From positions 2,914,001-2,978,000 of the forward strand of contig OZ024847.1 of the NCBI GenBank assembly GCA_964017145.1: DNA of 64,000 nucleotides, in the 5' to 3' direction. The translations under genes and the position numbers were made by a program. Below the pieces are notes generated by a model, which saw nothing but the letters and a program-made list of their open reading frames with translations, was not told the DNA's origin and did not search any database. This DNA is from Agrocybe praecox (Eukaryota > Basidiomycota > Agaricomycetes > Agaricales > Agrocybaceae). Numbering within the stretch: position 1 is the first letter of the stretch; each line of letters opens with the position of its first letter. This document shows positions 1-64,000 of this stretch, one piece after another.

Positions 1-401
1 CATAGGGAAAGCAGACAGACTAAGCGCTTACAGTGGTGTTTCTGAATGCCGCGTCAACTGAACTCCTTTGCTACTGATGACCAAGCCTGGTGGAAAGTAA
101 GAAGGGACTTTGCGTATTTCATGGGGTTCAAGAGGTTCAAGAGGAACGTATTTTTTTGGTAAGTTTTTGTTCAGCGGATGGTCAGCAGGCAAAAATATGT
201 TGAAGATGAAATTGGAGTTGCAGAACTGAACTAGGAGGCCAACGTCGCCAATACATGTCCCCCGGTCTTGGAATTCCTGGTGAGTTCCCGGAGAAATTAG
301 ACCACAGGCACAGTAGAACAGACGTGCATTGAGTAGGTTTTGGAAATCCAGGCATATGTTGAATTTTTGGGCTAAGGCCTATAGGGAAAGGGAGAAATAT
401 C
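1..401. other. No supported gene; flank of the KDZ element
   Basis: I see no coding region here that I can defend. Short open frames exist but have no recognisable motif, good start context or splice logic. A direct duplication of the phrase 'aagaggttca' near 130 is the only local repeat. This stretch probably lies outside the KDZ element, which I place from about 402. Confidence 0.4.
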
Positions 402-504
402 ACACCGTGCACGGCACTTTTGTTTGCACTGTGCATACCACACAAAAGGCCCCCGTTCATCAGCACATATCCATTTCACAGAGCACGTGCTCTTTCAGAT
501 ACTG
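402..504 (+). repeat. Left imperfect terminal inverted repeat candidate
   Basis: The segment starts with ACACCGT (402-408) and contains CACAGAGCACGTGCTC (477-492) followed by TTTCAGATACTG. The reverse complement of 15,361-15,390 reads CACAGGGCACGTGCTC then CTTCCGATTACCTG, and 15,448-15,454 is ACGGTGT. The match is degenerate with small gaps and both arms contain a CACGTG core. This is the best candidate for the KDZ element end, but no exact target duplication flanks it. Confidence 0.4.
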
Positions 505-689
505 AAAAATGCAATTTAATCTTATTGCGTTTTTTCCATTTATATAAATCACTAAAAATATGTCTTTGTATCATTCGAGAACAGCTATGATATACCTGTA
601 TTATATTCTTAATTATCTCTATTTTTTAGTGAATAAAACGGATCCCTACATAGTCATAATTCTCGACGCTCACTATACCTGAGGGATGG

Positions 690-2345
690 AACCTTTCTAG
701 TACTTGTATATAGGTACTAGAAGCTTAGCTAGTATTTATATACAGTGTAGTACCAATGACTATTTGGGCTCAGACCCACTTTACGACCTAGTATCTTCGT
801 ACTAGATACACACATCCCACCCTGTATATAAATACAAGGTTGCTCGCGTGACTAGCACAGCAATACTTTCGCTAGTACGCACATACAAGGCGTGGCAGGT
901 GTCTATATGTATGCCGGAAATCCTATTTCTTCGGAACTATTACCACCTCCAAATATACATCCAAATAGGCGACGCAAATTTAATCTCCGCCCTCGCCGTA
1001 TGATCTGCCGAGAGTATACTTAATTGTTCTGCTATTTCACGGATCTTTCTATGCGCTGTACTCCATATAATCAAATAAGTGTGTGTATATAGTTGGGGTT
1101 GGCCACTGTGTAATATCGTTTCCCCCCCCATATCTGCAGCCGCACAGGGAACTGGTTCACACGGCAGTGAGAGGCCGCGGCAAAGTACTCGGCTAGATCT
1201 GCTGCGTGCGTTGTACTACGTACAAGAATGTGATTTAAATATAATATCTACATACAATATGCGCTCTACCTGGAGCCTTGTAGATAAATACTAGATCACA
1301 GCCTAGTATTTACATACAAGGTGCGCTCTATCACGAGCCTTGTAGATAAATACTAGCTGACAGTCTAGTATCTACATACGAGGTGTGCTCCATCACGAGC
1401 CTCGTAGTAAGTGAATATGCGCTCTGCCTTGAGCCTTGTAAATAAATACTAGATCACAGTCTAGTATCTATATACAAGGTGCGCTCTATCACGAGCCTTG
1501 TAGATAAATACTAGGCCGTGAGCTAGTATCTACATACAAGGTGCGCTCTATTACGGGCCTTGTAGATAAATACTAGATCACAGTCTAGTATCTACATACA
1601 AGGTGCGCTCTATCACGAGCCTTGTAGATAAATACTAGGCCGTGAGCTAGTATCTACATACAAGGTGCGCTCTATCACGGGCCTCGTAAGTGAGTACGTG
1701 CTCTTCCTGGAGCCTTGTAAATAAATACTAGATCACAGTCTAGTATCTACATACAAGGTGCGCTCTGTTGCGAGACTTGTAGATAAATACTAGATCACAG
1801 TCTAGTATCTACATACAAGGTGCGCTCTGTTGCGAGCCTTGTAGATAAATACTAGATCACAGTCTAGTATCTACATACAAGGTGCGCTCTGTTGCGAGCC
1901 TTGTAGATAAATACTAGACTGTGAGCTAGTACCTGTGTACAAGGGACTCGGGTCCAGCACACCTTGTATGTAGATACTAGCTCACAGCCTAGTATTAATC
2001 TACAAGGCTCGCAGCAGAGCGCACCTTGTATGTAGATACTAGACTGTGATCTAGTATTTATTTACAAGGCTCCAGGAAGAGCACGTACTCACTTACGAGG
2101 CCCGTGATAGAGCGCACCTTGTATGTAGATACTAGACTGTGACCTAGTATTTATCTACAAGGCTCGCAACAGAGCGCACCTTGTATATAGATACTAGACT
2201 GTGATAGAACATCCTAGTATCTACATACAAGGTGCACTGTTCCCGCGTACCTTGTACATAAATACTAGACTGTGATAGAACATCCTAGTATCTACATACA
2301 AGGTGCGCTGTTCCCGCGTACCTTGTACATAAATACTACGTATAT
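690..2345. repeat. Hairpin repeat array 1 (CTAGTAT family)
   Basis: From about 1,240 to 2,340 the DNA is nearly all copies of a 55-60 bp unit. Each unit holds an imperfect palindrome of the form CTTGTAGATAAATACTAG, a 5-10 bp loop, then CTAGTATCTACATACAAG, and a spacer such as GTGCGCTCTATCACGAG. I count roughly 17 hairpins; weaker copies begin near 690. The array also contains a long inverted repeat: about 120 bp from 1,648 reappear reverse-complemented between about 2,015 and 2,135. It ends about 70 bp before the ATG of the gene at 2,417. Likely sub-terminal transposase sites, a promoter, or both. Confidence 0.85.
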
Positions 2346-2416
2346 TCCTAGTACAAAAATACAATGCATTTATATATATATATGCGTATTTACGTTTTCA
2401 TTTACCGCTCCCATTC

Positions 2417-3098
2417 ATGCCACCTTCAACACCACTTCGGCGCTCCCCTCGAAACCTATATCCCAAGCTCCCCCGCCGTTCTCCACGGTTTTCCAAAAAA
2501 AAACCCTCCGCTGTCTCTGCCCATCTTTCCACACCTCGCAAACGCCGACGTCGTAGATCCCAAAAGCAGTCTAGAGTTCTACAGCCTAGACCATTCCCGT
2601 CTCCTTCTCCCCTTGGAGAACATCCTTTGAACGACTCTATTTGTGGGAATCCTGCCTGCGCAAACAACATTTGCACGGATATTTCTGGTCTCTCATTGGT
2701 GGTATATTACGGAGTAAGTCTCACACATACCTATCAAATTAATTCTCTTTTCAGTAACATATAATTTTAATTGATAGACGTCAACTCCTTCCTATTCCGA
2801 AAGATGGGTATGTCGTCCTAGACAACCAGACAATATGTGGCGACTGCTCGACGACCTTCACTTTTACCACATCATCAACTTCGCCAACACCCGCTTCCTT
2901 CGCTACACTCCATATGTGGAAGAAGGATGGGTTCCCTTCGATGCAGACGATAAATTTCTCAGCGTCAAAGGGGAGATGATGATTATTCGGGACATTAATT
3001 TGACGGAGGGCGATTGCCTTGGTCTGGCGGCGAAGGTTCGACGGGTACATAAACAAGTGATCATGACGGATGTACCTGTACCTAACCGATTTAGATAA
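2417..3098 (+). CDS. Basic-tailed small protein, KDZ cargo (hypothetical)
   Basis: Two exons, 2,417-2,713 and 2,778-3,098, joined by a 64-nt GT-AG intron in phase 0, give about 205 aa. The N-terminal 75 residues are very rich in Arg, Lys, Pro and Ser and look like a nuclear, nucleic-acid-binding tail. Around residue 80 there is a short Cys motif (CGNPACANNIC). The second exon encodes a compact region beginning near MWRLLDDLHFYH with mixed hydrophobic and acidic residues and no family I recognise. The start codon sits about 70 bp downstream of hairpin array 1, which suggests the array acts as its promoter or operator. Function unknown. Confidence 0.6.
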
Positions 3099-3179
3099 TA
3101 TGACTGCATCGTGTACTTGGTCTATGGGAATATATGTGCCCTGATGTGTTGTGACTCTTTTTTTGGCTAATGTGAGGAC

Positions 3180-3510
3180 AACACTAGTAATATTTATAAG
3201 TTGCGTAAGCGCTTAGTATATTTACACAACACAATCAATCTTCCTAGTACGTAATTACAAGGTAATGTTGCCTTCATTAGATGTCATTCTCTGATTCCAT
3301 ACAGTCGGCATTGATATATTTCTGAGTAGTAAGCGGTCATCTAGTATACTTATACAGCTTCATTCTACATAGTCCTTGGCTGCACAGCCATCTAGTAAAT
3401 CCATACAATGATCGGTAAAGAAGCCTTCATCGTAATTAGGCATCTAGTAAATCCATACAATGATCAGCAAAGAAGCCTAAGGTCGCACAGCCATCTAGTA
3501 TATTTATACT
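3180..3510. repeat. Degenerate CTAGTAT repeats between convergent genes
   Basis: Several short copies of 'catctagta(a/t)at...catacaatg' occur at intervals here. Two near-identical phrases, 'catctagtaaatccatacaatgatc', begin close to 3,391 and 3,441. They resemble half-units of the large arrays but do not form complete hairpins. The segment separates the ends of the genes at 2,417-3,098 and 3,605-6,344. Confidence 0.5.
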
Positions 3511-3604
3511 ACAGGTCTTATATCTATTTTTGGAGCGTCAATCTATTTCCATCAATCTATTTCAATATACCGCAAGATTATATACACTGTGAGAGACAAC
3601 AAAA

Positions 3605-6344
3605 CTACTTATTACCACGGCCAAAAGCATCCTCTGCAACACGTTGGACAGGAAAGCGGTTTGAGAAGTAATTCTCAGCATAAAGCTGATCCAAATCACG
3701 ACCCAATAATTCCTCCATAATAAAGACAATGATCGCACGCCATCGAGGATCAAGACACTCAGTATCACGAAGATAGTGCCGAGTGAATGCGAGAGCCGGG
3801 TTAGTTGAAACTGCCGAACCGAACTTGAACCATATCATGTCCCAACAGGCATGGTTCTCGAAACATCCACAATGGCAATGATGCTCCTTAGCGGGGCTCT
3901 CGAGATCCCTCTCATACGCCGATCCGTTGTGTTTATCGGCCTGGTCTGGTTTTGAAGCGGACTTCCCTCTGTGAATGTGGTGATAGCGACATTTGACAGT
4001 AGGTGATTTATCGCCGGATGTCAACACACGGAGCGTAAGCGCCTTACTGATAGTGACAATTGACGGACAGAAAGATTGAACCTCGCGCGCGCATCGAAGC
4101 GTGGTGGCGTCGAACTTGTTTAATGCCGCTTGGATTTCTTCGGGATCACCTTCCTTGATGGCCTCCTTGTACGCATCTACTAGATCATACGCGACACCTG
4201 ATCAGATGGAAACGAATTAGTATGATATTTCCAAAACAACATAATAAGAACTTACTGATCATTTCTGAGCGCTCCTCCGGATTAGTTACCCATTTACACT
4301 TGTGGGCGTTTACATCCTTCTTGGTAGTCGCCTTCCGGGAGTTGGTTGCTTCAAGTACCGAGATCTGAGTCTTGACCAGGGTTACACGAGTCTGTAAATA
4401 GGAGAAGTTGGCGACTGTTCCTGCGACAATTTGCTCGGTCAAGGTGTCCCTGAGGCGTCGCAGATCATCAAGTGACATCATGCCAATGTCACTGTGAATG
4501 GGGTGGAGCTTGGTAAGGGTCCTCAATGCGGTGTTCTCTTGTCGTTTGAGATCTTCGATGATCTTGTTCATCTCAGCATCGTGCCGGTGGAGTTCGTCAC
4601 GCTTGGCTCGAGCGACATCCGAATCGAGTCGTTCTTCTCCGGGTCCGTCCCCCTGGTTGTATTGGATCGCAAGGATTGCCTTCTGCAAGGTTTCCTTCTG
4701 GAATATGGCATCGCTCGAGGCTTGCTGAAAGAAAAGGTACTCGCGTCGAGCCAGCCAAGCCTTGGGTTCCTCGCCTTGTTCCATGTGGGCGGCCGCGGAG
4801 TTGTCGAAGACGTTCCTGTCGATGGGCTGATAGATAAAAACGTAGCGCAGTATTTCTTCCTTGGTTCTGAATGATAATGAATATATATTTGAGTAACACA
4901 CTTATATAAATAAATAAAATATTTACTTACCTTTTGTCGTAGGGCTTTAAATCTATTTGGATCATGTCAAGGTTAAATTGCAGTCCCGGATTTTGCCAAG
5001 TCATGGGGTCGAAATCTCTACCGAACCTAGGCCATGTATATGTCAGAAACAATGTGATATGTAATATCCTGCGAACGTACTCTTGTTGCACATAATGTCC
5101 CATTACCGTCCCTTCCAGAGCTCCGGAATCGACAGTACTTCAAATTTCATTGATGAGCATGGTAAGGAGGACAATATATTGTATGACTCACGTTTGCGAC
5201 ACATTATGATTGAAGGGTGGGTTTCCCCAAGAGAATAGATTATGCTCCACAGGGTGGCCGGAGCCTCCTGGGACTGTGTTGTGCATAACCGTAGATACCT
5301 GCGGCTGTGGATCCACATTCATCGCAAATTCATTGGTAATCAATTGCGATGAGCGCTCAAAGCTATATTGTTCGAAGTTCAAGCATAAGCGGCCCGGTAC
5401 AAACAAGATTAAAATAGACGCACCTGTTAAAAATAGGTTGCTCAGTAGGAGCACACTTGTCGGCGTCCATGTCAACGTCTTTCTCTGCACATGTAGCTGA
5501 GTCAAGAACTGATTTGGTAGCTGATTTGGTAGCTGAGTCAAGGACTGGGTCGGAGATGGGCTTCAAAGAACTTGTTGGGCCTAATGGTCTGTAAATCGTG
5601 CAGTAAACACGGCATCATTATCAATAAGATAAGATAAGATTAAGAATTAAATAGCTAACCCCTCTATGGTAGCGTCGCCCTCTAAACCCTTATCCACAGA
5701 CGGTGCCCCACCTCCAACAATAGGGGATCTGCCAATGCCAAGTGAAGGCTATAAGAAACCGGAAGAACTTGATATCACGTCAACCAGCAAACTCACCCAT
5801 TCAACGCGTTCGCAGCATTCTTCTGCGTGTCGTTCGTGTGCAATGGGAGTTCTTGGGCAGTTCTGACAGATATTGTTACAAATTATCAAGCTGCTGGCAG
5901 ATATATAGTATGTAGAATAGCGATTACCTTTCAGATACGCCTTCATGCGTGCGATTTTGTTCTGAGTTCGCGTTTGGCATGGAAACATCCATTGCCCGTG
6001 GTTCGGGCTCTGAGACCGGTGGACCGGGGAGGTCAGAACCTTCTCGCATCGCTTTCAGCTTGTCCAAGGTCTTCTTCGAGTGATCTCGACGTCGGCGAAC
6101 CGCCTCTTTAGCCTCTGTTCGACATCAATTGTCTGATCTATTTATAAAATAAAGTGATGTTCGTACCAGCATCCACATTCTTGACTCCTTTATACTTCTG
6201 GACCCATTCACCCTGCGACGTGTTGTACTCGGCAGTCCACTGACTGACTAACGCAGCATCTGGTGATAAAAATACTTAGCTGCATATACACGTGGGAATC
6301 GCGCGGCACTGCATACGAGTTTTAACCCAATCAACAGAATCCAT
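3605..6344 (-). CDS. Multi-exon coiled-coil protein with Cys/His cluster (hypothetical)
   Basis: The ATG at 6,344 opens a short first exon (to 6,317), then an exon at 6,259-6,167 and several more down to the stop at 3,605. Splice sites of the early exons keep frame; the middle (5,000-5,700) is less certain. The largest exon (about 4,860-4,260) encodes a charged, helix-rich coiled-coil region. The last exon (about 4,195-3,605) holds a dense cluster with the order C-H-H-H then HHCHCGCFENHACW, a likely zinc site. No known family was recognised. It belongs with the KDZ cargo; such elements are known to carry DNA-binding partners of the transposase, so a role in DNA binding is inferred only. Confidence 0.55.
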
Positions 6345-7027
6345 GGAAATGCGACTGATTGCAAGGGAGTGGGCAATAAAAAGAGGGGGGGATTTTTGTT
6401 GTTGGAAATATACTAGGCTCGCTTTTCCAAGTCGTTATAAGTTACAAGAATTTCAAATGTAATGCAATGACCCCTATTTTTTGATTTGCCCGATCTCTGT
6501 TTCTTATCTCTAATCTTAGAAATAAGCGGCGAGTTCGGCTTTATCCGTCGGACTTTGAAAATGTGTCGAATAAGCCTGTTGTAATTTCAAAACCTAATAC
6601 CCCTCGGGGGTCCAAGATTTTTGGCAGGGATAATCTACATATAAATTTAATACATTCTATAATGTTTATTTTAAAATTTGGTGTGTTCCTCCAACAGGGC
6701 AGTACAATTGAGCTCGACGAACACCTTATCCGGTAGCGGTTTCTATCAATAGCACGACGCGACGCGAGCAGTCACATGATTTTGGTTATAAATACCGATC
6801 ACTCCCTCATCATTTTTAATATCAGTGCAAAGTGCAAACGAAGCTCGTGGTGATGTACATGATGGCCGACTGGCATAGTGAATCATCATTTAGTATCAAG
6901 CTCCGGTAGATCTGAATTCAACAATCTTGAGTGACTATATGCACATCTACGCAACCATATGCTACAATTATATATATACATGCATAAAATCTAAGAATAG
7001 TGCATTGCCACTTCGCCGCATTTCTAA
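6345..7027. other. AT-rich divergent intergenic region
   Basis: Non-coding by eye. It separates the divergently transcribed genes starting at 6,344 (minus) and 7,028 (plus), so both promoters should lie here. No CTAGTAT hairpins are present. A 'ctcatcattttt' tract and a 'tatatatata' stretch near 6,970 could contribute to promoter function. Confidence 0.5.
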
Positions 7028-7927
7028 ATGGCTGATAATGACGGTCTAACAAAGCAGCAACGATATTACCAGAGGTCAATTCAAGTCTAATATATGAGCT
7101 CTAATGGTCCTGACATACAAATATTTTTTTAATTCCAGAAACAAAGAAAAGTGTGATGCTCAACGTGCTGCTGCCAAACGCGCCAAACGTCTGAGGTAAG
7201 TAGTATATTTTAACTATTAGAGGCGTACAAGATGAGCTAACGTGGATGTTAGAGAGAACAACCAGCCATTGCAGTACGTTTCTCAAGTCTAGAACTCCAG
7301 CTTGTTTTACTCATTACAGTATCAAGCGAAGACAAATGCATACAGACAGACCTACCAGCCGATCCACTTGACGAATTAATGGACGTATACTGGTCCATTC
7401 CACATCGTCCGACGGCCGATGAAATGAAGGAGCTTCATGCCCTTATTGATTCGAAGAAGAGCATTCCGTCTTCGTATCTTGTCATGTCACCCGAGGAATG
7501 TCGTGCAATTGTTTCCCACACCTCATCACAATACGCAACAATCCTCAGTCTTCGTGAAGAGATACAAATATGGAGTGGGCATTGGGGAGGGATACACGCT
7601 TGGCCGGAAACATTCGAAGTGGTTTTTCGTCGTGCATATAAACGTGGAGAAGATAAGGTCACCAGGTTTATTGAACGATTGCTGGTTCATGAACTTCGTG
7701 GCAAAGCCCTACTCCGCCAACTTCAGTTCATCGAAGGCACCCTTCCTAAGAGTAAAGCAGCTCTACACTCGCTTTGGGACTATCAGCAGGAGCAAGTGAT
7801 TACGGTGGTCCAAGGAATTACAATCATCCAGACTAAACTTCCAGTACTGCGACGCATGTCCTTTGCCTCAGATCCTCATGGATCCTTAGAGATTAATAGG
7901 GACGATGTATTCAATATATACCAGTAG
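7028..7927 (+). CDS. Small basic-N-terminus protein, bZIP-like basic stretch
   Basis: Small exons from ATG 7,028 lead into a long final exon ending at the stop at 7,925-7,927. The best join uses the acceptor after 'gtatcaag' near 7,328, which keeps the frame. The product is about 240 aa. The N-terminus has a basic run (NKEKCDAQRAAAKRAKRLREN) resembling the basic region of bZIP proteins, but there is no heptad leucine zipper after it. The C-terminal 180 residues are helical and charged with no recognised domain. It is probably a KDZ-borne accessory protein; DNA binding is a guess from composition. Confidence 0.55.
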
Positions 7928-8214
7928 TAGAGGATTTATATATGTTGTTTAGTTCGAAAATTATCCGTACCCAACTTCCAGTACTCTGAAGTACTCTGAT
8001 GCATAACCTTCAATGGCTCAGTTATTCGTAGTTATGTAGTTCGAGTTCAATAGACATTCAGTATTTGATATTTTTCAATGGTAAAAAATGTAGACATAGG
8101 CTCTATTGAGTCTAATTGAATCGAAACCACTTATTATACAGCATCTAACTCCCCAAATAAGCTGACTACTACCAGGAAAAGAGCTCATAGTTCGAGGAAG
8201 ACCGAGACATGTGA

Positions 8215-8355
8215 CTCAATATTGGACGCGACTTGGACGCGACTTGGACACGACTTGAGCGCAAGTTGGACGCGACTCGCACATGACTCGGACACTTTGG
8301 ACGCGACTTGAACATTACCTGGAAAATCTGGACGCGACTTGGACGCGACTTACCA
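8215..8355. repeat. Minisatellite of GGACGCGACTT units
   Basis: A degenerate tandem repeat of the 11-mer GGACGCGACTT and close variants such as GGACACGACTT. It lies between the 3' end of the gene at 7,028-7,927 and the 3' end of the gene at 8,523-9,935. No coding role is visible. Confidence 0.75.
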
Positions 8356-8522
8356 GCCACATTATCTAAACAACGCTGAATGTAACTTCGACAACTAAAT
8401 GAAAACTTCAACGTTTCAACATTAATGCTTGTCACTTGTCTGAGTCTTTAAATGTAACCATAATTTTTTTCATATAGTCAACTTATTCAAGATGATATCA
8501 ATAAAAGGCGGTCAAATAAATA

Positions 8523-9935
8523 TCATTCACTAGGTATGCCCAACCTCTCCGAATACATGTCTAATTTACGAGTCATATCTAACATACGTGCCTCCATCTC
8601 AGCCACTTTATCGTGCATCTTGGCGTTCTCCTCCTTCGACTCCTTGAGTTTTGCTCCCAGAAGAAGCGCGTTGGAACGACGAGAAGCAAGCAAGTCGCTC
8701 ATGAGATCGTCATATTGGGTAACAATATCCTCCATCCTCTCAGAAGCTTCTCGGAAGAGGCGTGGAGAGGTGTAGTGTATCGTTGCGCCAACACCGCCTG
8801 TGTGTTGGGCTCCAACAAACAGCCAGCAACCGGTACTCGCAGCGAGGTCGTCACATCTCTCAACAAGTCGGTTCATGTTCTCCAAGAACCGCTTGCTGGC
8901 GAGAGGAGCTTCCTCAATGGGAGCGGGTCTAGCATGTTTGCGATAGATTTCTACAAAAATGAGGTTAGTATCTTTGCATATAGTAATAGGTAGTAGCATT
9001 ACTAGTACTCACTATGAGCGACCCCTCCTCGCATACACCCATGTACATGCCCGTGCTTTGGGTTACTCTTGGTCGCACGCACGTTCTTCGAGCTATTATT
9101 GGAGACCTGTCCGTCTGCAGCAGTGGAAGACGAAGGTTGTGGAGGTGTCCAGGGGTTGGAGGACGGAGTATCACCCTGTCAAGGGAAATATCTATAATTA
9201 GATATCTATAATTAACATAGACTACACGACATTACTTACCTGATAGATTCCTGCGGGAGGACGGGATGGAGTCGTCGGGGCAGATGTACCTGAAGAATGA
9301 CTCGTAAATTAGATATTGATATTTATATAATATTTTATGTGGAACATACCTCCATCAGACATCGGCGGCAAGGGAGGAAAGGGAGGCAACAACGGAAGCT
9401 CAGAATTAAACTGAGGGGTTCTATGACGGAAAAATACGTTGTCGGGAATAGGGACGGGGGGTTGGAATTGCGGGAGGGTAGGGATCGGCGTCGGTGCTAA
9501 CGCGGGGTGCTCATTACTGGTCATAGACGATGTAATATTCTACTTGATGTGCTTAGCTCAAATCTCAAACATATCAGATAGCATATGATAACATACCTCC
9601 ATGATTCCTTGCTCGCGGAGAAACTCACGGCCTCCCTTTGTATGGACGCATTGTCTGCGTAATGGCTTTCCTGGACAGCGCTGGCACCTCCGACCACCAA
9701 CAGACTTGGAGGGAGCATTTCTGACCTATATAGACTTAGATTATGTACAACATACAAATGTTAATGGCCTTACCTCTGCTTGTTGTGCCAAAAATTCCCG
9801 TCCGGAAGCGGTGTGAGCACATTGGGTCAGTAGAGGCTCATCTGGACATCGACGACAGTGTCTTCCAGGAGTGGCCTTGGAAGGAGAAGCTGGTAGTGGC
9901 CTGCTTCGGCGCGCCCGTGTGGTTGAAGCAGGCAT
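8523..9935 (-). CDS. Protein with two tandem Zn-knuckle exons, KDZ cargo
   Basis: The likely start is the ATG at 9,935 (an upstream in-frame ATG exists at 9,968), with the stop at 8,523. The first two coding exons each encode the same motif: C-x2-C-P-x2-P-L-x2-Q-C-x-H-T-x2-G-R-E-F-L. They read GRHCRRCPDEPL...QCAHT and GRRCQRCPGKPL...QCVHT, so the exon was duplicated. The spacing suggests a small zinc-binding fold. A proline-rich linker follows (exon near 9,525-9,350), then a helical C-terminal region of about 150 aa ending in a coiled coil (MEARMLDMTRKLDMYSERL). Hairpin array 2 lies just upstream. A sequence-specific binding role for the array is inferred, not shown. Confidence 0.6.
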
Positions 9936-9984
9936 GGGGAAAGAAAGAAAGCACATCGAGACTTGCATACTTGCTTTAAAAATA

Positions 9985-10525
9985 TTTTTAAGCTCTAGTA
10001 TATTCGTACAAGGGACGCAGTTTTTACTCCTGTTTGTATGTGCGTACTAAGTAGTATGAGGGTGGCTCGCAACATAGCACACCTTGTGCGTAAATACTAG
10101 ACTGTGAGCTAGTATCTACATACAACATGCGCTCTGCTGGGAGCCTTGTAGATAGATACTAGACTGTGATCTAGTATCTATCTACAAGGCTCGTGAGAGA
10201 GCGCACCTTGTGTATAGATACTAGACTGTGATCTAGTATCTATCTACAAGGCTCGTGAGAGAGCGCACCTTGTGTATAGATACTAGACTGTGATCTAGTA
10301 TCTATCTACAAGGCTCCCAGCAGAGTGCATGTTGTATGTAGATACTAGCTCACAGTCACCTAGTATTTATCTACAAGGCTCGTGATAGAGCATACCTTGT
10401 ATGTAGATACTAGACCGTGATCTAGTATTTATCTACAACACTCGCAACAGAGCACCCCTTGTATGTAGATACTAGACTGTGATCTAGTATCTATCTACAA
10501 AGCTCGCAACAGAGCCCACCTTATA
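9985..10525. repeat. Hairpin repeat array 2 (CTAGTAT family)
   Basis: Copies of the same hairpin unit as array 1, with the typical spacer 'gctcgtgagagagcgcaccttgt'. Two consecutive copies of about 64 bp at 10,160-10,310 are almost identical. The array lies upstream of the start of the zinc-knuckle gene (9,935, minus) and downstream of the transposase stop (10,583). Its position next to a gene start matches array 1 and array 3. Confidence 0.85.
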
Positions 10526-10582
10526 TGTATGATCTTACGCACTGATAAATTTGAGAATCGTTATTTATTACATATAAAATAT

Positions 10583-13500
10583 CTATTGTCCATATTTTGT
10601 TAGTTCACGAATTCGTAACCTATTCCAAACTCCCAAAAACACTCTAGAGTACATAATCGCCCTTTCCTGGCCCATATAACTGACCGATTTGCGTATCCTA
10701 GTGATTCCGCTATTGCCGCATTCTGCCGCGCTTGAGTTTAGTCGGAGGAGACGAGGATCTGTCTCACAGTATGTGGTAAGGAATGATGACGGACAACATT
10801 TAGTATGATCCGGTGCGTGGAAAGCATCAATAACGAAGAGAGTATCTTGAAAGAATGCTGGTTCACGGAGCATGCAATATGGTTCGAGGGCGCACGCGAA
10901 ATCATAGACAATGATCTCGGGTGCCTTCTTCCATCGTGTATATAACGCCGAGAAAACGTCATTGCGACCTTCCGCCACGGGAAGACAGTGAAATCCGTAA
11001 CTGATGCTATGAGAACACCACGCCACCATGATTCCGCCTGTGAGCTTCTTTGGGCTATATTTAGAATAGAATTTTCGGCATCCCTCTTTGAGTTCCTTGC
11101 CGGTGTCTTTGGCGCTGTCTTCTTTTAATTCCGGATATAGGGGCCGGTGACGGATTTGCGGCATTGCATAGAGACTACCGGTCTGTAAATTCTTGAATAA
11201 GTAGATGTAAGATATAAACTTGATATTATATCTTACCTTTTGCCAATTTCCTACTTCTTCGTCAATCCTCAGGTCTGGTGGATCGATACTATGGACTAAA
11301 AGTGTTTGCCGGACCGTTTCGCCGCGTAAATACAACCATTTACAAAGCCCAAGAGTATCTGAACGAAAATTACCAGAAGAAAGGTATTCATACTGGAGAA
11401 CATTGTGCACTGCTGGTATGGAGACCAATTCCGAGGCATTCTTGGGACAGGGGTTGCGAATATAGCCCAGCAACTTTTGAAGCGCTGGGCGAGTCATCAT
11501 CTGCATTGCCGACTCCTCGGCACTGATCTAAAGATAGATTTAGTATGACAGTAATGTTGAATGCATAACTAGAAACCGTACATACCTGAATAAAAAGTTT
11601 GACATAAACTGTTGGAGGTTCCTTCTTCTCAATCACAGCATCAACCCCGAAATACTTGTCAAATATCGAAGATAAGTCTGGGCTCAAAGTGCCCAGCTGA
11701 TTTACCACATCGGGAATAAGCTTGAAACGCTCCATCAAAGCTTTCCGCTTTTGTAATAGAGCTGCCTTTCTGCGTGACAAATTACGAATTCGCACTTCAT
11801 CTTCCTGAGAGGACCCAGACTCATTAGAAAATTCATCTTCGCTGAGTGGCTCGTTTGCTGGATTATCTTGCTCTGCACGGAAGTCGGTTTGATGTAACGA
11901 TGGTCCTGTCAGAATTTTTCTGATGCTTTTGCGTAAGATTCCATCCGGGATACATTGCAATCGTTTGACCCGAACAACGCGATCACGTATTGTAGAGGTA
12001 GGATGTATGGTCGTTGGTGGTCGCATCGAGTCCAGAACGTTTTTGCGATTAAACGCGAGGGAAACACCATCGAAAATTATAGCTGTTGGCTCTTCCTTGC
12101 ATTTGGGACACAACATATCTCCATCGAGTTGGAGAAGGCGCGTATAAGAAAACCATGCCGCTCGAAAAATCTTCTCACTGCAAAATCCAAGACCTTGAGG
12201 ATTATTTGTCTGGTATCTCCGAGAGACGACGGTTACCCAGGCTGAAAATGGTGTCTCGGAGGTAGTAAAAGTACTAGTATATTCGTCCAAGAGGTGATGC
12301 GATATGAGGATGCGATTGTTCCAGTTGAAAAGACCAATATCACGACAGTCTGGGCCAATACATCGAACCTTGCATACGGGACAGCGTTGAAGACCAATCA
12401 CAGACTCCCAAGCCTCGTTGAAACCATAGATAATACAATTTCGTTGTTCCAAAGGATCAAAAGGATTGTACTTGATTCGATGATCCCCAGATCTGCAGGA
12501 GCAAGACGCTGAGTTCGGATCAAATGTAATGTTGGCCGGTGGTTCCTTCAATGGGGTTATGTCAGGAGGAAGGGGATCGGATGCAATTCTGGCCCAGATA
12601 GGAGGAGGCAGGGGCAAATATGATACGGATTCATTGGTAATCTCACTGACTTGTCGTCCTTGTGGCGCTATAAAAGTAAGAGAAATTTCAATAATTTTGA
12701 ATAAATAGATTGAGTTAAATATCTACCTTGATAATCCAATTGTGAGCTTTCTACCAAGGGATCTCTAGCCTCAATATCTGCGTGAAGGTGCTGCTGAAGG
12801 GAGTGCCTTGCCGCCGTGATATGCGAACACGAGTTCACTTTTGGATCACGGGAGCAGATCCAAGAGCCTTGGCCCTCGTCATTTCCCGTATATTGGATAA
12901 TTGCTCTATTCTTGATGGTTGGAAGATGAGGTGCGGGGACAGAGAATAAATTGTTGTACATCCCGTCTTCTAAACATGCGACTCTTGTGACTAAAAATGG
13001 TTCGTTGTCGTTAACTAGAAGTAAATACATCAGTATTCCTTATACTGTAGGAATATACAAGGCAACTTACTGTCCACACCCCGATCAAGCGGGAATTTAT
13101 CATCGCCATAATCCTTGATAAAATCCACGTGGAAGCATGTTTCATGGTTTCGGTGATCAGGGCACATGCACACAAGTATAGATTCGTTCCCAATCGTCAC
13201 GCGTTGCATATGGTACCAAAGATTCTGTGAAATAGTCATATGCTAATCGAAAAAGTTGAATATGATTGAAACTTACTGTTATCACATTAGTTCGTCTATT
13301 CCAGCCATTTACAAGAAAAAGTCTCTGCGAAAGCTGATAGAATCCACACTCCTCGGCAAAGACCGCCTCAATGAAGTACTGATACGGTGTCGAATAAGTG
13401 TTCTCTATAAATAGATATATAAGCGCCGTTAGTCTCCAACCGATATCAGAAGAAATAAATTGATACCAATTTCTCCATATGGTTCTAAGAAGTCGTTGTC

Positions 13501-13752
13501 TTGGCCAACGGGTGTTTCTTCATGGGTCATTCGATTCTGTGGCGCGGGCTGTACCTCGCCGACTGCTTCAGCGCTGCGAGATGTATTCTGGTTTGTGCGT
13601 CTCCGTTTATTGGTCTTCGTGCGTTCCCTACGCCTAGGAGTAATAAGAGCCATAGTGTCAGCATTACTTGTATAGCTAGATTGCAGACTGATTTTTCGTG
13701 GAGGGGATGGTGGAGCACCAATAATACGAATGCGACGAGTGCTATCCGACAT
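10583..13752 (-). CDS. KDZ-family transposase
   Basis: The DNA transposase that would cut and insert the surrounding element. ATG 13,752 opens a basic N-terminal exon (13,752-13,467), followed by about six more exons to the stop at 10,583. Seen in order: a SWIM-like zinc site (WICSRDPKVNSCSHITAARH) near 12,850; a Cys cluster (CSCRSG...CPVCKVRCIGPDC) in the exon 12,617-11,590, of the CxC5/CxC6 type known to precede KDZ catalytic domains; CPKC then IIFDGVSLAF with the first catalytic Asp; IIVYDFACALEPYC with the second Asp near 10,900; and SSAAECGNSGI with the catalytic Glu near 10,710. All three acidic residues are present and I saw no stop or frameshift, so it may be functional. Exon joins were chosen by frame continuity. 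Confidence 0.85.
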
Positions 13753-13904
13753 TTAGTAAGAATGGACCGGGGTGATGGGGACACTGGTATTAGAGCATTT
13801 TCAATATATTTATATGTCAAGATATTTCATAGATCTCAGATAAGGCACCTTAGGCGGGTAGATGAATCAATGTTTATTTCGTACAAAATAGGCCGACATC
13901 ATAT

Positions 13905-14825
13905 CTAATTTTCCCATACACAGTAGTCATCCCAGTTAAATCTCCTTGTTTCGTCCCAAACCCATGGTCCTTCTACCTTGGCAATAAGTTCGTCGTAGAA
14001 GTCCGGAATATAACATAGCTCGTCCCCGTCCTCGATATATTCCTTTTTGTCATGAAGATGTCGGTGGAGATTGGAAAGGGAAGGCCCGCCCATGGCGCTA
14101 ATGACGTCGTTATCGTCCGGTTCGCCAATGTGTTTCGCAACTGGGAGCCATCTGTACCAAGTTTTGGCGTGGTAGAGGTCGTAGGTGAGCTCCCGGAAGC
14201 CAATGTAGCTCTGTAGGGCGTCATCCGACTGGCCACCGGGTCTAAGAATGATGAAGGGTGCCATCTTTTCATCGCAGTAAATCGGTTGGAAAGGATGGAG
14301 CCGCTTGAAATGACCTGACGGCATCCACATTTCGATGGTGGTTTGGGTATGGTCGAGATGATGAGTGAGCTCCGGGCAGTCATCATAGACTAGCTGGTGT
14401 CTAAAAATATCGACGGAGACAAGGATCGGCGCATGCAATTTAGGCTGTGTTGTGGAGGAATATATATATATAAATTTAAACAAAATAAACCAAAAATAAA
14501 AAATAACCCGACGCACCTTCCCACTGTAAATGTAAACAAACATCTTTCTGCGAATTTCCCTATGTTTGTCGTTATATTCCTGCCAAAAATCGTCGCGTGA
14601 TAAATCTCGAATGCGCACGCCGAGACTGTCTCTGTACCAAGCATCTGGACGCATGATTATATCCTTTCGCAAGTCGTCGGATTTGAGCGCATCAAGTTTG
14701 CAGGTCCCGATGGATTGTTCGCGATGCTCATATATCGTTGGGACAGTATGAATGATCGGGATGTCGGGAGTGGGAGGGCTGGGAGGGGGTTTACGATTCG
14801 TACGATAGGCAAGCCTGAGGTGCAT
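13905..14825 (-). CDS. Hypothetical protein, KDZ cargo
   Basis: ATG 14,825 to stop 13,905. The frame stays open throughout, but a GT-AG intron of about 72 nt (about 14,515-14,444) removes an AT-rich stretch that reads as implausible protein, leaving about 280 aa. The product is rich in Asp, His, Trp and Tyr (for example LTHHLDHTQTTIEMWMPSGHF). No domain was recognised. The start lies about 90 bp from array 3, repeating the pattern of cargo genes beginning next to a hairpin array. Confidence 0.6.
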   Translation of the reverse strand: MHLRLAYRTNRKPPPSPPTPDIPIIHTVPTIYEHREQSIGTCKLDALKSDDLRKDIIMRPDAWYRDSLGVRIRDLSRDDFWQEYNDKHREIRRKMFVYIYSGKVRRVIFYFWFILFKFIYIYSSTTQPKLHAPILVSVDIFRHQLVYDDCPELTHHLDHTQTTIEMWMPSGHFKRLHPFQPIYCDEKMAPFIILRPGGQSDDALQSYIGFRELTYDLYHAKTWYRWLPVAKHIGEPDDNDVISAMGGPSLSNLHRHLHDKKEYIEDGDELCYIPDFYDELIAKVEGPWVWDETRRFNWDDYCVWEN

Positions 14826-14914
14826 GATTGGTGGAGAGCGAGGGCGTTGAAAGTTGAAGGGACGCGAGCAAGAAAATGTCTAGACCTGGATGGGCTTGGT
14901 ATATAAATACATCA

Positions 14915-15235
14915 ATTTGCTGCTAGTATTTTTAAACGAGGTGTGTACGTAAGGTCGGTTGAGCGAGGCCGGTGAAGATTACCCCATTGGCCTGACCTTG
15001 TATGTATATACTAGAACAAACACCTAGTAACTGTGTACAGTACAATACGTACACAGGATTGATTAGCCTTGTATAAGGATACTGTCTTGCATGCCTAGTA
15101 CGTAGATACAAGGTATACAGCACTCGAAACAATCATGTATCGAAATACTAGGGCGGTTCCTAGTGCCTATATGCAGGGAATTAAAACCATGATATGTTAC
15201 TAGAGTACGTCTTATGAGCGTCTAGGATCTGTTAG
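14915..15235. repeat. Degenerate hairpin repeats near the right KDZ end (array 3)
   Basis: Scattered copies of CCTTGTAT...TACTAG and CCTAGTA...ATACAAGG, shorter and more diverged than arrays 1 and 2. Together with the copies from 690 on the left they give the element hairpin-rich sub-terminal zones at both ends, as expected for transposase binding sites. Confidence 0.65.
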
Positions 15236-15360
15236 TGTAAAAATATAGCCCTAAGAGGGCGTTTTATTCAATATTGATCTCACATTACATACAATTTACA
15301 AATTTTATTAATTATACGCACCGGAAAATGTGCAAATACTACTACAGGTAGAATTGTAAA

Positions 15361-15454
15361 CAGGTAATCGGAAGGAGCACGTGCCCTGTGGACGGATGGA
15401 CGGTGCGCATTTGAGTGCAATGCACGCTGTGCACCACAGCTCAAGGTACGGTGT
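15361..15454 (-). repeat. Right imperfect terminal inverted repeat candidate
   Basis: Partner of 402-504. The reverse complement gives CACAGGGCACGTGCTC followed by CTTCCGATTACC, and the outer edge ends ACGGTGT. The adjoining DNA 'gtgcgcatttgagtgcaatgcacgctgtgcaccac' is rich in GTGCAC-type short palindromes, like the left arm. Confidence 0.4.
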
Positions 15455-17979
15455 ATTAAGTCTACATAGCTATATTGGCTTTATTCGGAATTTTTGTCAA
15501 AAGAGGTGCCTTGGGTCCTTAAAAATATAGATTATTGAAGTCGAACTTGCACCCTCAGACTGAAACACACCTGGCTTGAATAACGATCGAGTTCCACTTT
15601 TATTGCGGTCCTTGCTTATTTTGTCGTATAACGAGTACACGTGCATGAGCAACAGAAATTTTTGCCTGTGACGAGAGCCAAATGTTACTTGGCTTAGACT
15701 CGTCGCCCCACTGACACGATCTCGTCACCTCAGCAATGTTACCTCACAGCCAGCATTCTAACTTGCATTCTCGTATACTTTTATAGATTGATGGACTTGA
15801 TTTAACCACTCATATACTGTCATAAATCACCTCTAGACTACTGCCGGTTTCTCGATTGGTTAGGGTGATTAAAGTGTCTACTATAGAATATAAGTGTGTA
15901 TGCCTTAATTTTTGTGCTCCTTAGAGTCATAGAACTAAAGTTAAATCACGGAAACATGGCTTTGAGTGAAGAAAATGAGATCCAACACGGATTTTGGCGC
16001 CTGACCTCAAGACATGTAACATGTTACTTTGATCGGAGATTGAAATATTATTGATGCATAGTTCAACAGTGTCTATATTATCTGTTAGACCTATAAGTCG
16101 CTATTCTTGAGAATTAATTGAATTTGGGTTTTTTAAGACATATACTATCTCTGAAGATTTAAAATCTCAGGTTCTACGTACAGGTAGTCCTTTCAGGCTG
16201 CTAAACGATGGCTCAATCGGAGTCTCCATTTATTGATGGCTGTTTCCCTTCGACAGTCAAGCTTGTTTACATTATCTGTTATGCTCATCACCATCTACAC
16301 CTCTGAGATTATTAGAATGCTCCATGCTTAGCTTATATTATCACTCAAAGTTACAAAAACTGAATGAAACGGAGTAGTTATTCTACAGAAGTATGCAAAA
16401 GTTGAGATGGTCGGAGTTTAAATAGTTTGATGCGCAGCGGCAGTGACAGTGCTTCGAATGGCTACGCCTACTCGCTCACATTATCTGTTACATACACGGC
16501 TGACGATTACTTCAGAAAATACAGAATACGATAAATAGGAGGAAATAGGGCAGGGCGCGCTACAATAAATTAAAGCAAGTCTTGACTCCTTGGGTGGTCC
16601 GTGGACGATGAGATGCGCTCTGACGCGCCGCGCGCGATATCATTTGGTACCGCAATCAAATTATTATTCTAAAATAACAAATGAATGAGAATAGAAAAAT
16701 GACCAGAAAACAGAAAGGAGAGAAACCGAAAAGCTGCAACTACGAAAAAGAAATTGCAACCGCAGGAAAGAAACTGTAAACCAAGAAAAGAAATTGCAAC
16801 TGGTAAAATAAATTGCAACTGCAGAAAAGAAACTGTAAATGAAAACGCAATTCCTACGGGAATCTTTAAACCGTGAAATTGAGTACTAAAAATTGAAAGT
16901 GACATACTCGTCTGATCCTGGGAAGTTGTAATAAATTTGTCCGGCGGGGCCCTCCATAGAACGGTCACGCGACTTCATTCGACTTCTTCCGTTACGCGTC
17001 GCGTCGTCGAGGCCGAGCATTTTCCTCCTTCACTTTCACGCACCTGCTGTCCTAGTTTCTTCAAAACATCATCTGCTCTACTTGCTGGTCCAAAAATGTT
17101 TTGCGAGTTGACGGAACTCCCTTGACCTGCAATGCTTCAATCTGCCTCTCTGCACCCCATTTCTCGAATCACAAGTTATAACGCCCTGTATCTTTTTAAA
17201 CGTCCTTTTTTTGTCAATTAAAACGTGTCTCCTATGTTCCTTACACCTCTCTTCAACTTGGATATAATTCTGGGAAGGTTGTGAAGCACCCGAATTTGAC
17301 ACCGGTTTCTTTCGCATTTTGACGGTGTGAATGGGAATTCATTTATCCTCGGCTCCATCCTTGTAAGACGTCGTTAATTAAACGTCTGATAACCTCGTTA
17401 TTTGAGTTCAATACCGAGAAACATTTGAACCAAGGTCTTACAACATTCTCAAGGGTAGAAAGTTTCGTCAATGTGGTTATAACCTCAATGAACTGAGGAG
17501 CGAACGGGAAAGCTGAAGAGTCGGTGCTCAATGAATGGCAATGTTGGAATCGTTGGAATCAATCACGTCTGGTGTTATTTTTCGAGGTATTAAGAATGAT
17601 AATGTGCGAATTCTTGATGCCCTGACAAGCACAATTTGGCGTCGCGTACCCAGAAGATACTTGATTGTGGTGCTATACAGGGAACATCAAGCAACCGATG
17701 AATGAGGTATGTTGGGATGTGAATTGATGGTCGGGGGTCGCTGGTATGCCACTATTTCCATTCCTTTGCAGACAATGACTAGAAATCGCAGCGTAGCGAG
17801 TCCATTCGGTACGAAACTTTGTGTATATCGAGTCCAATGTATTGTTTCCCCTGCTTTTCTTGAATAAAAATGATAGCCAGTTGGTGTGAGGCCGAGAAAA
17901 TAGAGACCAATGGTCAGATATTGACGAAGTATTTGTTGGGTGTTGCCAATTGGACAGCAACAACTTCGTGGCGCTAAGG
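15455..17979. other. Region without a supported gene
   Basis: AT-rich DNA between the KDZ element and the retrotransposon. A degenerate tandem repeat of 'aaattgcaac' and 'gaaactgtaaa' phrases lies at about 16,730-16,860. Short minus-strand frames at 17,078-17,317, 17,343-17,531 and 17,673-18,050 look protein-like in composition but have no recognisable domain or convincing splice plan, and the last runs into the LTR. They may be remnants of a host gene cut by the retrotransposon. Confidence 0.4.
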
Positions 17980-19723
17980 TGCTTGCTGCGGGGTTGAGTG
18001 TGTATGTACGATTTGTACTTTGTATATACTCCGAAACAAAACCCAATCAATGTGATTAGTTCTTTCGTGGGAGGGATACGCGATACGCATCGTTAATTAT
18101 GTTTTCTCTCAAAAGATACGCTCTCTAATGCAACAGAACGTTTCCTAGGATCGAAGATCACAAGTGTTTGAGTAGCTTACGCACAAAGCGAAGTTCCTCG
18201 GAAAGTGTAAACGTAGGTTTAATGTGTTTCCACAAGATGTAGTGTGTAGGTAATTCGCCACTTAGGCTGGATACTTAATCCAAAGTCTTTTAATCACTCA
18301 GAAAGGGGACTCAATCCTAAACGGGCCACTTAGGCGTCACTTAGACTATTTGCCACTTAGGCAGGGAACTTATCCCTCGGAATGGGCCACTTAGGCGTCA
18401 CTTAGACAATTTGCCACTTAGGCAGGGAACTTATCCCTAGGAACGGGCCACTTAGGCGTCACTTAGACAATTCTTGCCACTTAGGCGGGTATTAAGCTTT
18501 ATGTCACTTAAGACAGAGGAAACTTTATCCCAATACATTTATTTAGGTTCCTCGAGAACTCTACAAGTTAACTCAAGTCGCTCAACTAACGCCAAGATGC
18601 TCAAATGACACGGTAGGTAGTCTGTTCAATAAAACCAACTCTCGCGGAGATTTATTAGGTACCAAAGGTCGATCCTAGGAGTTTGCAACTCAATGCGCGT
18701 TCCTCGAATGTGGACAACTGGGTTCTAGTTTATCTGGGGTGCTACGGTATTTTACAGGCTGTTTATATAGTGCTAGATCTCGGAAAATACAGGAATACTT
18801 GGAACGGATCGGAAATGCTCGGAAAATACAGGAAATAATATTATTGGTTAACGCTAGGTAGCTCCACTCGATGCATAAGCAACCAGTAGGTACCATGCGT
18901 GTTTTTGTATACCCTCGGAAGGGTTCGTATGGTTGGGCAAGTCGCTGACTCGAGCATGACGCTCCGAGGGCGCTTATTCGCATTAGCCGACGATCATTGA
19001 TCGACGTCGTAGGGTCCGAAGCATCGGAGTACCGTGGTATCGTATGGATCTACAATCCTCGGCTCCACAACTGCCGTTTAAGGTAACTGCGCATATCCGA
19101 GGGTCTTAAGACCATGTGTAAGCGTTCCTAGGAACTTCTCCTTTTAGGTTTATCGGCAATCTGACTCGAGCAGACGTCGGCAAGTCCTAATTGACATTAC
19201 TAGTGCTTGTCTCGTCGTTTGCATAGTGCCCACTATGTTCCTAGGGACCAGTAATGTACTTTGTTAATGCTAGGATCAGTCCTACCGCCTTGAGTTAGCG
19301 TTCCTAGGAACGTTGGCAGTAGTTTACATGTACTTTCATATGGTGGGAACTTTCCGTTTCCATATTAGGTAGATGTGGACGCATCGCGCACTGCGTAATA
19401 ATAAGTGGCTATAGCGCCGTTTAAGCTTATTATCAGCAGGCTCTAGCTTACATTCCTGATGGTTGAATATTATCCTAGGAGCCTTCGATCCTGCTGCATC
19501 GCTGTTAAAGCGTTCCACGCATTTCCGAGGAACTACTATAACTAACTCTAGCATTCGTAAGGTTCGTCCTAGGGTTCGTAGAATGGTTTCCCCTAGCCAA
19601 ACATGTAGCTATCCTCGCTCTGTACTTATGTAGACTTAATAATAAACATGTTTATTATGCCGAAAATTAAGTAGGATAGATACTTGGTTAAAGTTCAGTC
19701 ACAGCCGAACACCAGTCGTATCA
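17980..19723 (-). repeat. 3' LTR of the retrotransposon (left copy)
   Basis: On the plus strand the LTR begins TGCTTGCTGCGGGG and is inferred to end ...GTATCA at 19,723, where a pyrimidine tract (the purine tract of the minus strand) begins. This gives the usual TG...CA ends and a length near 1,744 bp. The first 1,292 bp match 62,709-64,000 with about five substitutions. TAAGG directly left of 17,980 is a candidate half of a 5-bp target duplication, but TAAGG also precedes the right LTR internally, so the boundary could shift by 5 bp. Motifs of the TTCCT(A/C)GGAA type occur about 17 times in this LTR. Confidence 0.85.
18323..18505. repeat. Three 61-bp tandem units inside the LTR
   Basis: Units starting at 18,323, 18,384 and 18,445 each contain GGGCCACTTAGGCGTCACTT, then TTGCCACTTAGGCAGGGAAC, then CCCT(C/A)GGAA. 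The same 61-bp periodicity occurs in the right LTR at 63,052, 63,113 and 63,174. The repeated CCACTTAGGC and CCTMGG elements may be enhancer-like sites in U3. Confidence 0.85.
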
Positions 19724-19738
19724 TCTCCCCCCAACTTA
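19724..19738 (-). promoter_or_regulatory. Polypurine tract next to the 3' LTR
   Basis: Plus strand TCTCCCCCCAACTTA; on the coding strand this is a purine run just upstream of the 3' LTR, the normal place for the plus-strand primer of reverse transcription. An identical 15-mer occurs again at 22,471-22,485. Confidence 0.7.
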
Positions 19739-20093
19739 TAATTCGGACTGTCCTCAGTCATACTTCGAGTTAGGCCTCTGCCGTTTTCTGGTTTTTGCTT
19801 GCCTATCAGATAAAAACTCTCGTCTTATCTTTCTCTTTGACAGGTCTTTTACTATCAGACTTAGCCATATTACTTGTAAGCTTTTCTTTATTAATTACAA
19901 GCTCATGCTATTTTTAGTTTCGAGTTCTCCGCGCCTTAAGGCCTTTGCGAATAACGAAATAAACTCTTGAGAAGTTTGATACGAGTCACGTCGTAATCGC
20001 TTCTGGTTCAGGGTCGATTTTCCCCTAGGATATAAGGAGGTCTGGTAGGGTTTATTCGCTAAGTCCCCCTTTTCTTTCCTTCCCTTTATCCCT

Positions 20094-22142
20094 ATGTCTA
20101 CCTTTGGTAAGGCCTCATACCCGGCCGGTTTTATCGAGTACGACGTTGACTCCTTGTCTTCTCTCGACGCCGAGAAGGCCTACTTGCTTCTCAAATCCGA
20201 GTTTGATACTCTGAATGACCTTGTGAAGCCTTTCCTTGCCTCAGTCCGTTCAAAACAAAGGGCTTTGACCATCGCCGGGTATGCGGTCCCTGTGCTAGAG
20301 GCCATGCAACCCCACATCGTACGTCCCTTCCATTCTTTTCTTATGTTACCATGTCCTTACACCGCCCTCATCCTTAGAGCGGTTCTTGGACTCGTCCCGA
20401 AGCTCATAAGCTCCTATGCCGGTTTCGCCTTCGATGGGCTACTGTGGCGACTCTTTGTCTCATGTTTTGTCCTCCATCGGAACCAGTAGTGGAGGTTTTC
20501 GACGAATTCTACGTTAACGGTACCCCCTCTCTGGCCACGACTGCCGAGTTATGGAACCAGTGCGACGTTGGATCCGACGCCGATGAATTCTTGAACCAGT
20601 ATGCCAAGATTCAAAAGCAGATTGCAACAAGGAACGCGAAGAACACGAAGAACACGAAGAACACGAAGAACACGAAGAACACGAAGAACACGAAGGGTGC
20701 GAAGAAAACCTCGTCCAAAAACCCGCGCCCTAAGCCCGAGCGTCCATCCTCTTCGAAAGCTGCAACGCACGTCATCGATTCCAGTTCCGAGGACGAAGAC
20801 GCACCGCTAGTTCAGCCGGACATCGACGAGCTCGAGGGGGTATCGGAGGACGGCGCGACGCCTGTCCCTGCTCCCAGCTCCGATGGTGTCGAAGTTAGTG
20901 GTTCCCTTCTCCCTTCTATCGCGACTCTCACGCCCGTTCATTCCACTCGCTCTTCTACTCGAAAGCTCGTCTCAGAAGTCTTGCTTCCACCACCTTCTCG
21001 TATTGGCACTCTTCGCAACAAACGCGTCCACACTTCCTCGGAAGTGGCCGACGACGATCCCTCCGCGAAGCGTCCCAAACGAGGCAGTATCAAGGCTACT
21101 CAGGACTTCGTCAAGACTGAGCCCCATACGACTCATAAGGTATGTTTTCTATTTTATTTTATTTTTCCAGTCCTTGCTCCTTATGAGCTGACTTTTTATT
21201 TCTTAGTCGGGCAAGAAGGCAGCCGCTGAGCAGCGTGCCGCCAACCTTTCCACTCATTCTGCTCCCCTGTCGTCCGTCATTCGATGGGACGACGTCCTAG
21301 GGTTCACTCCGCACGTCGAACCTGTAAGTCTCTGCTTCCGCAATCTTTTTCCTTTATGCTAAACGTTTCTTTTCATAGCATGCAACGGAATGCAGCGTGT
21401 GCGTTGGTCAACTCCTCGAATGTACCCCTGCCGTCTTCGGACAACTCTGCGGTACTTGTGACACCCGCCACATTACGTGCTGTGATCACAAGGCGGAGGA
21501 CACAGTCCGACTCGCTCACCGCAACGCTGCCTACGAGCGCGGTACTTTTTCCATTCATCGTAAGTCCCATATTTCTTTATCTTTCTCAAAAATCTATTAC
21601 TAAATGTCTTCTTTTTAGATCTCAAGGACCTTGTCGAGCGTGCCCGCGAATCTCGTGAACAGGAACGTCGCCTCTTGGACCTCTTTAGGTCCCAGCAGGC
21701 CATATCCATCGATCTCGAGGTCCAAATGCAGCAGTTCATTCGTGACACGGTCGTTCTTTTCCCAGAAGGTCCCGGCGCTATCATCCGCTCCGCTTTCGAG
21801 GATGTGCACGTCTTTCAGGCGTTCTGCCGTCAACTCTCTGCACTGAACTTTCCTCCTTCCGACGCAGACGACCGTATCCAAATGCTCGAACTTCTCCTTC
21901 GCCGCATGCCTGATGCAATCAAGGCTCGCTTTCCGCCTCATCTTCGCACTCTGCTCGACTCGTCTCTCCCCTTCTTCCACATCCCCGTTGACGCACCCGC
22001 CCCCATCGTCAACGCTTCGGCTAACACTACCGCGTTGGCTATGGAACATGACGACTCGGTTGCAGAAGGGCCTCAGGTAGAAGACGATGTGGATATGGAG
22101 CAGGCCGTCGCGGACGTCGACACGAGTACCCTTCCCGCCTAA
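20094..22142 (+). CDS. Antisense gene A: Cys-cluster protein carried by the retrotransposon
   Basis: Five exons join cleanly: 20,094-20,318, 20,378-21,139, 21,207-21,323, 21,379-21,559 and 21,619-22,142, giving about 602 aa. The frame is open throughout with GT-AG introns. Visible parts: an N-terminal helical region, an Asn-Thr-Lys repeat near residues 155-175, a long acidic/Ser-rich linker with basic patches (nuclear-type), a Cys/His cluster in exon 4 (CSVC ... CGTC ... CCDH) and a helical C-terminal domain. It is antisense to gag-pol, so its introns survive copying through the genomic RNA. No known family recognised; the cluster suggests zinc and perhaps DNA or RNA binding. It lies between two copies of the polypurine tract. 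Confidence 0.7.
20634..20696 (+). repeat. 9-bp minisatellite coding Asn-Thr-Lys
   Basis: About seven tandem copies of AACACGAAG within exon 2 of antisense gene A, translated as repeated Asn-Thr-Lys. The multiple of three keeps the frame, so copy number can vary without breaking the gene. Confidence 0.9.
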
Positions 22143-22715
22143 CGCACTTATGCTAGAAAAACCTTCGGTTCTATTAAATTAGAGCACTATGGTTTTTTTT
22201 TATTTTCTAGCATTTCGTTTTCGCCGGTGTAGGGTTATTTACTTTTTTTTTTTTGTGCTTTCTATTTGTAATGCTTTGTCTTGCGGGCTTCATAGCCCAA
22301 CAAATTATATGTCTTTATTCTTGGTCTATACTGCAAGCTTTTTCTTTTGAGATGTGCTTGTCTAAGAGAATTTTTCTTTCAGTATTACCCAGAACAATAT
22401 CCTAAGTTCTTGGGTAATTCCAAAAAAAGCGATTCTTCTAAGTTGCTAGGATATCCTAGTAAGTGGGTATTCTCCCCCCAACTTAAAGAAACGACCTCCG
22501 GGTCGTCCTAGGAAATCCTGACATACCGGTGATGCCCGTCATTCTCTTAACAGTATGTCCAAAAACAGCTAATCATCTTCCCAATCTGGAAAAAAAATGA
22601 TGGCTTAATTCCGTGTGGCTGTGCAACAAAAGCGGATAAGTACCCAGCGCGATCTTCCAGAGGCGTATAAAAAGGTGTGACAAGCGAAAGGCAGATCCTC
22701 GTCGGTCTTTTGGCT
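22143..22715. other. Intergenic region with second polypurine-tract copy
   Basis: Non-coding DNA between antisense genes A and B. It has T-rich runs at 22,190-22,250 (a likely 3' end for gene A). At 22,471-22,485 it holds TCTCCCCCCAACTTA, identical to the 15-mer beside the 3' LTR. A TTCCT-type motif (GTCCTAGGAAAT) lies just after it. The second tract could prime plus-strand synthesis internally or mark an old duplication. Confidence 0.6.
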
Positions 22716-23095
22716 ATGTCTGCCTACCCACCCCTAGGAGTCATCTTCAATCCTCAAGCACTGTTAGATACCATGGACCAGTATCAAACTGAAGCCATGC
22801 TGTACCTGGACGTACTTGACGATTTGCTAGAGACGCCTATCCAGGCTAATCCTGCTCGAGTAACGTTCCTAGGAACTGATCAACGATGGTTCGCGCTTGT
22901 CAGCGCCAAACAACGCCTGGACGAAGCACTTTCCAATCCTGCCAACGGTACCGAGGAACTCCAAAAAGAGCGTAACTTGCCTCCCCTGGAGCTCATACTC
23001 CGGGTAACCGCTGCCTTGGTAAGACCAACTCGTCGTCCTTATGTTGTATGCGAGGAGAACTCACTCTTCTTAGATGCAGTTCCATCCTGACGACA
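22716..23095 (+). pseudogene. Antisense gene B, 5' part, interrupted by the Plavaka element
   Basis: ATG 22,716 opens an exon to 23,018 (101 codons), an intron of 61 nt, and a second exon starting at 23,080 that is cut at 23,095 by the transposon. If the transposon and one copy of its CA duplication are removed, the frame continues open from 23,095 into 52,882-53,165. The intact gene would encode about 200 aa. The N-terminal part is helical and unfamiliar. This copy cannot make the full protein unless the transposon excises. Confidence 0.7.
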
Positions 23096-23215
23096 CATCA
23101 GGAAAAACACTTTGCGCCCTGACAGTCCCCAGAGCATCCCAAGACGCCGTGGGGCAGTCAGGGCAGTCAGGGCAGTCAGGGATCATAAATGCTCCTGAGA
23201 CCCTTCTTCATGAGC
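23096..23215. repeat. Left TIR and sub-terminal GGGCAGTCA repeats
   Basis: The 19-bp TIR is followed by CGCCCTGACAGTCCC and then three tandem copies of GGGCAGTCA at about 23,152-23,180. The same family of short repeats borders the 755-bp element at 59,411-60,165, linking the two. These are likely transposase binding sites. Confidence 0.8.
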
Positions 23216-23964
23216 TACGGTTAGTCTGAGGACTTAATGGGGCAATCTAGGGCGTTTCAAGGCATCTTTAATCAGATTTTACATTTATCTCATGTATGCT
23301 ACTTCCTTACTCGGTTATTAAGTACAAAGCTACACAAGCATGCATTTAAATGTATCATAATAAATAGGATAACACATGTATTCAAAATATATAATATATC
23401 TGTTTTCGAGTACTCCTAACTCCTAATTTCCTGATTACCATCAAAGACATATCATGTATACCTCAGATTTATTATATATATCAGCAATCCTTGGGTATTC
23501 CTGAGAAGAATAGATTTGAATTAGAGGTCAGAGGTGTGTCTTATACTTAAAATGTGTTTCAACGTGTTTCAAATACTCCTAAATAGGACAAAATTATAAA
23601 GGAGGTTCCATGACCACCCAAGAATATAGTAAATATGCAGGGCGTTGTAGAGCTTCCTCGTAGATTTAAAACACAGCAAAGCATATTAGGAACCTCTTAA
23701 TAAGCCATAATTGCATTAATTATTAATAATAGTACACGAGAATTAAAAGATGTATATATAGGCAGAGCAGGGCAGATGGAGCAGAAAAGGCAAGTGAAGC
23801 AAAACACTATGTACAAGCAGATAGACGGTGGTTGGGGCAGATAAGTGAAAAGCAGATGTGACAGGACAATATTTACAGATAAGGGAAAGGCAGAGGAGGG
23901 ACGACAATATCTGTAATTAGGGAGATGGCAAGGCTGTGGAGCTCGGCATGCAAGACACAACATT
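23216..23964. other. Non-coding left end of the Plavaka element
   Basis: AT-rich DNA with no gene I can support, between the sub-terminal repeats and the 3' end of the DUF6532-like gene. Purine-rich repeats of 'ggcagat' type lie at 23,760-23,910. Confidence 0.5.
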
Positions 23965-26015
23965 TCACGTAGTAGCAGAGGTCATAGAAGCCGATTCAGA
24001 AGCTGTAATAGCCGATGCAGGTGGTTGCTGAGCTGGAACCGGGCCTCGTAATTGTGCTTCCTCTGCGGCGACAGCATCCAGTAAGCCAAAGTCCACTCCT
24101 TCAAAGTCGTCATTAGGATCACCGATTGCTCCTCCACCAAATATCTGTGATCTTAAAGCTTATATGAGAAAAACATATATCGTAACATAAGAAAAAGGAG
24201 TATTACTTAATTTGTGTAAGCATTGCTTGTTCAAGTGTATTCGTATATACAGGGCTTCGCTCCTGAAGCAGCCTGTATGTGTTCATGTGATGAATATATC
24301 TACGCAAATTTGGAAAGCCAGGGAGTGAGAAAGCCAGAGAGCGTAGACATTCAAAAGAATATTACCGTTGACTGCAATTATCTTCACTAAAAGAGATGTT
24401 GGCCTTTGAACCAGACGACCAGCACTTGAGGCAGTTTTCAATCTAAAATTTGCTTCTTAATTAGGAAGATTTTTCCTAATAAAGAAATTGCGTACGCAGG
24501 TCACAACCAGAACGATAACCTCTGGAAAAATCCTACTGGCTGCCATCATTGCAGTATAAGAACCATTGTCCGTTCGCGTCTTGCCAAACCATTGAAGCCT
24601 GATGACGTCTGTAAATATGGGATTACCAAATGGCTTCTGCTTGTTGCACCGCTCGGCCTGCATAAAAATAGAACAATGCTATCAAAAGCGAGAAAAAAGA
24701 AAAAAAAGAATGCTTACAACAATGTCAATGTCACCGTACTTAAAATTTCCTTCCTTCATGAGCCATTTGATCTTCTTCTGAACAGCATCAGTCGTGAAAC
24801 TTCCTGGAATCCGGTAATGTCCATTAATAAGGCTTGTAGACTTGGAAGCGAGAGAGCTTGTCAGTGTCCCACGTCCATAAGAAGCCTGTAATAAATTTTG
24901 AGTATTCAACATGCTGAGTAGTAGGATAGAAGTTTAGATCCCACGTATGTTATAAGATTGTCAATGAGTATCTTATCCTTCTTCTTGATCAAAGTTTTCA
25001 GAATAGACGCCAATGACGGTACAGCTTTTGACTTGTCCAAATCAGCAGCCTTTTTGACTAAGTTCATTGTATGTTGGTTTCGCTCCTCGGCCGACTTTGG
25101 AGGAAATGCTCCAGCAAGGGCAGCACGTTCACGAACGTAGACCTTTGCGACCACAGCTAAGCGACGAATTTCCAAAGGGAAATCACTTTCTTTGATTTTG
25201 CCAGACTTATTATGTGTCGTGGCACCATGCCTCTTTACCCTTTTAGAGGACGCTGAACTGGCCTGGGTATATATCTAAACAAAAAGTCAAGATTGTCCAC
25301 AAAAACGTAATCAGGATCTCTTGAGTGGACTTACTCCTGCAGTAAACAATGCACTATTAGTTTCTCTTTCCTCTTCCTCTTCCTCAAGTTCGTCTTCGTC
25401 TTCATCTTCATCTTCTCGTTCAGTATTTCCTCCCTCTGAACCTTGTTGTGAGTCTAGATCATGGTCGTTATTACCCTCACTTTCAGCATCAGGCTGGGAC
25501 TCCATGTCTTTATCACCCATAAGGGCGTCAGCTAGAACAGCCTCATCGTCATCCAGAATTGCAGCCTTCTTTTTTTTGTTAGGCCGAGCCGCAGATTGCT
25601 CGCCGTCAGAAAATCCTTCTGGATCGTCCTCAGAATCTTCGTCCCTCATCTCGGCATTCCGCTTCCTGGTTGCTAAATAGAGTGATAGATAGAATATGTC
25701 AAACGATAGAACCGTGAGATAGATTTATCTACCTTGGTCTGCTGCAAGCTTCTTTGCTGCGTCGGCCTTCTTTTTTTTAGCGTCAAGCTGTGCAAGTAGC
25801 TGCTGATCCTTGGGAGTAAATCCTGGGCCTGGTGAATTAGGACTTTCAGATGGTTGTGGCGTCTTCTCCTTATTAGAGTTGGATTTTTTTGACTTAGGCT
25901 TTTTCTGCGTTGGCTGGGTAGAGGGAGGGGGAGTCCCAAAAGAGAGTGGGCCTACAGGCAGCAACTGAGAGGCGCTCCCGGTTCTCCTTGTAACACGTTG
26001 AGATTGACTTGCCAT
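23965..26015 (-). CDS. DUF6532-like nuclear protein, Plavaka cargo
   Basis: ATG 26,015, stop TGA at 23,965-23,967. Clear exons are 26,015-25,733, 25,672-25,335 and 25,274 to about 24,955, with four or five more to the stop. The N-terminal half is low-complexity: Pro/Ser-rich, a Lys-rich nuclear signal (PNKKKKA) and a long Asp/Glu run. The C-terminal half is ordered, with a helical start (FPLEIRRLAVVAKVYVRE) and a core near 24,650-24,500 (NPIFTDVIRLQWF ... FPEVIVLVVTC) that resembles the DUF6532 domain common in Agaricomycetes; this match is from memory and tentative. A donor near 24,955 (GTGGGA) is weak. Function unknown; it sits next to the dioxygenase gene in the same direction. Confidence 0.6.
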
Positions 26016-26206
26016 TTGTAATGAAGAATAAAGTAGCCAAGTATAAAAGAGTTTGGTGTTTTGTTGAAGTTAATCCTGAGATGCCACGACGAATAGTTAG
26101 GTTTGAGCCCAGAAACAAAGCAAAGACAAACAAAAGATCATTAATATGACGCTATTGTAAACTATAACATTTTAAACTATATTATCTAGATACTTAGATT
26201 CTGCTT

Positions 26207-29200
26207 TTAATTTTTAACAAAATAAACATTATCACCCCATCCATTAAAATCTTTAACCCAGTCTTTAGCTGCAGCGTCAGTGTGAAAAACTAATGAAGCA
26301 CGTTTTCCAATATAGTCATCATTGAAATGACTTGTATCTGAAGAACGAATAAGGAGAAAATCACCACTTCTTCCATGAATAGCAACTCCAACCTGATGAA
26401 GGATTGTCGCCCCACCAGTACAGTCACATATAGGAAGAATACCACATAGGAACCAGTTGTTCCAGTCACGGTGAAAGGCTGTACAAGCATTGACGTTGAT
26501 TACAACACTTGCAAATGGCTCCATGGGTACTAGCTCATTATCGGGCAAGGAATCAACATACTCTTGAAGCTTTGCTGATACGTCTGGCAATAGACGATAC
26601 ATCTGAGACAAGGATAAGATGAGAAATCAAAAAATATACCAAATGAAAGAACCTACAGTATCCTGCTGCCATTCCAAAACATCGGCAAAAAGAGAACAGA
26701 GCGCATTGAAGTCATTAATATGCTCGCTCAACTCTGTAGAGCTACGCGGGATGAATAAATAAGGGTTTGGTGCACATACAGCTCCTTCTCTGATTAATTC
26801 AGTAGGATGAACCTCAGTAGGGGCATTATGGCCCTGTTAAACGTCATAAGAATGCTCAGTAAAAGTCAGAGAAATTAGAAAAACATACCTTGGCAGAGAA
26901 CCTATTATAAAGACTGCAGTGTGCACTGCTGCACCTGAAATTATTTCCGAGTGCCTTTGTGTCTTTATGCTTGAAAACGCTTGGCCAAATAGCTTCCAGA
27001 TTGGGTACAAGTTTCCTTCGCATCTCTTGTGGCATAGAGACGTCAAGGATGAAGATCATTCCACCGTACTTGTCATTTACTCTGATGCATGTACTGGCAA
27101 AAACAACATTAAAATCATGAAGCATGAAAAAGAAAAAGAAAAAGAAAAACACAGACTCATTTAAAATATTAGGATCCAGATTGACGTAAAAGTTGTCCTT
27201 CTTTATACCATCTTGAAGCGCTTCAGTGATCTAAACACCATCAGTAGAGGGCATTAGCGTAGAAGCAATAAATACGCACAATTTTTTCGAACTCTTCTAG
27301 CGTTTGAGCAAACCTCCCTTCTTTCACAATAAGCCTCTCACTTTTAGTGAACTCCACCGCCTCCTCAACATCTCCTCTTCTGAGCGGATAAATTTTGTTT
27401 TGAGGAAGATAAGGATCGTATCCAGTACTTATAATGTGAAGTTTGACACTCTTCTTGTGTGCGCTGGTCGGGGCCTTCAATGTTTCATTCATTCCCCAAA
27501 TCTCAACTGGGATTAACTCAGAAGACAATAAATGAGGTAAAGGCAAGGGTGATAATGGTGGAGGAGGAGAGGAATAAGGTGGAGGAGAAAGAGAAGGAGA
27601 TTGTCCATCAAGTACGTTCACACCTAGCAATGGACTCAAGCAGGGCGCCCAAGCGTTTCTGTTCATTTCCAATAGTCTGTGCGAGCTAGAATAATGATGA
27701 ATACAATATCCAAAAGTAACAATAAAAATGATACTAACTTAGACCGAATTGAGCCAAAGTATTGGCGACTTTCTTCTATGTCGGAGCAATCTAATCTGGG
27801 GACAGTCTTGTACGTTTCTATGAGATGCTCACTGAAATGTGTGTCAATACACATCGGCCACTCCTGTCGTAGCTTGGCTATGATAGGAATGAGTTCTTCC
27901 TGCACAATTCTTCCTAACGGATCAGCTACATATCCCTTGAGTGACTAGATCAGAGATATTGAAGAAAAGCGCACTTGGATCAGGATTGTTAATGACATCC
28001 AAGACCTTGTTGAGGTCGGTTACACTCATGCGATCAATAATAGCGGTCTTCATTTGTGCGCATGCGACCAACAGCAAGATATATACAGTACCTATAACAG
28101 ATTTCCAAGCAGTCATCAAACAAAAACAATATATACATATATATATATATATATATCACATACCTGCTTCAGCTAATTTTGCAAACGAAGTAGCGCCCTT
28201 GAAATCACGCTTGAATGTTGAATAAGAACTTAGGGAAGACAATTCTTCTTGAAAAATTGCTGTCTTGGTTCTTATTGGCGGCCCCGTGATTGCACTGAAA
28301 GTAAAAGACATAAGTATATAAAAATTTGGTTCAACTCAAGAAGAAATATTACCTTCGTACTTTAGCTTCCAGCTGAATGAGGGTTATCATGGAGATGAAC
28401 TGAAAGACGGCTTCCTTTGATCGCTGAGATGAGCAACGCAACGCAAGATCTTTCAGCGTTGCACTATTTCTGCATAACCCCTTGCTGCTGCTCATTGTCC
28501 CCCCATCCAATAAGCTCCGTAAATCAGCCTTGAAATGCTCGCTCTCCAGAATTTGCAAGTACTTCTTGTCGACCAGGGAAAAAAGTAAATCCTTTGACGT
28601 TAGTGCGAGTTTTACCACCACTTTCTTCCCCTTTTTTTGCGCCGTCTTTGGTGCCTTCAAATGTAGATTGGTTTGGCCATGGACTAACCACTCGCGCGTA
28701 ACACCACCCATGTTGATATCACCATTGGCATCATCACCGAGTACCATGGCTACCCCATCCATATCTCTACCTTCATCACTCAACTCTTCGGTATCAGTTG
28801 CACCTGCTTGCTGTTGTGCCCGATTGCGCGCCGCCGCGTGAAGTTGTTGGAAAACAGGAAGCTGTTGGCATAGTCTTGCATCCCCACCTGGGCCATTAGG
28901 ACCACGCGAGCGATTTGGAATTCGGATCCTAATTTTGAGGCTCTCGTGCTGTCTATGTGTCCCTAATGTCTCTCCTAAATGGGAGTTTTTTGATCGTGTA
29001 TTGTATCGTGAGGTGGATTGACCAAGTGGGCCCAACATAGATAATCCACTGGATGCCGAATGTTCCAGGAAGTTGAATGACATCATATTTTCTGTACCGA
29101 AATGAAATACCGGAGTAGCTAGAACAACCCAAGCCATGAGTCGCCGGCACCATGTAAAGTTGGGAAGAGAAGCCCACTTACCCGAAATATATGGCTCACA

Positions 29201-29437
29201 GTGTTGTGCAAGATGACTGACATTCTGGGGTTCCTGGTAATTGCTCGAGAAGCTAGTGTTGTTGGCCAGGTAATTTTCATCGAAGCAGTCACCAGGTTCT
29301 ACGCCAGCTAATGCAAATACCAGGCAATCAAGTACTTCTTGGACCTGATGCTCCTGCTCTGGAAAATCAACTTCCCATCGAGAAGTGATATAGACCAAGA
29401 ATTCCAATTGCGCGTGAGTAATGAGCAGCGACTGCAT
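26207..29437 (-). CDS. TET/JBP-like 2OG-Fe(II) dioxygenase
   Basis: Predicted to oxidise 5-methylpyrimidines in DNA. ATG 29,437 is 53 bp downstream of a perfect palindrome. Exons include 29,437-29,182, 29,091-28,353, 27,676-27,280, 27,230-27,153, 27,093-26,889, 26,833-26,657 and 26,602-26,207. The N-terminal half has a Lys-rich linker and helices typical of fungal members. The catalytic core is in the last exon: CTAFHRDWNNW (iron-binding H-x-D), CTGGATILHQVGVAIHGRSGDF, HFNDDY (distal His) and GKRASLVFHTD (Arg for 2-oxoglutarate). All expected ligands are present. Near 27,930 the frame changes by one base (CAAGGGATATG where CAAGGATATG would continue), so a frameshift or an assembly error is possible. 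TET/JBP genes are known to travel with fungal transposons. Confidence 0.8.
27925..27945 (-). other. Apparent one-base frameshift in the dioxygenase gene
   Basis: Upstream coding ends ...ISDLVTQG and the downstream exon resumes ...VADPLGRIVQEE in the next frame. One fewer G in the GGG run would join them without an intron. The only alternative is an intron of about 30 nt, shorter than others here. Confidence 0.5.
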
Positions 29438-29488
29438 CAAATAGCAGCAATACGGTAGCAAGTAGGGGGTTGGTTGAGCTCGCTTAAC

Positions 29489-29510
29489 GTTGGCCAGGAT
29501 CCTGGCCAAC
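29489..29510. promoter_or_regulatory. Perfect palindrome, copy 1 (upstream of dioxygenase gene)
   Basis: Core TGGCCAGGATCCTGGCCA at 29,491-29,508, perfect over 22 bp here. It is flanked on both sides by CTCGCTTAAC (29,479-29,488 and 29,511-29,520). It lies just upstream of the minus-strand dioxygenase gene (ATG 29,437). Three other copies stand before other genes of this element. Confidence 0.85.
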
Positions 29511-29520
29511 CTCGCTTAAC

Positions 29521-31250
29521 TATGACTTAATACATGATCACCATAGCTATCCCCTCACCTTTTCCTGTGATCTTTAGCTACTACGAAATCCTTTTACTTA
29601 ACGTGATGCACCGTTATAACATAATGAATACGAGGGTTCAGATATTTGACAACAAAATCAATTTGATAAGATTTCGAGTCTGTGGGTACAACTACTCGTA
29701 CTAGGTATACCACCCCATCCCCAGCCTGGCCATAGCTCATTGCACACCCTGCACCACTTCCATACCCCTTGTGATTCTCCTTATCACACTCGCTCTTCCT
29801 CACTCGAGACACTATCATCGTCTGCGTCTGGCAGATCGGGCGCCCAGCAGGCAGGTGGCAGTGGCAGCAGCAATGCGAACATCGCGCCCACACCTTCCAG
29901 AGCACAGAGCCATCGTCCAGAGGCGAGGAGCAAGAGGTCCGTGTCGTCCAACACTGTTCCGCTGAGCGTTACCACCACCGTTGTGGGAAAAACGAGCACA
30001 GGGATATTTTGAACCTTGAAGCGCCGCCGCATTACTAGTAGTGAGAAAGAGAAGTGATAAAAAATAAAGATTGAAAGGGGGGGAGAGAGAAAGAAAAGAA
30101 ACAGGAAAGTAAAGAGAAACAGAGAAACAGAGAAGAAAAAGAAAAGGAAAAAGCAGCATTGCGAAAAACAACGAGTAACAAGGGAAGTGTATGGATGGTT
30201 GTACGAATTTGAGCGAGCGCGCATCTAGTGGTCCTTTTGTTGGAGATACACTTACTGGTCGTAGGTGTCTGCGCCGATATCCACCGCCCAGGGTTCCATC
30301 TTGACAGGCGACGAAGGACCAGCACCTGCTGTCTGCTCGGACTCGCCGCTCGTTCCTCGACTGTTGTTACCCACACGAATATTCATGTTCGCATTGCCAT
30401 CCACATCTGGATCCCACTCTTCATCGTCGTTCCATCCATCTGCATGGTATCCCTGATGCGGCCCATAATGGCCATCCGCGCTCTCCTCATCATCCGACTC
30501 GACCAATGTCCGTGTCCCGTCCTCATTGATCCTATGAACCCCACCACTCCAGCAGCCTTCACAGGCGAAGACCTTGTCGACGTATACCAATTCCACACCG
30601 GCACCTGCATCTGAATCCCATTCGTCTTCCTCTGCTGCTCTGCTGGTGTTGCAGCAGCAGCCTGAGCCTGAGCAGCTTGTTCCGCCTCTCTCTCCTTCTC
30701 CTTCGCCGCTGCAGCCCCCTTCGCCCTCGTTGCTGCTTCCGCATTAGACTTGAGGTATGCTGTCTCGCAAGGTTGAGACGGGGCATGGCGGAAGATGCAG
30801 CAGCAGCAGCAGGCGATGAAGACGGAGATGGTGGCGGTAGGGATGATAATGAGGACGAGGTTGATGATGAGGGGGTATTGGTGGATGTAGATGGACGAGC
30901 TGAGGAAGCTGAGCCTGTATGTGTATGTGGTGGGATCTGTGGTCGTGAAGCCGGGAAAGAATAGGAGCGGGGGATGGCAATGAACGAGCAGAGTGGGCTG
31001 AACGGAGAGAGGCAGGAGTTTGGTGGCACTCTGGTTGCTGATCGTCCTCACTTGCTGGCTGCCCAATGAGTTGAGTGATGAGCTTGAAGAAGCATCTGGA
31101 CGCGCGTATGGAGGCTGATCATTCAGTAAATTGGGGACGATGATGTCGTAGATGATGCTGATGGTGTCCCGTAGAGCGACTTTGATTGGCTTCAAGTCGT
31201 GCTGCACGAGGGTAGCATAGTTCAGATATTGAGCGTTGAACTTGGTGAGC
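29521..31250 (-). pseudogene. Unidentified captured gene pieces
   Basis: Minus-strand frames with protein-like composition but frequent frame changes: an Ala/Glu/Gln-rich helix (KAKEKEREAEQAAQAQ type) near 30,700, an acidic segment containing CEGCWSGGVHRINEDG near 30,560-30,520, and a Ser/Pro-rich stretch near 30,900. A purine-rich tract fills 30,030-30,170. I do not recognise the source gene. A 14-bp palindrome GTTCAACGTTGAAC lies at about 31,250-31,263 at its right edge. Confidence 0.4.
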
Positions 31251-31559
31251 GTTCAACGTTGAACGTTGAACTTGGATAAGTGCCTATCCATTTCGCCAGG
31301 AATGATCCTGACTAACCACTAGTCACATGACTCAACCGGTGACTGGGTAAACAGGTACCCGAGACTACACGACTCGTAACCAATTAGCTTCCTGTGATGA
31401 TCAAGGGTGCCATCGGCGGTTGCATTGTTGGGTATGGATTCGCAGCATATCGTGGATATACAGCCATGGCAGCTCTATTGATGGGTGGCCTGCCATAGTC
31501 TTGAGGTGGGAGGATTTGACCAGCTGGATAAGATATGCTCTAGAGGCGACAGCGTGGAG

Positions 31560-32660
31560 ATTGTACGCTGCTTCGTTAGCCCTGTATTAATTAGTGACCT
31601 GGGTCACCGTCTAAATAGTAGTTAAGAATGGTTACCTGAAAATTCTTATTCGCCATCTCAGAAGCGATTCGTTTGAAATCGTGGCCATGAATAGCAAGAA
31701 GAGATAAAAGTTGTTCTGTTGGTTATTTTTCAATCAGCAAATCCGGTGCTAATGAGAAGATTTTCACTTACTTCTGTCTTCTTCCGACCAGGTATTAGAT
31801 GTTACGAGACCTTTATCGCATCTACGAGACGTAGCTTCGTTGGTGTCCTGTCCGTTTGTTGGCAGATCCTCAGTAGGTCCTTCAGATCCAGGTAAATTTG
31901 AAGGTGGGTCGTCAGCTAATATAGCTGCAGACTTGATCCGTCTGGTACGTTTCTGCCTCTTAGCAGGTCGGGTTCAATCTCCATCGGCTATCCATTCAAT
32001 GTGAAAATTTGACTAGAGAAGCAGATGTTCAGACTTACAGGCGGCCCAGCTACTTGTTCTACGTAAGAAGTGTATACATGTTGAGGTTGGTTGTTAGTAA
32101 TATCAGCAAAAACAGAAGGATATAAAGGTGCAGAAGGGGGAGGAGGTTGAGAAGCTAGAGCATGAGCCGGACTGGGACTAGGACTACAGACAGGTGTAGG
32201 AGAAGGAGGCACTGACGGAGGTGCCAATGTTAGAACTGGTGTGGGTGTTGGCTCTGGGGTTGCGACAATGGAAGGAGCAGATGCAGAGTCTACGACAACT
32301 GTCAGGAAAACATAAGAAGAGGCAGCAGGGCTGTTAACTTACGAGTCTGCAAATCGGTCCAGATACCGGCAGCTCGCTCGCGTGGTTCGCGGTTTCTCCA
32401 GTCTTCATTTTCCAAGAACAACTCCTCACAATGATCTTCATGACTATGGAGCTCAAGCTCCCTCTGGTCCCCTGCAACGTCGGTAATCAGATGCAAGTAA
32501 TTGGCAGCAGCATTAAGCTCCTCCAATTCTCCACGGCTCTCATCTGCGACATGGAAGTCGAAGGGCGTAACCGTTGCACGTCGAGGGGGAGGTTGAAGTA
32601 TTTCCACGTGTTCTCGCGGTGCCGCAGCAGGTTCAGGTTCGTGATGAGGCACGGAAGGTT
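31560..32660 (-). pseudogene. Captured fragment of a SANT/Myb-domain protein
   Basis: Exons read in order: an acidic region (about 32,652-32,342) ending before GTAAGT, a Pro-rich region with Ser/Thr (about 32,300-32,040), a basic patch (KRQKRTRR) and then TWSEEDR joined across an intron to LLSLLAIHGHDFKRIASEM. That last sequence has the spacing of a SANT domain as in co-repressor subunits (W-x-E-E-D ... HG-x-D-F-x-x-IA). The second half of the SANT domain is not clearly continued, so the gene looks truncated. Introns are retained, so capture was from DNA. Whether it is expressed is unknown. Confidence 0.5.
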
Positions 32661-33465
32661 CGATCTAGGAGATAAGCACCTGTATTGAGGGAAATGTCGT
32701 CTACTTGAATGGTATCGACCACGATCGTGTTCGGAGCGGTGAGGAAGAAGTCTAGTGTACAAAGGAGATCTCAAATATGGAAAACCACGGTCAATCACGC
32801 CTTTCAGGAGAGTTGTGGTGATGGGTGGTTGTACAAAGCGGAGGCGAATGAACTAGATCTCTTCCGCAAGGATCAGAAACGACCGCAACATGTGACATCT
32901 GGATGGAGAAGGAGAGGAATATCTATGAGTTGGACCATGACTCGGATGATAATGCGACGGAAGCATAACAGGGGGTGGATGGATCGCTTGTCCTGGAAGA
33001 ACCGTCACCACCGCTTAGCGAGGAGGAGAACGACCATGATGCCATCGGGGTGATAGCAAGGGAGAGTGACGGCGAGGATGAGGCGACGGTGTTCTTGATC
33101 AGTGGTAATGCATTGGCGCGGTCGGAAACGAGAACAAGAACGACGACTTGGTTGCGTCTGCACTCCGAGAACTACCAGTTGTAGGTGCATGTCCTCGACG
33201 AGAGCAAGATCGTCCATCCATCTTTTGATGCTCTAGGTGGAAGAGATGCAGTGACGTCGTATTTCGATTTCTTGAGGAACTGTGCACACGATATTTTCAT
33301 AATGTTGGTTAGTGTCGTCGATGTTTGTGGTGGTCCTTCAGGGTGATGGTAATCGCATGAAGTGCAGAGCCTTGAGACCCAAAGATTAACACAGCAGAAG
33401 CAGGATTGTTGTTTTTTGATGATAATGAAGAAGGACCATGTTGATTTGCAGAGCTTAGACCCGGC
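32661..33465. other. Mosaic DNA, no gene assigned
   Basis: Short frames on both strands, none recognisable. It lies between the SANT fragment and the kinesin fragment and probably contains the junctions of two or more captured pieces. Confidence 0.4.
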
Positions 33466-34318
33466 GAGCGTCGTATTAGTACCGCAATACTTTGGTCGTA
33501 CTCATCGTGAACACTCCTTATCTGGTTCTCGACGATTTCCACCTGCTTCTTTGCCTCCACGAGTTCTGTCTCCCTGAGTTCATTTTCCAGTGATTTGAAT
33601 CCAGTTCTCCATTCTTCTCTCTGGCAGCGATAAAGTCGGCCTTCAAATGCTCTATTTCCACGATATGTTCCTTCAGCAACGAATTACGCGTCATTCGTTG
33701 ATTGAGCTCAGGTTTGTTTTGGATAGATTTTGCTCGAAGGGCGTAGTCGAGAGTGGAGAGGGTCTCTTCTAAATTCGACCGAGCAGGAGATATGGTTGCA
33801 ATTATGCACATTTTGGTTCGATTTCCTAACGAATCTTGAAGCAGTCTAGTCGATTTGGATTCCCTGAGTATTGACAATTAACTGTTAGTAAACATATTTT
33901 GAAAGCTCGAGAACAGTCACCTGTAGGGTACGTGCGCTTTATCCACCAAAGCATTGATTACTCTCCCAAGAGTCAGCAAACTTTGATTGATCATCCCCGC
34001 TTCCCTAGCTCTCTTGTGCTCGGCACCAGATCGTCCGACGTTCTCAGACCCAGCCAAGTCGACCAGGTTAAGCTTGCCCACTTTGAGGAGGTCATCGCCC
34101 ATATCCATACCGTCTTTTATGTGGACTGTAATTGAAAATATGGAATGTGATCAACTTGAGTGATCGTTGAACTTTGTGGCTGCGATGTGTCGACGTAGTA
34201 AGGAGAGCAAGGGCGTCTTTAGAATCTTTGACGGCGATTTCCTCCAAACCTTGGATGTCAACTCCTCGCTTACTAACTTCATCGAAAATTTTGAGCTTTT
34301 CTTCATTGATAAATTGTC
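33466..34318 (-). pseudogene. Captured kinesin-5 motor fragment with nonsense codon
   Basis: Reads KLKIFDE, IQGLEEIAVKD, the switch I region, [13 protein letters not shown] (switch II), [27 protein letters not shown] and [26 protein letters not shown], then the start of the stalk ([12 protein letters not shown]). This order and wording identify a kinesin-5 (BimC/Eg5) motor. The N-terminal ATP-binding P-loop part is missing. In switch I the expected SSRSHS reads SS-stop-SHS because CGA has become TGA near 34,155. The left end is a direct exon-to-exon join to a chitin synthase piece in a different frame. Not functional. Confidence 0.85.
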
Positions 34319-34686
34319 CCAAAGTTCATTCTCCTGTATCCCATGGTTGGAAAAAGGTCACGTATTTACGCATTGAATTGACTTACGTAGTCACTCCATG
34401 ATTTCAAAGGAATGAATCGAGGATCGAATCCTTCATCCTACAGAAAGATTAGAAAAGTCGACGAGGACACGGAATAACCTGCTACTCACATGAACGATAA
34501 TCTTCTTGTCAGATTCTCCCAACACAACACGCGTCTGACCGCATGAGAAGTCGTCCATCTTCCAGAGCGAATACAGGAGCAGTAGGAACGAGAAGACGGG
34601 AATGGCAAGGATATAAAACAACATCCACCCAACCATGTCCCATTTACGCCTCATGATGAACACCAGGGCTTGTAGGCCATAGATGG
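34319..34686 (-). pseudogene. Captured chitin synthase fragment (C-terminal part)
   Basis: Reads [19 protein letters not shown], membrane helices, then [19 protein letters not shown] and, across an intron, [17 protein letters not shown] and, across another, ENELWD. These are the late transmembrane and C-terminal conserved parts of class V/VII fungal chitin synthases; the usual DDFSWGQTR has Cys for Trp. It is preceded, inside a 68-nt intron, by the fragment at 34,755-35,027 and followed by kinesin. Confidence 0.8.
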
Positions 34687-34754
34687 CTGCACGACTTTGA
34701 GGAGAGAGCAATTTAACTCGAGCCTCAGAAGAAAAATCATAACCAATCACTTAC

Positions 34755-35027
34755 CTCCGAGAATAGGATGACATTTCCGAGCGCTACTAATCCCTCTAGA
34801 ATCACATCTGCTGTACTGACGAAGTTCTCGATGGCAAGGCTGGCCTCCACGGTCTTGTCGTTCCCCGCAGTGCTCTCGATGTCAAGTTGAAGGCACCTAC
34901 TGATAGTGCCCTCGTTCTCCGCATAGAAATTATCCAAATCTCGCCACAACCTCCTCCCGCTTTCCTCCAAGCTGGGCGCAGGATAGGAAGGACCGTGCTG
35001 GGGAAGGGGGAACTGAACAGACTCCAT
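34755..35027 (-). pseudogene. Captured N-terminal fragment of a STAND/NACHT-type protein
   Basis: ATG 35,027 and 91 codons ending at a GTAAGT donor (34,754). The product has SLEESGRRLWRDLDNFYAEN and LAIENFVSTADVILEGLVALGNV, reminiscent of N-terminal helical domains of Agaricomycete STAND proteins (memory-based, tentative). Its intron donor is joined to the acceptor of the neighbouring chitin synthase exon, so the breakpoint lies in an intron and a spliced chimera is possible, though out of frame. Confidence 0.45.
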
Positions 35028-35391
35028 ACGTATTGTCACAGTGATAACGAGAAAGATCGAAAATAATGGCTTGATTGAATCTCGTCCACCACGCCGTTAT
35101 GGTTGAATCCAAATTAATCCCACAAAGGAAGTTATGACGGCTCAGCGCTGAACGTTAACGTGAGAGCTGGACGATATATAATTGGAGAATGGATAACATC
35201 GGTGACGGGTCGCGTAGTAAGCACGCATTTATTGGGGTACTGAGACTAGCAGTTGTAATCCAGGGCGCTGGGCGACATGATAGTTTGTAGTTAGGTTCCG
35301 GCATTCAGACGCTCGAGTGATCTTCGTTTCAATTTGATTAAAGGCCGGATGGGTGGGCTCTGTGAAGTGCTCACGTGGGACATTTTCATCG

Positions 35392-35463
35392 TCGTGTATG
35401 GTGTAACGGCTAACATTACCGCCTTTCACGCGGTAGCTCGGGGGTTCGATTCCCCGTACCCAA
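35392..35463 (+). tRNA. tRNA-Glu (TTC) pseudogene
   Basis: The anticodon arm ACCGC-CTTTCAC-GCGGT gives anticodon TTC (Glu). The D-arm GGTGTAACGGCTAACATTACC and T-arm GGTTCGATTCCCC are recognisable. The T-arm has one extra G and the acceptor stem has about two mismatches, and the usual TCCGTAT/GTACGGA pairing is lost, so it is probably not functional. It sits in the captured block between the STAND fragment and the aldo-keto reductase. Confidence 0.65.
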
Positions 35464-35590
35464 ATTTTTGTTTTCTTGGCCAAGTATTATACAATTTTGA
35501 AGTCCTAGCATGGCTTCCCTCCTTCATCTTCTTAATTGTGGATTCATAAGGAGTGGTCTATAAATGCACTGTATATAATTCTATATAGCA

Positions 35591-37559
35591 TTATTTGAAT
35601 CCGATCGGATTTTGAGGCTGGTATGGTTCTAATTCTTCAATTTCTTTGTCCGACAACTTGACATCGAAAGCACCTAGAAAAGGCGTCGGGTATGAGCTTC
35701 AATCGGCTACAAGCGCCATACAAATGACTAACCGAGGATATCGTGTAAGTTCTCCAAAGATGTCGAGCCTACAATAGGTGCAGAGATATCTAAGAGGGTG
35801 CCACACCGCATCGCATTGGATCAATTGTCCTGGCTCAGTCAAAGAGAATGTGATTAACGCGTACCTTCTTTGGACAGAACCCAGGCCAACGCCACTTGTG
35901 CCATGCTGATGCCTTTTGCTGTCGCGATTCGTTCGACACTTTGCATATACGTGTTATGATATTGAATAAAGACTTGGAGAAAAACCGCTTACGCGTTAAC
36001 GATTTTCTCAGTTGCCTCTTCGTTATACCGCTTCTTGATTCTGTCTACCTTTGAACGGGTTGTATCTCCTCGGTTGGCGTAGGGTTTCGTAAGTGTTCCG
36101 CGTCCGAGAGGGGACCAAGGAATAGAACCGACACTGAGATGCTAAAGCATGTTATTTGGCTGTACTGATCATAATGAGGTCGATGGAAAGCACCTTTAAT
36201 GTCGGGAACATCTCTCGTTCTTCTTCCCTATAAATCAAGCTGTATTGGTTTTGCATCGAGATGAATGGCGTGAGCTTATTGTTGATGGCATAGTCTGAGC
36301 AAATATTCCAAATGGCCAATGTTCAGTAGTTGGCATGGTTCCAAATAGACCGAGAAGAATGCACTTTGCATAGCGTGGACTGTTGTGCATCATGGAACAA
36401 TTGTTATCAGAATCATGCTTCACTGGGACTGTGGATTGGAGCGCCTCGACGACTGGGAAACTCACATTGCCACGCCCAGCAGGAGGACATTCCAATGTAC
36501 CTGGCGTATCCAGCTTGGACAACATCATGAAGGACTTGCATCTCATTTTATTTCTGCAACGTTAGTGGTTTTTAGGCGACCTTTTCGCAAATTTGAGCTG
36601 ACCGTTTCCGCGATTGGTGTTTCGGGATCAAATCGATGGCCTACGATAAAATAAATAAATATTAGAAATATAATGTGAAAAAAGCTAAGATTCACATCAC
36701 ATTGCAATACATCGACGTAATCGACCTGCAGGCACTCCAAACTATGTTTAACAGATTCGAGAATGTGCTTTCAAATATCATGGTTAGTGAACCATCCTCC
36801 CTCAAAGCTAAAGGCTGGCAAGAGATACATACTTTTCGACTTAAACCGTGCTGATTGACATATCCTTCCGTGTTGGGATCAGTCATGAACAGTGTCTCCG
36901 TATCTGCCGTTTTTTCAACTGTAAAAAATACCTATCGCATGCAAATTGAGTTTCTAGGTTGGGAGTTTCCTGCTCGAGGTCTCTTCCTCCGAGTCCGTAC
37001 TCCACTCACGGAGAATTGGCAGCTGGATGGACGAGACATACTTTGGTCATGACTACGATTTCATCTCGAGGAAGATTGAATTGCTTGGTGGCTTTGCCCA
37101 AGACGATTTCGGAACGACCATTGGAGTAGACCTATGGAGCAGAAAGGATCCAAATATGTTTTAAGACGAGAAGAAGAAAGAAAGAAAGATAGTACAAACA
37201 CACTCACATTTGCCGTGTCAAATGTGATTATTCCTGCGTCATATCTTTCCACAATCACAACGACCGATGTCCCATACAAAAATTCATCGCAATGCCAAGA
37301 GCTGACTGCGTGCTATACTTACGCAGCTTTGATATGCTTTATGGACTCCTCCTCAGGAAGAACCCACGATTGCCATTCCGGAGACCCATACGACATGCAC
37401 CCTAATATGATCCTTGACACTTTCAGCCCAGAAGACCCAAGGCGCACTACAAGGAGAAAGAGCAAAGATAAAGTATTCAGCTCGTGCTGATACGAAAAGG
37501 TACACGTTCACAATCAGATGGTATTTACCATACAATAACTTCTTCCTGTTTTCAGCCAT
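35591..37559 (-). CDS. Aldo/keto reductase, captured and apparently complete
   Basis: NAD(P)H-dependent carbonyl reductase of the aryl-alcohol dehydrogenase-like AKR group. ATG 37,559 (MAENRKKLLY) splices to VRLGSSGLKVSRIILGCMSYG; then DAGIITFDTANV, LQVDYVDVLQC, HRFDPETPIAET, AGYARYIGMSSCWAWQ, NNKLTPFISMQN, and the C-terminus AFDVKLSDKEIEELEPYQP with stop at 35,591. At least eight introns with GT-AG ends are kept. Unlike its neighbours in the block, I found no nonsense change, start and stop are both present, and length (about 340 aa) suits the family. It may be the one functional passenger. Not every exon was checked base by base. Confidence 0.75.
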
Positions 37560-38273
37560 TCTCCGGATGTCGTTCAGCGATGTTGGGAGATGTGGAGAGA
37601 CGTGTGTTGCTCTTGAACCGATAATCAAATTATTACCGGCTTTTATAACGTTCAGACCCCACCTGGTCAGCATGAGTGGGGCCGTCACTACACCACCGCA
37701 AACCCGAACAGCCGTCTGAATATATACTGGACTTGGGACGACCTGAGGTATACATGCATGCCAGGCGTTAGGTCCATCCATCTCCGGGCGATCGTCATGC
37801 GATAATTTGCTAGATATACTACTTCGATAAGATAGCACGATGGTTGCTTGAAATTATTCTTTCGATACTGTACAGCGGCGACGCCAACGCCAAGGGGGAG
37901 ATGCTCGAGACGTTTTAGAATCGACAAGATTTGTTAAAAATACGTGTCTTCCAGCGATCCAGAAGCTGCTACTTACCACCACAATATGAACGGCACAGAC
38001 ATCGTGAACGTAAGTTTGACCAAAGGTAAAAGTCCTCAGCCCAAGGTCCACGTCCTCCACGTATTTCTTTCACGCCCATTCTGGCCATAAAAATTGAGTT
38101 TGAATGATATACAACAATTTAATGGAAAGGAAACCTATCGGTGGAAAAAAGAAAAAACTGCACCCTGTACATAGATAGGATTAGTCACCCAATCAATGAC
38201 CTAAAATATTGGACTGCAGGCCTACCTTGATTGACACGAAGATGATAATGGGTGAAAACCAGGTTTTGCGCAT
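37560..38273. other. Mosaic DNA between reductase genes, no gene assigned
   Basis: Minus-strand frames without recognisable motif. The junctions of the AKR piece and the TmpA-like piece should lie here. Confidence 0.35.
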
Positions 38274-39760
38274 TTATGAGTCAAAGATGGCACCATATGC
38301 CGGAATACCGCGAGTTTCCATACCATACACGACCTTCCTGGTGACCTTGGGATTCGAGATGATGAAAACCGCCTCAGCATTACTTTCCCGGACAAGCTGA
38401 TACGCAAGAGCAACCATGTCGGGACGACCAAGAGTGCGAGTATTCCAGACAATAGCATCCGGATCGGCTTTCAAAACAGCGTTCATAATCTTAGCGCCGT
38501 AGGTTGTCTCCGGGTGGGGGGTAGACCAGAGGACCCGGCGCGGAGTGACGCTGGCGTAAAGAAGGGAAAGACAGGGGCCAATGCCTGATCCGGTGGCGAC
38601 GACGACGATTCTCTTGAAGAGTCTGGAGGTGTAAAGGAGCCCGTGGAGAGGGTATCCTCACGTCCAGAGCTTCGTGGGCGGATTTTGAATGGTCTGCCTC
38701 ATCCAGTCACCGGCATTGAAAACTACGACAGAGAATCCGTTGATTTTGCCGTTCTCGTCCTTGTCTGGGATAGTGGCGAACGCGTGCTATTTGAGAAGGG
38801 GTCTGTTGGAAATCTTGAGTCCATAGAAGGGCTGCATGGGTCGGTACTTGGAATGCAGGCGGATAGCGTGGTCGGAGAGAACTTCTGGGTATACTTCTCG
38901 CAGACGCAGACGTGACCAGGAAAGAAGGGTGCAGCTGGTCGATACGCAGAAGAACCAGAAGTTGGGCGATTTGGCCAAGAACAATCCGATGGGAATATTG
39001 GCTTCTCTGGCTGAAGCTCTTGCGACAAGCCCGTTGTGCGCCCAGAAAATGATGAGCGCTGTCCATCCAGCGAAACGGTGGCCAGCTTCGAAATGGTCGT
39101 GGAATAAGACTCGGAATCTTGGATGGGCAGCAGCCAAGATTGTAAGGAATATGGAGATGAGGACCCAGGACAAAGCGACATTGACCAAGTTGTCCCTTGA
39201 GCGATCATGGACATATTTTCTGGTAACTAGAGCGGTGTAGAGAAGGAACCATACCACAGCAGCTGTGCCACTTCCGCTGTGAGCACCGCCGTAATGGAAG
39301 ACTTTGGCCAGTCTGCGACGGATGGAAAGTGGAACAGAATGGGGAATGCAAACAGCAATATCGTAGAGCAAATTGACAAAGTTCTCCTGTCGGAAGAGGA
39401 GAGTGAACATGAGGTTTGCTGAAGAAGCGCTCGCAACATCGTTTGGGAGAGGAACTCCGTTCGCCTTTGCGACGAAGCAAATAAATGCAAACAAATTGGC
39501 GGTGAAAATGATGGTAAAGATCTTCCGGTAGGTGGTATAAAAGTTGACTGCATAATTTGACGATCATTAACTGATGAAAGAAGAGAAGAGTAATCTGTCC
39601 TACTCACAGTTGATGTAACGAGTCAACTTGGACCCCCGCTTCTCTGGAAGGATGCTTCGATCTGGCTTCAGGTCAAACGGCTTTGGCTTGAGCAAAAGAC
39701 TCAGTTCAGAAGATGATGCTGATGCAGACTCTGAAGCTGGGACCACTGCTTGAAGAAAAG
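38274..39760 (-). pseudogene. Captured TmpA-like membrane reductase with nonsense codons
   Basis: Reads [23 protein letters not shown], an intron, YRKIFTIIFTANLFAFICFV, then several membrane helices, FEAGHRFAGWTALIIFWAH, YPEVLSDHAIRLH, and after a break HAFATIPD, VVVFNAGDW, VVVATGSGIGPCLS and VIRGIPAYG-type C-terminus (stop 38,274). This is the layout of the TmpA-like/NRPS-linked integral membrane oxidoreductases of fungi, with an NAD-binding motif GSGIGP. Near 38,787 the expected Trp codon reads TAG, and near 38,655 an expected Arg codon reads TGA. Both fit C-to-T changes on one strand or the other. Likely non-functional. Confidence 0.75.
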
Positions 39761-39794
39761 TCAGTATAACTCCACTACAGGGAGCGAGGTGGTT

Positions 39795-40420
39795 CATACC
39801 GCAGCCTGCGTGGAGATGAGATCGATCATAACTACGAAACGTATGGAGAAACAACAGAAACCACACAGTTGCTCCAAGAAGACAAGTTCTCCCAAGATTG
39901 TGAACGGTCGAGTTAATCCAACGACGACGTTGCGACAACAAGACAGTCCAGTCATCGGGTACCACCGTGTACGCATGCGCGTCACGAATGAACTGCGTCT
40001 TGAAGCGAGGGAAATGCTTGAGAAGGAGGGTGGTCAGGTATCGATCTTCACCAAGGTGGAGAAGGTTCTTCACGTGCAAGGTATCGACGTGATTCTCAGA
40101 GTAGTCCGTGATAAGTTGGTTGGAAATTAGCAAAGGCTTGTGTGTGTCGGCCATCCGTAGTCGATAAAGAGTGAAACAACCAGGTAAACAAGTGACTAAA
40201 CCAAACAAACTTTCGAAAGTCTTGGCCATATGATGCGAGATGAAGTACTCGTAAACCTATAATTGTTATGTTAATAAGGAGGAATTACAAGCACCGTAAC
40301 TTGTAAAAATGCATACCTGCATCATGGTAATGAGCGACTGCTTGGCATTAGACAATAGGTTGTTGCCTAATGACATGAATGAGGTTTTGAATTGTCGACA
40401 ACCGTGGGAATGCAGGATTT
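39795..40420 (-). pseudogene. Captured chitin synthase fragment (catalytic C-half)
   Basis: Reads LLSNAKQSLITMMQ, intron, [16 protein letters not shown] join, [43 protein letters not shown], then the catalytic [15 protein letters not shown] and QRRRW are hallmark chitin synthase motifs. It is followed directly by the TmpA-like piece and preceded by the GCN1 piece, so about 150 residues of the catalytic domain are missing between this fragment and that at 42,115. Confidence 0.85.
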
Positions 40421-40449
40421 GAGACTATGAAGGCATTTTTAGCATCAAA

Positions 40450-42030
40450 TGTATGGCCCCAAGCTTAGCTTACATTCACCGCAATGAAACTTGATTATTT
40501 CCAGTACCAGAGCCACTTGCTCAAGGGGATCGTCTTCTTCTTCTTCGCCTTTTATTCCTCCTCCAGTGAGAATTTGGCTGAGTAGGGGGAAAGCATACGA
40601 AAATGTAGCAGCGTCGAAAGGTGCCTTTTCAGATAAGAAGCGCAGTCGGTAAAGAACGCGAATGACAAGCACTATGCGCGATTTCAACAAAATGAAATGA
40701 AAGACAATAGTTAACTGAACATACTGTGCAATGGTTCAGCTTGAAGTTCTTCTGGAATGGAACCAATTTTCAAACATCTGAGAGATGCGATACCTATCCA
40801 ACGTCCAATGGTGTTGAGACGATCTGATGTACTTTTTGCAAGTTCCTAGATGTTACGTTAAGAAAGGCAAAACGGTGGCTTTAAGGGTTGATCATACCAG
40901 GTATGTTTCAAATGCTTCAGAACCTGCTAAAAAAGAGCCTCTATCCAAAGCACCTTTCAGCAATAGCGAGACGATGGAGGACATCTGCGAGTGAAATTCC
41001 TCCACGCCGGAAGCAACAAGACTTCTGACCAAATTTAATCCTTGAACAAGATGAGCTTGGATTGTTTGAACGTAAAGCCTGATTTTTGCTTCTTTTTCCA
41101 ATTGTGCTTGTACAAGAGCCTGTTGCTGCCTGGTTAGCGTTGTAGAAGTAGATTTCTTCGCTGCAAGCGATTTGCGGACTTCCGCCTCCCATTTCTCAAT
41201 TTCATGATCTTTTCCTTTGTCGGGCTTTGCCTCTGCTTTCGACGAGGATAATACTTATAAACAGTAAGCCAAATTATGCAGATAGAAGAGAATATGGTCA
41301 ACAAACCATCGACAAATGTAGTCCCTTCGTGTGTAGCCCAGATAGAGAGGTCATCATCCAAAATAGCATGTAGAACTTGAGGGTCAAGGTCCGCTTTCAA
41401 CTGAACCAGAACCTGAGAAAGTACGAGAACAGGCGAAATGAATGCCAGAGTCGTCACTGAACTGTAGGCAGCATCGGCAAATCCATACTGAGCGAGAGTA
41501 GGTCAAATAAGGCTTCATAAGGCGAAAGTGACCAAAATACAAACCTTGGAAGATGCAACAGTGGCTTCCAGAATCAATCTCATCAACTTGTCAATATGCT
41601 TGTCCACGACCTCCCAGGGATCTAAGCCGGCTCTCTGACATATATCGACCCATAACTGACGATCGGTTCCACCTATACAGCACTTATGATTAGTGATATT
41701 ATTCATGAAACAAAATCATGACGTACGGACATATGAGATGATGATGAGCTAGAACTATCAGCTCTACAATGGCATTCTCTCGGAGGGTCGGTCCTACGTC
41801 TTCACCGTACGAGACGGTACTGAGAAGAAGAGCAGATAAGCGTGCATGTTTGTTCCACGGCTGCGTTTGTTCATCTGTGGTAGCTGGAGCTTTTTGGGAT
41901 GGAGGACCACGAGCAATGAAACTTGATAAAGCTTCACGGATGACTCGATCACTCAATTGTGGGCTCCGAGAAGTCGCTTCAATGATTGAGATGTTGACCT
42001 GTTTTCGGATATTGGAGTGCTGACTGTTTG
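40450..42030 (-). pseudogene. Captured GCN1 fragment (translational activator of eIF2-alpha kinase)
   Basis: Minus-strand exons read LSDRVIREALSSFIARGPP, WNKHARLSALLLSTVSYG, RQLWVDICQRAGLDPWEVV, LIWAT-type DDDLSIWATHEGTTFVDG, EAKIRLYVQTIQAHLVQG, SLVASGVEEFHSQMSSIVS, LRFLSEKAPFDAATFSYAFP and LEQVALVLEIIKFHCGEC. These are HEAT-repeat segments from the N-terminal half of GCN1. Introns are retained. The piece is embedded inside the chitin synthase order, replacing part of its catalytic domain. I saw no whole-gene context; only a small part of this very long protein is present. Confidence 0.75.
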
Positions 42031-42109
42031 TACTGAGATGTACGTAGACTAGACCTAGTTGCGATCTTCACAAATATACATTCATGAGAGACCGTTTGAA
42101 TGGTATTTG

Positions 42110-44745
42110 AAGTTTCACTTACCGCAAATTTTCGAGAGACATGAAACTAAGAGGCTCTGGGTCCAGGAGTTAGGATCAGCACCAAGGATGTTAAGCACGA
42201 TGCGGGGCGTAAGTCGATCGTTCCCAGAACCAACAATCATACCATCGCAAATGACGACGATGAGTTTGCGCTTGTCGTCATACTTCAATTGAGTGAGGGA
42301 GTCAATGGTCTTGTGCAGCGAGCTATCACCTTCAGGATAGCATGGCACCTGGCAAGTAACGAACTTGTCGTGGTCCTCAGGAGCGCGAGCTGCACCAAAG
42401 TTGATGGATGCCAAGAATTTAAAACCGATGATGGCCATCATGATCATGGACAACACGAGTAGAATATATTGGGCGAAAAGTCATCGAGGAGATTGTCGAT
42501 TATTGACTTTGCCGACCAAGAATAAGTTGCGGCGGCAGACTTTCTGGCGAGCCAATACGGCCTTATCAATCTGGAGAGAATCCAACAGCTTTTTGATATC
42601 TTGGCCTGCATTGAACTTAAACAAGCTCAACACGTCGCCAGACATGAATTCAGCACTCGTGCCTGCTGGGGCTTGGATTCCATCAGGGGTTTTAACGGCA
42701 GATGGGCTGCTCAGTTCCTGATTTCTTTAGGGGTCATTCCGAAAAACCCAACACGCGCTTGATACCTCATTTCGACCATTCGCTCGAAATACCAGTCAGG
42801 ACGAGAGTCATTCGTGAATGCGCGGAAGTCGTGGTATTGAGCATTGACGTCCGTGTTGTTCTTGGAGTCCAAGACAACATGGGGGCTGACTGATCCTGTA
42901 ATGCCGTTGCAAAGTGCGCTGACCTACACACGACGAAGTCAAAAAAAAAAGCTCTAAAGGAGAAAAGGTGGATCTTACCTGGACAGGGAAGATAGCATCT
43001 GCGGACTCTCCACCGTATTTCAAGATTGATTTCCCAGGGACGACAGTAACGATGCGACTATGTGTGTGTGCAACTGAGGTCAGGTCGAAGACTTCTCCGC
43101 GAATAGAGGTATAAACGTTATTGGGATTCAAAGCGAGAGAATGTGAGGCCAATTCCTGTGAGTTGAAGATGTGTTCCGTGGGACAAATGACAACACCGAG
43201 AACGGCAATAATAAAGACGGCAATGGCACAGACGAACCAGATAATCATGTTAAGAGCGAATTTTTCGCGCCATGCTTGACGGACGTTGATGCGCTTCATC
43301 CTGCCAATATAAGTCAAGAAAGGCGATGGAATCCACCATGTAAGGACCCAACACAAAGCTACCCAGCGACGGCGGGCAGAGCTTTCTTTAAGCACCTCGG
43401 TCGTCTTGCCTTCCTGTATTTCTCCGGGAAGTGCCTCCTTTTCCATTAAGCCTCTCTTGTCAGTATTCTGGAACATGTTGCGTGAAGGCGCATAAGACTC
43501 GGAACCGAAGTGGGACATAGAATCATCCCGCTGGCTGGTGAACTTGCTGCGTGCATCGAAGTCGTCACTGCGTACGGATTTATTCTCTTCGTAATCGTCT
43601 TCATAAAGATCAGCTCTCTGGAATGGAGAAGCATTGGCTACGAGAGGAAGAGCCTGGTTGGAATTGGCATAGGCGTCAGAGTAATTGTTAGACCAAGCTC
43701 CATCCACCTCTTCATGGGGCGAACGGTAAGGAGCATAAGGATCCTGAAGTCCCCGAGGATCGAGGCCAGCTTCCGCCTCAGCGTCCCTCAGACGATCCCT
43801 CTTCTGCTCGTCCATATCACGAGAGCGAAGTTGATCTTCAAACTTATGGAACGCTGCTTGAGACAAGAAGACCTAAAGAAATAATCTAAGAGAAATGTGA
43901 CGCTGCTAAACAGGAAAGGGACTTACTTTATGTGCTCCAAGTACAAGATCCTTTTCACCCAGCCCGAACACAGTCCTCGCTTGCGCAATTACTTCTCTTT
44001 CATTGCCCTCTGTGACACCTCCTGCTTGCAAACCTTCCTTGTAACGTTCGCAGAACTCCTCGGGGGTCATATTAACCTCGAAGATATTGACGCAGTGTTT
44101 GGCAATTTCCGTTAAACCCACAGCCTTTACTTGACCCTTGACACTCCTGCCTTCCAGCTGGTTGGGCAGTTGCGAGTCGTTGGGGTTGATACAGAAAACA
44201 TACCAAGGTTGGGTCTCCTCGATTGTCTTGAATAGGGTATCCAGAGCTGCCTTGAACTCGCCAGCTACACCTGGACTCGACGAAGAGAGCTGGCCGCCGC
44301 CGCCAGCAGCGGTTTCATCTTCATCTCGGTCTTTCTCTTCGATATCAGCATTTTCCTTGACGGCAGGTAGACGCTTGAGAGTATTCTTCCTTCTTGTCGA
44401 AGGAGCACGCATTGGTTTGACAGCCTGCTGAGCTGCAACAATGTTGTCTTCATTCCGTGGATGGGTTTAGGTTGCGATGGCTTTGGCAGAGAAAAGTCCT
44501 TTGACGAAAGGATTGACGGTACCGGACCCTTCGTGACCATCGGCAGCACCTCGCGAGTCGTGGTAGGCAGATAAAGTCGAAGTTGATGGCATCCAAGTTA
44601 CGGTCAAGGAATCCCTCGGCTGAGTAAGTAACGGGTCCATTATAATGATTGACGGTGAACGATGGGAACTGGGAACCCAGACCTGTCAACAGTACCGTGG
44701 TGTAGATGCCAGTGGGCGTTACATTATCGAGCTGACTCATGCGTA
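42110..44745 (-). pseudogene. Captured chitin synthase fragment (myosin end to catalytic N-half)
   Basis: In order on the minus strand: TPTGIYTTVLL, FTVNHYNGPVTYSAEGFLDRN (end of a myosin-motor-like domain), MRAPSTRRKNTLKRLPAV, TQPWYVFCINPNDSQLPNQ, IFEVNMTPEEFCERY, an acidic linker, RRWVALCWVLTWWIPSPFL and other membrane helices, a cytochrome-b5-like part (YTSIRGEVFDLTSVAH), then [16 protein letters not shown] and [19 protein letters not shown] of the catalytic domain. This is a myosin-linked (class V/VII) chitin synthase lacking most of the motor. Near 44,470 an expected CAA (Gln) reads TAA and a frame change occurs near 44,585. It stops at about residue GADPN and is followed by GCN1 sequence. 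Confidence 0.85.
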
Positions 44746-45205
44746 GAGATGAACTAGTAGATGTGCCATGTCATTGAAACAATGGCATAGCGCGAGAAAT
44801 TGAGAATAGTTGAGAGAGAAATTGTTACTGGAGGGATAAGATCTGAGAGTTGAAAATGATTGATGCAGATGATTGGTTGACCTAGATGGTGGCTTTAGAC
44901 GTCTAAAACATCCGGCAGGCACAGACCTCAACTCACCACTGGCTTGCCCAGGACTAACTTGAATTATGCATGTATTCTCTTTCATCTACCCCATCCTTCT
45001 AGATTTCACTTCAGTCCAATCCAATAGATAGCTTTGGGGCCTTGGAGCTTTGGCTTCAAGCTCACTTGATTCCATAGTAAGGGCGAGCAGTTTTAAGGGC
45101 TAGAACGGGTAACGGTTTATGTGAGTCTGATAAGATAATTAGACAATTAAGTGATTTTCAACAAAGATTGACATACTAGGAAGATATTGGCCACCATGAC
45201 GTGTT
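44746..45205. other. Right edge of the captured block
   Basis: No gene supported. It joins the chitin synthase fragment to the promoter zone of the plus-strand gene at 45,283. Confidence 0.4.
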
Positions 45206-45223
45206 TGGCCAGGATCCTGGCCA
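45206..45223. promoter_or_regulatory. Perfect palindrome, copy 2
   Basis: TGGCCAGGATCCTGGCCA, followed by GCTCGCTTAAG as in copy 1 (which has CTCGCTTAAC after it). It lies 60 bp upstream of the ATG at 45,283 and marks the right edge of the captured-gene block, as copy 1 marks the left. Confidence 0.85.
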
Positions 45224-45282
45224 GCTCGCTTAAGTCGTCGTTGTGTCACACTTCATCGCAGACCTCATCGCTCAACCAAACC

Positions 45283-46097
45283 ATGGAGTTTGTAGGAATA
45301 CAAATATCTTTTGCTCCATGTGAGTTTGATGATCTCAGTGGGATGACAAGAAGGTACAACAAATACCATTCATCGCTTTTCCCCTGCCCATCTCCTTCTC
45401 TTGGAACGATGGGCGACATCTACCTATTTTCACAAAAATCCACTGTCAATATTCGTGTGTATTGGAAATGGGCGCTAGTATGGAAGGAGGTCCCAATGAG
45501 GAAGGATATAGTTGTTACCCACCCTCTTTTCCGCTCAGTCGAACTGTACCCTGGTGCTCATGGACCCGAATGGCTATTGAATCCAGGACCAGATCATTTC
45601 CCCATCGAAAGGTTCAGCTTCCATGTGTCTGCTAGCACATACATAGCAAGAGTCCAAGCAGAATTCTATCAGGAGCGTTATGAAGCTGGACGACTTGGGC
45701 GAGGTGGAGCGGCATACCCAATAGATTTAACCAAGTAAGTCTTCTACTGCCTTCATAGTCTTTAAATCTCCCTGTTGATAGTGTAATTTATCTTCAGGGA
45801 TAGTGAAGATAATGAGCCCCAAGGTGATGCAGAAAATCCAATAGATCTAACGAAGTAAGTCCTCTTCTGCCTTCATATTCTTCAAATTTTCTTGTTAATA
45901 TTGTATAATCTATTTTCAGTGATCACGAAGATAATGGGAGCGGTGCAGAAAATTTGATAGATCTAACCCAGTAAGTCTCCTGCTTTATGTTTTCTAAATT
46001 CCTCTCTTGATGGTGCATTGACGGTGCATGATTTATTTTTAGGGATAGTGAAGATGATGAGATCATGGAAGATGTCTCAATTTGCGGAAGTGCATAG
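45283..46097 (+). CDS. Small protein with triplicated SUMO-interaction-like exons, Plavaka cargo
   Basis: Exons 45,283-45,734, 45,798-45,854, 45,920-45,970 and 46,043-46,097 give about 204 aa. The first exon encodes a beta-rich domain of about 150 aa with no recognised family and ends PIDLTK. The next two small exons end PIDLTK and LIDLTQ, each preceded by an acidic stretch (DSEDNE, DHEDNG), and the last starts DSEDDE. Exon plus intron repeat at a period of 122-123 bp, so the unit was duplicated as DNA. IDLT with flanking acids is the classic SUMO-interacting motif, so binding to SUMOylated chromatin proteins is a reasonable inference. The ATG at 45,283 was preferred because it follows the palindrome. 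Confidence 0.65.
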
Positions 46098-46207
46098 TTC
46101 ACACATAGTTGGTACATATCTTGTAGTTGTAATTACCGTATTGTCAAGTTTTTACTATGTAAAAGACGAGTTGCAACAAATTTAGATGAGTCGCAACAAA
46201 TTGAGAA

Positions 46208-46225
46208 TGGCCAGGATCCTGGCCA
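46208..46225. promoter_or_regulatory. Perfect palindrome, copy 3
   Basis: TGGCCAGGATCCTGGCCA, 98 bp upstream of the ATG at 46,323 and about 110 bp after the stop of the preceding gene. Confidence 0.85.
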
Positions 46226-46322
46226 AGCACAGCCACAACTACACATTTTCGCCTAAATTTCATAGTCCACGACTCTGCATTAAGGTAGTTGGTTGTTCTT
46301 GTTTTTAAACAATCACATTACT

Positions 46323-47052
46323 ATGGACGCTCAGCAAGGCCAAGAAGCCAAGCAGCTTGCATGCTCTGATGACCATATCTTGGACTCCACAAAAATATCT
46401 ATAAAGGAGTCTTTTCATCTCTCTGGGCTTTGTCAAATGTCTTCGGCGACTGTGACGGTATGTTTTGTGGTACAAAAAACTCAAAAATTGTCTGGGCAGC
46501 TACTGAGGACATTTTCAGATCCCAAGCATTAAGCAGTCCTCGAGTATTGATATCGAACTCCTGCCACCTCTTTGGTCTTTGCAAGACAATACGAACATCG
46601 AAGGCCACCTTGCGCTACTGAGAATTTCGGACGCAACCGAATCTTCTCATGCTCAATCCCCTTTCCACCATCTAGATCCGTTGGGTCTTGATCTTTTCAA
46701 TCATCAGCTACACAGGTGCAATGAGCAGCAGATCCAAGAATTGTCGGAACAGATCCAAGCACCAACCAATCAGTCTTCCTCCATTTTTCCTTCGACTTCC
46801 TCGTTGTTTTCTCCGAACCTTACTTTTCCATCTTCCAATGCATTAACTGAATCACCATCTTCCAGCATATCAACTCCACCACTTTCCAACACGACACCTC
46901 CAGTAAATTGGCTTGAACTTTCAGGCGCCCGTTACACTTTCGACTCTCAATCTGAAGCACCACCTTTTACGCCAATTATCTTTGCCAACTCAGAAAGTAT
47001 AGATTGGGAGGATAAAGATTGGAGCTATTGGGACCAATTTGCGAGCAAGTAA
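46323..47052 (+). CDS. Acidic, Ser/Pro-rich protein (hypothetical), Plavaka cargo
   Basis: Exons 46,323-46,457 and 46,537-47,052, phase-0 GT-AG intron of 79 nt, about 216 aa. The middle is Ser/Pro/Thr-rich and probably disordered. The C-terminus is acidic and tryptophan-rich (ESIDWEDKDWSYWDQF), like many transcription activation tails. SSIDIELLPPLW sits at the splice join. No domain recognised. It follows palindrome copy 3 and precedes the Cys-cluster gene in the same direction. Confidence 0.55.
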
Positions 47053-47204
47053 CTGGCTATATACATAGTTCTTGTTTCTATTTTTTTTAAATAAAAAAGC
47101 AGTACTTCACGTTGACTTCACGTCGCCATCACATGACCTTTGTAGTGTCGAAAATTGAAATGCCAACTCACATTTTACATATCATCACATCCACATTCTA
47201 AAAA

Positions 47205-48310
47205 ATGCCTCCAAAGAAATATATGCAAACACTTTCTAAATATCCTGCAGAAGTTATCGAATCTTCAGTTTACTATGAAAGGTCGTCTTATGACAGGTCG
47301 TCTCCAGTGAGTCTCTATTTCAAGAACATTTAAAGTGACTTATGGCTGGTTCTGGCTGTACTAGGAGCTTGGGCTTCTTATGCCTGCCATATTAGATGCT
47401 GGATTAGCTGGTAACGAGTATACCCCACAGGACCTAACTGCCAAGCCATCTACGTTGAGTGGGTCTGGTGACTTTAAATTAGGTCTGAGCCAAGGCACCA
47501 CCTCGACGCTTATTGCTCTTTCAACCCCTGGCTCTCCTCCTTCAATCCAACTTGCCATATCCCTTCAAGCTAATAGTCAACTCATGAATGAGACACAGGC
47601 AAGTTTTGTTTTGCCTTGATCACTGCTAAATTTACATTTTTATACTACAAATAGGATGTGCGATATGGCAAAAAAAATGAAAAGTTCAGCGAATCCAAAC
47701 ACCGTCAAGACTGTATTGATCCCTTCGCCTCGATATGCTGCTTATGCAATGTTGGCAGTGCACCGGATTTATGCTGCTCATGCGAATGTCCTGCATGTTT
47801 ATGCAAGGGATGCGCTGAGGAACAGAGACGATTGGATGAACAGGTTCAATCAATGAGTCTACCGTTTAACTCTTCTGAGGTAGCCTGGGACATTCTTGGT
47901 TGTGGGCAGCCTCAGCTTTCGTATGCTTCAACCCACGTAAGTCATGGCACTGTTTGGCATTGTCTTTTTGTATGAAAACTTGTTTTTTTTATGTCTTTTT
48001 TTAGGCTCCAGCTTCGCTTCATAAAGAAATGTTGCAAGCGTCCTCTTCCATAATTCCCACATGCCCAGATGCTTCCCAGGTTGTGGAAGCTAATTGTCCA
48101 GATTTTCAACCCGTCACTCACACTTCTGCTAAACGAAAGCGAGCGCTTAGTGACTTAGATGTAGAAGAGTTAAAGAAACGTTTTGCTGTTAATAACGAGA
48201 ATTATCTACTTATTAACGAGCAAATTACAAATTTGAGTGAGGCGCGTGATTCTCTCTTTGAGGAGCAGAAGTACCTTTTCAACAAATTAATTAAAAAAAT
48301 ACCTCTTTAA
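47205..48310 (+). CDS. Cys-cluster protein with coiled-coil C-terminus, Plavaka cargo
   Basis: Four exons, 47,205-47,306, 47,365-47,598, 47,655-47,936 and 48,005-48,310, give about 307 aa. The second intron has a GC donor (CAG/GCAAGT). Exon 3 holds a dense cysteine cluster, CCLCNV then CCSCECPACLCKGC, likely binding two or more zinc ions. Exon 4 has a basic nuclear-type patch (AKRKRALSDLDVEELKKRF) followed by a coiled coil to the C-terminus. The architecture suggests a dimeric DNA-binding protein; the family was not recognised. A candidate reader of the palindrome or of the TIR repeats, by inference only. Confidence 0.65.
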
Positions 48311-48451
48311 TAAAGCTGTAGAGTAGTCTATTTACGATGTAGATCTAATACTACCAGTTTCCATCCCAGTGCCCAGCATAATTCTCTTTCACACCAAGAC
48401 AGTTGGGTTGACGCGACTTAATGGAGATCATGTGATCATGTGCATTGTCAA

Positions 48452-48469
48452 TGGCCAGGATCCTGGCCA
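48452..48469. promoter_or_regulatory. Perfect palindrome, copy 4
   Basis: TGGCCAGGATCCTGGCCA, preceded by 'catgtgatcatgtgcat', itself near-palindromic. It precedes the uncertain reading frames at 48,575-49,250 and, further down, the transposase gene at 49,440. Confidence 0.85.
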
Positions 48470-48574
48470 GGTATATTCGTCGTATATTTGATAAACTAAT
48501 TTGCTTCATTGCATTATAATCTCTACTCTATATTTCTAATATCCACGCAACTTCGTTACACAATAGCATTCCAT

Positions 48575-49250
48575 ATGAGAGTAGCTCCTAAAAGCCTCTT
48601 TACGATCAACACTCAAGAACGCAAGCAGGACATTGGTTCGCTGGCACATTGCGCTAGTGGCGCAGCACGCTGCTGCATAGAACTTGCCATGGAATATTCC
48701 TGAGAATCTACTTACGTTAAAAACTTGGGCTTGCTTGCACTCCATGGTCTGATTTTTAACATTATTAACCAACATGTCAGAACACACCTCAAAATATGTA
48801 TGTCTGGACAAGAAATGTGTGTCCCCTTTCTTGAGTTTTGTAATGTTTCCCAACTAACATTGATCATAATAGCTTTCATGGATTTCCGCTATCCTGTTGA
48901 CAACATTGGTCACACAGCAGTCTGGACTCAGAATAGAACCCAAGTTGGACTGCATGATGAGGAATTATTGGTAGCGCTAAGAAAAATCCAGAGAGGAAAA
49001 AGGCGTAATATAGGTTTGTTCATTTTTCTATCTTGGAAGTCGTTACCATTGATTCTTATGGATGACAGTAAATGTTATATGCAGTGCTCAAGATAAAATA
49101 GCAAGAACTTATGATTATCTCCTACACCGTGCGTATAGCGCTTGATTATTTTTATTCTATACGCATTAATTCAGCTTCATATAGGATGCGCAAAATGGAT
49201 GGCCAGGAGTGGAACAAATGTAGAACTCCCATTTATTCTTATTGTAAAGA
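48575..49250 (+). other. Possible small gene with unresolved exons
   Basis: ATG 48,575 starts a short frame (MRVAPKSLFTINTQERKQDI). A second protein-like piece near 48,880-49,010 reads DFRYPVDNIGHTAVWTQNRT then EELLVALRKIQRGKRRN before a GT, and a third near 49,072-49,130 reads VICSAQDKIARTYDYLLHRA. I could not find one set of splice sites joining all three with confidence. Position after palindrome copy 4 supports a real gene, or a 5' part of the transposase transcript. Confidence 0.35.
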
Positions 49251-49439
49251 CTACCCACTACGAGCTTGTGGACGACAAAAAATTGTAATTTTTAGGCTTT
49301 TTTCAATCATTTTTTTGCTACTCCAGTCTCGCTACTTGACAACAGCTCTTTTTGGAGTTATTTATACCACTCTCACCGTGTTTGCTGTCTTTTTCCCAGG
49401 AGAAACAGTGTATATCTTCTGTCCTTTCTTTTCATTGTC

Positions 49440-52400
49440 ATGATGGATAACAACCATTACCAATGCCCAGTATGCTTTCGCATATTTCCTACAGCCAAAG
49501 GCATGACCTACCATCTGAAGCATTCATCTTGTCGACACTGGGGTGAGGGTAGAAGGGTAGAGCTGATGGGAAGGATGTACGGGACGATGGATAATTCCAC
49601 ACCAACACTTACGGCCTCTGAAGAAGACGAATCAGACAATGAAACAGGCCATTTTCTATCCTTACAACCTCAGCATAATCCACCTCTTTTGGATGAAGAA
49701 CCAATACATTTCAAAGCGCTCAAAAGGCTTTTACAAGATTTGGATGATATAGAAGACCCAGAGCTAGATCACTTTTTAGAAGTGGAAGAGGACGTTGAGA
49801 TAGGAGAAGCAGGACCGGGACCTTCAACGCTTGCAAATAGACAACAAAGAAGTAAAAGCAGAGAAGCAAGTGGTTTTGCGTCAGATGAGAATGAAGAGGG
49901 GGATGAAGATGCTAGAGTTTATGTGGATTTTGATGGTGCGGGAGAGGTGGTCGGCCGGGACGAGCAAGCACACAAAAAATGGCAGCAGCTATTTGCTTCG
50001 TATACATCCAAGGATAATAATCAACCAGATCAAGGAAATGCATACGCACCGTTTGCGAGTGAGATGGACTGGAGAATTGCTCGATGGGCGATTAAGGATG
50101 GAATTGGGCACAAATCACTTGATAGATTGCTGTCTACACCGGGTGTATGTTTTTCTCTCTTTCCAATTCTACTTAAGTACTAATACCCCAAGTAGGTTCG
50201 GGATAAATTAGGAATCTCATATACTAATACAAGAAGTTTGCACCAGATCATTGATAACGATATACCAGATCGTGCGGGAACATGGAAGGTTGAGGATCTC
50301 TTCTTTCAGGATATTCCCAATATGGCCCATACAATAAGATATAGGGATCCTATTGATGCCATTCGTAGTCTTTTGGGCGATCCATCTCTTTCATCCAGCT
50401 TGGTTTACAAGCCACAGAAAATCTTCAAAACTGCGAGCAAGGAGGAGAGAATATATACAGAATTATGGACAGGACAGTGGTGGCATGCCGTCCAGGTAAG
50501 AACACATTCTGAAAATTCAAGTTTATGGCACTTATTTTGACACGTAGAGCAAGCTTCCTAAAGGCGCTACTATTGCACCAGTAATTATTGCGACAGATAA
50601 AACCCAGCTTACAAATTTCTCGGGTGGCAAAAGCGCGTATCCCGTTTACCTTACACTTGGAAATATCCCGAAATCTATTCGACGAAAACCATCAAAACGA
50701 GCATGTGTTTTAATTGCCTATCTTCCTTGCGACACATCAACAAAATTAAAGGGTGCCGCATTGAAGAAGAAACAAGTTAGCATACGGAATCAACATATCT
50801 TCCATGAAGCTATGCGCTTTGTACTTGGGCCCTTGATTCAAGCAGGAAAAGAGGGCGTTCACATAACAAGTGGCAATGGAGACATCAGAAATGTATTTCC
50901 TATACTTGCATGCTATGTTGCCGACTTTCCCGAACAATGCCTTGTAGCCTGCACAAAATACGGAACCTGTCCAAAATGTACTGCACCAGCAAAAGATCTT
51001 GAAAATTCGGAATTAGCCCCATTTCGTACCAAAAAGTGGACACTGGATGTGATTGCAGAAGTAAAAAGAACATCCTCAAATGAGAATCAGTTCTACCAGA
51101 AATGCATGGTGCAAGATGTGTCAGGAAGCATTTACGATCCTTTTTGGAAGGATTTTCCGTTCTGTGACATTCATAAAGCCATCACCCCCGATATTCTTCA
51201 CCAGCTTTATCAAGGCGTCCTCAAGTATATAATCAACTGGTGCCAAATGCTCATGAGCCCTGAAGAGCTTGATAAACGCTTACGAGCTCTTCCTCCTGCC
51301 TTTGGTGTGCGCCACTTCAAAAATGGATTTTCCGCTCTTAGCCAGATTTCTGGTCCTGAGCGAAAGAATATGGCTAAGGTACTACTTGGCTGTCTTGTTG
51401 GCATTGTTGCAAATGAAGGCATACGGGCAATCAGAGCTCTTTTGGACTTCACATATCTTGCGCAATATAAGTCCCATGACTCAGACACCCTTGGATATCT
51501 CGAAGATGCTCTAAACAGCTTTGAAAAACATAAGGAATTCTTCATCAAAGTCGGTATTCATCAAGATCTCAACATACCCAAATTCCACTCCTTACTCCAC
51601 TATGTTGAGTCCATCAAGCTATTTGGAACAACAGACAATTACAACACAGAAGCATTTGAACGCTTTCATATTGATTTTGCAAAGGAAGGATGGCGAGCAT
51701 CAAACCGACGAGACGAATTTCCCCAGATGGTCAATTGGCTATCGCGACAGGAAAAGGTATCTATGTTTGATAACTACTTGGAATGGGTGGACTCCCAAAA
51801 TGAACCTGCCAAAAGGCCCCCGACTAAACTGAAAGAGAAACCTATTATTAAAATCGCCAAATATCCTCCATACCCTGGACGCCCTATCACAGTAATCGAA
51901 CAGAATCATGGAACTCGCTTATTCTCGCAGCACTTAAAGGAGTATATGAACAAATTTCTTACCAAGGGCTCCCGCACATCCAATACTAGCGCAAGGCTTT
52001 ATAATCTTCCTTTTCAACATGTGGATTGTTTTACCCAGTTTAAATTTCATCCGAATAGTCTTGTTGACAACTATGATGGCCAGGATATTGAGGAAAATGA
52101 CACCGTAAAAGCTATTCCTCCGTCACCACAGAATTTAAATGGACGCCATGATACAGTTATCATTAATATCCATGATGAAGCGCAGACTGTTGGTTTACAA
52201 GGTATAATTTTGGATTTATTTTGATTCCGAAGGTGCTAATTTTTACTAATTAAGGAACACGAGCTGCAAGAGTTCATTTGATTTTCAAGCTTCCACAAAC
52301 TATTGACATTGGGCTAGGAAACCAAGAAGTGCCAAAAGAATGGCCAAGAGAAGAGCTGGCATACATTGAGCTGTTTGCTCCTTTCAACGGTGGACCAGAC

Positions 52401-52616
52401 GAATCCAGTGGAATGTACTTGATAAGGAAAATGGCCCAGCCAACATTTCAAATTATTCCACTTAGCTCTATACGCCAGAGCTGTATGCTTATACCCAGGT
52501 TTTCTGACCGTTCTTGTGGTAATTTAACCATTACATCTGAGACAGCATTAGATATTGTACCTATATTTTTGTTAAATAACTGGCAGAGTGCTTACGCCTA
52601 TCAGACATTGTATTAG
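49440..52616 (+). CDS. Plavaka transposase (CACTA-like)
   Basis: Exons 49,440-50,144, 50,196-50,495, 50,548-52,201 and 52,255-52,616 join in frame to about 1,006 aa with no stop. The N-terminus has a C2H2-like finger (YQCPVCFRIFPTAKGMTYHL ... CRH). An acidic linker follows, then WRIARWAIKDG, the conserved ATDKTQL (first catalytic Asp), YPVYLTLGNIPKSIRRKPS, GDIRNVFPILACYVADFPEQ, a zinc pair CPKC, ITPDILHQLYQGV (second Asp), and TEAFERFHIDFAKEGWRASN (Glu). These match Plavaka transposases of Agaricomycetes. It reads toward the right TIR. Intact residues and restored frames at both target sites suggest this family was recently active. Confidence 0.9.
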
Positions 52617-52689
52617 ACATGTATACTATAAATAATGATTCACGTCATGGTTCTATGTCCAAATCATAATAGTTGTATACCCTTTAGGA

Positions 52690-52879
52690 ATATTACAGCA
52701 TCCTCAGAGTTAAGAATGCTACTCAGGGTGTGTCAGGGTGTACTGAGGCTACTCAGGGCGTATCAGGGTGTACTGAGGCTACTCAGGGCACCACAGGAGT
52801 AACCTAGAGAGTATTTGATGCTACCTTTTTACAATAATACACTTCAAGGCTATTTTGGGCCAAAGTGTTTTTCCTGATG
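52690..52879. repeat. Right sub-terminal CTCAGGG repeats and TIR
   Basis: Two tandem copies of about 38 bp containing 'gtgtcagggtgtactgaggctactcagggc' lie at about 52,726-52,795. The TIR CAAAGTGTTTTTCCTGATG is at 52,861-52,879. The repeat words match those in the 755-bp element. Confidence 0.8.
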
Positions 52880-53165
52880 CATCAAGTATGGCACAGAGCT
52901 TGGACACATATTCATTGACATTAGCTTTCACTGGGTGGTCATATGGTACATGAACTTCACTGCGTCGCCGATGAACGCCTGGATATGTCGTGTTTTATTC
53001 GACCACACACTTCCTAGGTGTTCCGAGCGTACTGTAATGGTACGTTATGATCTCAAGAACTGTCCTCAGATTAAATTATTAATGCAACTGGGTTTCAGTC
53101 ATGCGGCGGTTCGTGGGGGGATCGCCTTGAATCGTTCCTCGCATCCAACGCTCCACTCGCACTAA
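52880..53165 (+). pseudogene. Antisense gene B, 3' part
   Basis: After the CA duplication, the frame continues from 52,882 to the stop TAA ending at 53,165. It reads TELGHIFIDI, ICRVLFDHTLPRCSERTVMV, YDLKNCPQIKLLMQLGF. The N-x4-L-x-x-LGF ending is reminiscent of the C-terminal part of GNAT acetyltransferases, but the acetyl-CoA loop is not clear, so this is a weak suggestion. See the 5' part at 22,716. Confidence 0.6.
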
Positions 53166-53593
53166 CCAGCAAACTTCAACGCATTTTCAAGTTTCGCATG
53201 TGGCACCAAGGCCAAGTATCTTAAAAGAGGTTTTCCAGAGCAGGCGTCATTCCTAGGGTTCCGAATGCGCTTCATCGGAATGGTGAAGTTTTCATTCGAT
53301 CAGTAGAGTAGTATTTGTACTGTACCCTTCTTAGATCGATCCATCGTTGCCCATATGCAGCCATCATGCTCCAACTCGATCCTCAATACAATTCGTACTT
53401 CCGCTCTCGTAGTCCGAGTAAAATTTTCATTGTTGTGTCTCCTTGCGCACATGTCCTCTCGAGCGGGGCCACATGGTTCCTCGGAATGACGACTCTGTTA
53501 AATTTTACCACAGCACTATAAAGGCGGGTCGATTTTCGAGGTCCTAGGATTCAACACCAAGGTGCTATCTTCCCAGTACACGCTTTCTCTTGC
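53166..53593. other. Intergenic region upstream of antisense gene C
   Basis: No coding supported. Contains several TTCCT(A/C)GG motifs (for example near 53,252, 53,478 and 53,543). It should hold the promoter of gene C; the phrase CACTATAAAGGCGGG near 53,513 is TATA-like and about 80 bp upstream of the ATG. Confidence 0.5.
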
Positions 53594-54956
53594 ATGCCCG
53601 ACCTTTCTCCCAGCGTCCTCGAGGTGAAAGCTGCGGTAGGTGTGCAATACCACCTTGCCAAAGCCAAAACCATTTCCTCGGAGAAAAATGGCGAGTCAGC
53701 CTCCGCTCACTTGGCTCTCATCTGTGAGAAACTTGTAAGTGACCTTCCTAGGACCGCTCTTCTCTGCTTAACACGCTTCCCTCGACATCGCTCAGGCTCC
53801 CTGGTTCGAACAGTCAGACAATGTCTGGCTCGCTGGACAAGAGGCGTTTGACTTGGTGTTCAATCTCCGAGATTCTCTTGCAGCACTCGTACGCTTAGGC
53901 AGCGAGTATTCCAGGAGGTTCTCCAAGGAGGCCCAGTCCGTTAGCCTTCTCATCAAGTTCATCTATGCCAAGCGCACTTCTACTGGTCTCTACTGCCCCG
54001 GCGGTCCTCCATTCATGAATCTGAAGAAGAAGACTTCGTCCGAAACTGTCGAAAAAGCCACAACTGCGGACCCTGAGGTTGCAGATAATGGAGCACACAC
54101 CGCGGTATGTCCATCTCTTTTTACTTCCTCGGATCGTTTTGACTGATGCCTTTTGTTAGAACAAACAACGCTCTGGTCGTTTGTATAAAGAGAAGGTTGA
54201 CTCGGAAGAGGTAGAGGTCGTATCTTCTACTACCTCTAATTTTGAGCTGACTTCTGACGAGGTAATGAAAACCCTGTCCCCTTTTCTTATGAACCTTATT
54301 CACGCGGTGCAGGCTATGCAAGTCGACGACGACATGGTGGAGGTGGCTTCTATTGTCAGCGCTCCCCCCGCGTCGCAGAGCCGCAAAGGTAAAGGATCTA
54401 AAAGAGAGGTCCTCTCTCCCAAGGCAAGTACCTTATTTCACTTCCTAGGAAATTGGGACTGATTCATTACTCGTATCAGCCGGAGGCTTCCTCTTCCTCG
54501 AAACCTTCCAAGGCCGAGAAACGTGCTGAAACTCGCATGCTCGAGTTCGAGGACGTTCCTGGAATTGCTACAGACTCTGGATCTTACAAGAAAGCGTCCA
54601 AGTCGGTCAAGAAGAGCAAAACCAAGGATACTGTGGACAGTACGTTTTGATTTTCTCTTATGTGTTTTGTTCCTCGGATACTAAATTGTCTTGCTTTAGT
54701 TACCCTCGAGAACACTATTCTTCCAAACACCTTCTCGCCTCAATCTACAGCCGTCGCTATGAACATTGCTGAGAGCATCGCTGCGAAGTTCCTTCAAAAC
54801 CGCGATGTCGCTGCACTTGAGCGTCACCTTAGGTGTCTCCGGGACAGTGCTCAGGATGTTGACTACCAGATCTGGCAGTCTGTTGGGCAGCGTCAATTCA
54901 TTCAGCGCCAAATCGTCTCCCTCGAGAAAGCTCAGGTTGACGCTAAAAAGGACTAG
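53594..54956 (+). CDS. Antisense gene C: helical charged protein carried by the retrotransposon
   Basis: Five exons, 53,594-53,734, 53,796-54,104, 54,160-54,423, 54,480-54,639 and 54,700-54,956, give about 376 aa. The third intron has a GC donor (AAG/GCAAGT). The N-terminal 150 residues are helical; the middle is Lys/Ser-rich with acidic patches (nuclear-type linker); the C-terminal 85 residues are helical and coiled-coil-like (ALERHLRCLRDSAQD). The layout of ordered end, charged linker, ordered end resembles gene A, but I see no sequence similarity. It ends 58 bp from the pol stop on the other strand, so the two are convergent. Function unknown. Confidence 0.7.
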
Positions 54957-55014
54957 TCTTATCCTTCCTAGGGTACAAGCTATATTCGAGTAGACTCATA
55001 ATATATTTGTCTTT

Positions 55015-58000
55015 TTACTCATTTTCATTTTCGTTTTCTGAAGCCGATCCTCGGAGAGTTACTTCTCCTAGTATCGGGTCGTACACATCCTCGGGTCCAT
55101 TCTCAATCAAATCTAGTGCCGAAGTTGGCATATCTATCAGAGTCTGAATCGACTCAGGTAGTTCTAGATGTTCTCTAGCATAGTATGGTACTACTCTGAA
55201 GGCTCCAATTTTATTCTGTAAGACCGCTCCATTCATTTCGGCGACTATATAGGACCCTCCCCGAGTTCGTCGTATGACAATCATCGGTCCTAGGTACCTA
55301 GGTTTCATTTTCTTATCCAAGGATTTTTCTATGGTAGTATCCCGTACCAAAACCAAATCTCCTGGTTTAAAAACGTAGTCCTTGATGACAGCTTTGTGGT
55401 CTTGCTCATATTTCAATAGACGCTCGTATTTATCTTGGTCTACCCTTTTGCGCATCTCATCCACATGAAGTTTATGTTTGGCGAGCGCTTTTGCTCGGAA
55501 TCCAATTAACTCTTCATCTGATAAAATTCGCTCAGGAGGTTTAACCAACCAAGTAGCTTCTTGGGCGTCTAAAGGTAGAATTGGTGATGCCCCTGTTACC
55601 ATGAAGAAAGGTGAACATCCTAGACGTTTCCTGACCGTTACTCTATCTGCCCACTTAATGTAAGGAAAGAACCAGAACCACTTGTTCACATCGTCTTTTC
55701 CCAGCATTTTGTACAGCATTTGTCTGACATCCCAATGTGGTCTTTCTATAGCGCCGTTGGCCTTCGAGTTATAGGGTGAAATCCGAATTCCCTTAATCCC
55801 ATATTTTTCTTCGAGCCATCGTGCAGCAGCTAAGAATGGTCCCCCATTGTCTGTTATGAACTCCACCATACAAGCCCATCTACAAATGATGTCTTCCCAG
55901 ATCCATTGACCGATTGACTTGCCATTTTCCTTTTTTAAGGGTCGCCCTTCCATATAAGAAGATAGAGCGCACCTTCCATGGACAATATACGAGCAACCGT
56001 TCGATGGAGGAGTCATGTTGATACAGTCCGCATGCATACTTTGAAAAATAGAAGGAGTATGTGTAATAGATGGTTTTATTCTTATTAATGTCTTTTGTCT
56101 TTCCTGACAATTATGACATGTCTTAACGAACCAGTTCACATCTTTCTCCATTTCTGGCCACCAAAATCGTTCCACTAGCAACTGATTAGTCGCATAGAAT
56201 CCTCGGTGCCCCACATGATCATGCGCAGCCGTCAACATGTACATCCTTTTATCTTTGGAGACCACTAATCGGTGCTTGGTTCCATCTCCCCTTCGATACA
56301 AACGTTCCTCGAATAATATGAATCGTTTTGCTAATGTTATAAAACGTTTATACTGTTTCTCGGACATCCCTATCGGTCTGAAGGATCGATCCTTGTGCCA
56401 TTCCATCACCCAATCTAACTTGTGGTCTTGTGCTTTAGCTGTGTCCGACCTATGTTCCTCGGGATATCGTATTTTCTTAAATTCGTTTTCCTCGGGTAAC
56501 ATAAGTGTAGATACTAGCTGTTGCACATAAGCACATCTCTCTTCTCCTAGAGCCTCTTTATTTCGACTGATGTGTTCTTCTAGGAAAGCTTTTTCCGACA
56601 TACGAAACTCATCTGCTTTAGCAAGCTCCTCTGAAAAGTCTTCGACGTCTCTAGCAATGCCCTCGTACTCATCGTCTTTTTCTATTAGACTAATGAAAGC
56701 TTCTAATGGTAATGGTTCAGAAACCTCCTGTAGATATCCTCCTCGGGAATCTATCTTATCTTTGAAGGTCTCGGTTTCCAACGGCATAGGCCCATTAGGA
56801 TCCGCAAACTCTATTTTGATGGGCGCTTCTGGCTCCATTTCCTCGGAACCAGCCTCCCTTAAGGGTGGATCATTTGGCTGCCTTGGCCTCCTAGAGAGTC
56901 CATCAGGCCCGAATGTCTTTCCTGGTACATGCCTTAGAGTAAAATGATACATCCCAATTTGGTCGATCCAGCGATTGATTGTAGCATTAGGCATAAGGTC
57001 GGGATTGCGAAGCATTCCAGCGATATACTTAGCATCTGTCTCGACAATCAACTTTCGGACTCCAATTAAATGTTTTCTATTTTTCTCAAGTGCTAATTTG
57101 AGTCCGTAGAGTTCTCGTTTGGGCTGAGAGTATCTAGCTTCGTGTTCTTCCAAGGACTGAGATCCAAAGGTAACATAGTAGTGTTTCCTAGGATCTTGAC
57201 TATCCTCTTGGTAGATGTACCAGCCGGCTGCAATATAAGAAGTGTCTACTGCTAGTACTATATCTCCCTGACCATGATAGTCTATAGGCCTTAAGCACTG
57301 AGCATCTCGGACTCCTTCTTTCATTAACTGCATACTCTTTTCTTGATCAGGACCCCATTCGAAAGGTACTCCTGCTCGCATTAGCTTGTGGATGTGTTTT
57401 GCACGATCTGCAAACCTCGGAATATATGCTCTCAATACTCCGCAAGTTCCATAGAAGGAGCGCACATCCGACACATTTTTCAAAGGTCCCCAATCGAGGA
57501 TAACCTTAACTCGACTCTCAGTAGGCTTACGTCCATCCAAGGAACATAAATGTCCTACTACTTCTACAGCATCTGCGCATATGACAGTTTTATACCCCGA
57601 GAAAGTTCCCCCAGAATATTTCATCCGTTGTATGATTCGATTTACATTTTGTAAGTGTTCCCAAACGAATTTCCTAATGCCAGGGTTCTCAGGTAACACC
57701 TCATAGGTCCCATCCTCATTTTGATAACGAGAAGCTGGTCCTCGGAAACCTACATCGTCGATATATGGACTTGTGTACTCAGGAATTTCATCCTGTAAGA
57801 TGTGGGTTACATCGTCGTGGAATATGGGTACTGAGTTTGTCCAACCCATGGGTAAGGTCGTTAACCTTAGTGCACCAAAAGGCGATTGAAAGGTAGTAAG
57901 GTCCCTAGAGCTTTCAGCCAAGGTTCGCTCATCGTACCCAACATATAAATCTCCCATTCCAACACAAGCACGTCCACAAAAGTGAATAGCAAGTTCTTCC

Positions 58001-58731
58001 GCAGCTGGTGGGACCCCTGAGTGCGCTATAGTAACAGCGTTCAAAGGTTCCAAGCTTTGGACTATTCGAAGACTTTTCCCATCTTTCTTTAATACAGCAA
58101 ACCACCTCGAACGATAGGACGAACACGAAGGTTCCATTACTCCACTTTTCAACTTGGATCGGATTAATTCGCAAAGTGGCTCGTATAACCCTGGTGAAAT
58201 CGGAATATTTTTAAATACCCAAGGAGTGTGTTCTACCATAGGCATAATGACTGGCGGAAAGAACTCTTCCTTGAATTTTCCTCTTTCCAAATCATCCCAA
58301 GCGAAAGCTTCGTTCTGGTTCATAAGTAGCTCGTGTATTGATTTCCGTTCCTCGGACCACAGAAAGTCCCCTTCGTGCTTAGCGTCAAAGGCTTTCATGC
58401 GTTCCTCGGTGTACCTTCCTGTTGGTTGGAAGTCTGGTGGATTAACACTTAAGGGTGGCATATCCTGCAATGGATCCCCTTTAATATTTCGATGGATTCT
58501 CAAGTTTTCTGGAAGTTCAGTGTAAACTGGTCGGACTTTCTTGTCTACCGGTTTGTACTTTTTTCCTAGGAAAACTGAAGCAGAAGGTTCATTCTCTTTA
58601 ACCTCTGGTTTAATATCTTGTAGATAAATCTGGAACTTTCTTTTGTCCGCAGTCTCTACATGCTCGCTATCTACTGCTCTTGACAAGAAAACATTTCTTA
58701 GGCCATCCTTGGAAAATGCTTTCTTATCCAC
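55015..58731 (-). CDS. Retrotransposon pol: reverse transcriptase, RNase H, integrase
   Basis: One uninterrupted ORF of 1,238 aa. The reverse transcriptase covers about residues 180-430 with DLYVGYDE (motif A, Asp near 261), LTTLPMGWTNS and the catalytic YIDD near 323-326. RNase H follows at about 490-620 (VLAVDTSYIAAGWYIY, ETDAKYIAGML). The integrase begins with an HHCC zinc domain (HDHVGHRGFY ... CHNCQERQ, about 840-880), then the DDE core: HADCINM, FITDNGGPFLA and NGAIERPHWDV. A GPY/F-like module (RYLGPMIVIRR) is near the C-terminus; no chromodomain seen. All key residues are present, so this ORF could be active. The order RT-RH-IN marks Ty3/gypsy. Confidence 0.93.
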   Translation of the reverse strand: MDKKAFSKDGLRNVFLSRAVDSEHVETADKRKFQIYLQDIKPEVKENEPSASVFLGKKYKPVDKKVRPVYTELPENLRIHRNIKGDPLQDMPPLSVNPPDFQPTGRYTEERMKAFDAKHEGDFLWSEERKSIHELLMNQNEAFAWDDLERGKFKEEFFPPVIMPMVEHTPWVFKNIPISPGLYEPLCELIRSKLKSGVMEPSCSSYRSRWFAVLKKDGKSLRIVQSLEPLNAVTIAHSGVPPAAEELAIHFCGRACVGMGDLYVGYDERTLAESSRDLTTFQSPFGALRLTTLPMGWTNSVPIFHDDVTHILQDEIPEYTSPYIDDVGFRGPASRYQNEDGTYEVLPENPGIRKFVWEHLQNVNRIIQRMKYSGGTFSGYKTVICADAVEVVGHLCSLDGRKPTESRVKVILDWGPLKNVSDVRSFYGTCGVLRAYIPRFADRAKHIHKLMRAGVPFEWGPDQEKSMQLMKEGVRDAQCLRPIDYHGQGDIVLAVDTSYIAAGWYIYQEDSQDPRKHYYVTFGSQSLEEHEARYSQPKRELYGLKLALEKNRKHLIGVRKLIVETDAKYIAGMLRNPDLMPNATINRWIDQIGMYHFTLRHVPGKTFGPDGLSRRPRQPNDPPLREAGSEEMEPEAPIKIEFADPNGPMPLETETFKDKIDSRGGYLQEVSEPLPLEAFISLIEKDDEYEGIARDVEDFSEELAKADEFRMSEKAFLEEHISRNKEALGEERCAYVQQLVSTLMLPEENEFKKIRYPEEHRSDTAKAQDHKLDWVMEWHKDRSFRPIGMSEKQYKRFITLAKRFILFEERLYRRGDGTKHRLVVSKDKRMYMLTAAHDHVGHRGFYATNQLLVERFWWPEMEKDVNWFVKTCHNCQERQKTLIRIKPSITHTPSIFQSMHADCINMTPPSNGCSYIVHGRCALSSYMEGRPLKKENGKSIGQWIWEDIICRWACMVEFITDNGGPFLAAARWLEEKYGIKGIRISPYNSKANGAIERPHWDVRQMLYKMLGKDDVNKWFWFFPYIKWADRVTVRKRLGCSPFFMVTGASPILPLDAQEATWLVKPPERILSDEELIGFRAKALAKHKLHVDEMRKRVDQDKYERLLKYEQDHKAVIKDYVFKPGDLVLVRDTTIEKSLDKKMKPRYLGPMIVIRRTRGGSYIVAEMNGAVLQNKIGAFRVVPYYAREHLELPESIQTLIDMPTSALDLIENGPEDVYDPILGEVTLRGSASENENENE

Positions 58732-58829
58732 CTGTGTCGTATACGATTCTATTTTTATTTCTCCGGTTTTATGATCATATTCAAAAACAACTGCCGCCTC
58801 TCCCTGGTCTTCCAGTTCATTAAGGCAAT

Positions 58830-60693
58830 TTAAAAAGGGTCGTCTGGAGACTTAGGCGGTAGTTCCACCACTTTCTCGTCAAACTTTTCTTTTTGCAGCT
58901 CAATCGGTCCCTTTCCTCGAGCATAAGTAGGAATTACTACTCGTCTCTTGGAGTTAGGATCAGTCAAGAGAACCTCCACATATCCGTCCGTCATAGTCTT
59001 TACTACACTCGTCGTAACCGTGTCAAAAGGCTTTCCTAGGAGCACCCTGTAAGGCGGGTTCCTGACGATATGTATCTGTAGATAGACCACTATCCCTCCA
59101 ACCATTATTTTTACGTTCTCTGCGATTCCTAGAGTCCGTTCTAACTGGTTGTTGGCACTTTGCATATTTATGCTAAGGGAAGGGTTCCAGGATAATCCCA
59201 TCTCTACAGCGACTTGTTGTGACATAGATACAATCTGAGATCCACTGTCTAAGATAGCATTTTCGAATCCTACATTATTAATTTGCACTTGAATCTCCCG
59301 AAGACTTTCAGCGTTCCTGGCACGGTCCCTATAAGGTTCCTTGGGTACGGCTCCATTATGTTCGAGCGCAAACTGATAATAAGGGTCACTGGCTACAATG
59401 GCGTCTGCAGCATCAGGAAAAACACTTTTGCCAAAAGTAACCCTGAGAGAATTTAAAATAACAAGGAGTATATAATGCATCCTAAAGGTCCTTAAAGGTC
59501 CTTTGGGAAGTTCTGAGTTGTCCCTTAAGGGTGTTCTAGGCTGCCCTGGGTAGCCCTGAATAGCCCTGACAATATTATAATACTGTGAGGAAGTCCTATG
59601 CACCCTGAGTAGCCCTGAGTAGCCCTGGGTAACCCTGACAACAATGTTTCTACAATATACTTAATTATAGTAGCTGCCAAACCTGTAAAATACATTCAGA
59701 ATGACACCTAAGCAGCCCAGAAGTTGCCAAGCTATCTATTTGGATGTTTATATATTAAATAATAGCAATGTGGTTGGAATTGATGGGATCAAAAAGCAAA
59801 CACATGACTTTTTACTTGCCTCTATTTACATGTTTGGCCTCCACTGATGTCATTTTATGGCCTCAAATATGAACAAATAATAAATAAAAGATTGGCAAGC
59901 TTCCATCATATAGGATATGAGACAAACAAAACTTGTAAGTTAGCAAGATGACTTTGGACTTTGAGATTTTGAGATAAGGTTCTTTTGTTTCAGAGTTGCT
60001 CTGAGGTGTCCTGAGTTGCCCTGGGATGCCCTGAGAGCAAGACTAGCTGGGAGAGATGGACCTGGGGGTGTCCCAAGAGCCATGACTGCCCTGACTGCCC
60101 TGACTGCCTTATGGCATCCCTGGACTCCCTGAGGGCAGTCAGGGCAAAAAGTGTTTTTCCTGATGAGGAAGATTACTCAAGCTTGGACAATCTTTTGCTA
60201 GGAGGAATTGAGAAACCGGCAACTGTTCTACAGCTAAGCCTGTCTCGATTTCATGATACAGGGGAAGTTCCTCGTGTCCCTTGGAACACATCTCTGTTTC
60301 ATGATCATCTTCTAGGATCTCCTCCATAAGCACTGCTTGTCTAGTTTTCGTAAAATTCTTTCTTAACGCCTCTCGTATGTGTGGCGCACTTCCCACTAAG
60401 TGTTTTAATGGTACTGATATGGACATATCCAATATGTCGTCCACCATTTTATTTCCGTCCGTGCTATCTTCCACAGGTGCCCTAGTACGGTACGCAGGCA
60501 CGGGTCTTTCCTCTTTCTTCTCGTCCGAGGAAGTATTCGTAGGCCTCGATACTCTAGACATAGGCAGTACATCTATGTAAGGTAACAACGGTCTTTTGGT
60601 CTCGCTCTTTTTATTATTTTCTGGTTGTGTCTCTTCTCTAGGAACTTCTGGTTCTTTATCGAATCTGACACTTTTCTTTTCTTTACTAAACAT
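58830..60693 (-). pseudogene. Retrotransposon protease ORF interrupted by a 755-bp element
   Basis: The right part (60,693-60,168) is Lys/Glu-rich and leads to CPSLSNLP; the left part (59,408-58,830) continues ADAIVASDPYYQF and contains ILDSGSQIVSMS, the Asp-Ser-Gly active site of a retropepsin, then MVGGIVVYLQIHIV and VLLGKPF of the same fold. Removing 59,411-60,165 plus one AG copy joins the two in frame to about 370 aa. As it stands the ORF is broken, so this retrotransposon copy probably cannot make a normal protease. Confidence 0.8.
59411..60165. mobile_element. 755-bp non-autonomous relative of the Plavaka element
   Basis: TIRs CATCAGGAAAAACACTTTTG (59,411-59,430) and the reverse complement at 60,145-60,165, with AG duplications at 59,409-59,410 and 60,166-60,167. 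Sub-terminal DNA is packed with CCCTGAGTAGCCCTG and CCCTGACTGCCCTG phrases, matching the sub-terminal repeats of the 29.8-kb element. No coding capacity. It could be mobilised by the transposase at 49,440-52,616. Confidence 0.88.
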
Positions 60694-60785
60694 CCCTTTA
60701 CTCCTGCTGTTATTGTTCTCAAGGTTCGTAGCTATTCTCGGACTTATTCTCTTAGCCCCAGCTGCAGGTGGTCCTATCCTTGAAC

Positions 60786-62516
60786 TTAAGGAAAATTTTC
60801 GAAAGCATCTACCGCACCTTCGCCAAAGAGTACTCGTTCGAGAGCTTCTTTTCCATGCTCTCTTACTAAGTCGTCTAAGCGCCTAGAGATGTCTTCCGCG
60901 GGAGGGCAAACTTCCTCGGATTGAACGAACATCTCACAATCTTCTTCATACTCAGGATAATACCCTTGCATGGCTTGGATTTTGGCGTTGGGAATAATCC
61001 CTGGTTTATTACGGTACATGTTTTCTACTGCTTCTCTCATAGACCTGAATCCTTGGAGAGGTATGGGCTGTCCAGACGCTAGCGCATACTTTCCCTCGGA
61101 ATTCCTTTTGATCCAATTCGACTTTACATGTTTATCTGCTGCCGCACAGTCAGCTAGACGATGTCCAGGCTCTCTACAATAATAGCAGTGACTGGGTTGG
61201 AACCCATTTGAATTATTGTAGGAAGACCTATCATAAGGCCTAGGGTACATAGAAGACGGTTGCGTTGGTTGAGGGGCCACAGCTGATTGCTTCCAACTTA
61301 CTAGGGTAGATTGTAGGCTTTCAAACTTCCTCTCCGCAGCTTCTGCTCGCTTTTCCTGTACTTCTGACTTCTTTAATAGAAGATTTAAGCCATCCGAGAG
61401 CCTAGCCACGGTCTCCTCCATTTTAGGGAAGAACTCAGGAGTTTCCTCGGGTTGAGTTTCCATCGTTCTCCTTCTCGAGGAAGGTTTCTCAGAACGAGTT
61501 TCTTTATCCCCCTCGTTCAAAATAGATTGTGACCTTCTCAAAGCCATGTTTACAACAATTTCCATGACTTTGGCGACTTTGAAATCGGTTCCTAGACCTA
61601 GACTATCTTTATTTTGCGCCATGTCGATGACATGTAGTGCCTGCGAGATTTCGTCTCTGAAACCTCTTTCTAAACAGCTTAAGAATCGTTGTATTAGATC
61701 CCTTTCAGACACTTGACCCGCTAGCTTTCGAGATAGAGTGGTAAACTTGAGTTTCAGCGCCATGATTTCCTCTAGGTCTGTTTTCATCAAGCTATTCCTG
61801 TCTACATATCTCGAGCATAGTTTATCAAGGTCGTGTAGAGATCCTTTTTGTAGGCGCATTGCCGCTGGATACGAAGCGATCAATTCGTCTTTAAACTTTG
61901 ACCAGTCTTTCCCGGTATATGCGTTAAAAGACTTCCAATCATCCTCGCATACTGGCGAAGCATATTTCCCTAACATAATAATTTTCTTTTCATCCGTATC
62001 AGCTTCCGTAGGATATTGAACCCAGAGATCTTCCATTCGCTGTATGAAGCGGAGGAGTTCCTCGGGACTCTTTTCATCGAACTTCGGCGCATCTCTGCTC
62101 ATAGGAGAAGGGAAACCCATCTTTGGTGATACTGGAGTAGTGGGTCTACTTGTAGTAGGTTGCGTTGGTGAATTAGGAGCTAGATTCAACTTGTCTAATA
62201 GACTAGCGATGACTTCTAAGCTGTCTGATTCTGAAGTTGTCTCCCTAGGATTTTCGAGAGAACTTGTATCGATAGTAGGTCGATTAACCGGTATCTGAGG
62301 TGCACTCGGAGGTCTGATTAACTGCCTATTTTCTGGAGTTGTAGGTCGCTCTCTGCTTGGTTCAGCTGGAAAGTCTCCTGGAACTCTTTGGGAGGGCGTA
62401 CTCGCTCTGGTTTGCCTTTTCCTAGGAACCCTAGTAGGTAATTCCGCGAAACCGGCTTGTCTCGAGTTATTCGTTTGCCTAACTCGTTTAGCTTGTCCTG
62501 CCGGTTGATTATCCAC
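60786..62516 (-). CDS. Retrotransposon gag
   Basis: ORF of 576 aa. N-terminal 130 residues are Arg/Pro/Ser/Thr-rich. The middle (about 150-330) is a helical capsid-type region (KFDEKSPEELLRFIQRMEDL ... VERGF-like core), with a coiled coil near 360-400. A CCHC zinc knuckle, CYYCREPGHRLADC, lies at residues 444-457 and would bind the genomic RNA. It continues 119 residues past the knuckle. Gag, protease and pol are in three separate frames with short gaps (92 and 98 nt), so downstream proteins need re-initiation, frameshift/bypass or splicing; no obvious slippery heptamer was identified. Confidence 0.88.
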   Translation of the reverse strand: MDNQPAGQAKRVRQTNNSRQAGFAELPTRVPRKRQTRASTPSQRVPGDFPAEPSRERPTTPENRQLIRPPSAPQIPVNRPTIDTSSLENPRETTSESDSLEVIASLLDKLNLAPNSPTQPTTSRPTTPVSPKMGFPSPMSRDAPKFDEKSPEELLRFIQRMEDLWVQYPTEADTDEKKIIMLGKYASPVCEDDWKSFNAYTGKDWSKFKDELIASYPAAMRLQKGSLHDLDKLCSRYVDRNSLMKTDLEEIMALKLKFTTLSRKLAGQVSERDLIQRFLSCLERGFRDEISQALHVIDMAQNKDSLGLGTDFKVAKVMEIVVNMALRRSQSILNEGDKETRSEKPSSRRRTMETQPEETPEFFPKMEETVARLSDGLNLLLKKSEVQEKRAEAAERKFESLQSTLVSWKQSAVAPQPTQPSSMYPRPYDRSSYNNSNGFQPSHCYYCREPGHRLADCAAADKHVKSNWIKRNSEGKYALASGQPIPLQGFRSMREAVENMYRNKPGIIPNAKIQAMQGYYPEYEEDCEMFVQSEEVCPPAEDISRRLDDLVREHGKEALERVLFGEGAVDAFENFP

Positions 62517-62683
62517 TTTAGCTTCCTCGGAACTTTAGAACCGATTTAATTGAGCTTCAGCCAAATGTTTTTGTGTTTTTGTTTTTAATAAACCTCGTCA
62601 AGGTTTATTCACTCGTTTAATCTGGACACCAAGATGCAATCTCTCACTTCGAGACTCGTAACTTTAGTGAAAGAAAACACCCT
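62517..62683 (-). other. Retrotransposon leader
   Basis: Untranslated DNA between the primer-binding site and gag. It contains an A-rich plus-strand stretch and TTCCTCGGAAC just before the gag start (about 62,522-62,532). Confidence 0.6.
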
Positions 62684-62701
62684 CCCTCGCGGTGGGCTCC
62701 A
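62684..62701 (-). promoter_or_regulatory. Primer-binding-site candidate
   Basis: On the minus strand, 7 nt inside the LTR end, TGGAGCCCACCGCGAGGG begins with the TGG expected to pair with a tRNA 3' CCA. The donor tRNA was not identified from memory. Confidence 0.6.
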
Positions 62702-62708
62702 GATAAGG

Positions 62709-64000
62709 TGCTTGCTGCGGGGTTGAGTGTGTATGTACGATTTGTACTTTGTATATACTCCGAAACAAAACCCAATCAATGTGATTAGTTCTTTCGTGGG
62801 AGGGATACGCGATACGCGTCGTTAATTATGTTTTCTCTCAAAAGATATGCTCTCTAATGCAACAGAACGTTTCCTAGGATCGAAGATCACAAGTGTTTGA
62901 GTAGCTTACGCACAAAGCGAAGTTCCTCGGAAAGTGTAAACGTAGGTTTAATGTGTTTCCACAAGATGTAGTGTGTAGGTAATTCGCCACTTAGGCTGGA
63001 TACTTAATCCAAAGTCTTTTAATCACTCAGAAAGGGGACTCAATCCTAAACGGGCCACTTAGGCGTCACTTAGACAATTTGCCACTTAGGCAGGGAACTT
63101 ATCCCTCGGAATGGGCCACTTAGGCGTCACTTAGACAATTTGCCACTTAGGCAGGGAACTTATCCCTAGGAATGGGCCACTTAGGCGTCACTTAGACAAT
63201 TCTTGCCACTTAGGCGGGTATTAAGCTTTATGTCACTTAAGACAGAGGAAACTTTATCCCAATACATTTATTTAGGTTCCTCGAGAACTCTACAAGTTAA
63301 CTCAAGTCGCTCAACTAACGCCAAGATGCTCAAATGACACGGTAGGTAGTCTGTTCAATAAAACCAACTCTCGCGGAGATTTATTAGGTACCAAAGGTCG
63401 ATCCTAGGAGTTTGCAACTCAATGCGCGTTCCTCGAATGTGGACAACTGGGTTCTAGTTTATCTGGGGTGCTACGGTATTTTACAGGCTGTTTATATAGT
63501 GCTAGATCTCGGAAAATACAGGAATACTTGGAACGGATCGGAAATGCTCGGAAAATACAGGAAATAATATTATTGGTTAACGCTAGGTAGCTCCACTCGA
63601 TGCATAAGCAACTAGTAGGTACCATGCGTGTTTTTGTATACCCTCGGAAGGGTTCGTATGGTTGGGCAAGTCGCTGACTCGAGCATGACGCTCCGAGGGC
63701 GCTTATTCGCATTAGCCGACGATCATTGATCGACGTCGTAGGGTCCGAAGCATCGGAGTACCGTGGTATCGTATGGATCTACAATCCTCGGCTCCACAAC
63801 TGCCGTTTAAGGTAACTGCGCATATCCGAGGGTCTTAAGACCATGTGTAAGCGTTCCTAGGAACTTCTCCTTTTAGGTTTATCGGCAATCTGACTCGAGC
63901 AGACGTCGGCAAGTCCTAATTGACATTACTAGTGCTTGTCTCGTCGTTTGCATAGTGCCCACTATGTTCCTAGGGACCAGTAATGTACTTTGTTAATGCT
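62709..64000 (-). repeat. 5' LTR of the retrotransposon (right copy, truncated by window)
   Basis: Matches 17,980-19,271 with about five substitutions that I could see (for example 'acgcgtcg' for 'acgcatcg' near 62,817, and 'caactagtagg' for 'caaccagtagg' near 63,610). By comparison with the left copy it should end near 64,452. As the upstream LTR of a minus-strand element it would drive gag-pol transcription. The 61-bp tandem units recur at 63,052-63,235. Confidence 0.88.

Follow-up and report, generated by a model that had tools for sequence, protein, structure and literature searches.

A young Ty3 LTR retrotransposon family in the genome of Agrocybe praecox carries three spliced genes, A, B and C, which lie between pol and the 3' LTR on the plus strand, antisense to gag-pol. 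Comparison of the family's copies clearly identifies gene A as a real spliced gene under purifying selection, and its predicted product combines a Zn2Cys6-like cysteine cluster with a long helix. The window analysed here, a 64,000-nucleotide part of contig C8 in this 59-Mb genome, holds one copy of the element.

Structure of the element

The element and the insertions that it harbors are arranged as follows.

17975-64000, continuing to about 64451, minus (sense): Ty3 LTR retrotransposon, from its LTRs and collinear copies
17975-19722, minus: 3' LTR, from LTR comparison
19727-19737, minus: polypurine tract beside the 3' LTR, reading CCCCCCAACTT on the plus strand
22474-22484, minus: second polypurine tract, CCCCCCAACTT, between genes A and B
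23096-52879: nested PlavakaB-type DNA transposon, 29,784 bp, target duplication CA, foreign to the Ty3 family
55015-58851, minus: pol (RT-RNaseH-integrase), from its ORF and domain matches
58830-59660, minus: aspartic protease frame, which reaches 431 aa where the 755-bp insertion is absent
59411-60165: MITE-like insertion, 755 bp, with terminal repeats similar to those of the nested transposon
60786-62534, minus: gag, 582 aa, with a weak zinc-knuckle match
62704-64000, running past the window edge, minus: 5' LTR, from LTR comparison
adjoining the 5' LTR: presumed primer-binding site TCTGGAGCCCACCGCG, from its position

The original prediction was of a Ty3 element of about 16 kb. The copy in the window measures 46.5 kb with its two nested insertions and other copies about 15.9 kb, in agreement with that size. 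The best solved match of pol is the Ty3 Gag-Pol (E 1.4e-28), with RT-RH at 228-654 and integrase at 862-1108. The order of protease frame, RNase H and integrase zinc domain is that of Ty3, and the ends have the features of Ty3 elements (Metaviridae), namely LTRs, the polypurine tract CCCCCCAACTT and 4-bp target duplications in 8/8 copies. The LTRs are about 1750 bp long and, over the 1297 bp that could be compared inside the window, 99.6% identical; the right LTR ends outside the window at C8:2978451 (window position 64451).

The 29,784-bp insertion starts with CATCAGG, finishes with CCTGATG, is flanked by CA on both sides and encodes a Plavaka transposase (PF18759, E 9.5e-83). Its empty site, seen in another copy, reads GACGACATCAAG. 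A second copy of this transposon has both of its ends, at C12:2097516 and 2127243, and its own target duplication, TG. The transposase, the termini CATCA..TGATG and a duplication in the 2-3 bp range are those of PlavakaB, and the termini match the description in the available part of PMC12730594. Other copies of the Ty3 element are collinear with the window and lack both insertions, such that 23095 joins 52880 and 59410 joins 60166. A single 46-kb giant retroelement is ruled out, as the 29.8-kb stretch is absent from the other copies and has its own ends, target duplication and second locus.

Copies and age of the family

Searching the genome with 400 residues of pol, we found 11 full-length copies at 98-100% identity, and we compared the gene A side of the 10 other copies and both LTR ends of eight. 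Six of these eight LTR pairs show no difference, and the other two have one and two mismatches in 1749 positions; the family is young. Target duplications have the form NCGN in all eight copies, and TCGT occurs at one solo LTR. CG stands before the last base of the left flank in 12/12 cases (10 copies, the window and the solo LTR), where CG makes up 4.6% of dinucleotides in the window's left flank. Among the eight copies pol (read in two adjacent loci) is open in seven, the protease in eight and the 582-aa gag in seven, the broken copy among those checked for these frames being that at C10:962k. Both CCCCCCAACTT tracts are present in the window and in all 10 other copies.

Three spliced antisense genes

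The exons and predicted protein features of the three genes are given below.

20094-20318, 20378-21139, 21207-21323, 21379-21559 and 21619-22142, plus: gene A, 602 aa, TATA-like box at 20031-20037
21379-21559, plus: exon 4 of gene A, six-Cys cluster with Zn2Cys6-like spacing 2-6-8-2-7
21619-22142, plus: exon 5 of gene A, long N-terminal helix and probable coiled coil, from a predicted model
22716-23018, 23074-23095 continued at 52880-53039, and 53099-53224, plus: gene B, 202 aa, TATA-like box at 22666-22672
53594-53734, 53796-54104, 54160-54261, 54313-54423, 54480-54639 and 54700-54956, plus: gene C, 359 aa, TATA-like box at 53518-53524

Three plus-strand spliced genes had been predicted between pol and the 3' LTR, and all three are present with their splice sites kept. 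The predicted range of 2-5 exons per gene needs correction to 5, 3 and 6 exons, with four introns in A, two in B and five in C, one of which is GC-AG. The prediction of open joined frames holds for A and C, which are open with GT/GC-AG splice sites kept in 11/11 copies, but fails for B in the window, where the nested transposon splits the gene and the first two bases at 52880 are its target duplication. Gene B is nonetheless recognisable in 11/11 copies and open in 9/11, the other exception being C10:962k with an internal stop. Exon borders in the copies were projected by alignment from the window for A and C and from the C8:804k copy for B. The copies elsewhere in this genome thus bear out that A-C belong to the element. 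TATA-like boxes sit 50-76 bp before each ATG. Among the matches listed for this genome, B is found only in the 11 copies and C only in these and one fragment at C13:2076k; these matches give no support to a host origin of the two genes within this genome.

Two copies, C10:259k and C2:3330k, carry a diverged gene A that we term A'. Their A block shares 79-80% identity with that of C8:804k and 74-75% with that of the window. In the B/C block, by contrast, they are 98% identical to C8:804k. Comparing A of C8:804k with A' of C10:259k gave a dS of 0.943, a dN of 0.127 and a dN/dS of 0.134 (bootstrap 0.104-0.173). Exons of A and A' are 71-87% identical versus 41.5-73% for introns. The low ratio, together with exons less diverged than introns, argues that A is a spliced protein gene under constraint. 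Gene A in the window is also a mosaic, because residues 501-600 differ from C8:804k at a dS of 0.42 as compared with 0.02-0.06 elsewhere. Selection on gene B is suggestive (window versus C8:804k, dS 0.115, dN 0.024). Signs of selection on gene C are weak: among copies the ratios are 0.4-0.8 with bootstrap ranges beyond 1, the copies being too alike, and comparison with the 1.3-kb fragment on C13 gave a dS of 0.083 and a dN of 0.033.

The product of gene A and its homologue A2

The Cys/His cluster predicted for gene A is real, with six cysteines spaced 2-6-8-2-7 that are kept in a distant homologue, A2. A2 is located at C4:377498-379515, with a second locus containing stops at C8:2457410-2459427. 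The spacing in A and A2 fits C-x2-C-x6-C-x5-12-C-x2-C-x6-8-C, and a pattern of this Zn2Cys6 type has a single occurrence in the six-frame translation of the window and none in a reversed control. The A2 gene at C4 keeps the six cysteines at only 30% identity over the exon. The top Pfam match of this A2 exon is Zn_clus (PF00172) with an E of 0.13 and 12.9 bits against a cut-off of 21, and A's own exon 4 gave no Zn_clus match in Pfam. Because neither A nor A2 reaches the PF00172 cut-off, we call A Zn2Cys6-like and not a member of that family. Zn2Cys6 proteins usually have basic residues between Cys 2 and Cys 3; gene A has none there, which counts against the Zn2Cys6-like reading.

A and A2 have exon lengths of 117 and 181 nt in common, which implies that the introns around these exons predate the split between A and A2. 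No in-phase join of exons 1 and 2 was found for A2. Near A2, tblastn with gag, protease and pol gave no match in 19.5 kb (C4) or 14 kb (C8). A solo LTR of the Ty3 family lies inside the C8 stretch around A2.

Profile and structure searches of the products, which the original prediction had named as a check, gave a long helix in exon 5 and the sub-cut-off Zn_clus match of A2, with no domain at a curated cut-off and no PDB match of note. Whole A and C gave no Pfam match at E <= 1, and the single match of B at that threshold was a weak one to GAS2 (E 0.24). The AlphaFold model of exon 4 is poor (pLDDT 42.8). The exon 5 model places a helix at residues 2-46, with block pLDDT values of 83-95 for residues 1-40, but taken together the model is weak (mean 59.4). 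Gal4-type proteins have a dimerising coiled coil in the position after the zinc cluster. Foldseek with the exon 5 model returned three matches, all with E above 5, and PDB sequence searches returned nothing for exon 5 and one chance match for exon 4 (E 1.6). Searching a protein database with whole A and whole C gave no match at E <= 0.001, a viral-contig scan gave none for A, and an alignment search with exon 5 found one 147-aa protein, 84% identical and without context.

A palindrome enriched in the element

The repeated TTCCT(A/C)GGAA of the original prediction is likewise real and is strongly enriched in the element over expectation. Its forms TTCCTAGGAA and TTCCTCGGAA are candidate sites for protein A. 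The core TCCTMGGA occurs 6 times in the LTR (0.02 expected), 9 times in the B+C block (0.17), 10 times in gag-pol (0.37) and once in the A block (0.07), versus no occurrence in the nested transposon (0.75) or the left flank (0.39). The most over-represented 8-mer of the element is CCTAGGAA, with 22 occurrences against 0.6. The six pol sites fall in all three reading frames, so an amino-acid repeat does not account for the palindrome. Across the genome, forward matches to TTCCTMGGAA number 483, versus 116 for the reversed pattern, and it is absent from the stretches read near three related pols. The positions of the motif show no clear gain in conservation over random 8-mers: in LTRs 6/7 sites are conserved versus 65% and 5/7 versus 76%, in gag 0/1, in the protease 1/1 versus 20% and in the A block 1/2 versus 31%. 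This comparison counts against the idea that the sites are recognised.

The second polypurine tract might represent a central tract, or else a remnant of the gain of gene A. The motif-poor A block and the exchange of A for A' fit the latter.

Related pol families

We also read the stretches beyond three related pols, on C6, C13 and C7. By eye, the C6 stretch contains an apparently spliced gene opposite the pol strand, about 2.4 kb beyond the pol match, that holds KCNKCESTGDEC and KCFACRIRGNSC along with a basic segment and a tail that looks heptad-like. A search found this Cys-cluster gene in the same layout at one further locus, C8:3447k, beside a related pol with one stop, and did not find it beside the other four pols of 59-60% identity. 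We count this apparently spliced antisense gene of a related family in favor of the explanation preferred below. The stretch behind the C13 pol has no A-like gene. By eye, the C13 stretch contains a glyoxal-oxidase-like gene, and in that of C7 a further pol-like frame ends on the opposite strand.

Proposed mechanism and alternatives

We tentatively favor, at somewhat short of even confidence, the explanation that A is a dimeric DNA-binding regulator that marks copies of the element for expression, with B and C as accessory proteins. The TATA-like boxes suggest that A, B and C would each be read from their own promoters. The genomic RNA would be the opposite strand and so would never lose the A-C introns; this logic, which the original prediction offered for their persistence, is sound, and the element illustrates how a retroelement can harbor introns, namely on the strand that does not get packaged. 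With its six-Cys cluster and long helix, the product of gene A would be a dimeric Zn2Cys6-like DNA-binding protein that recognises TTCCT(A/C)GGAA across the LTR, the B/C block and gag-pol, and could act on the element's own copies as an activator or as a counter-silencing factor. Regulation is our leading idea because of the parallels with VANC (PMC5735166), with HBZ and APH (PMC10186651) and with TRP28 of Retand (PMC11963269), as described in the available parts of these sources. Counted against a regulator, besides the Pfam, structure-model and motif-conservation results above, is the TATA-like box of A, which reads GATAAAGG in both A' copies. A more specific version, which we regard as rather unlikely in its entirety, is that the antisense spliced zinc-cluster protein, expressed independently of the LTR sense promoter, binds the built-in palindrome and frees copies from host silencing, as a retroelement counterpart of VANC whose gene is swapped between copies as a cassette.

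Doubtful, yet the most substantial alternative, is that the antisense proteins are accessory factors for RNA, particle or nuclear import, and that the palindrome is a host transcription factor site exploited by the element. This would accommodate the lack of a recognised DNA-binding domain at a curated cut-off and the confinement of the Cys cluster to the A block, outside B and C, and what is available of PMC7264820 discusses comparable non-DNA roles for the antisense ORFs of plants. It sits less easily with a Zn2Cys6-like spacing that adjoins a long helix, and with the rarity of the motif both elsewhere in the window and in the stretches read of related elements. The evidence for binding would serve equally well if gene A were a self-limiting repressor that binds its own copies and keeps transposition or copy number low. 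By analogy, HTLV HBZ and APH dampen sense expression (PMC10186651, available part), and a family of 11 full-length copies is small. We nevertheless consider a repressor improbable, given that selection for an element-borne repressor needs an extra argument and that identical LTRs in 6/8 copies do not point to tight repression.

Purifying selection on A over a dS near 1 strains, for A, the notion that A-C are passive passengers, that is, captured host genes or gene fragments with no role in the element. The related family, which keeps an antisense Cys-cluster gene at two loci in the same layout, also speaks against passengers, and we give this explanation very little credence even though A2 exists outside any recognised element and the young age of most copies has left B and C too little time to decay. 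We attach equally slight weight to the possibility that the antisense transcripts act as RNA, through duplexes, silencing or counter-silencing, with protein frames that matter little. Antisense RNA roles are proposed in PMC7264820 (available part), but A shows constraint at the codon level and its introns have diverged more than its exons, which argues otherwise.

Comparison with known systems

Plant elements are already known to have antisense ORFs in the region from pol to the 3' LTR, and in Botrytis the antisense gene brtn is known. The available text of PMC7264820 and PMC11963269 calls the roles of antisense genes in this position undetermined. In a literature search we found neither a set of several multi-intron antisense genes nor a zinc-cluster antisense gene in any LTR element; it left subscription literature mostly uncovered, so such absence is unproven. 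The present family is a tractable case, as a single fungal genome holds 11 young full-length copies that offer a spliced gene under selection, with a recognisable layout of metal cluster and helix, and a candidate binding site.

The plant Ty3 elements Retand, Grande and RIRE2 have antisense ORFs in the interval from pol to the 3' LTR (PMC11963269, PMC7264820). Like the element described here, they have a long region in this position and ORFs that are conserved in most copies and for which a DNA-binding or regulatory role is proposed. The antisense ORFs of Retand carry TRP28 (PF04195), whereas A, B and C have no such match, and the word intron appears nowhere in the text of the two papers. Boty-type elements of Botrytis cinerea, with the antisense gene brtn (Zhao 2011, cited in PMC8365987), are likewise fungal LTR elements with an extra antisense gene; compared by description only, they have one named gene as opposed to three.

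The HTLVs, which are unrelated viruses, also produce spliced antisense coding transcripts, and several of the products are nuclear regulators of sense transcription. According to the available part of PMC10186651, their antisense RNAs start in the 3' LTR, whereas A-C each have their own TATA-like box and several introns. Fungal TET/JBP DNA transposons, including those of Agaricomycetes, provide a case in which a transposon-encoded escape from silencing has been proposed. As far as the available text of PMC12730594 goes, no retrotransposon encoding TET/JBP was found, and Pfam gave no match of A-C to a TET/JBP enzyme. VANC of the VANDAL DNA transposons differs from the present case in belonging to a plant DNA transposon, and the VANC21 motifs are found for the most part in non-coding tandem repeats, in contrast to the palindrome, which is scattered and also occurs inside gag-pol (PMC5735166, available part). 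As an idea, however, VANC may be a close parallel: a transposable element encodes a protein for recognition of a short motif that has built up within the family. The palindrome is likewise a short motif enriched in the copies of its own family.

A nested transposon with apparent chitin synthase cargo

Within gene B, one of three multi-exon genes antisense to gag-pol in the Ty3 family, the window copy holds a 29.8-kb PlavakaB-type DNA transposon, located as follows:

Window 23096-52879: PlavakaB-type transposon
C12:2097516-2127243: PlavakaB-type transposon
C93:37945 onward: PlavakaB-type transposon

Both ends of this element are present at two loci, each of which has a separate target site duplication (TSD). 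When two interior stretches were used as queries, we observed 99-100% identity at C12 and C93 and partial matches elsewhere. Inside the transposon, on the minus strand, lie matches to chitin synthase (E 6e-62), myosin head and cytochrome b5, and the apparent cargo is a myosin-motor chitin synthase. A stretch at C4:559-560k, with 67-69% similarity, may be the native gene.

A 755-bp MITE-like insertion (window 59411-60165) has terminal repeats resembling those of the PlavakaB element, and pieces similar to it occur at several other loci. The window also contains arrays of ~62-bp repeats at 1187-2315 and 10039-10591 in mutually opposite orientation, the first being partly inverted internally.

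Target site and relatives of the Ty3 family

Comparison of LTR flanks showed that the Ty3 family integrates at CG, with a 4-bp TSD, NCGN, at eight of eight copies and one solo LTR. Related loci are:

C4:377498-379515: A2, a distant gene A homologue
C8:2457410-2459427: A2, second copy
C5:3016065-3026064: short relative(s) of the family
C6:1986960-1988349, minus strand: antisense gene beyond a related Ty3 pol
C8:3446669-3448058: the same antisense gene, again beyond a related Ty3 pol

A2 and gene A have exon lengths in common. No pol was found near either A2 locus, and the C8 copy contains stops and has lost cysteines. The short relative(s) on C5, whose LTRs are ~90% identical, retain pieces of gag and protease together with a gene A remnant containing stops; because this stretch gave no match to pol, gene B or gene C, they are probably non-autonomous. 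The antisense gene on C6 and C8 is apparently spliced and has two C-x2-C-x6-C motifs.
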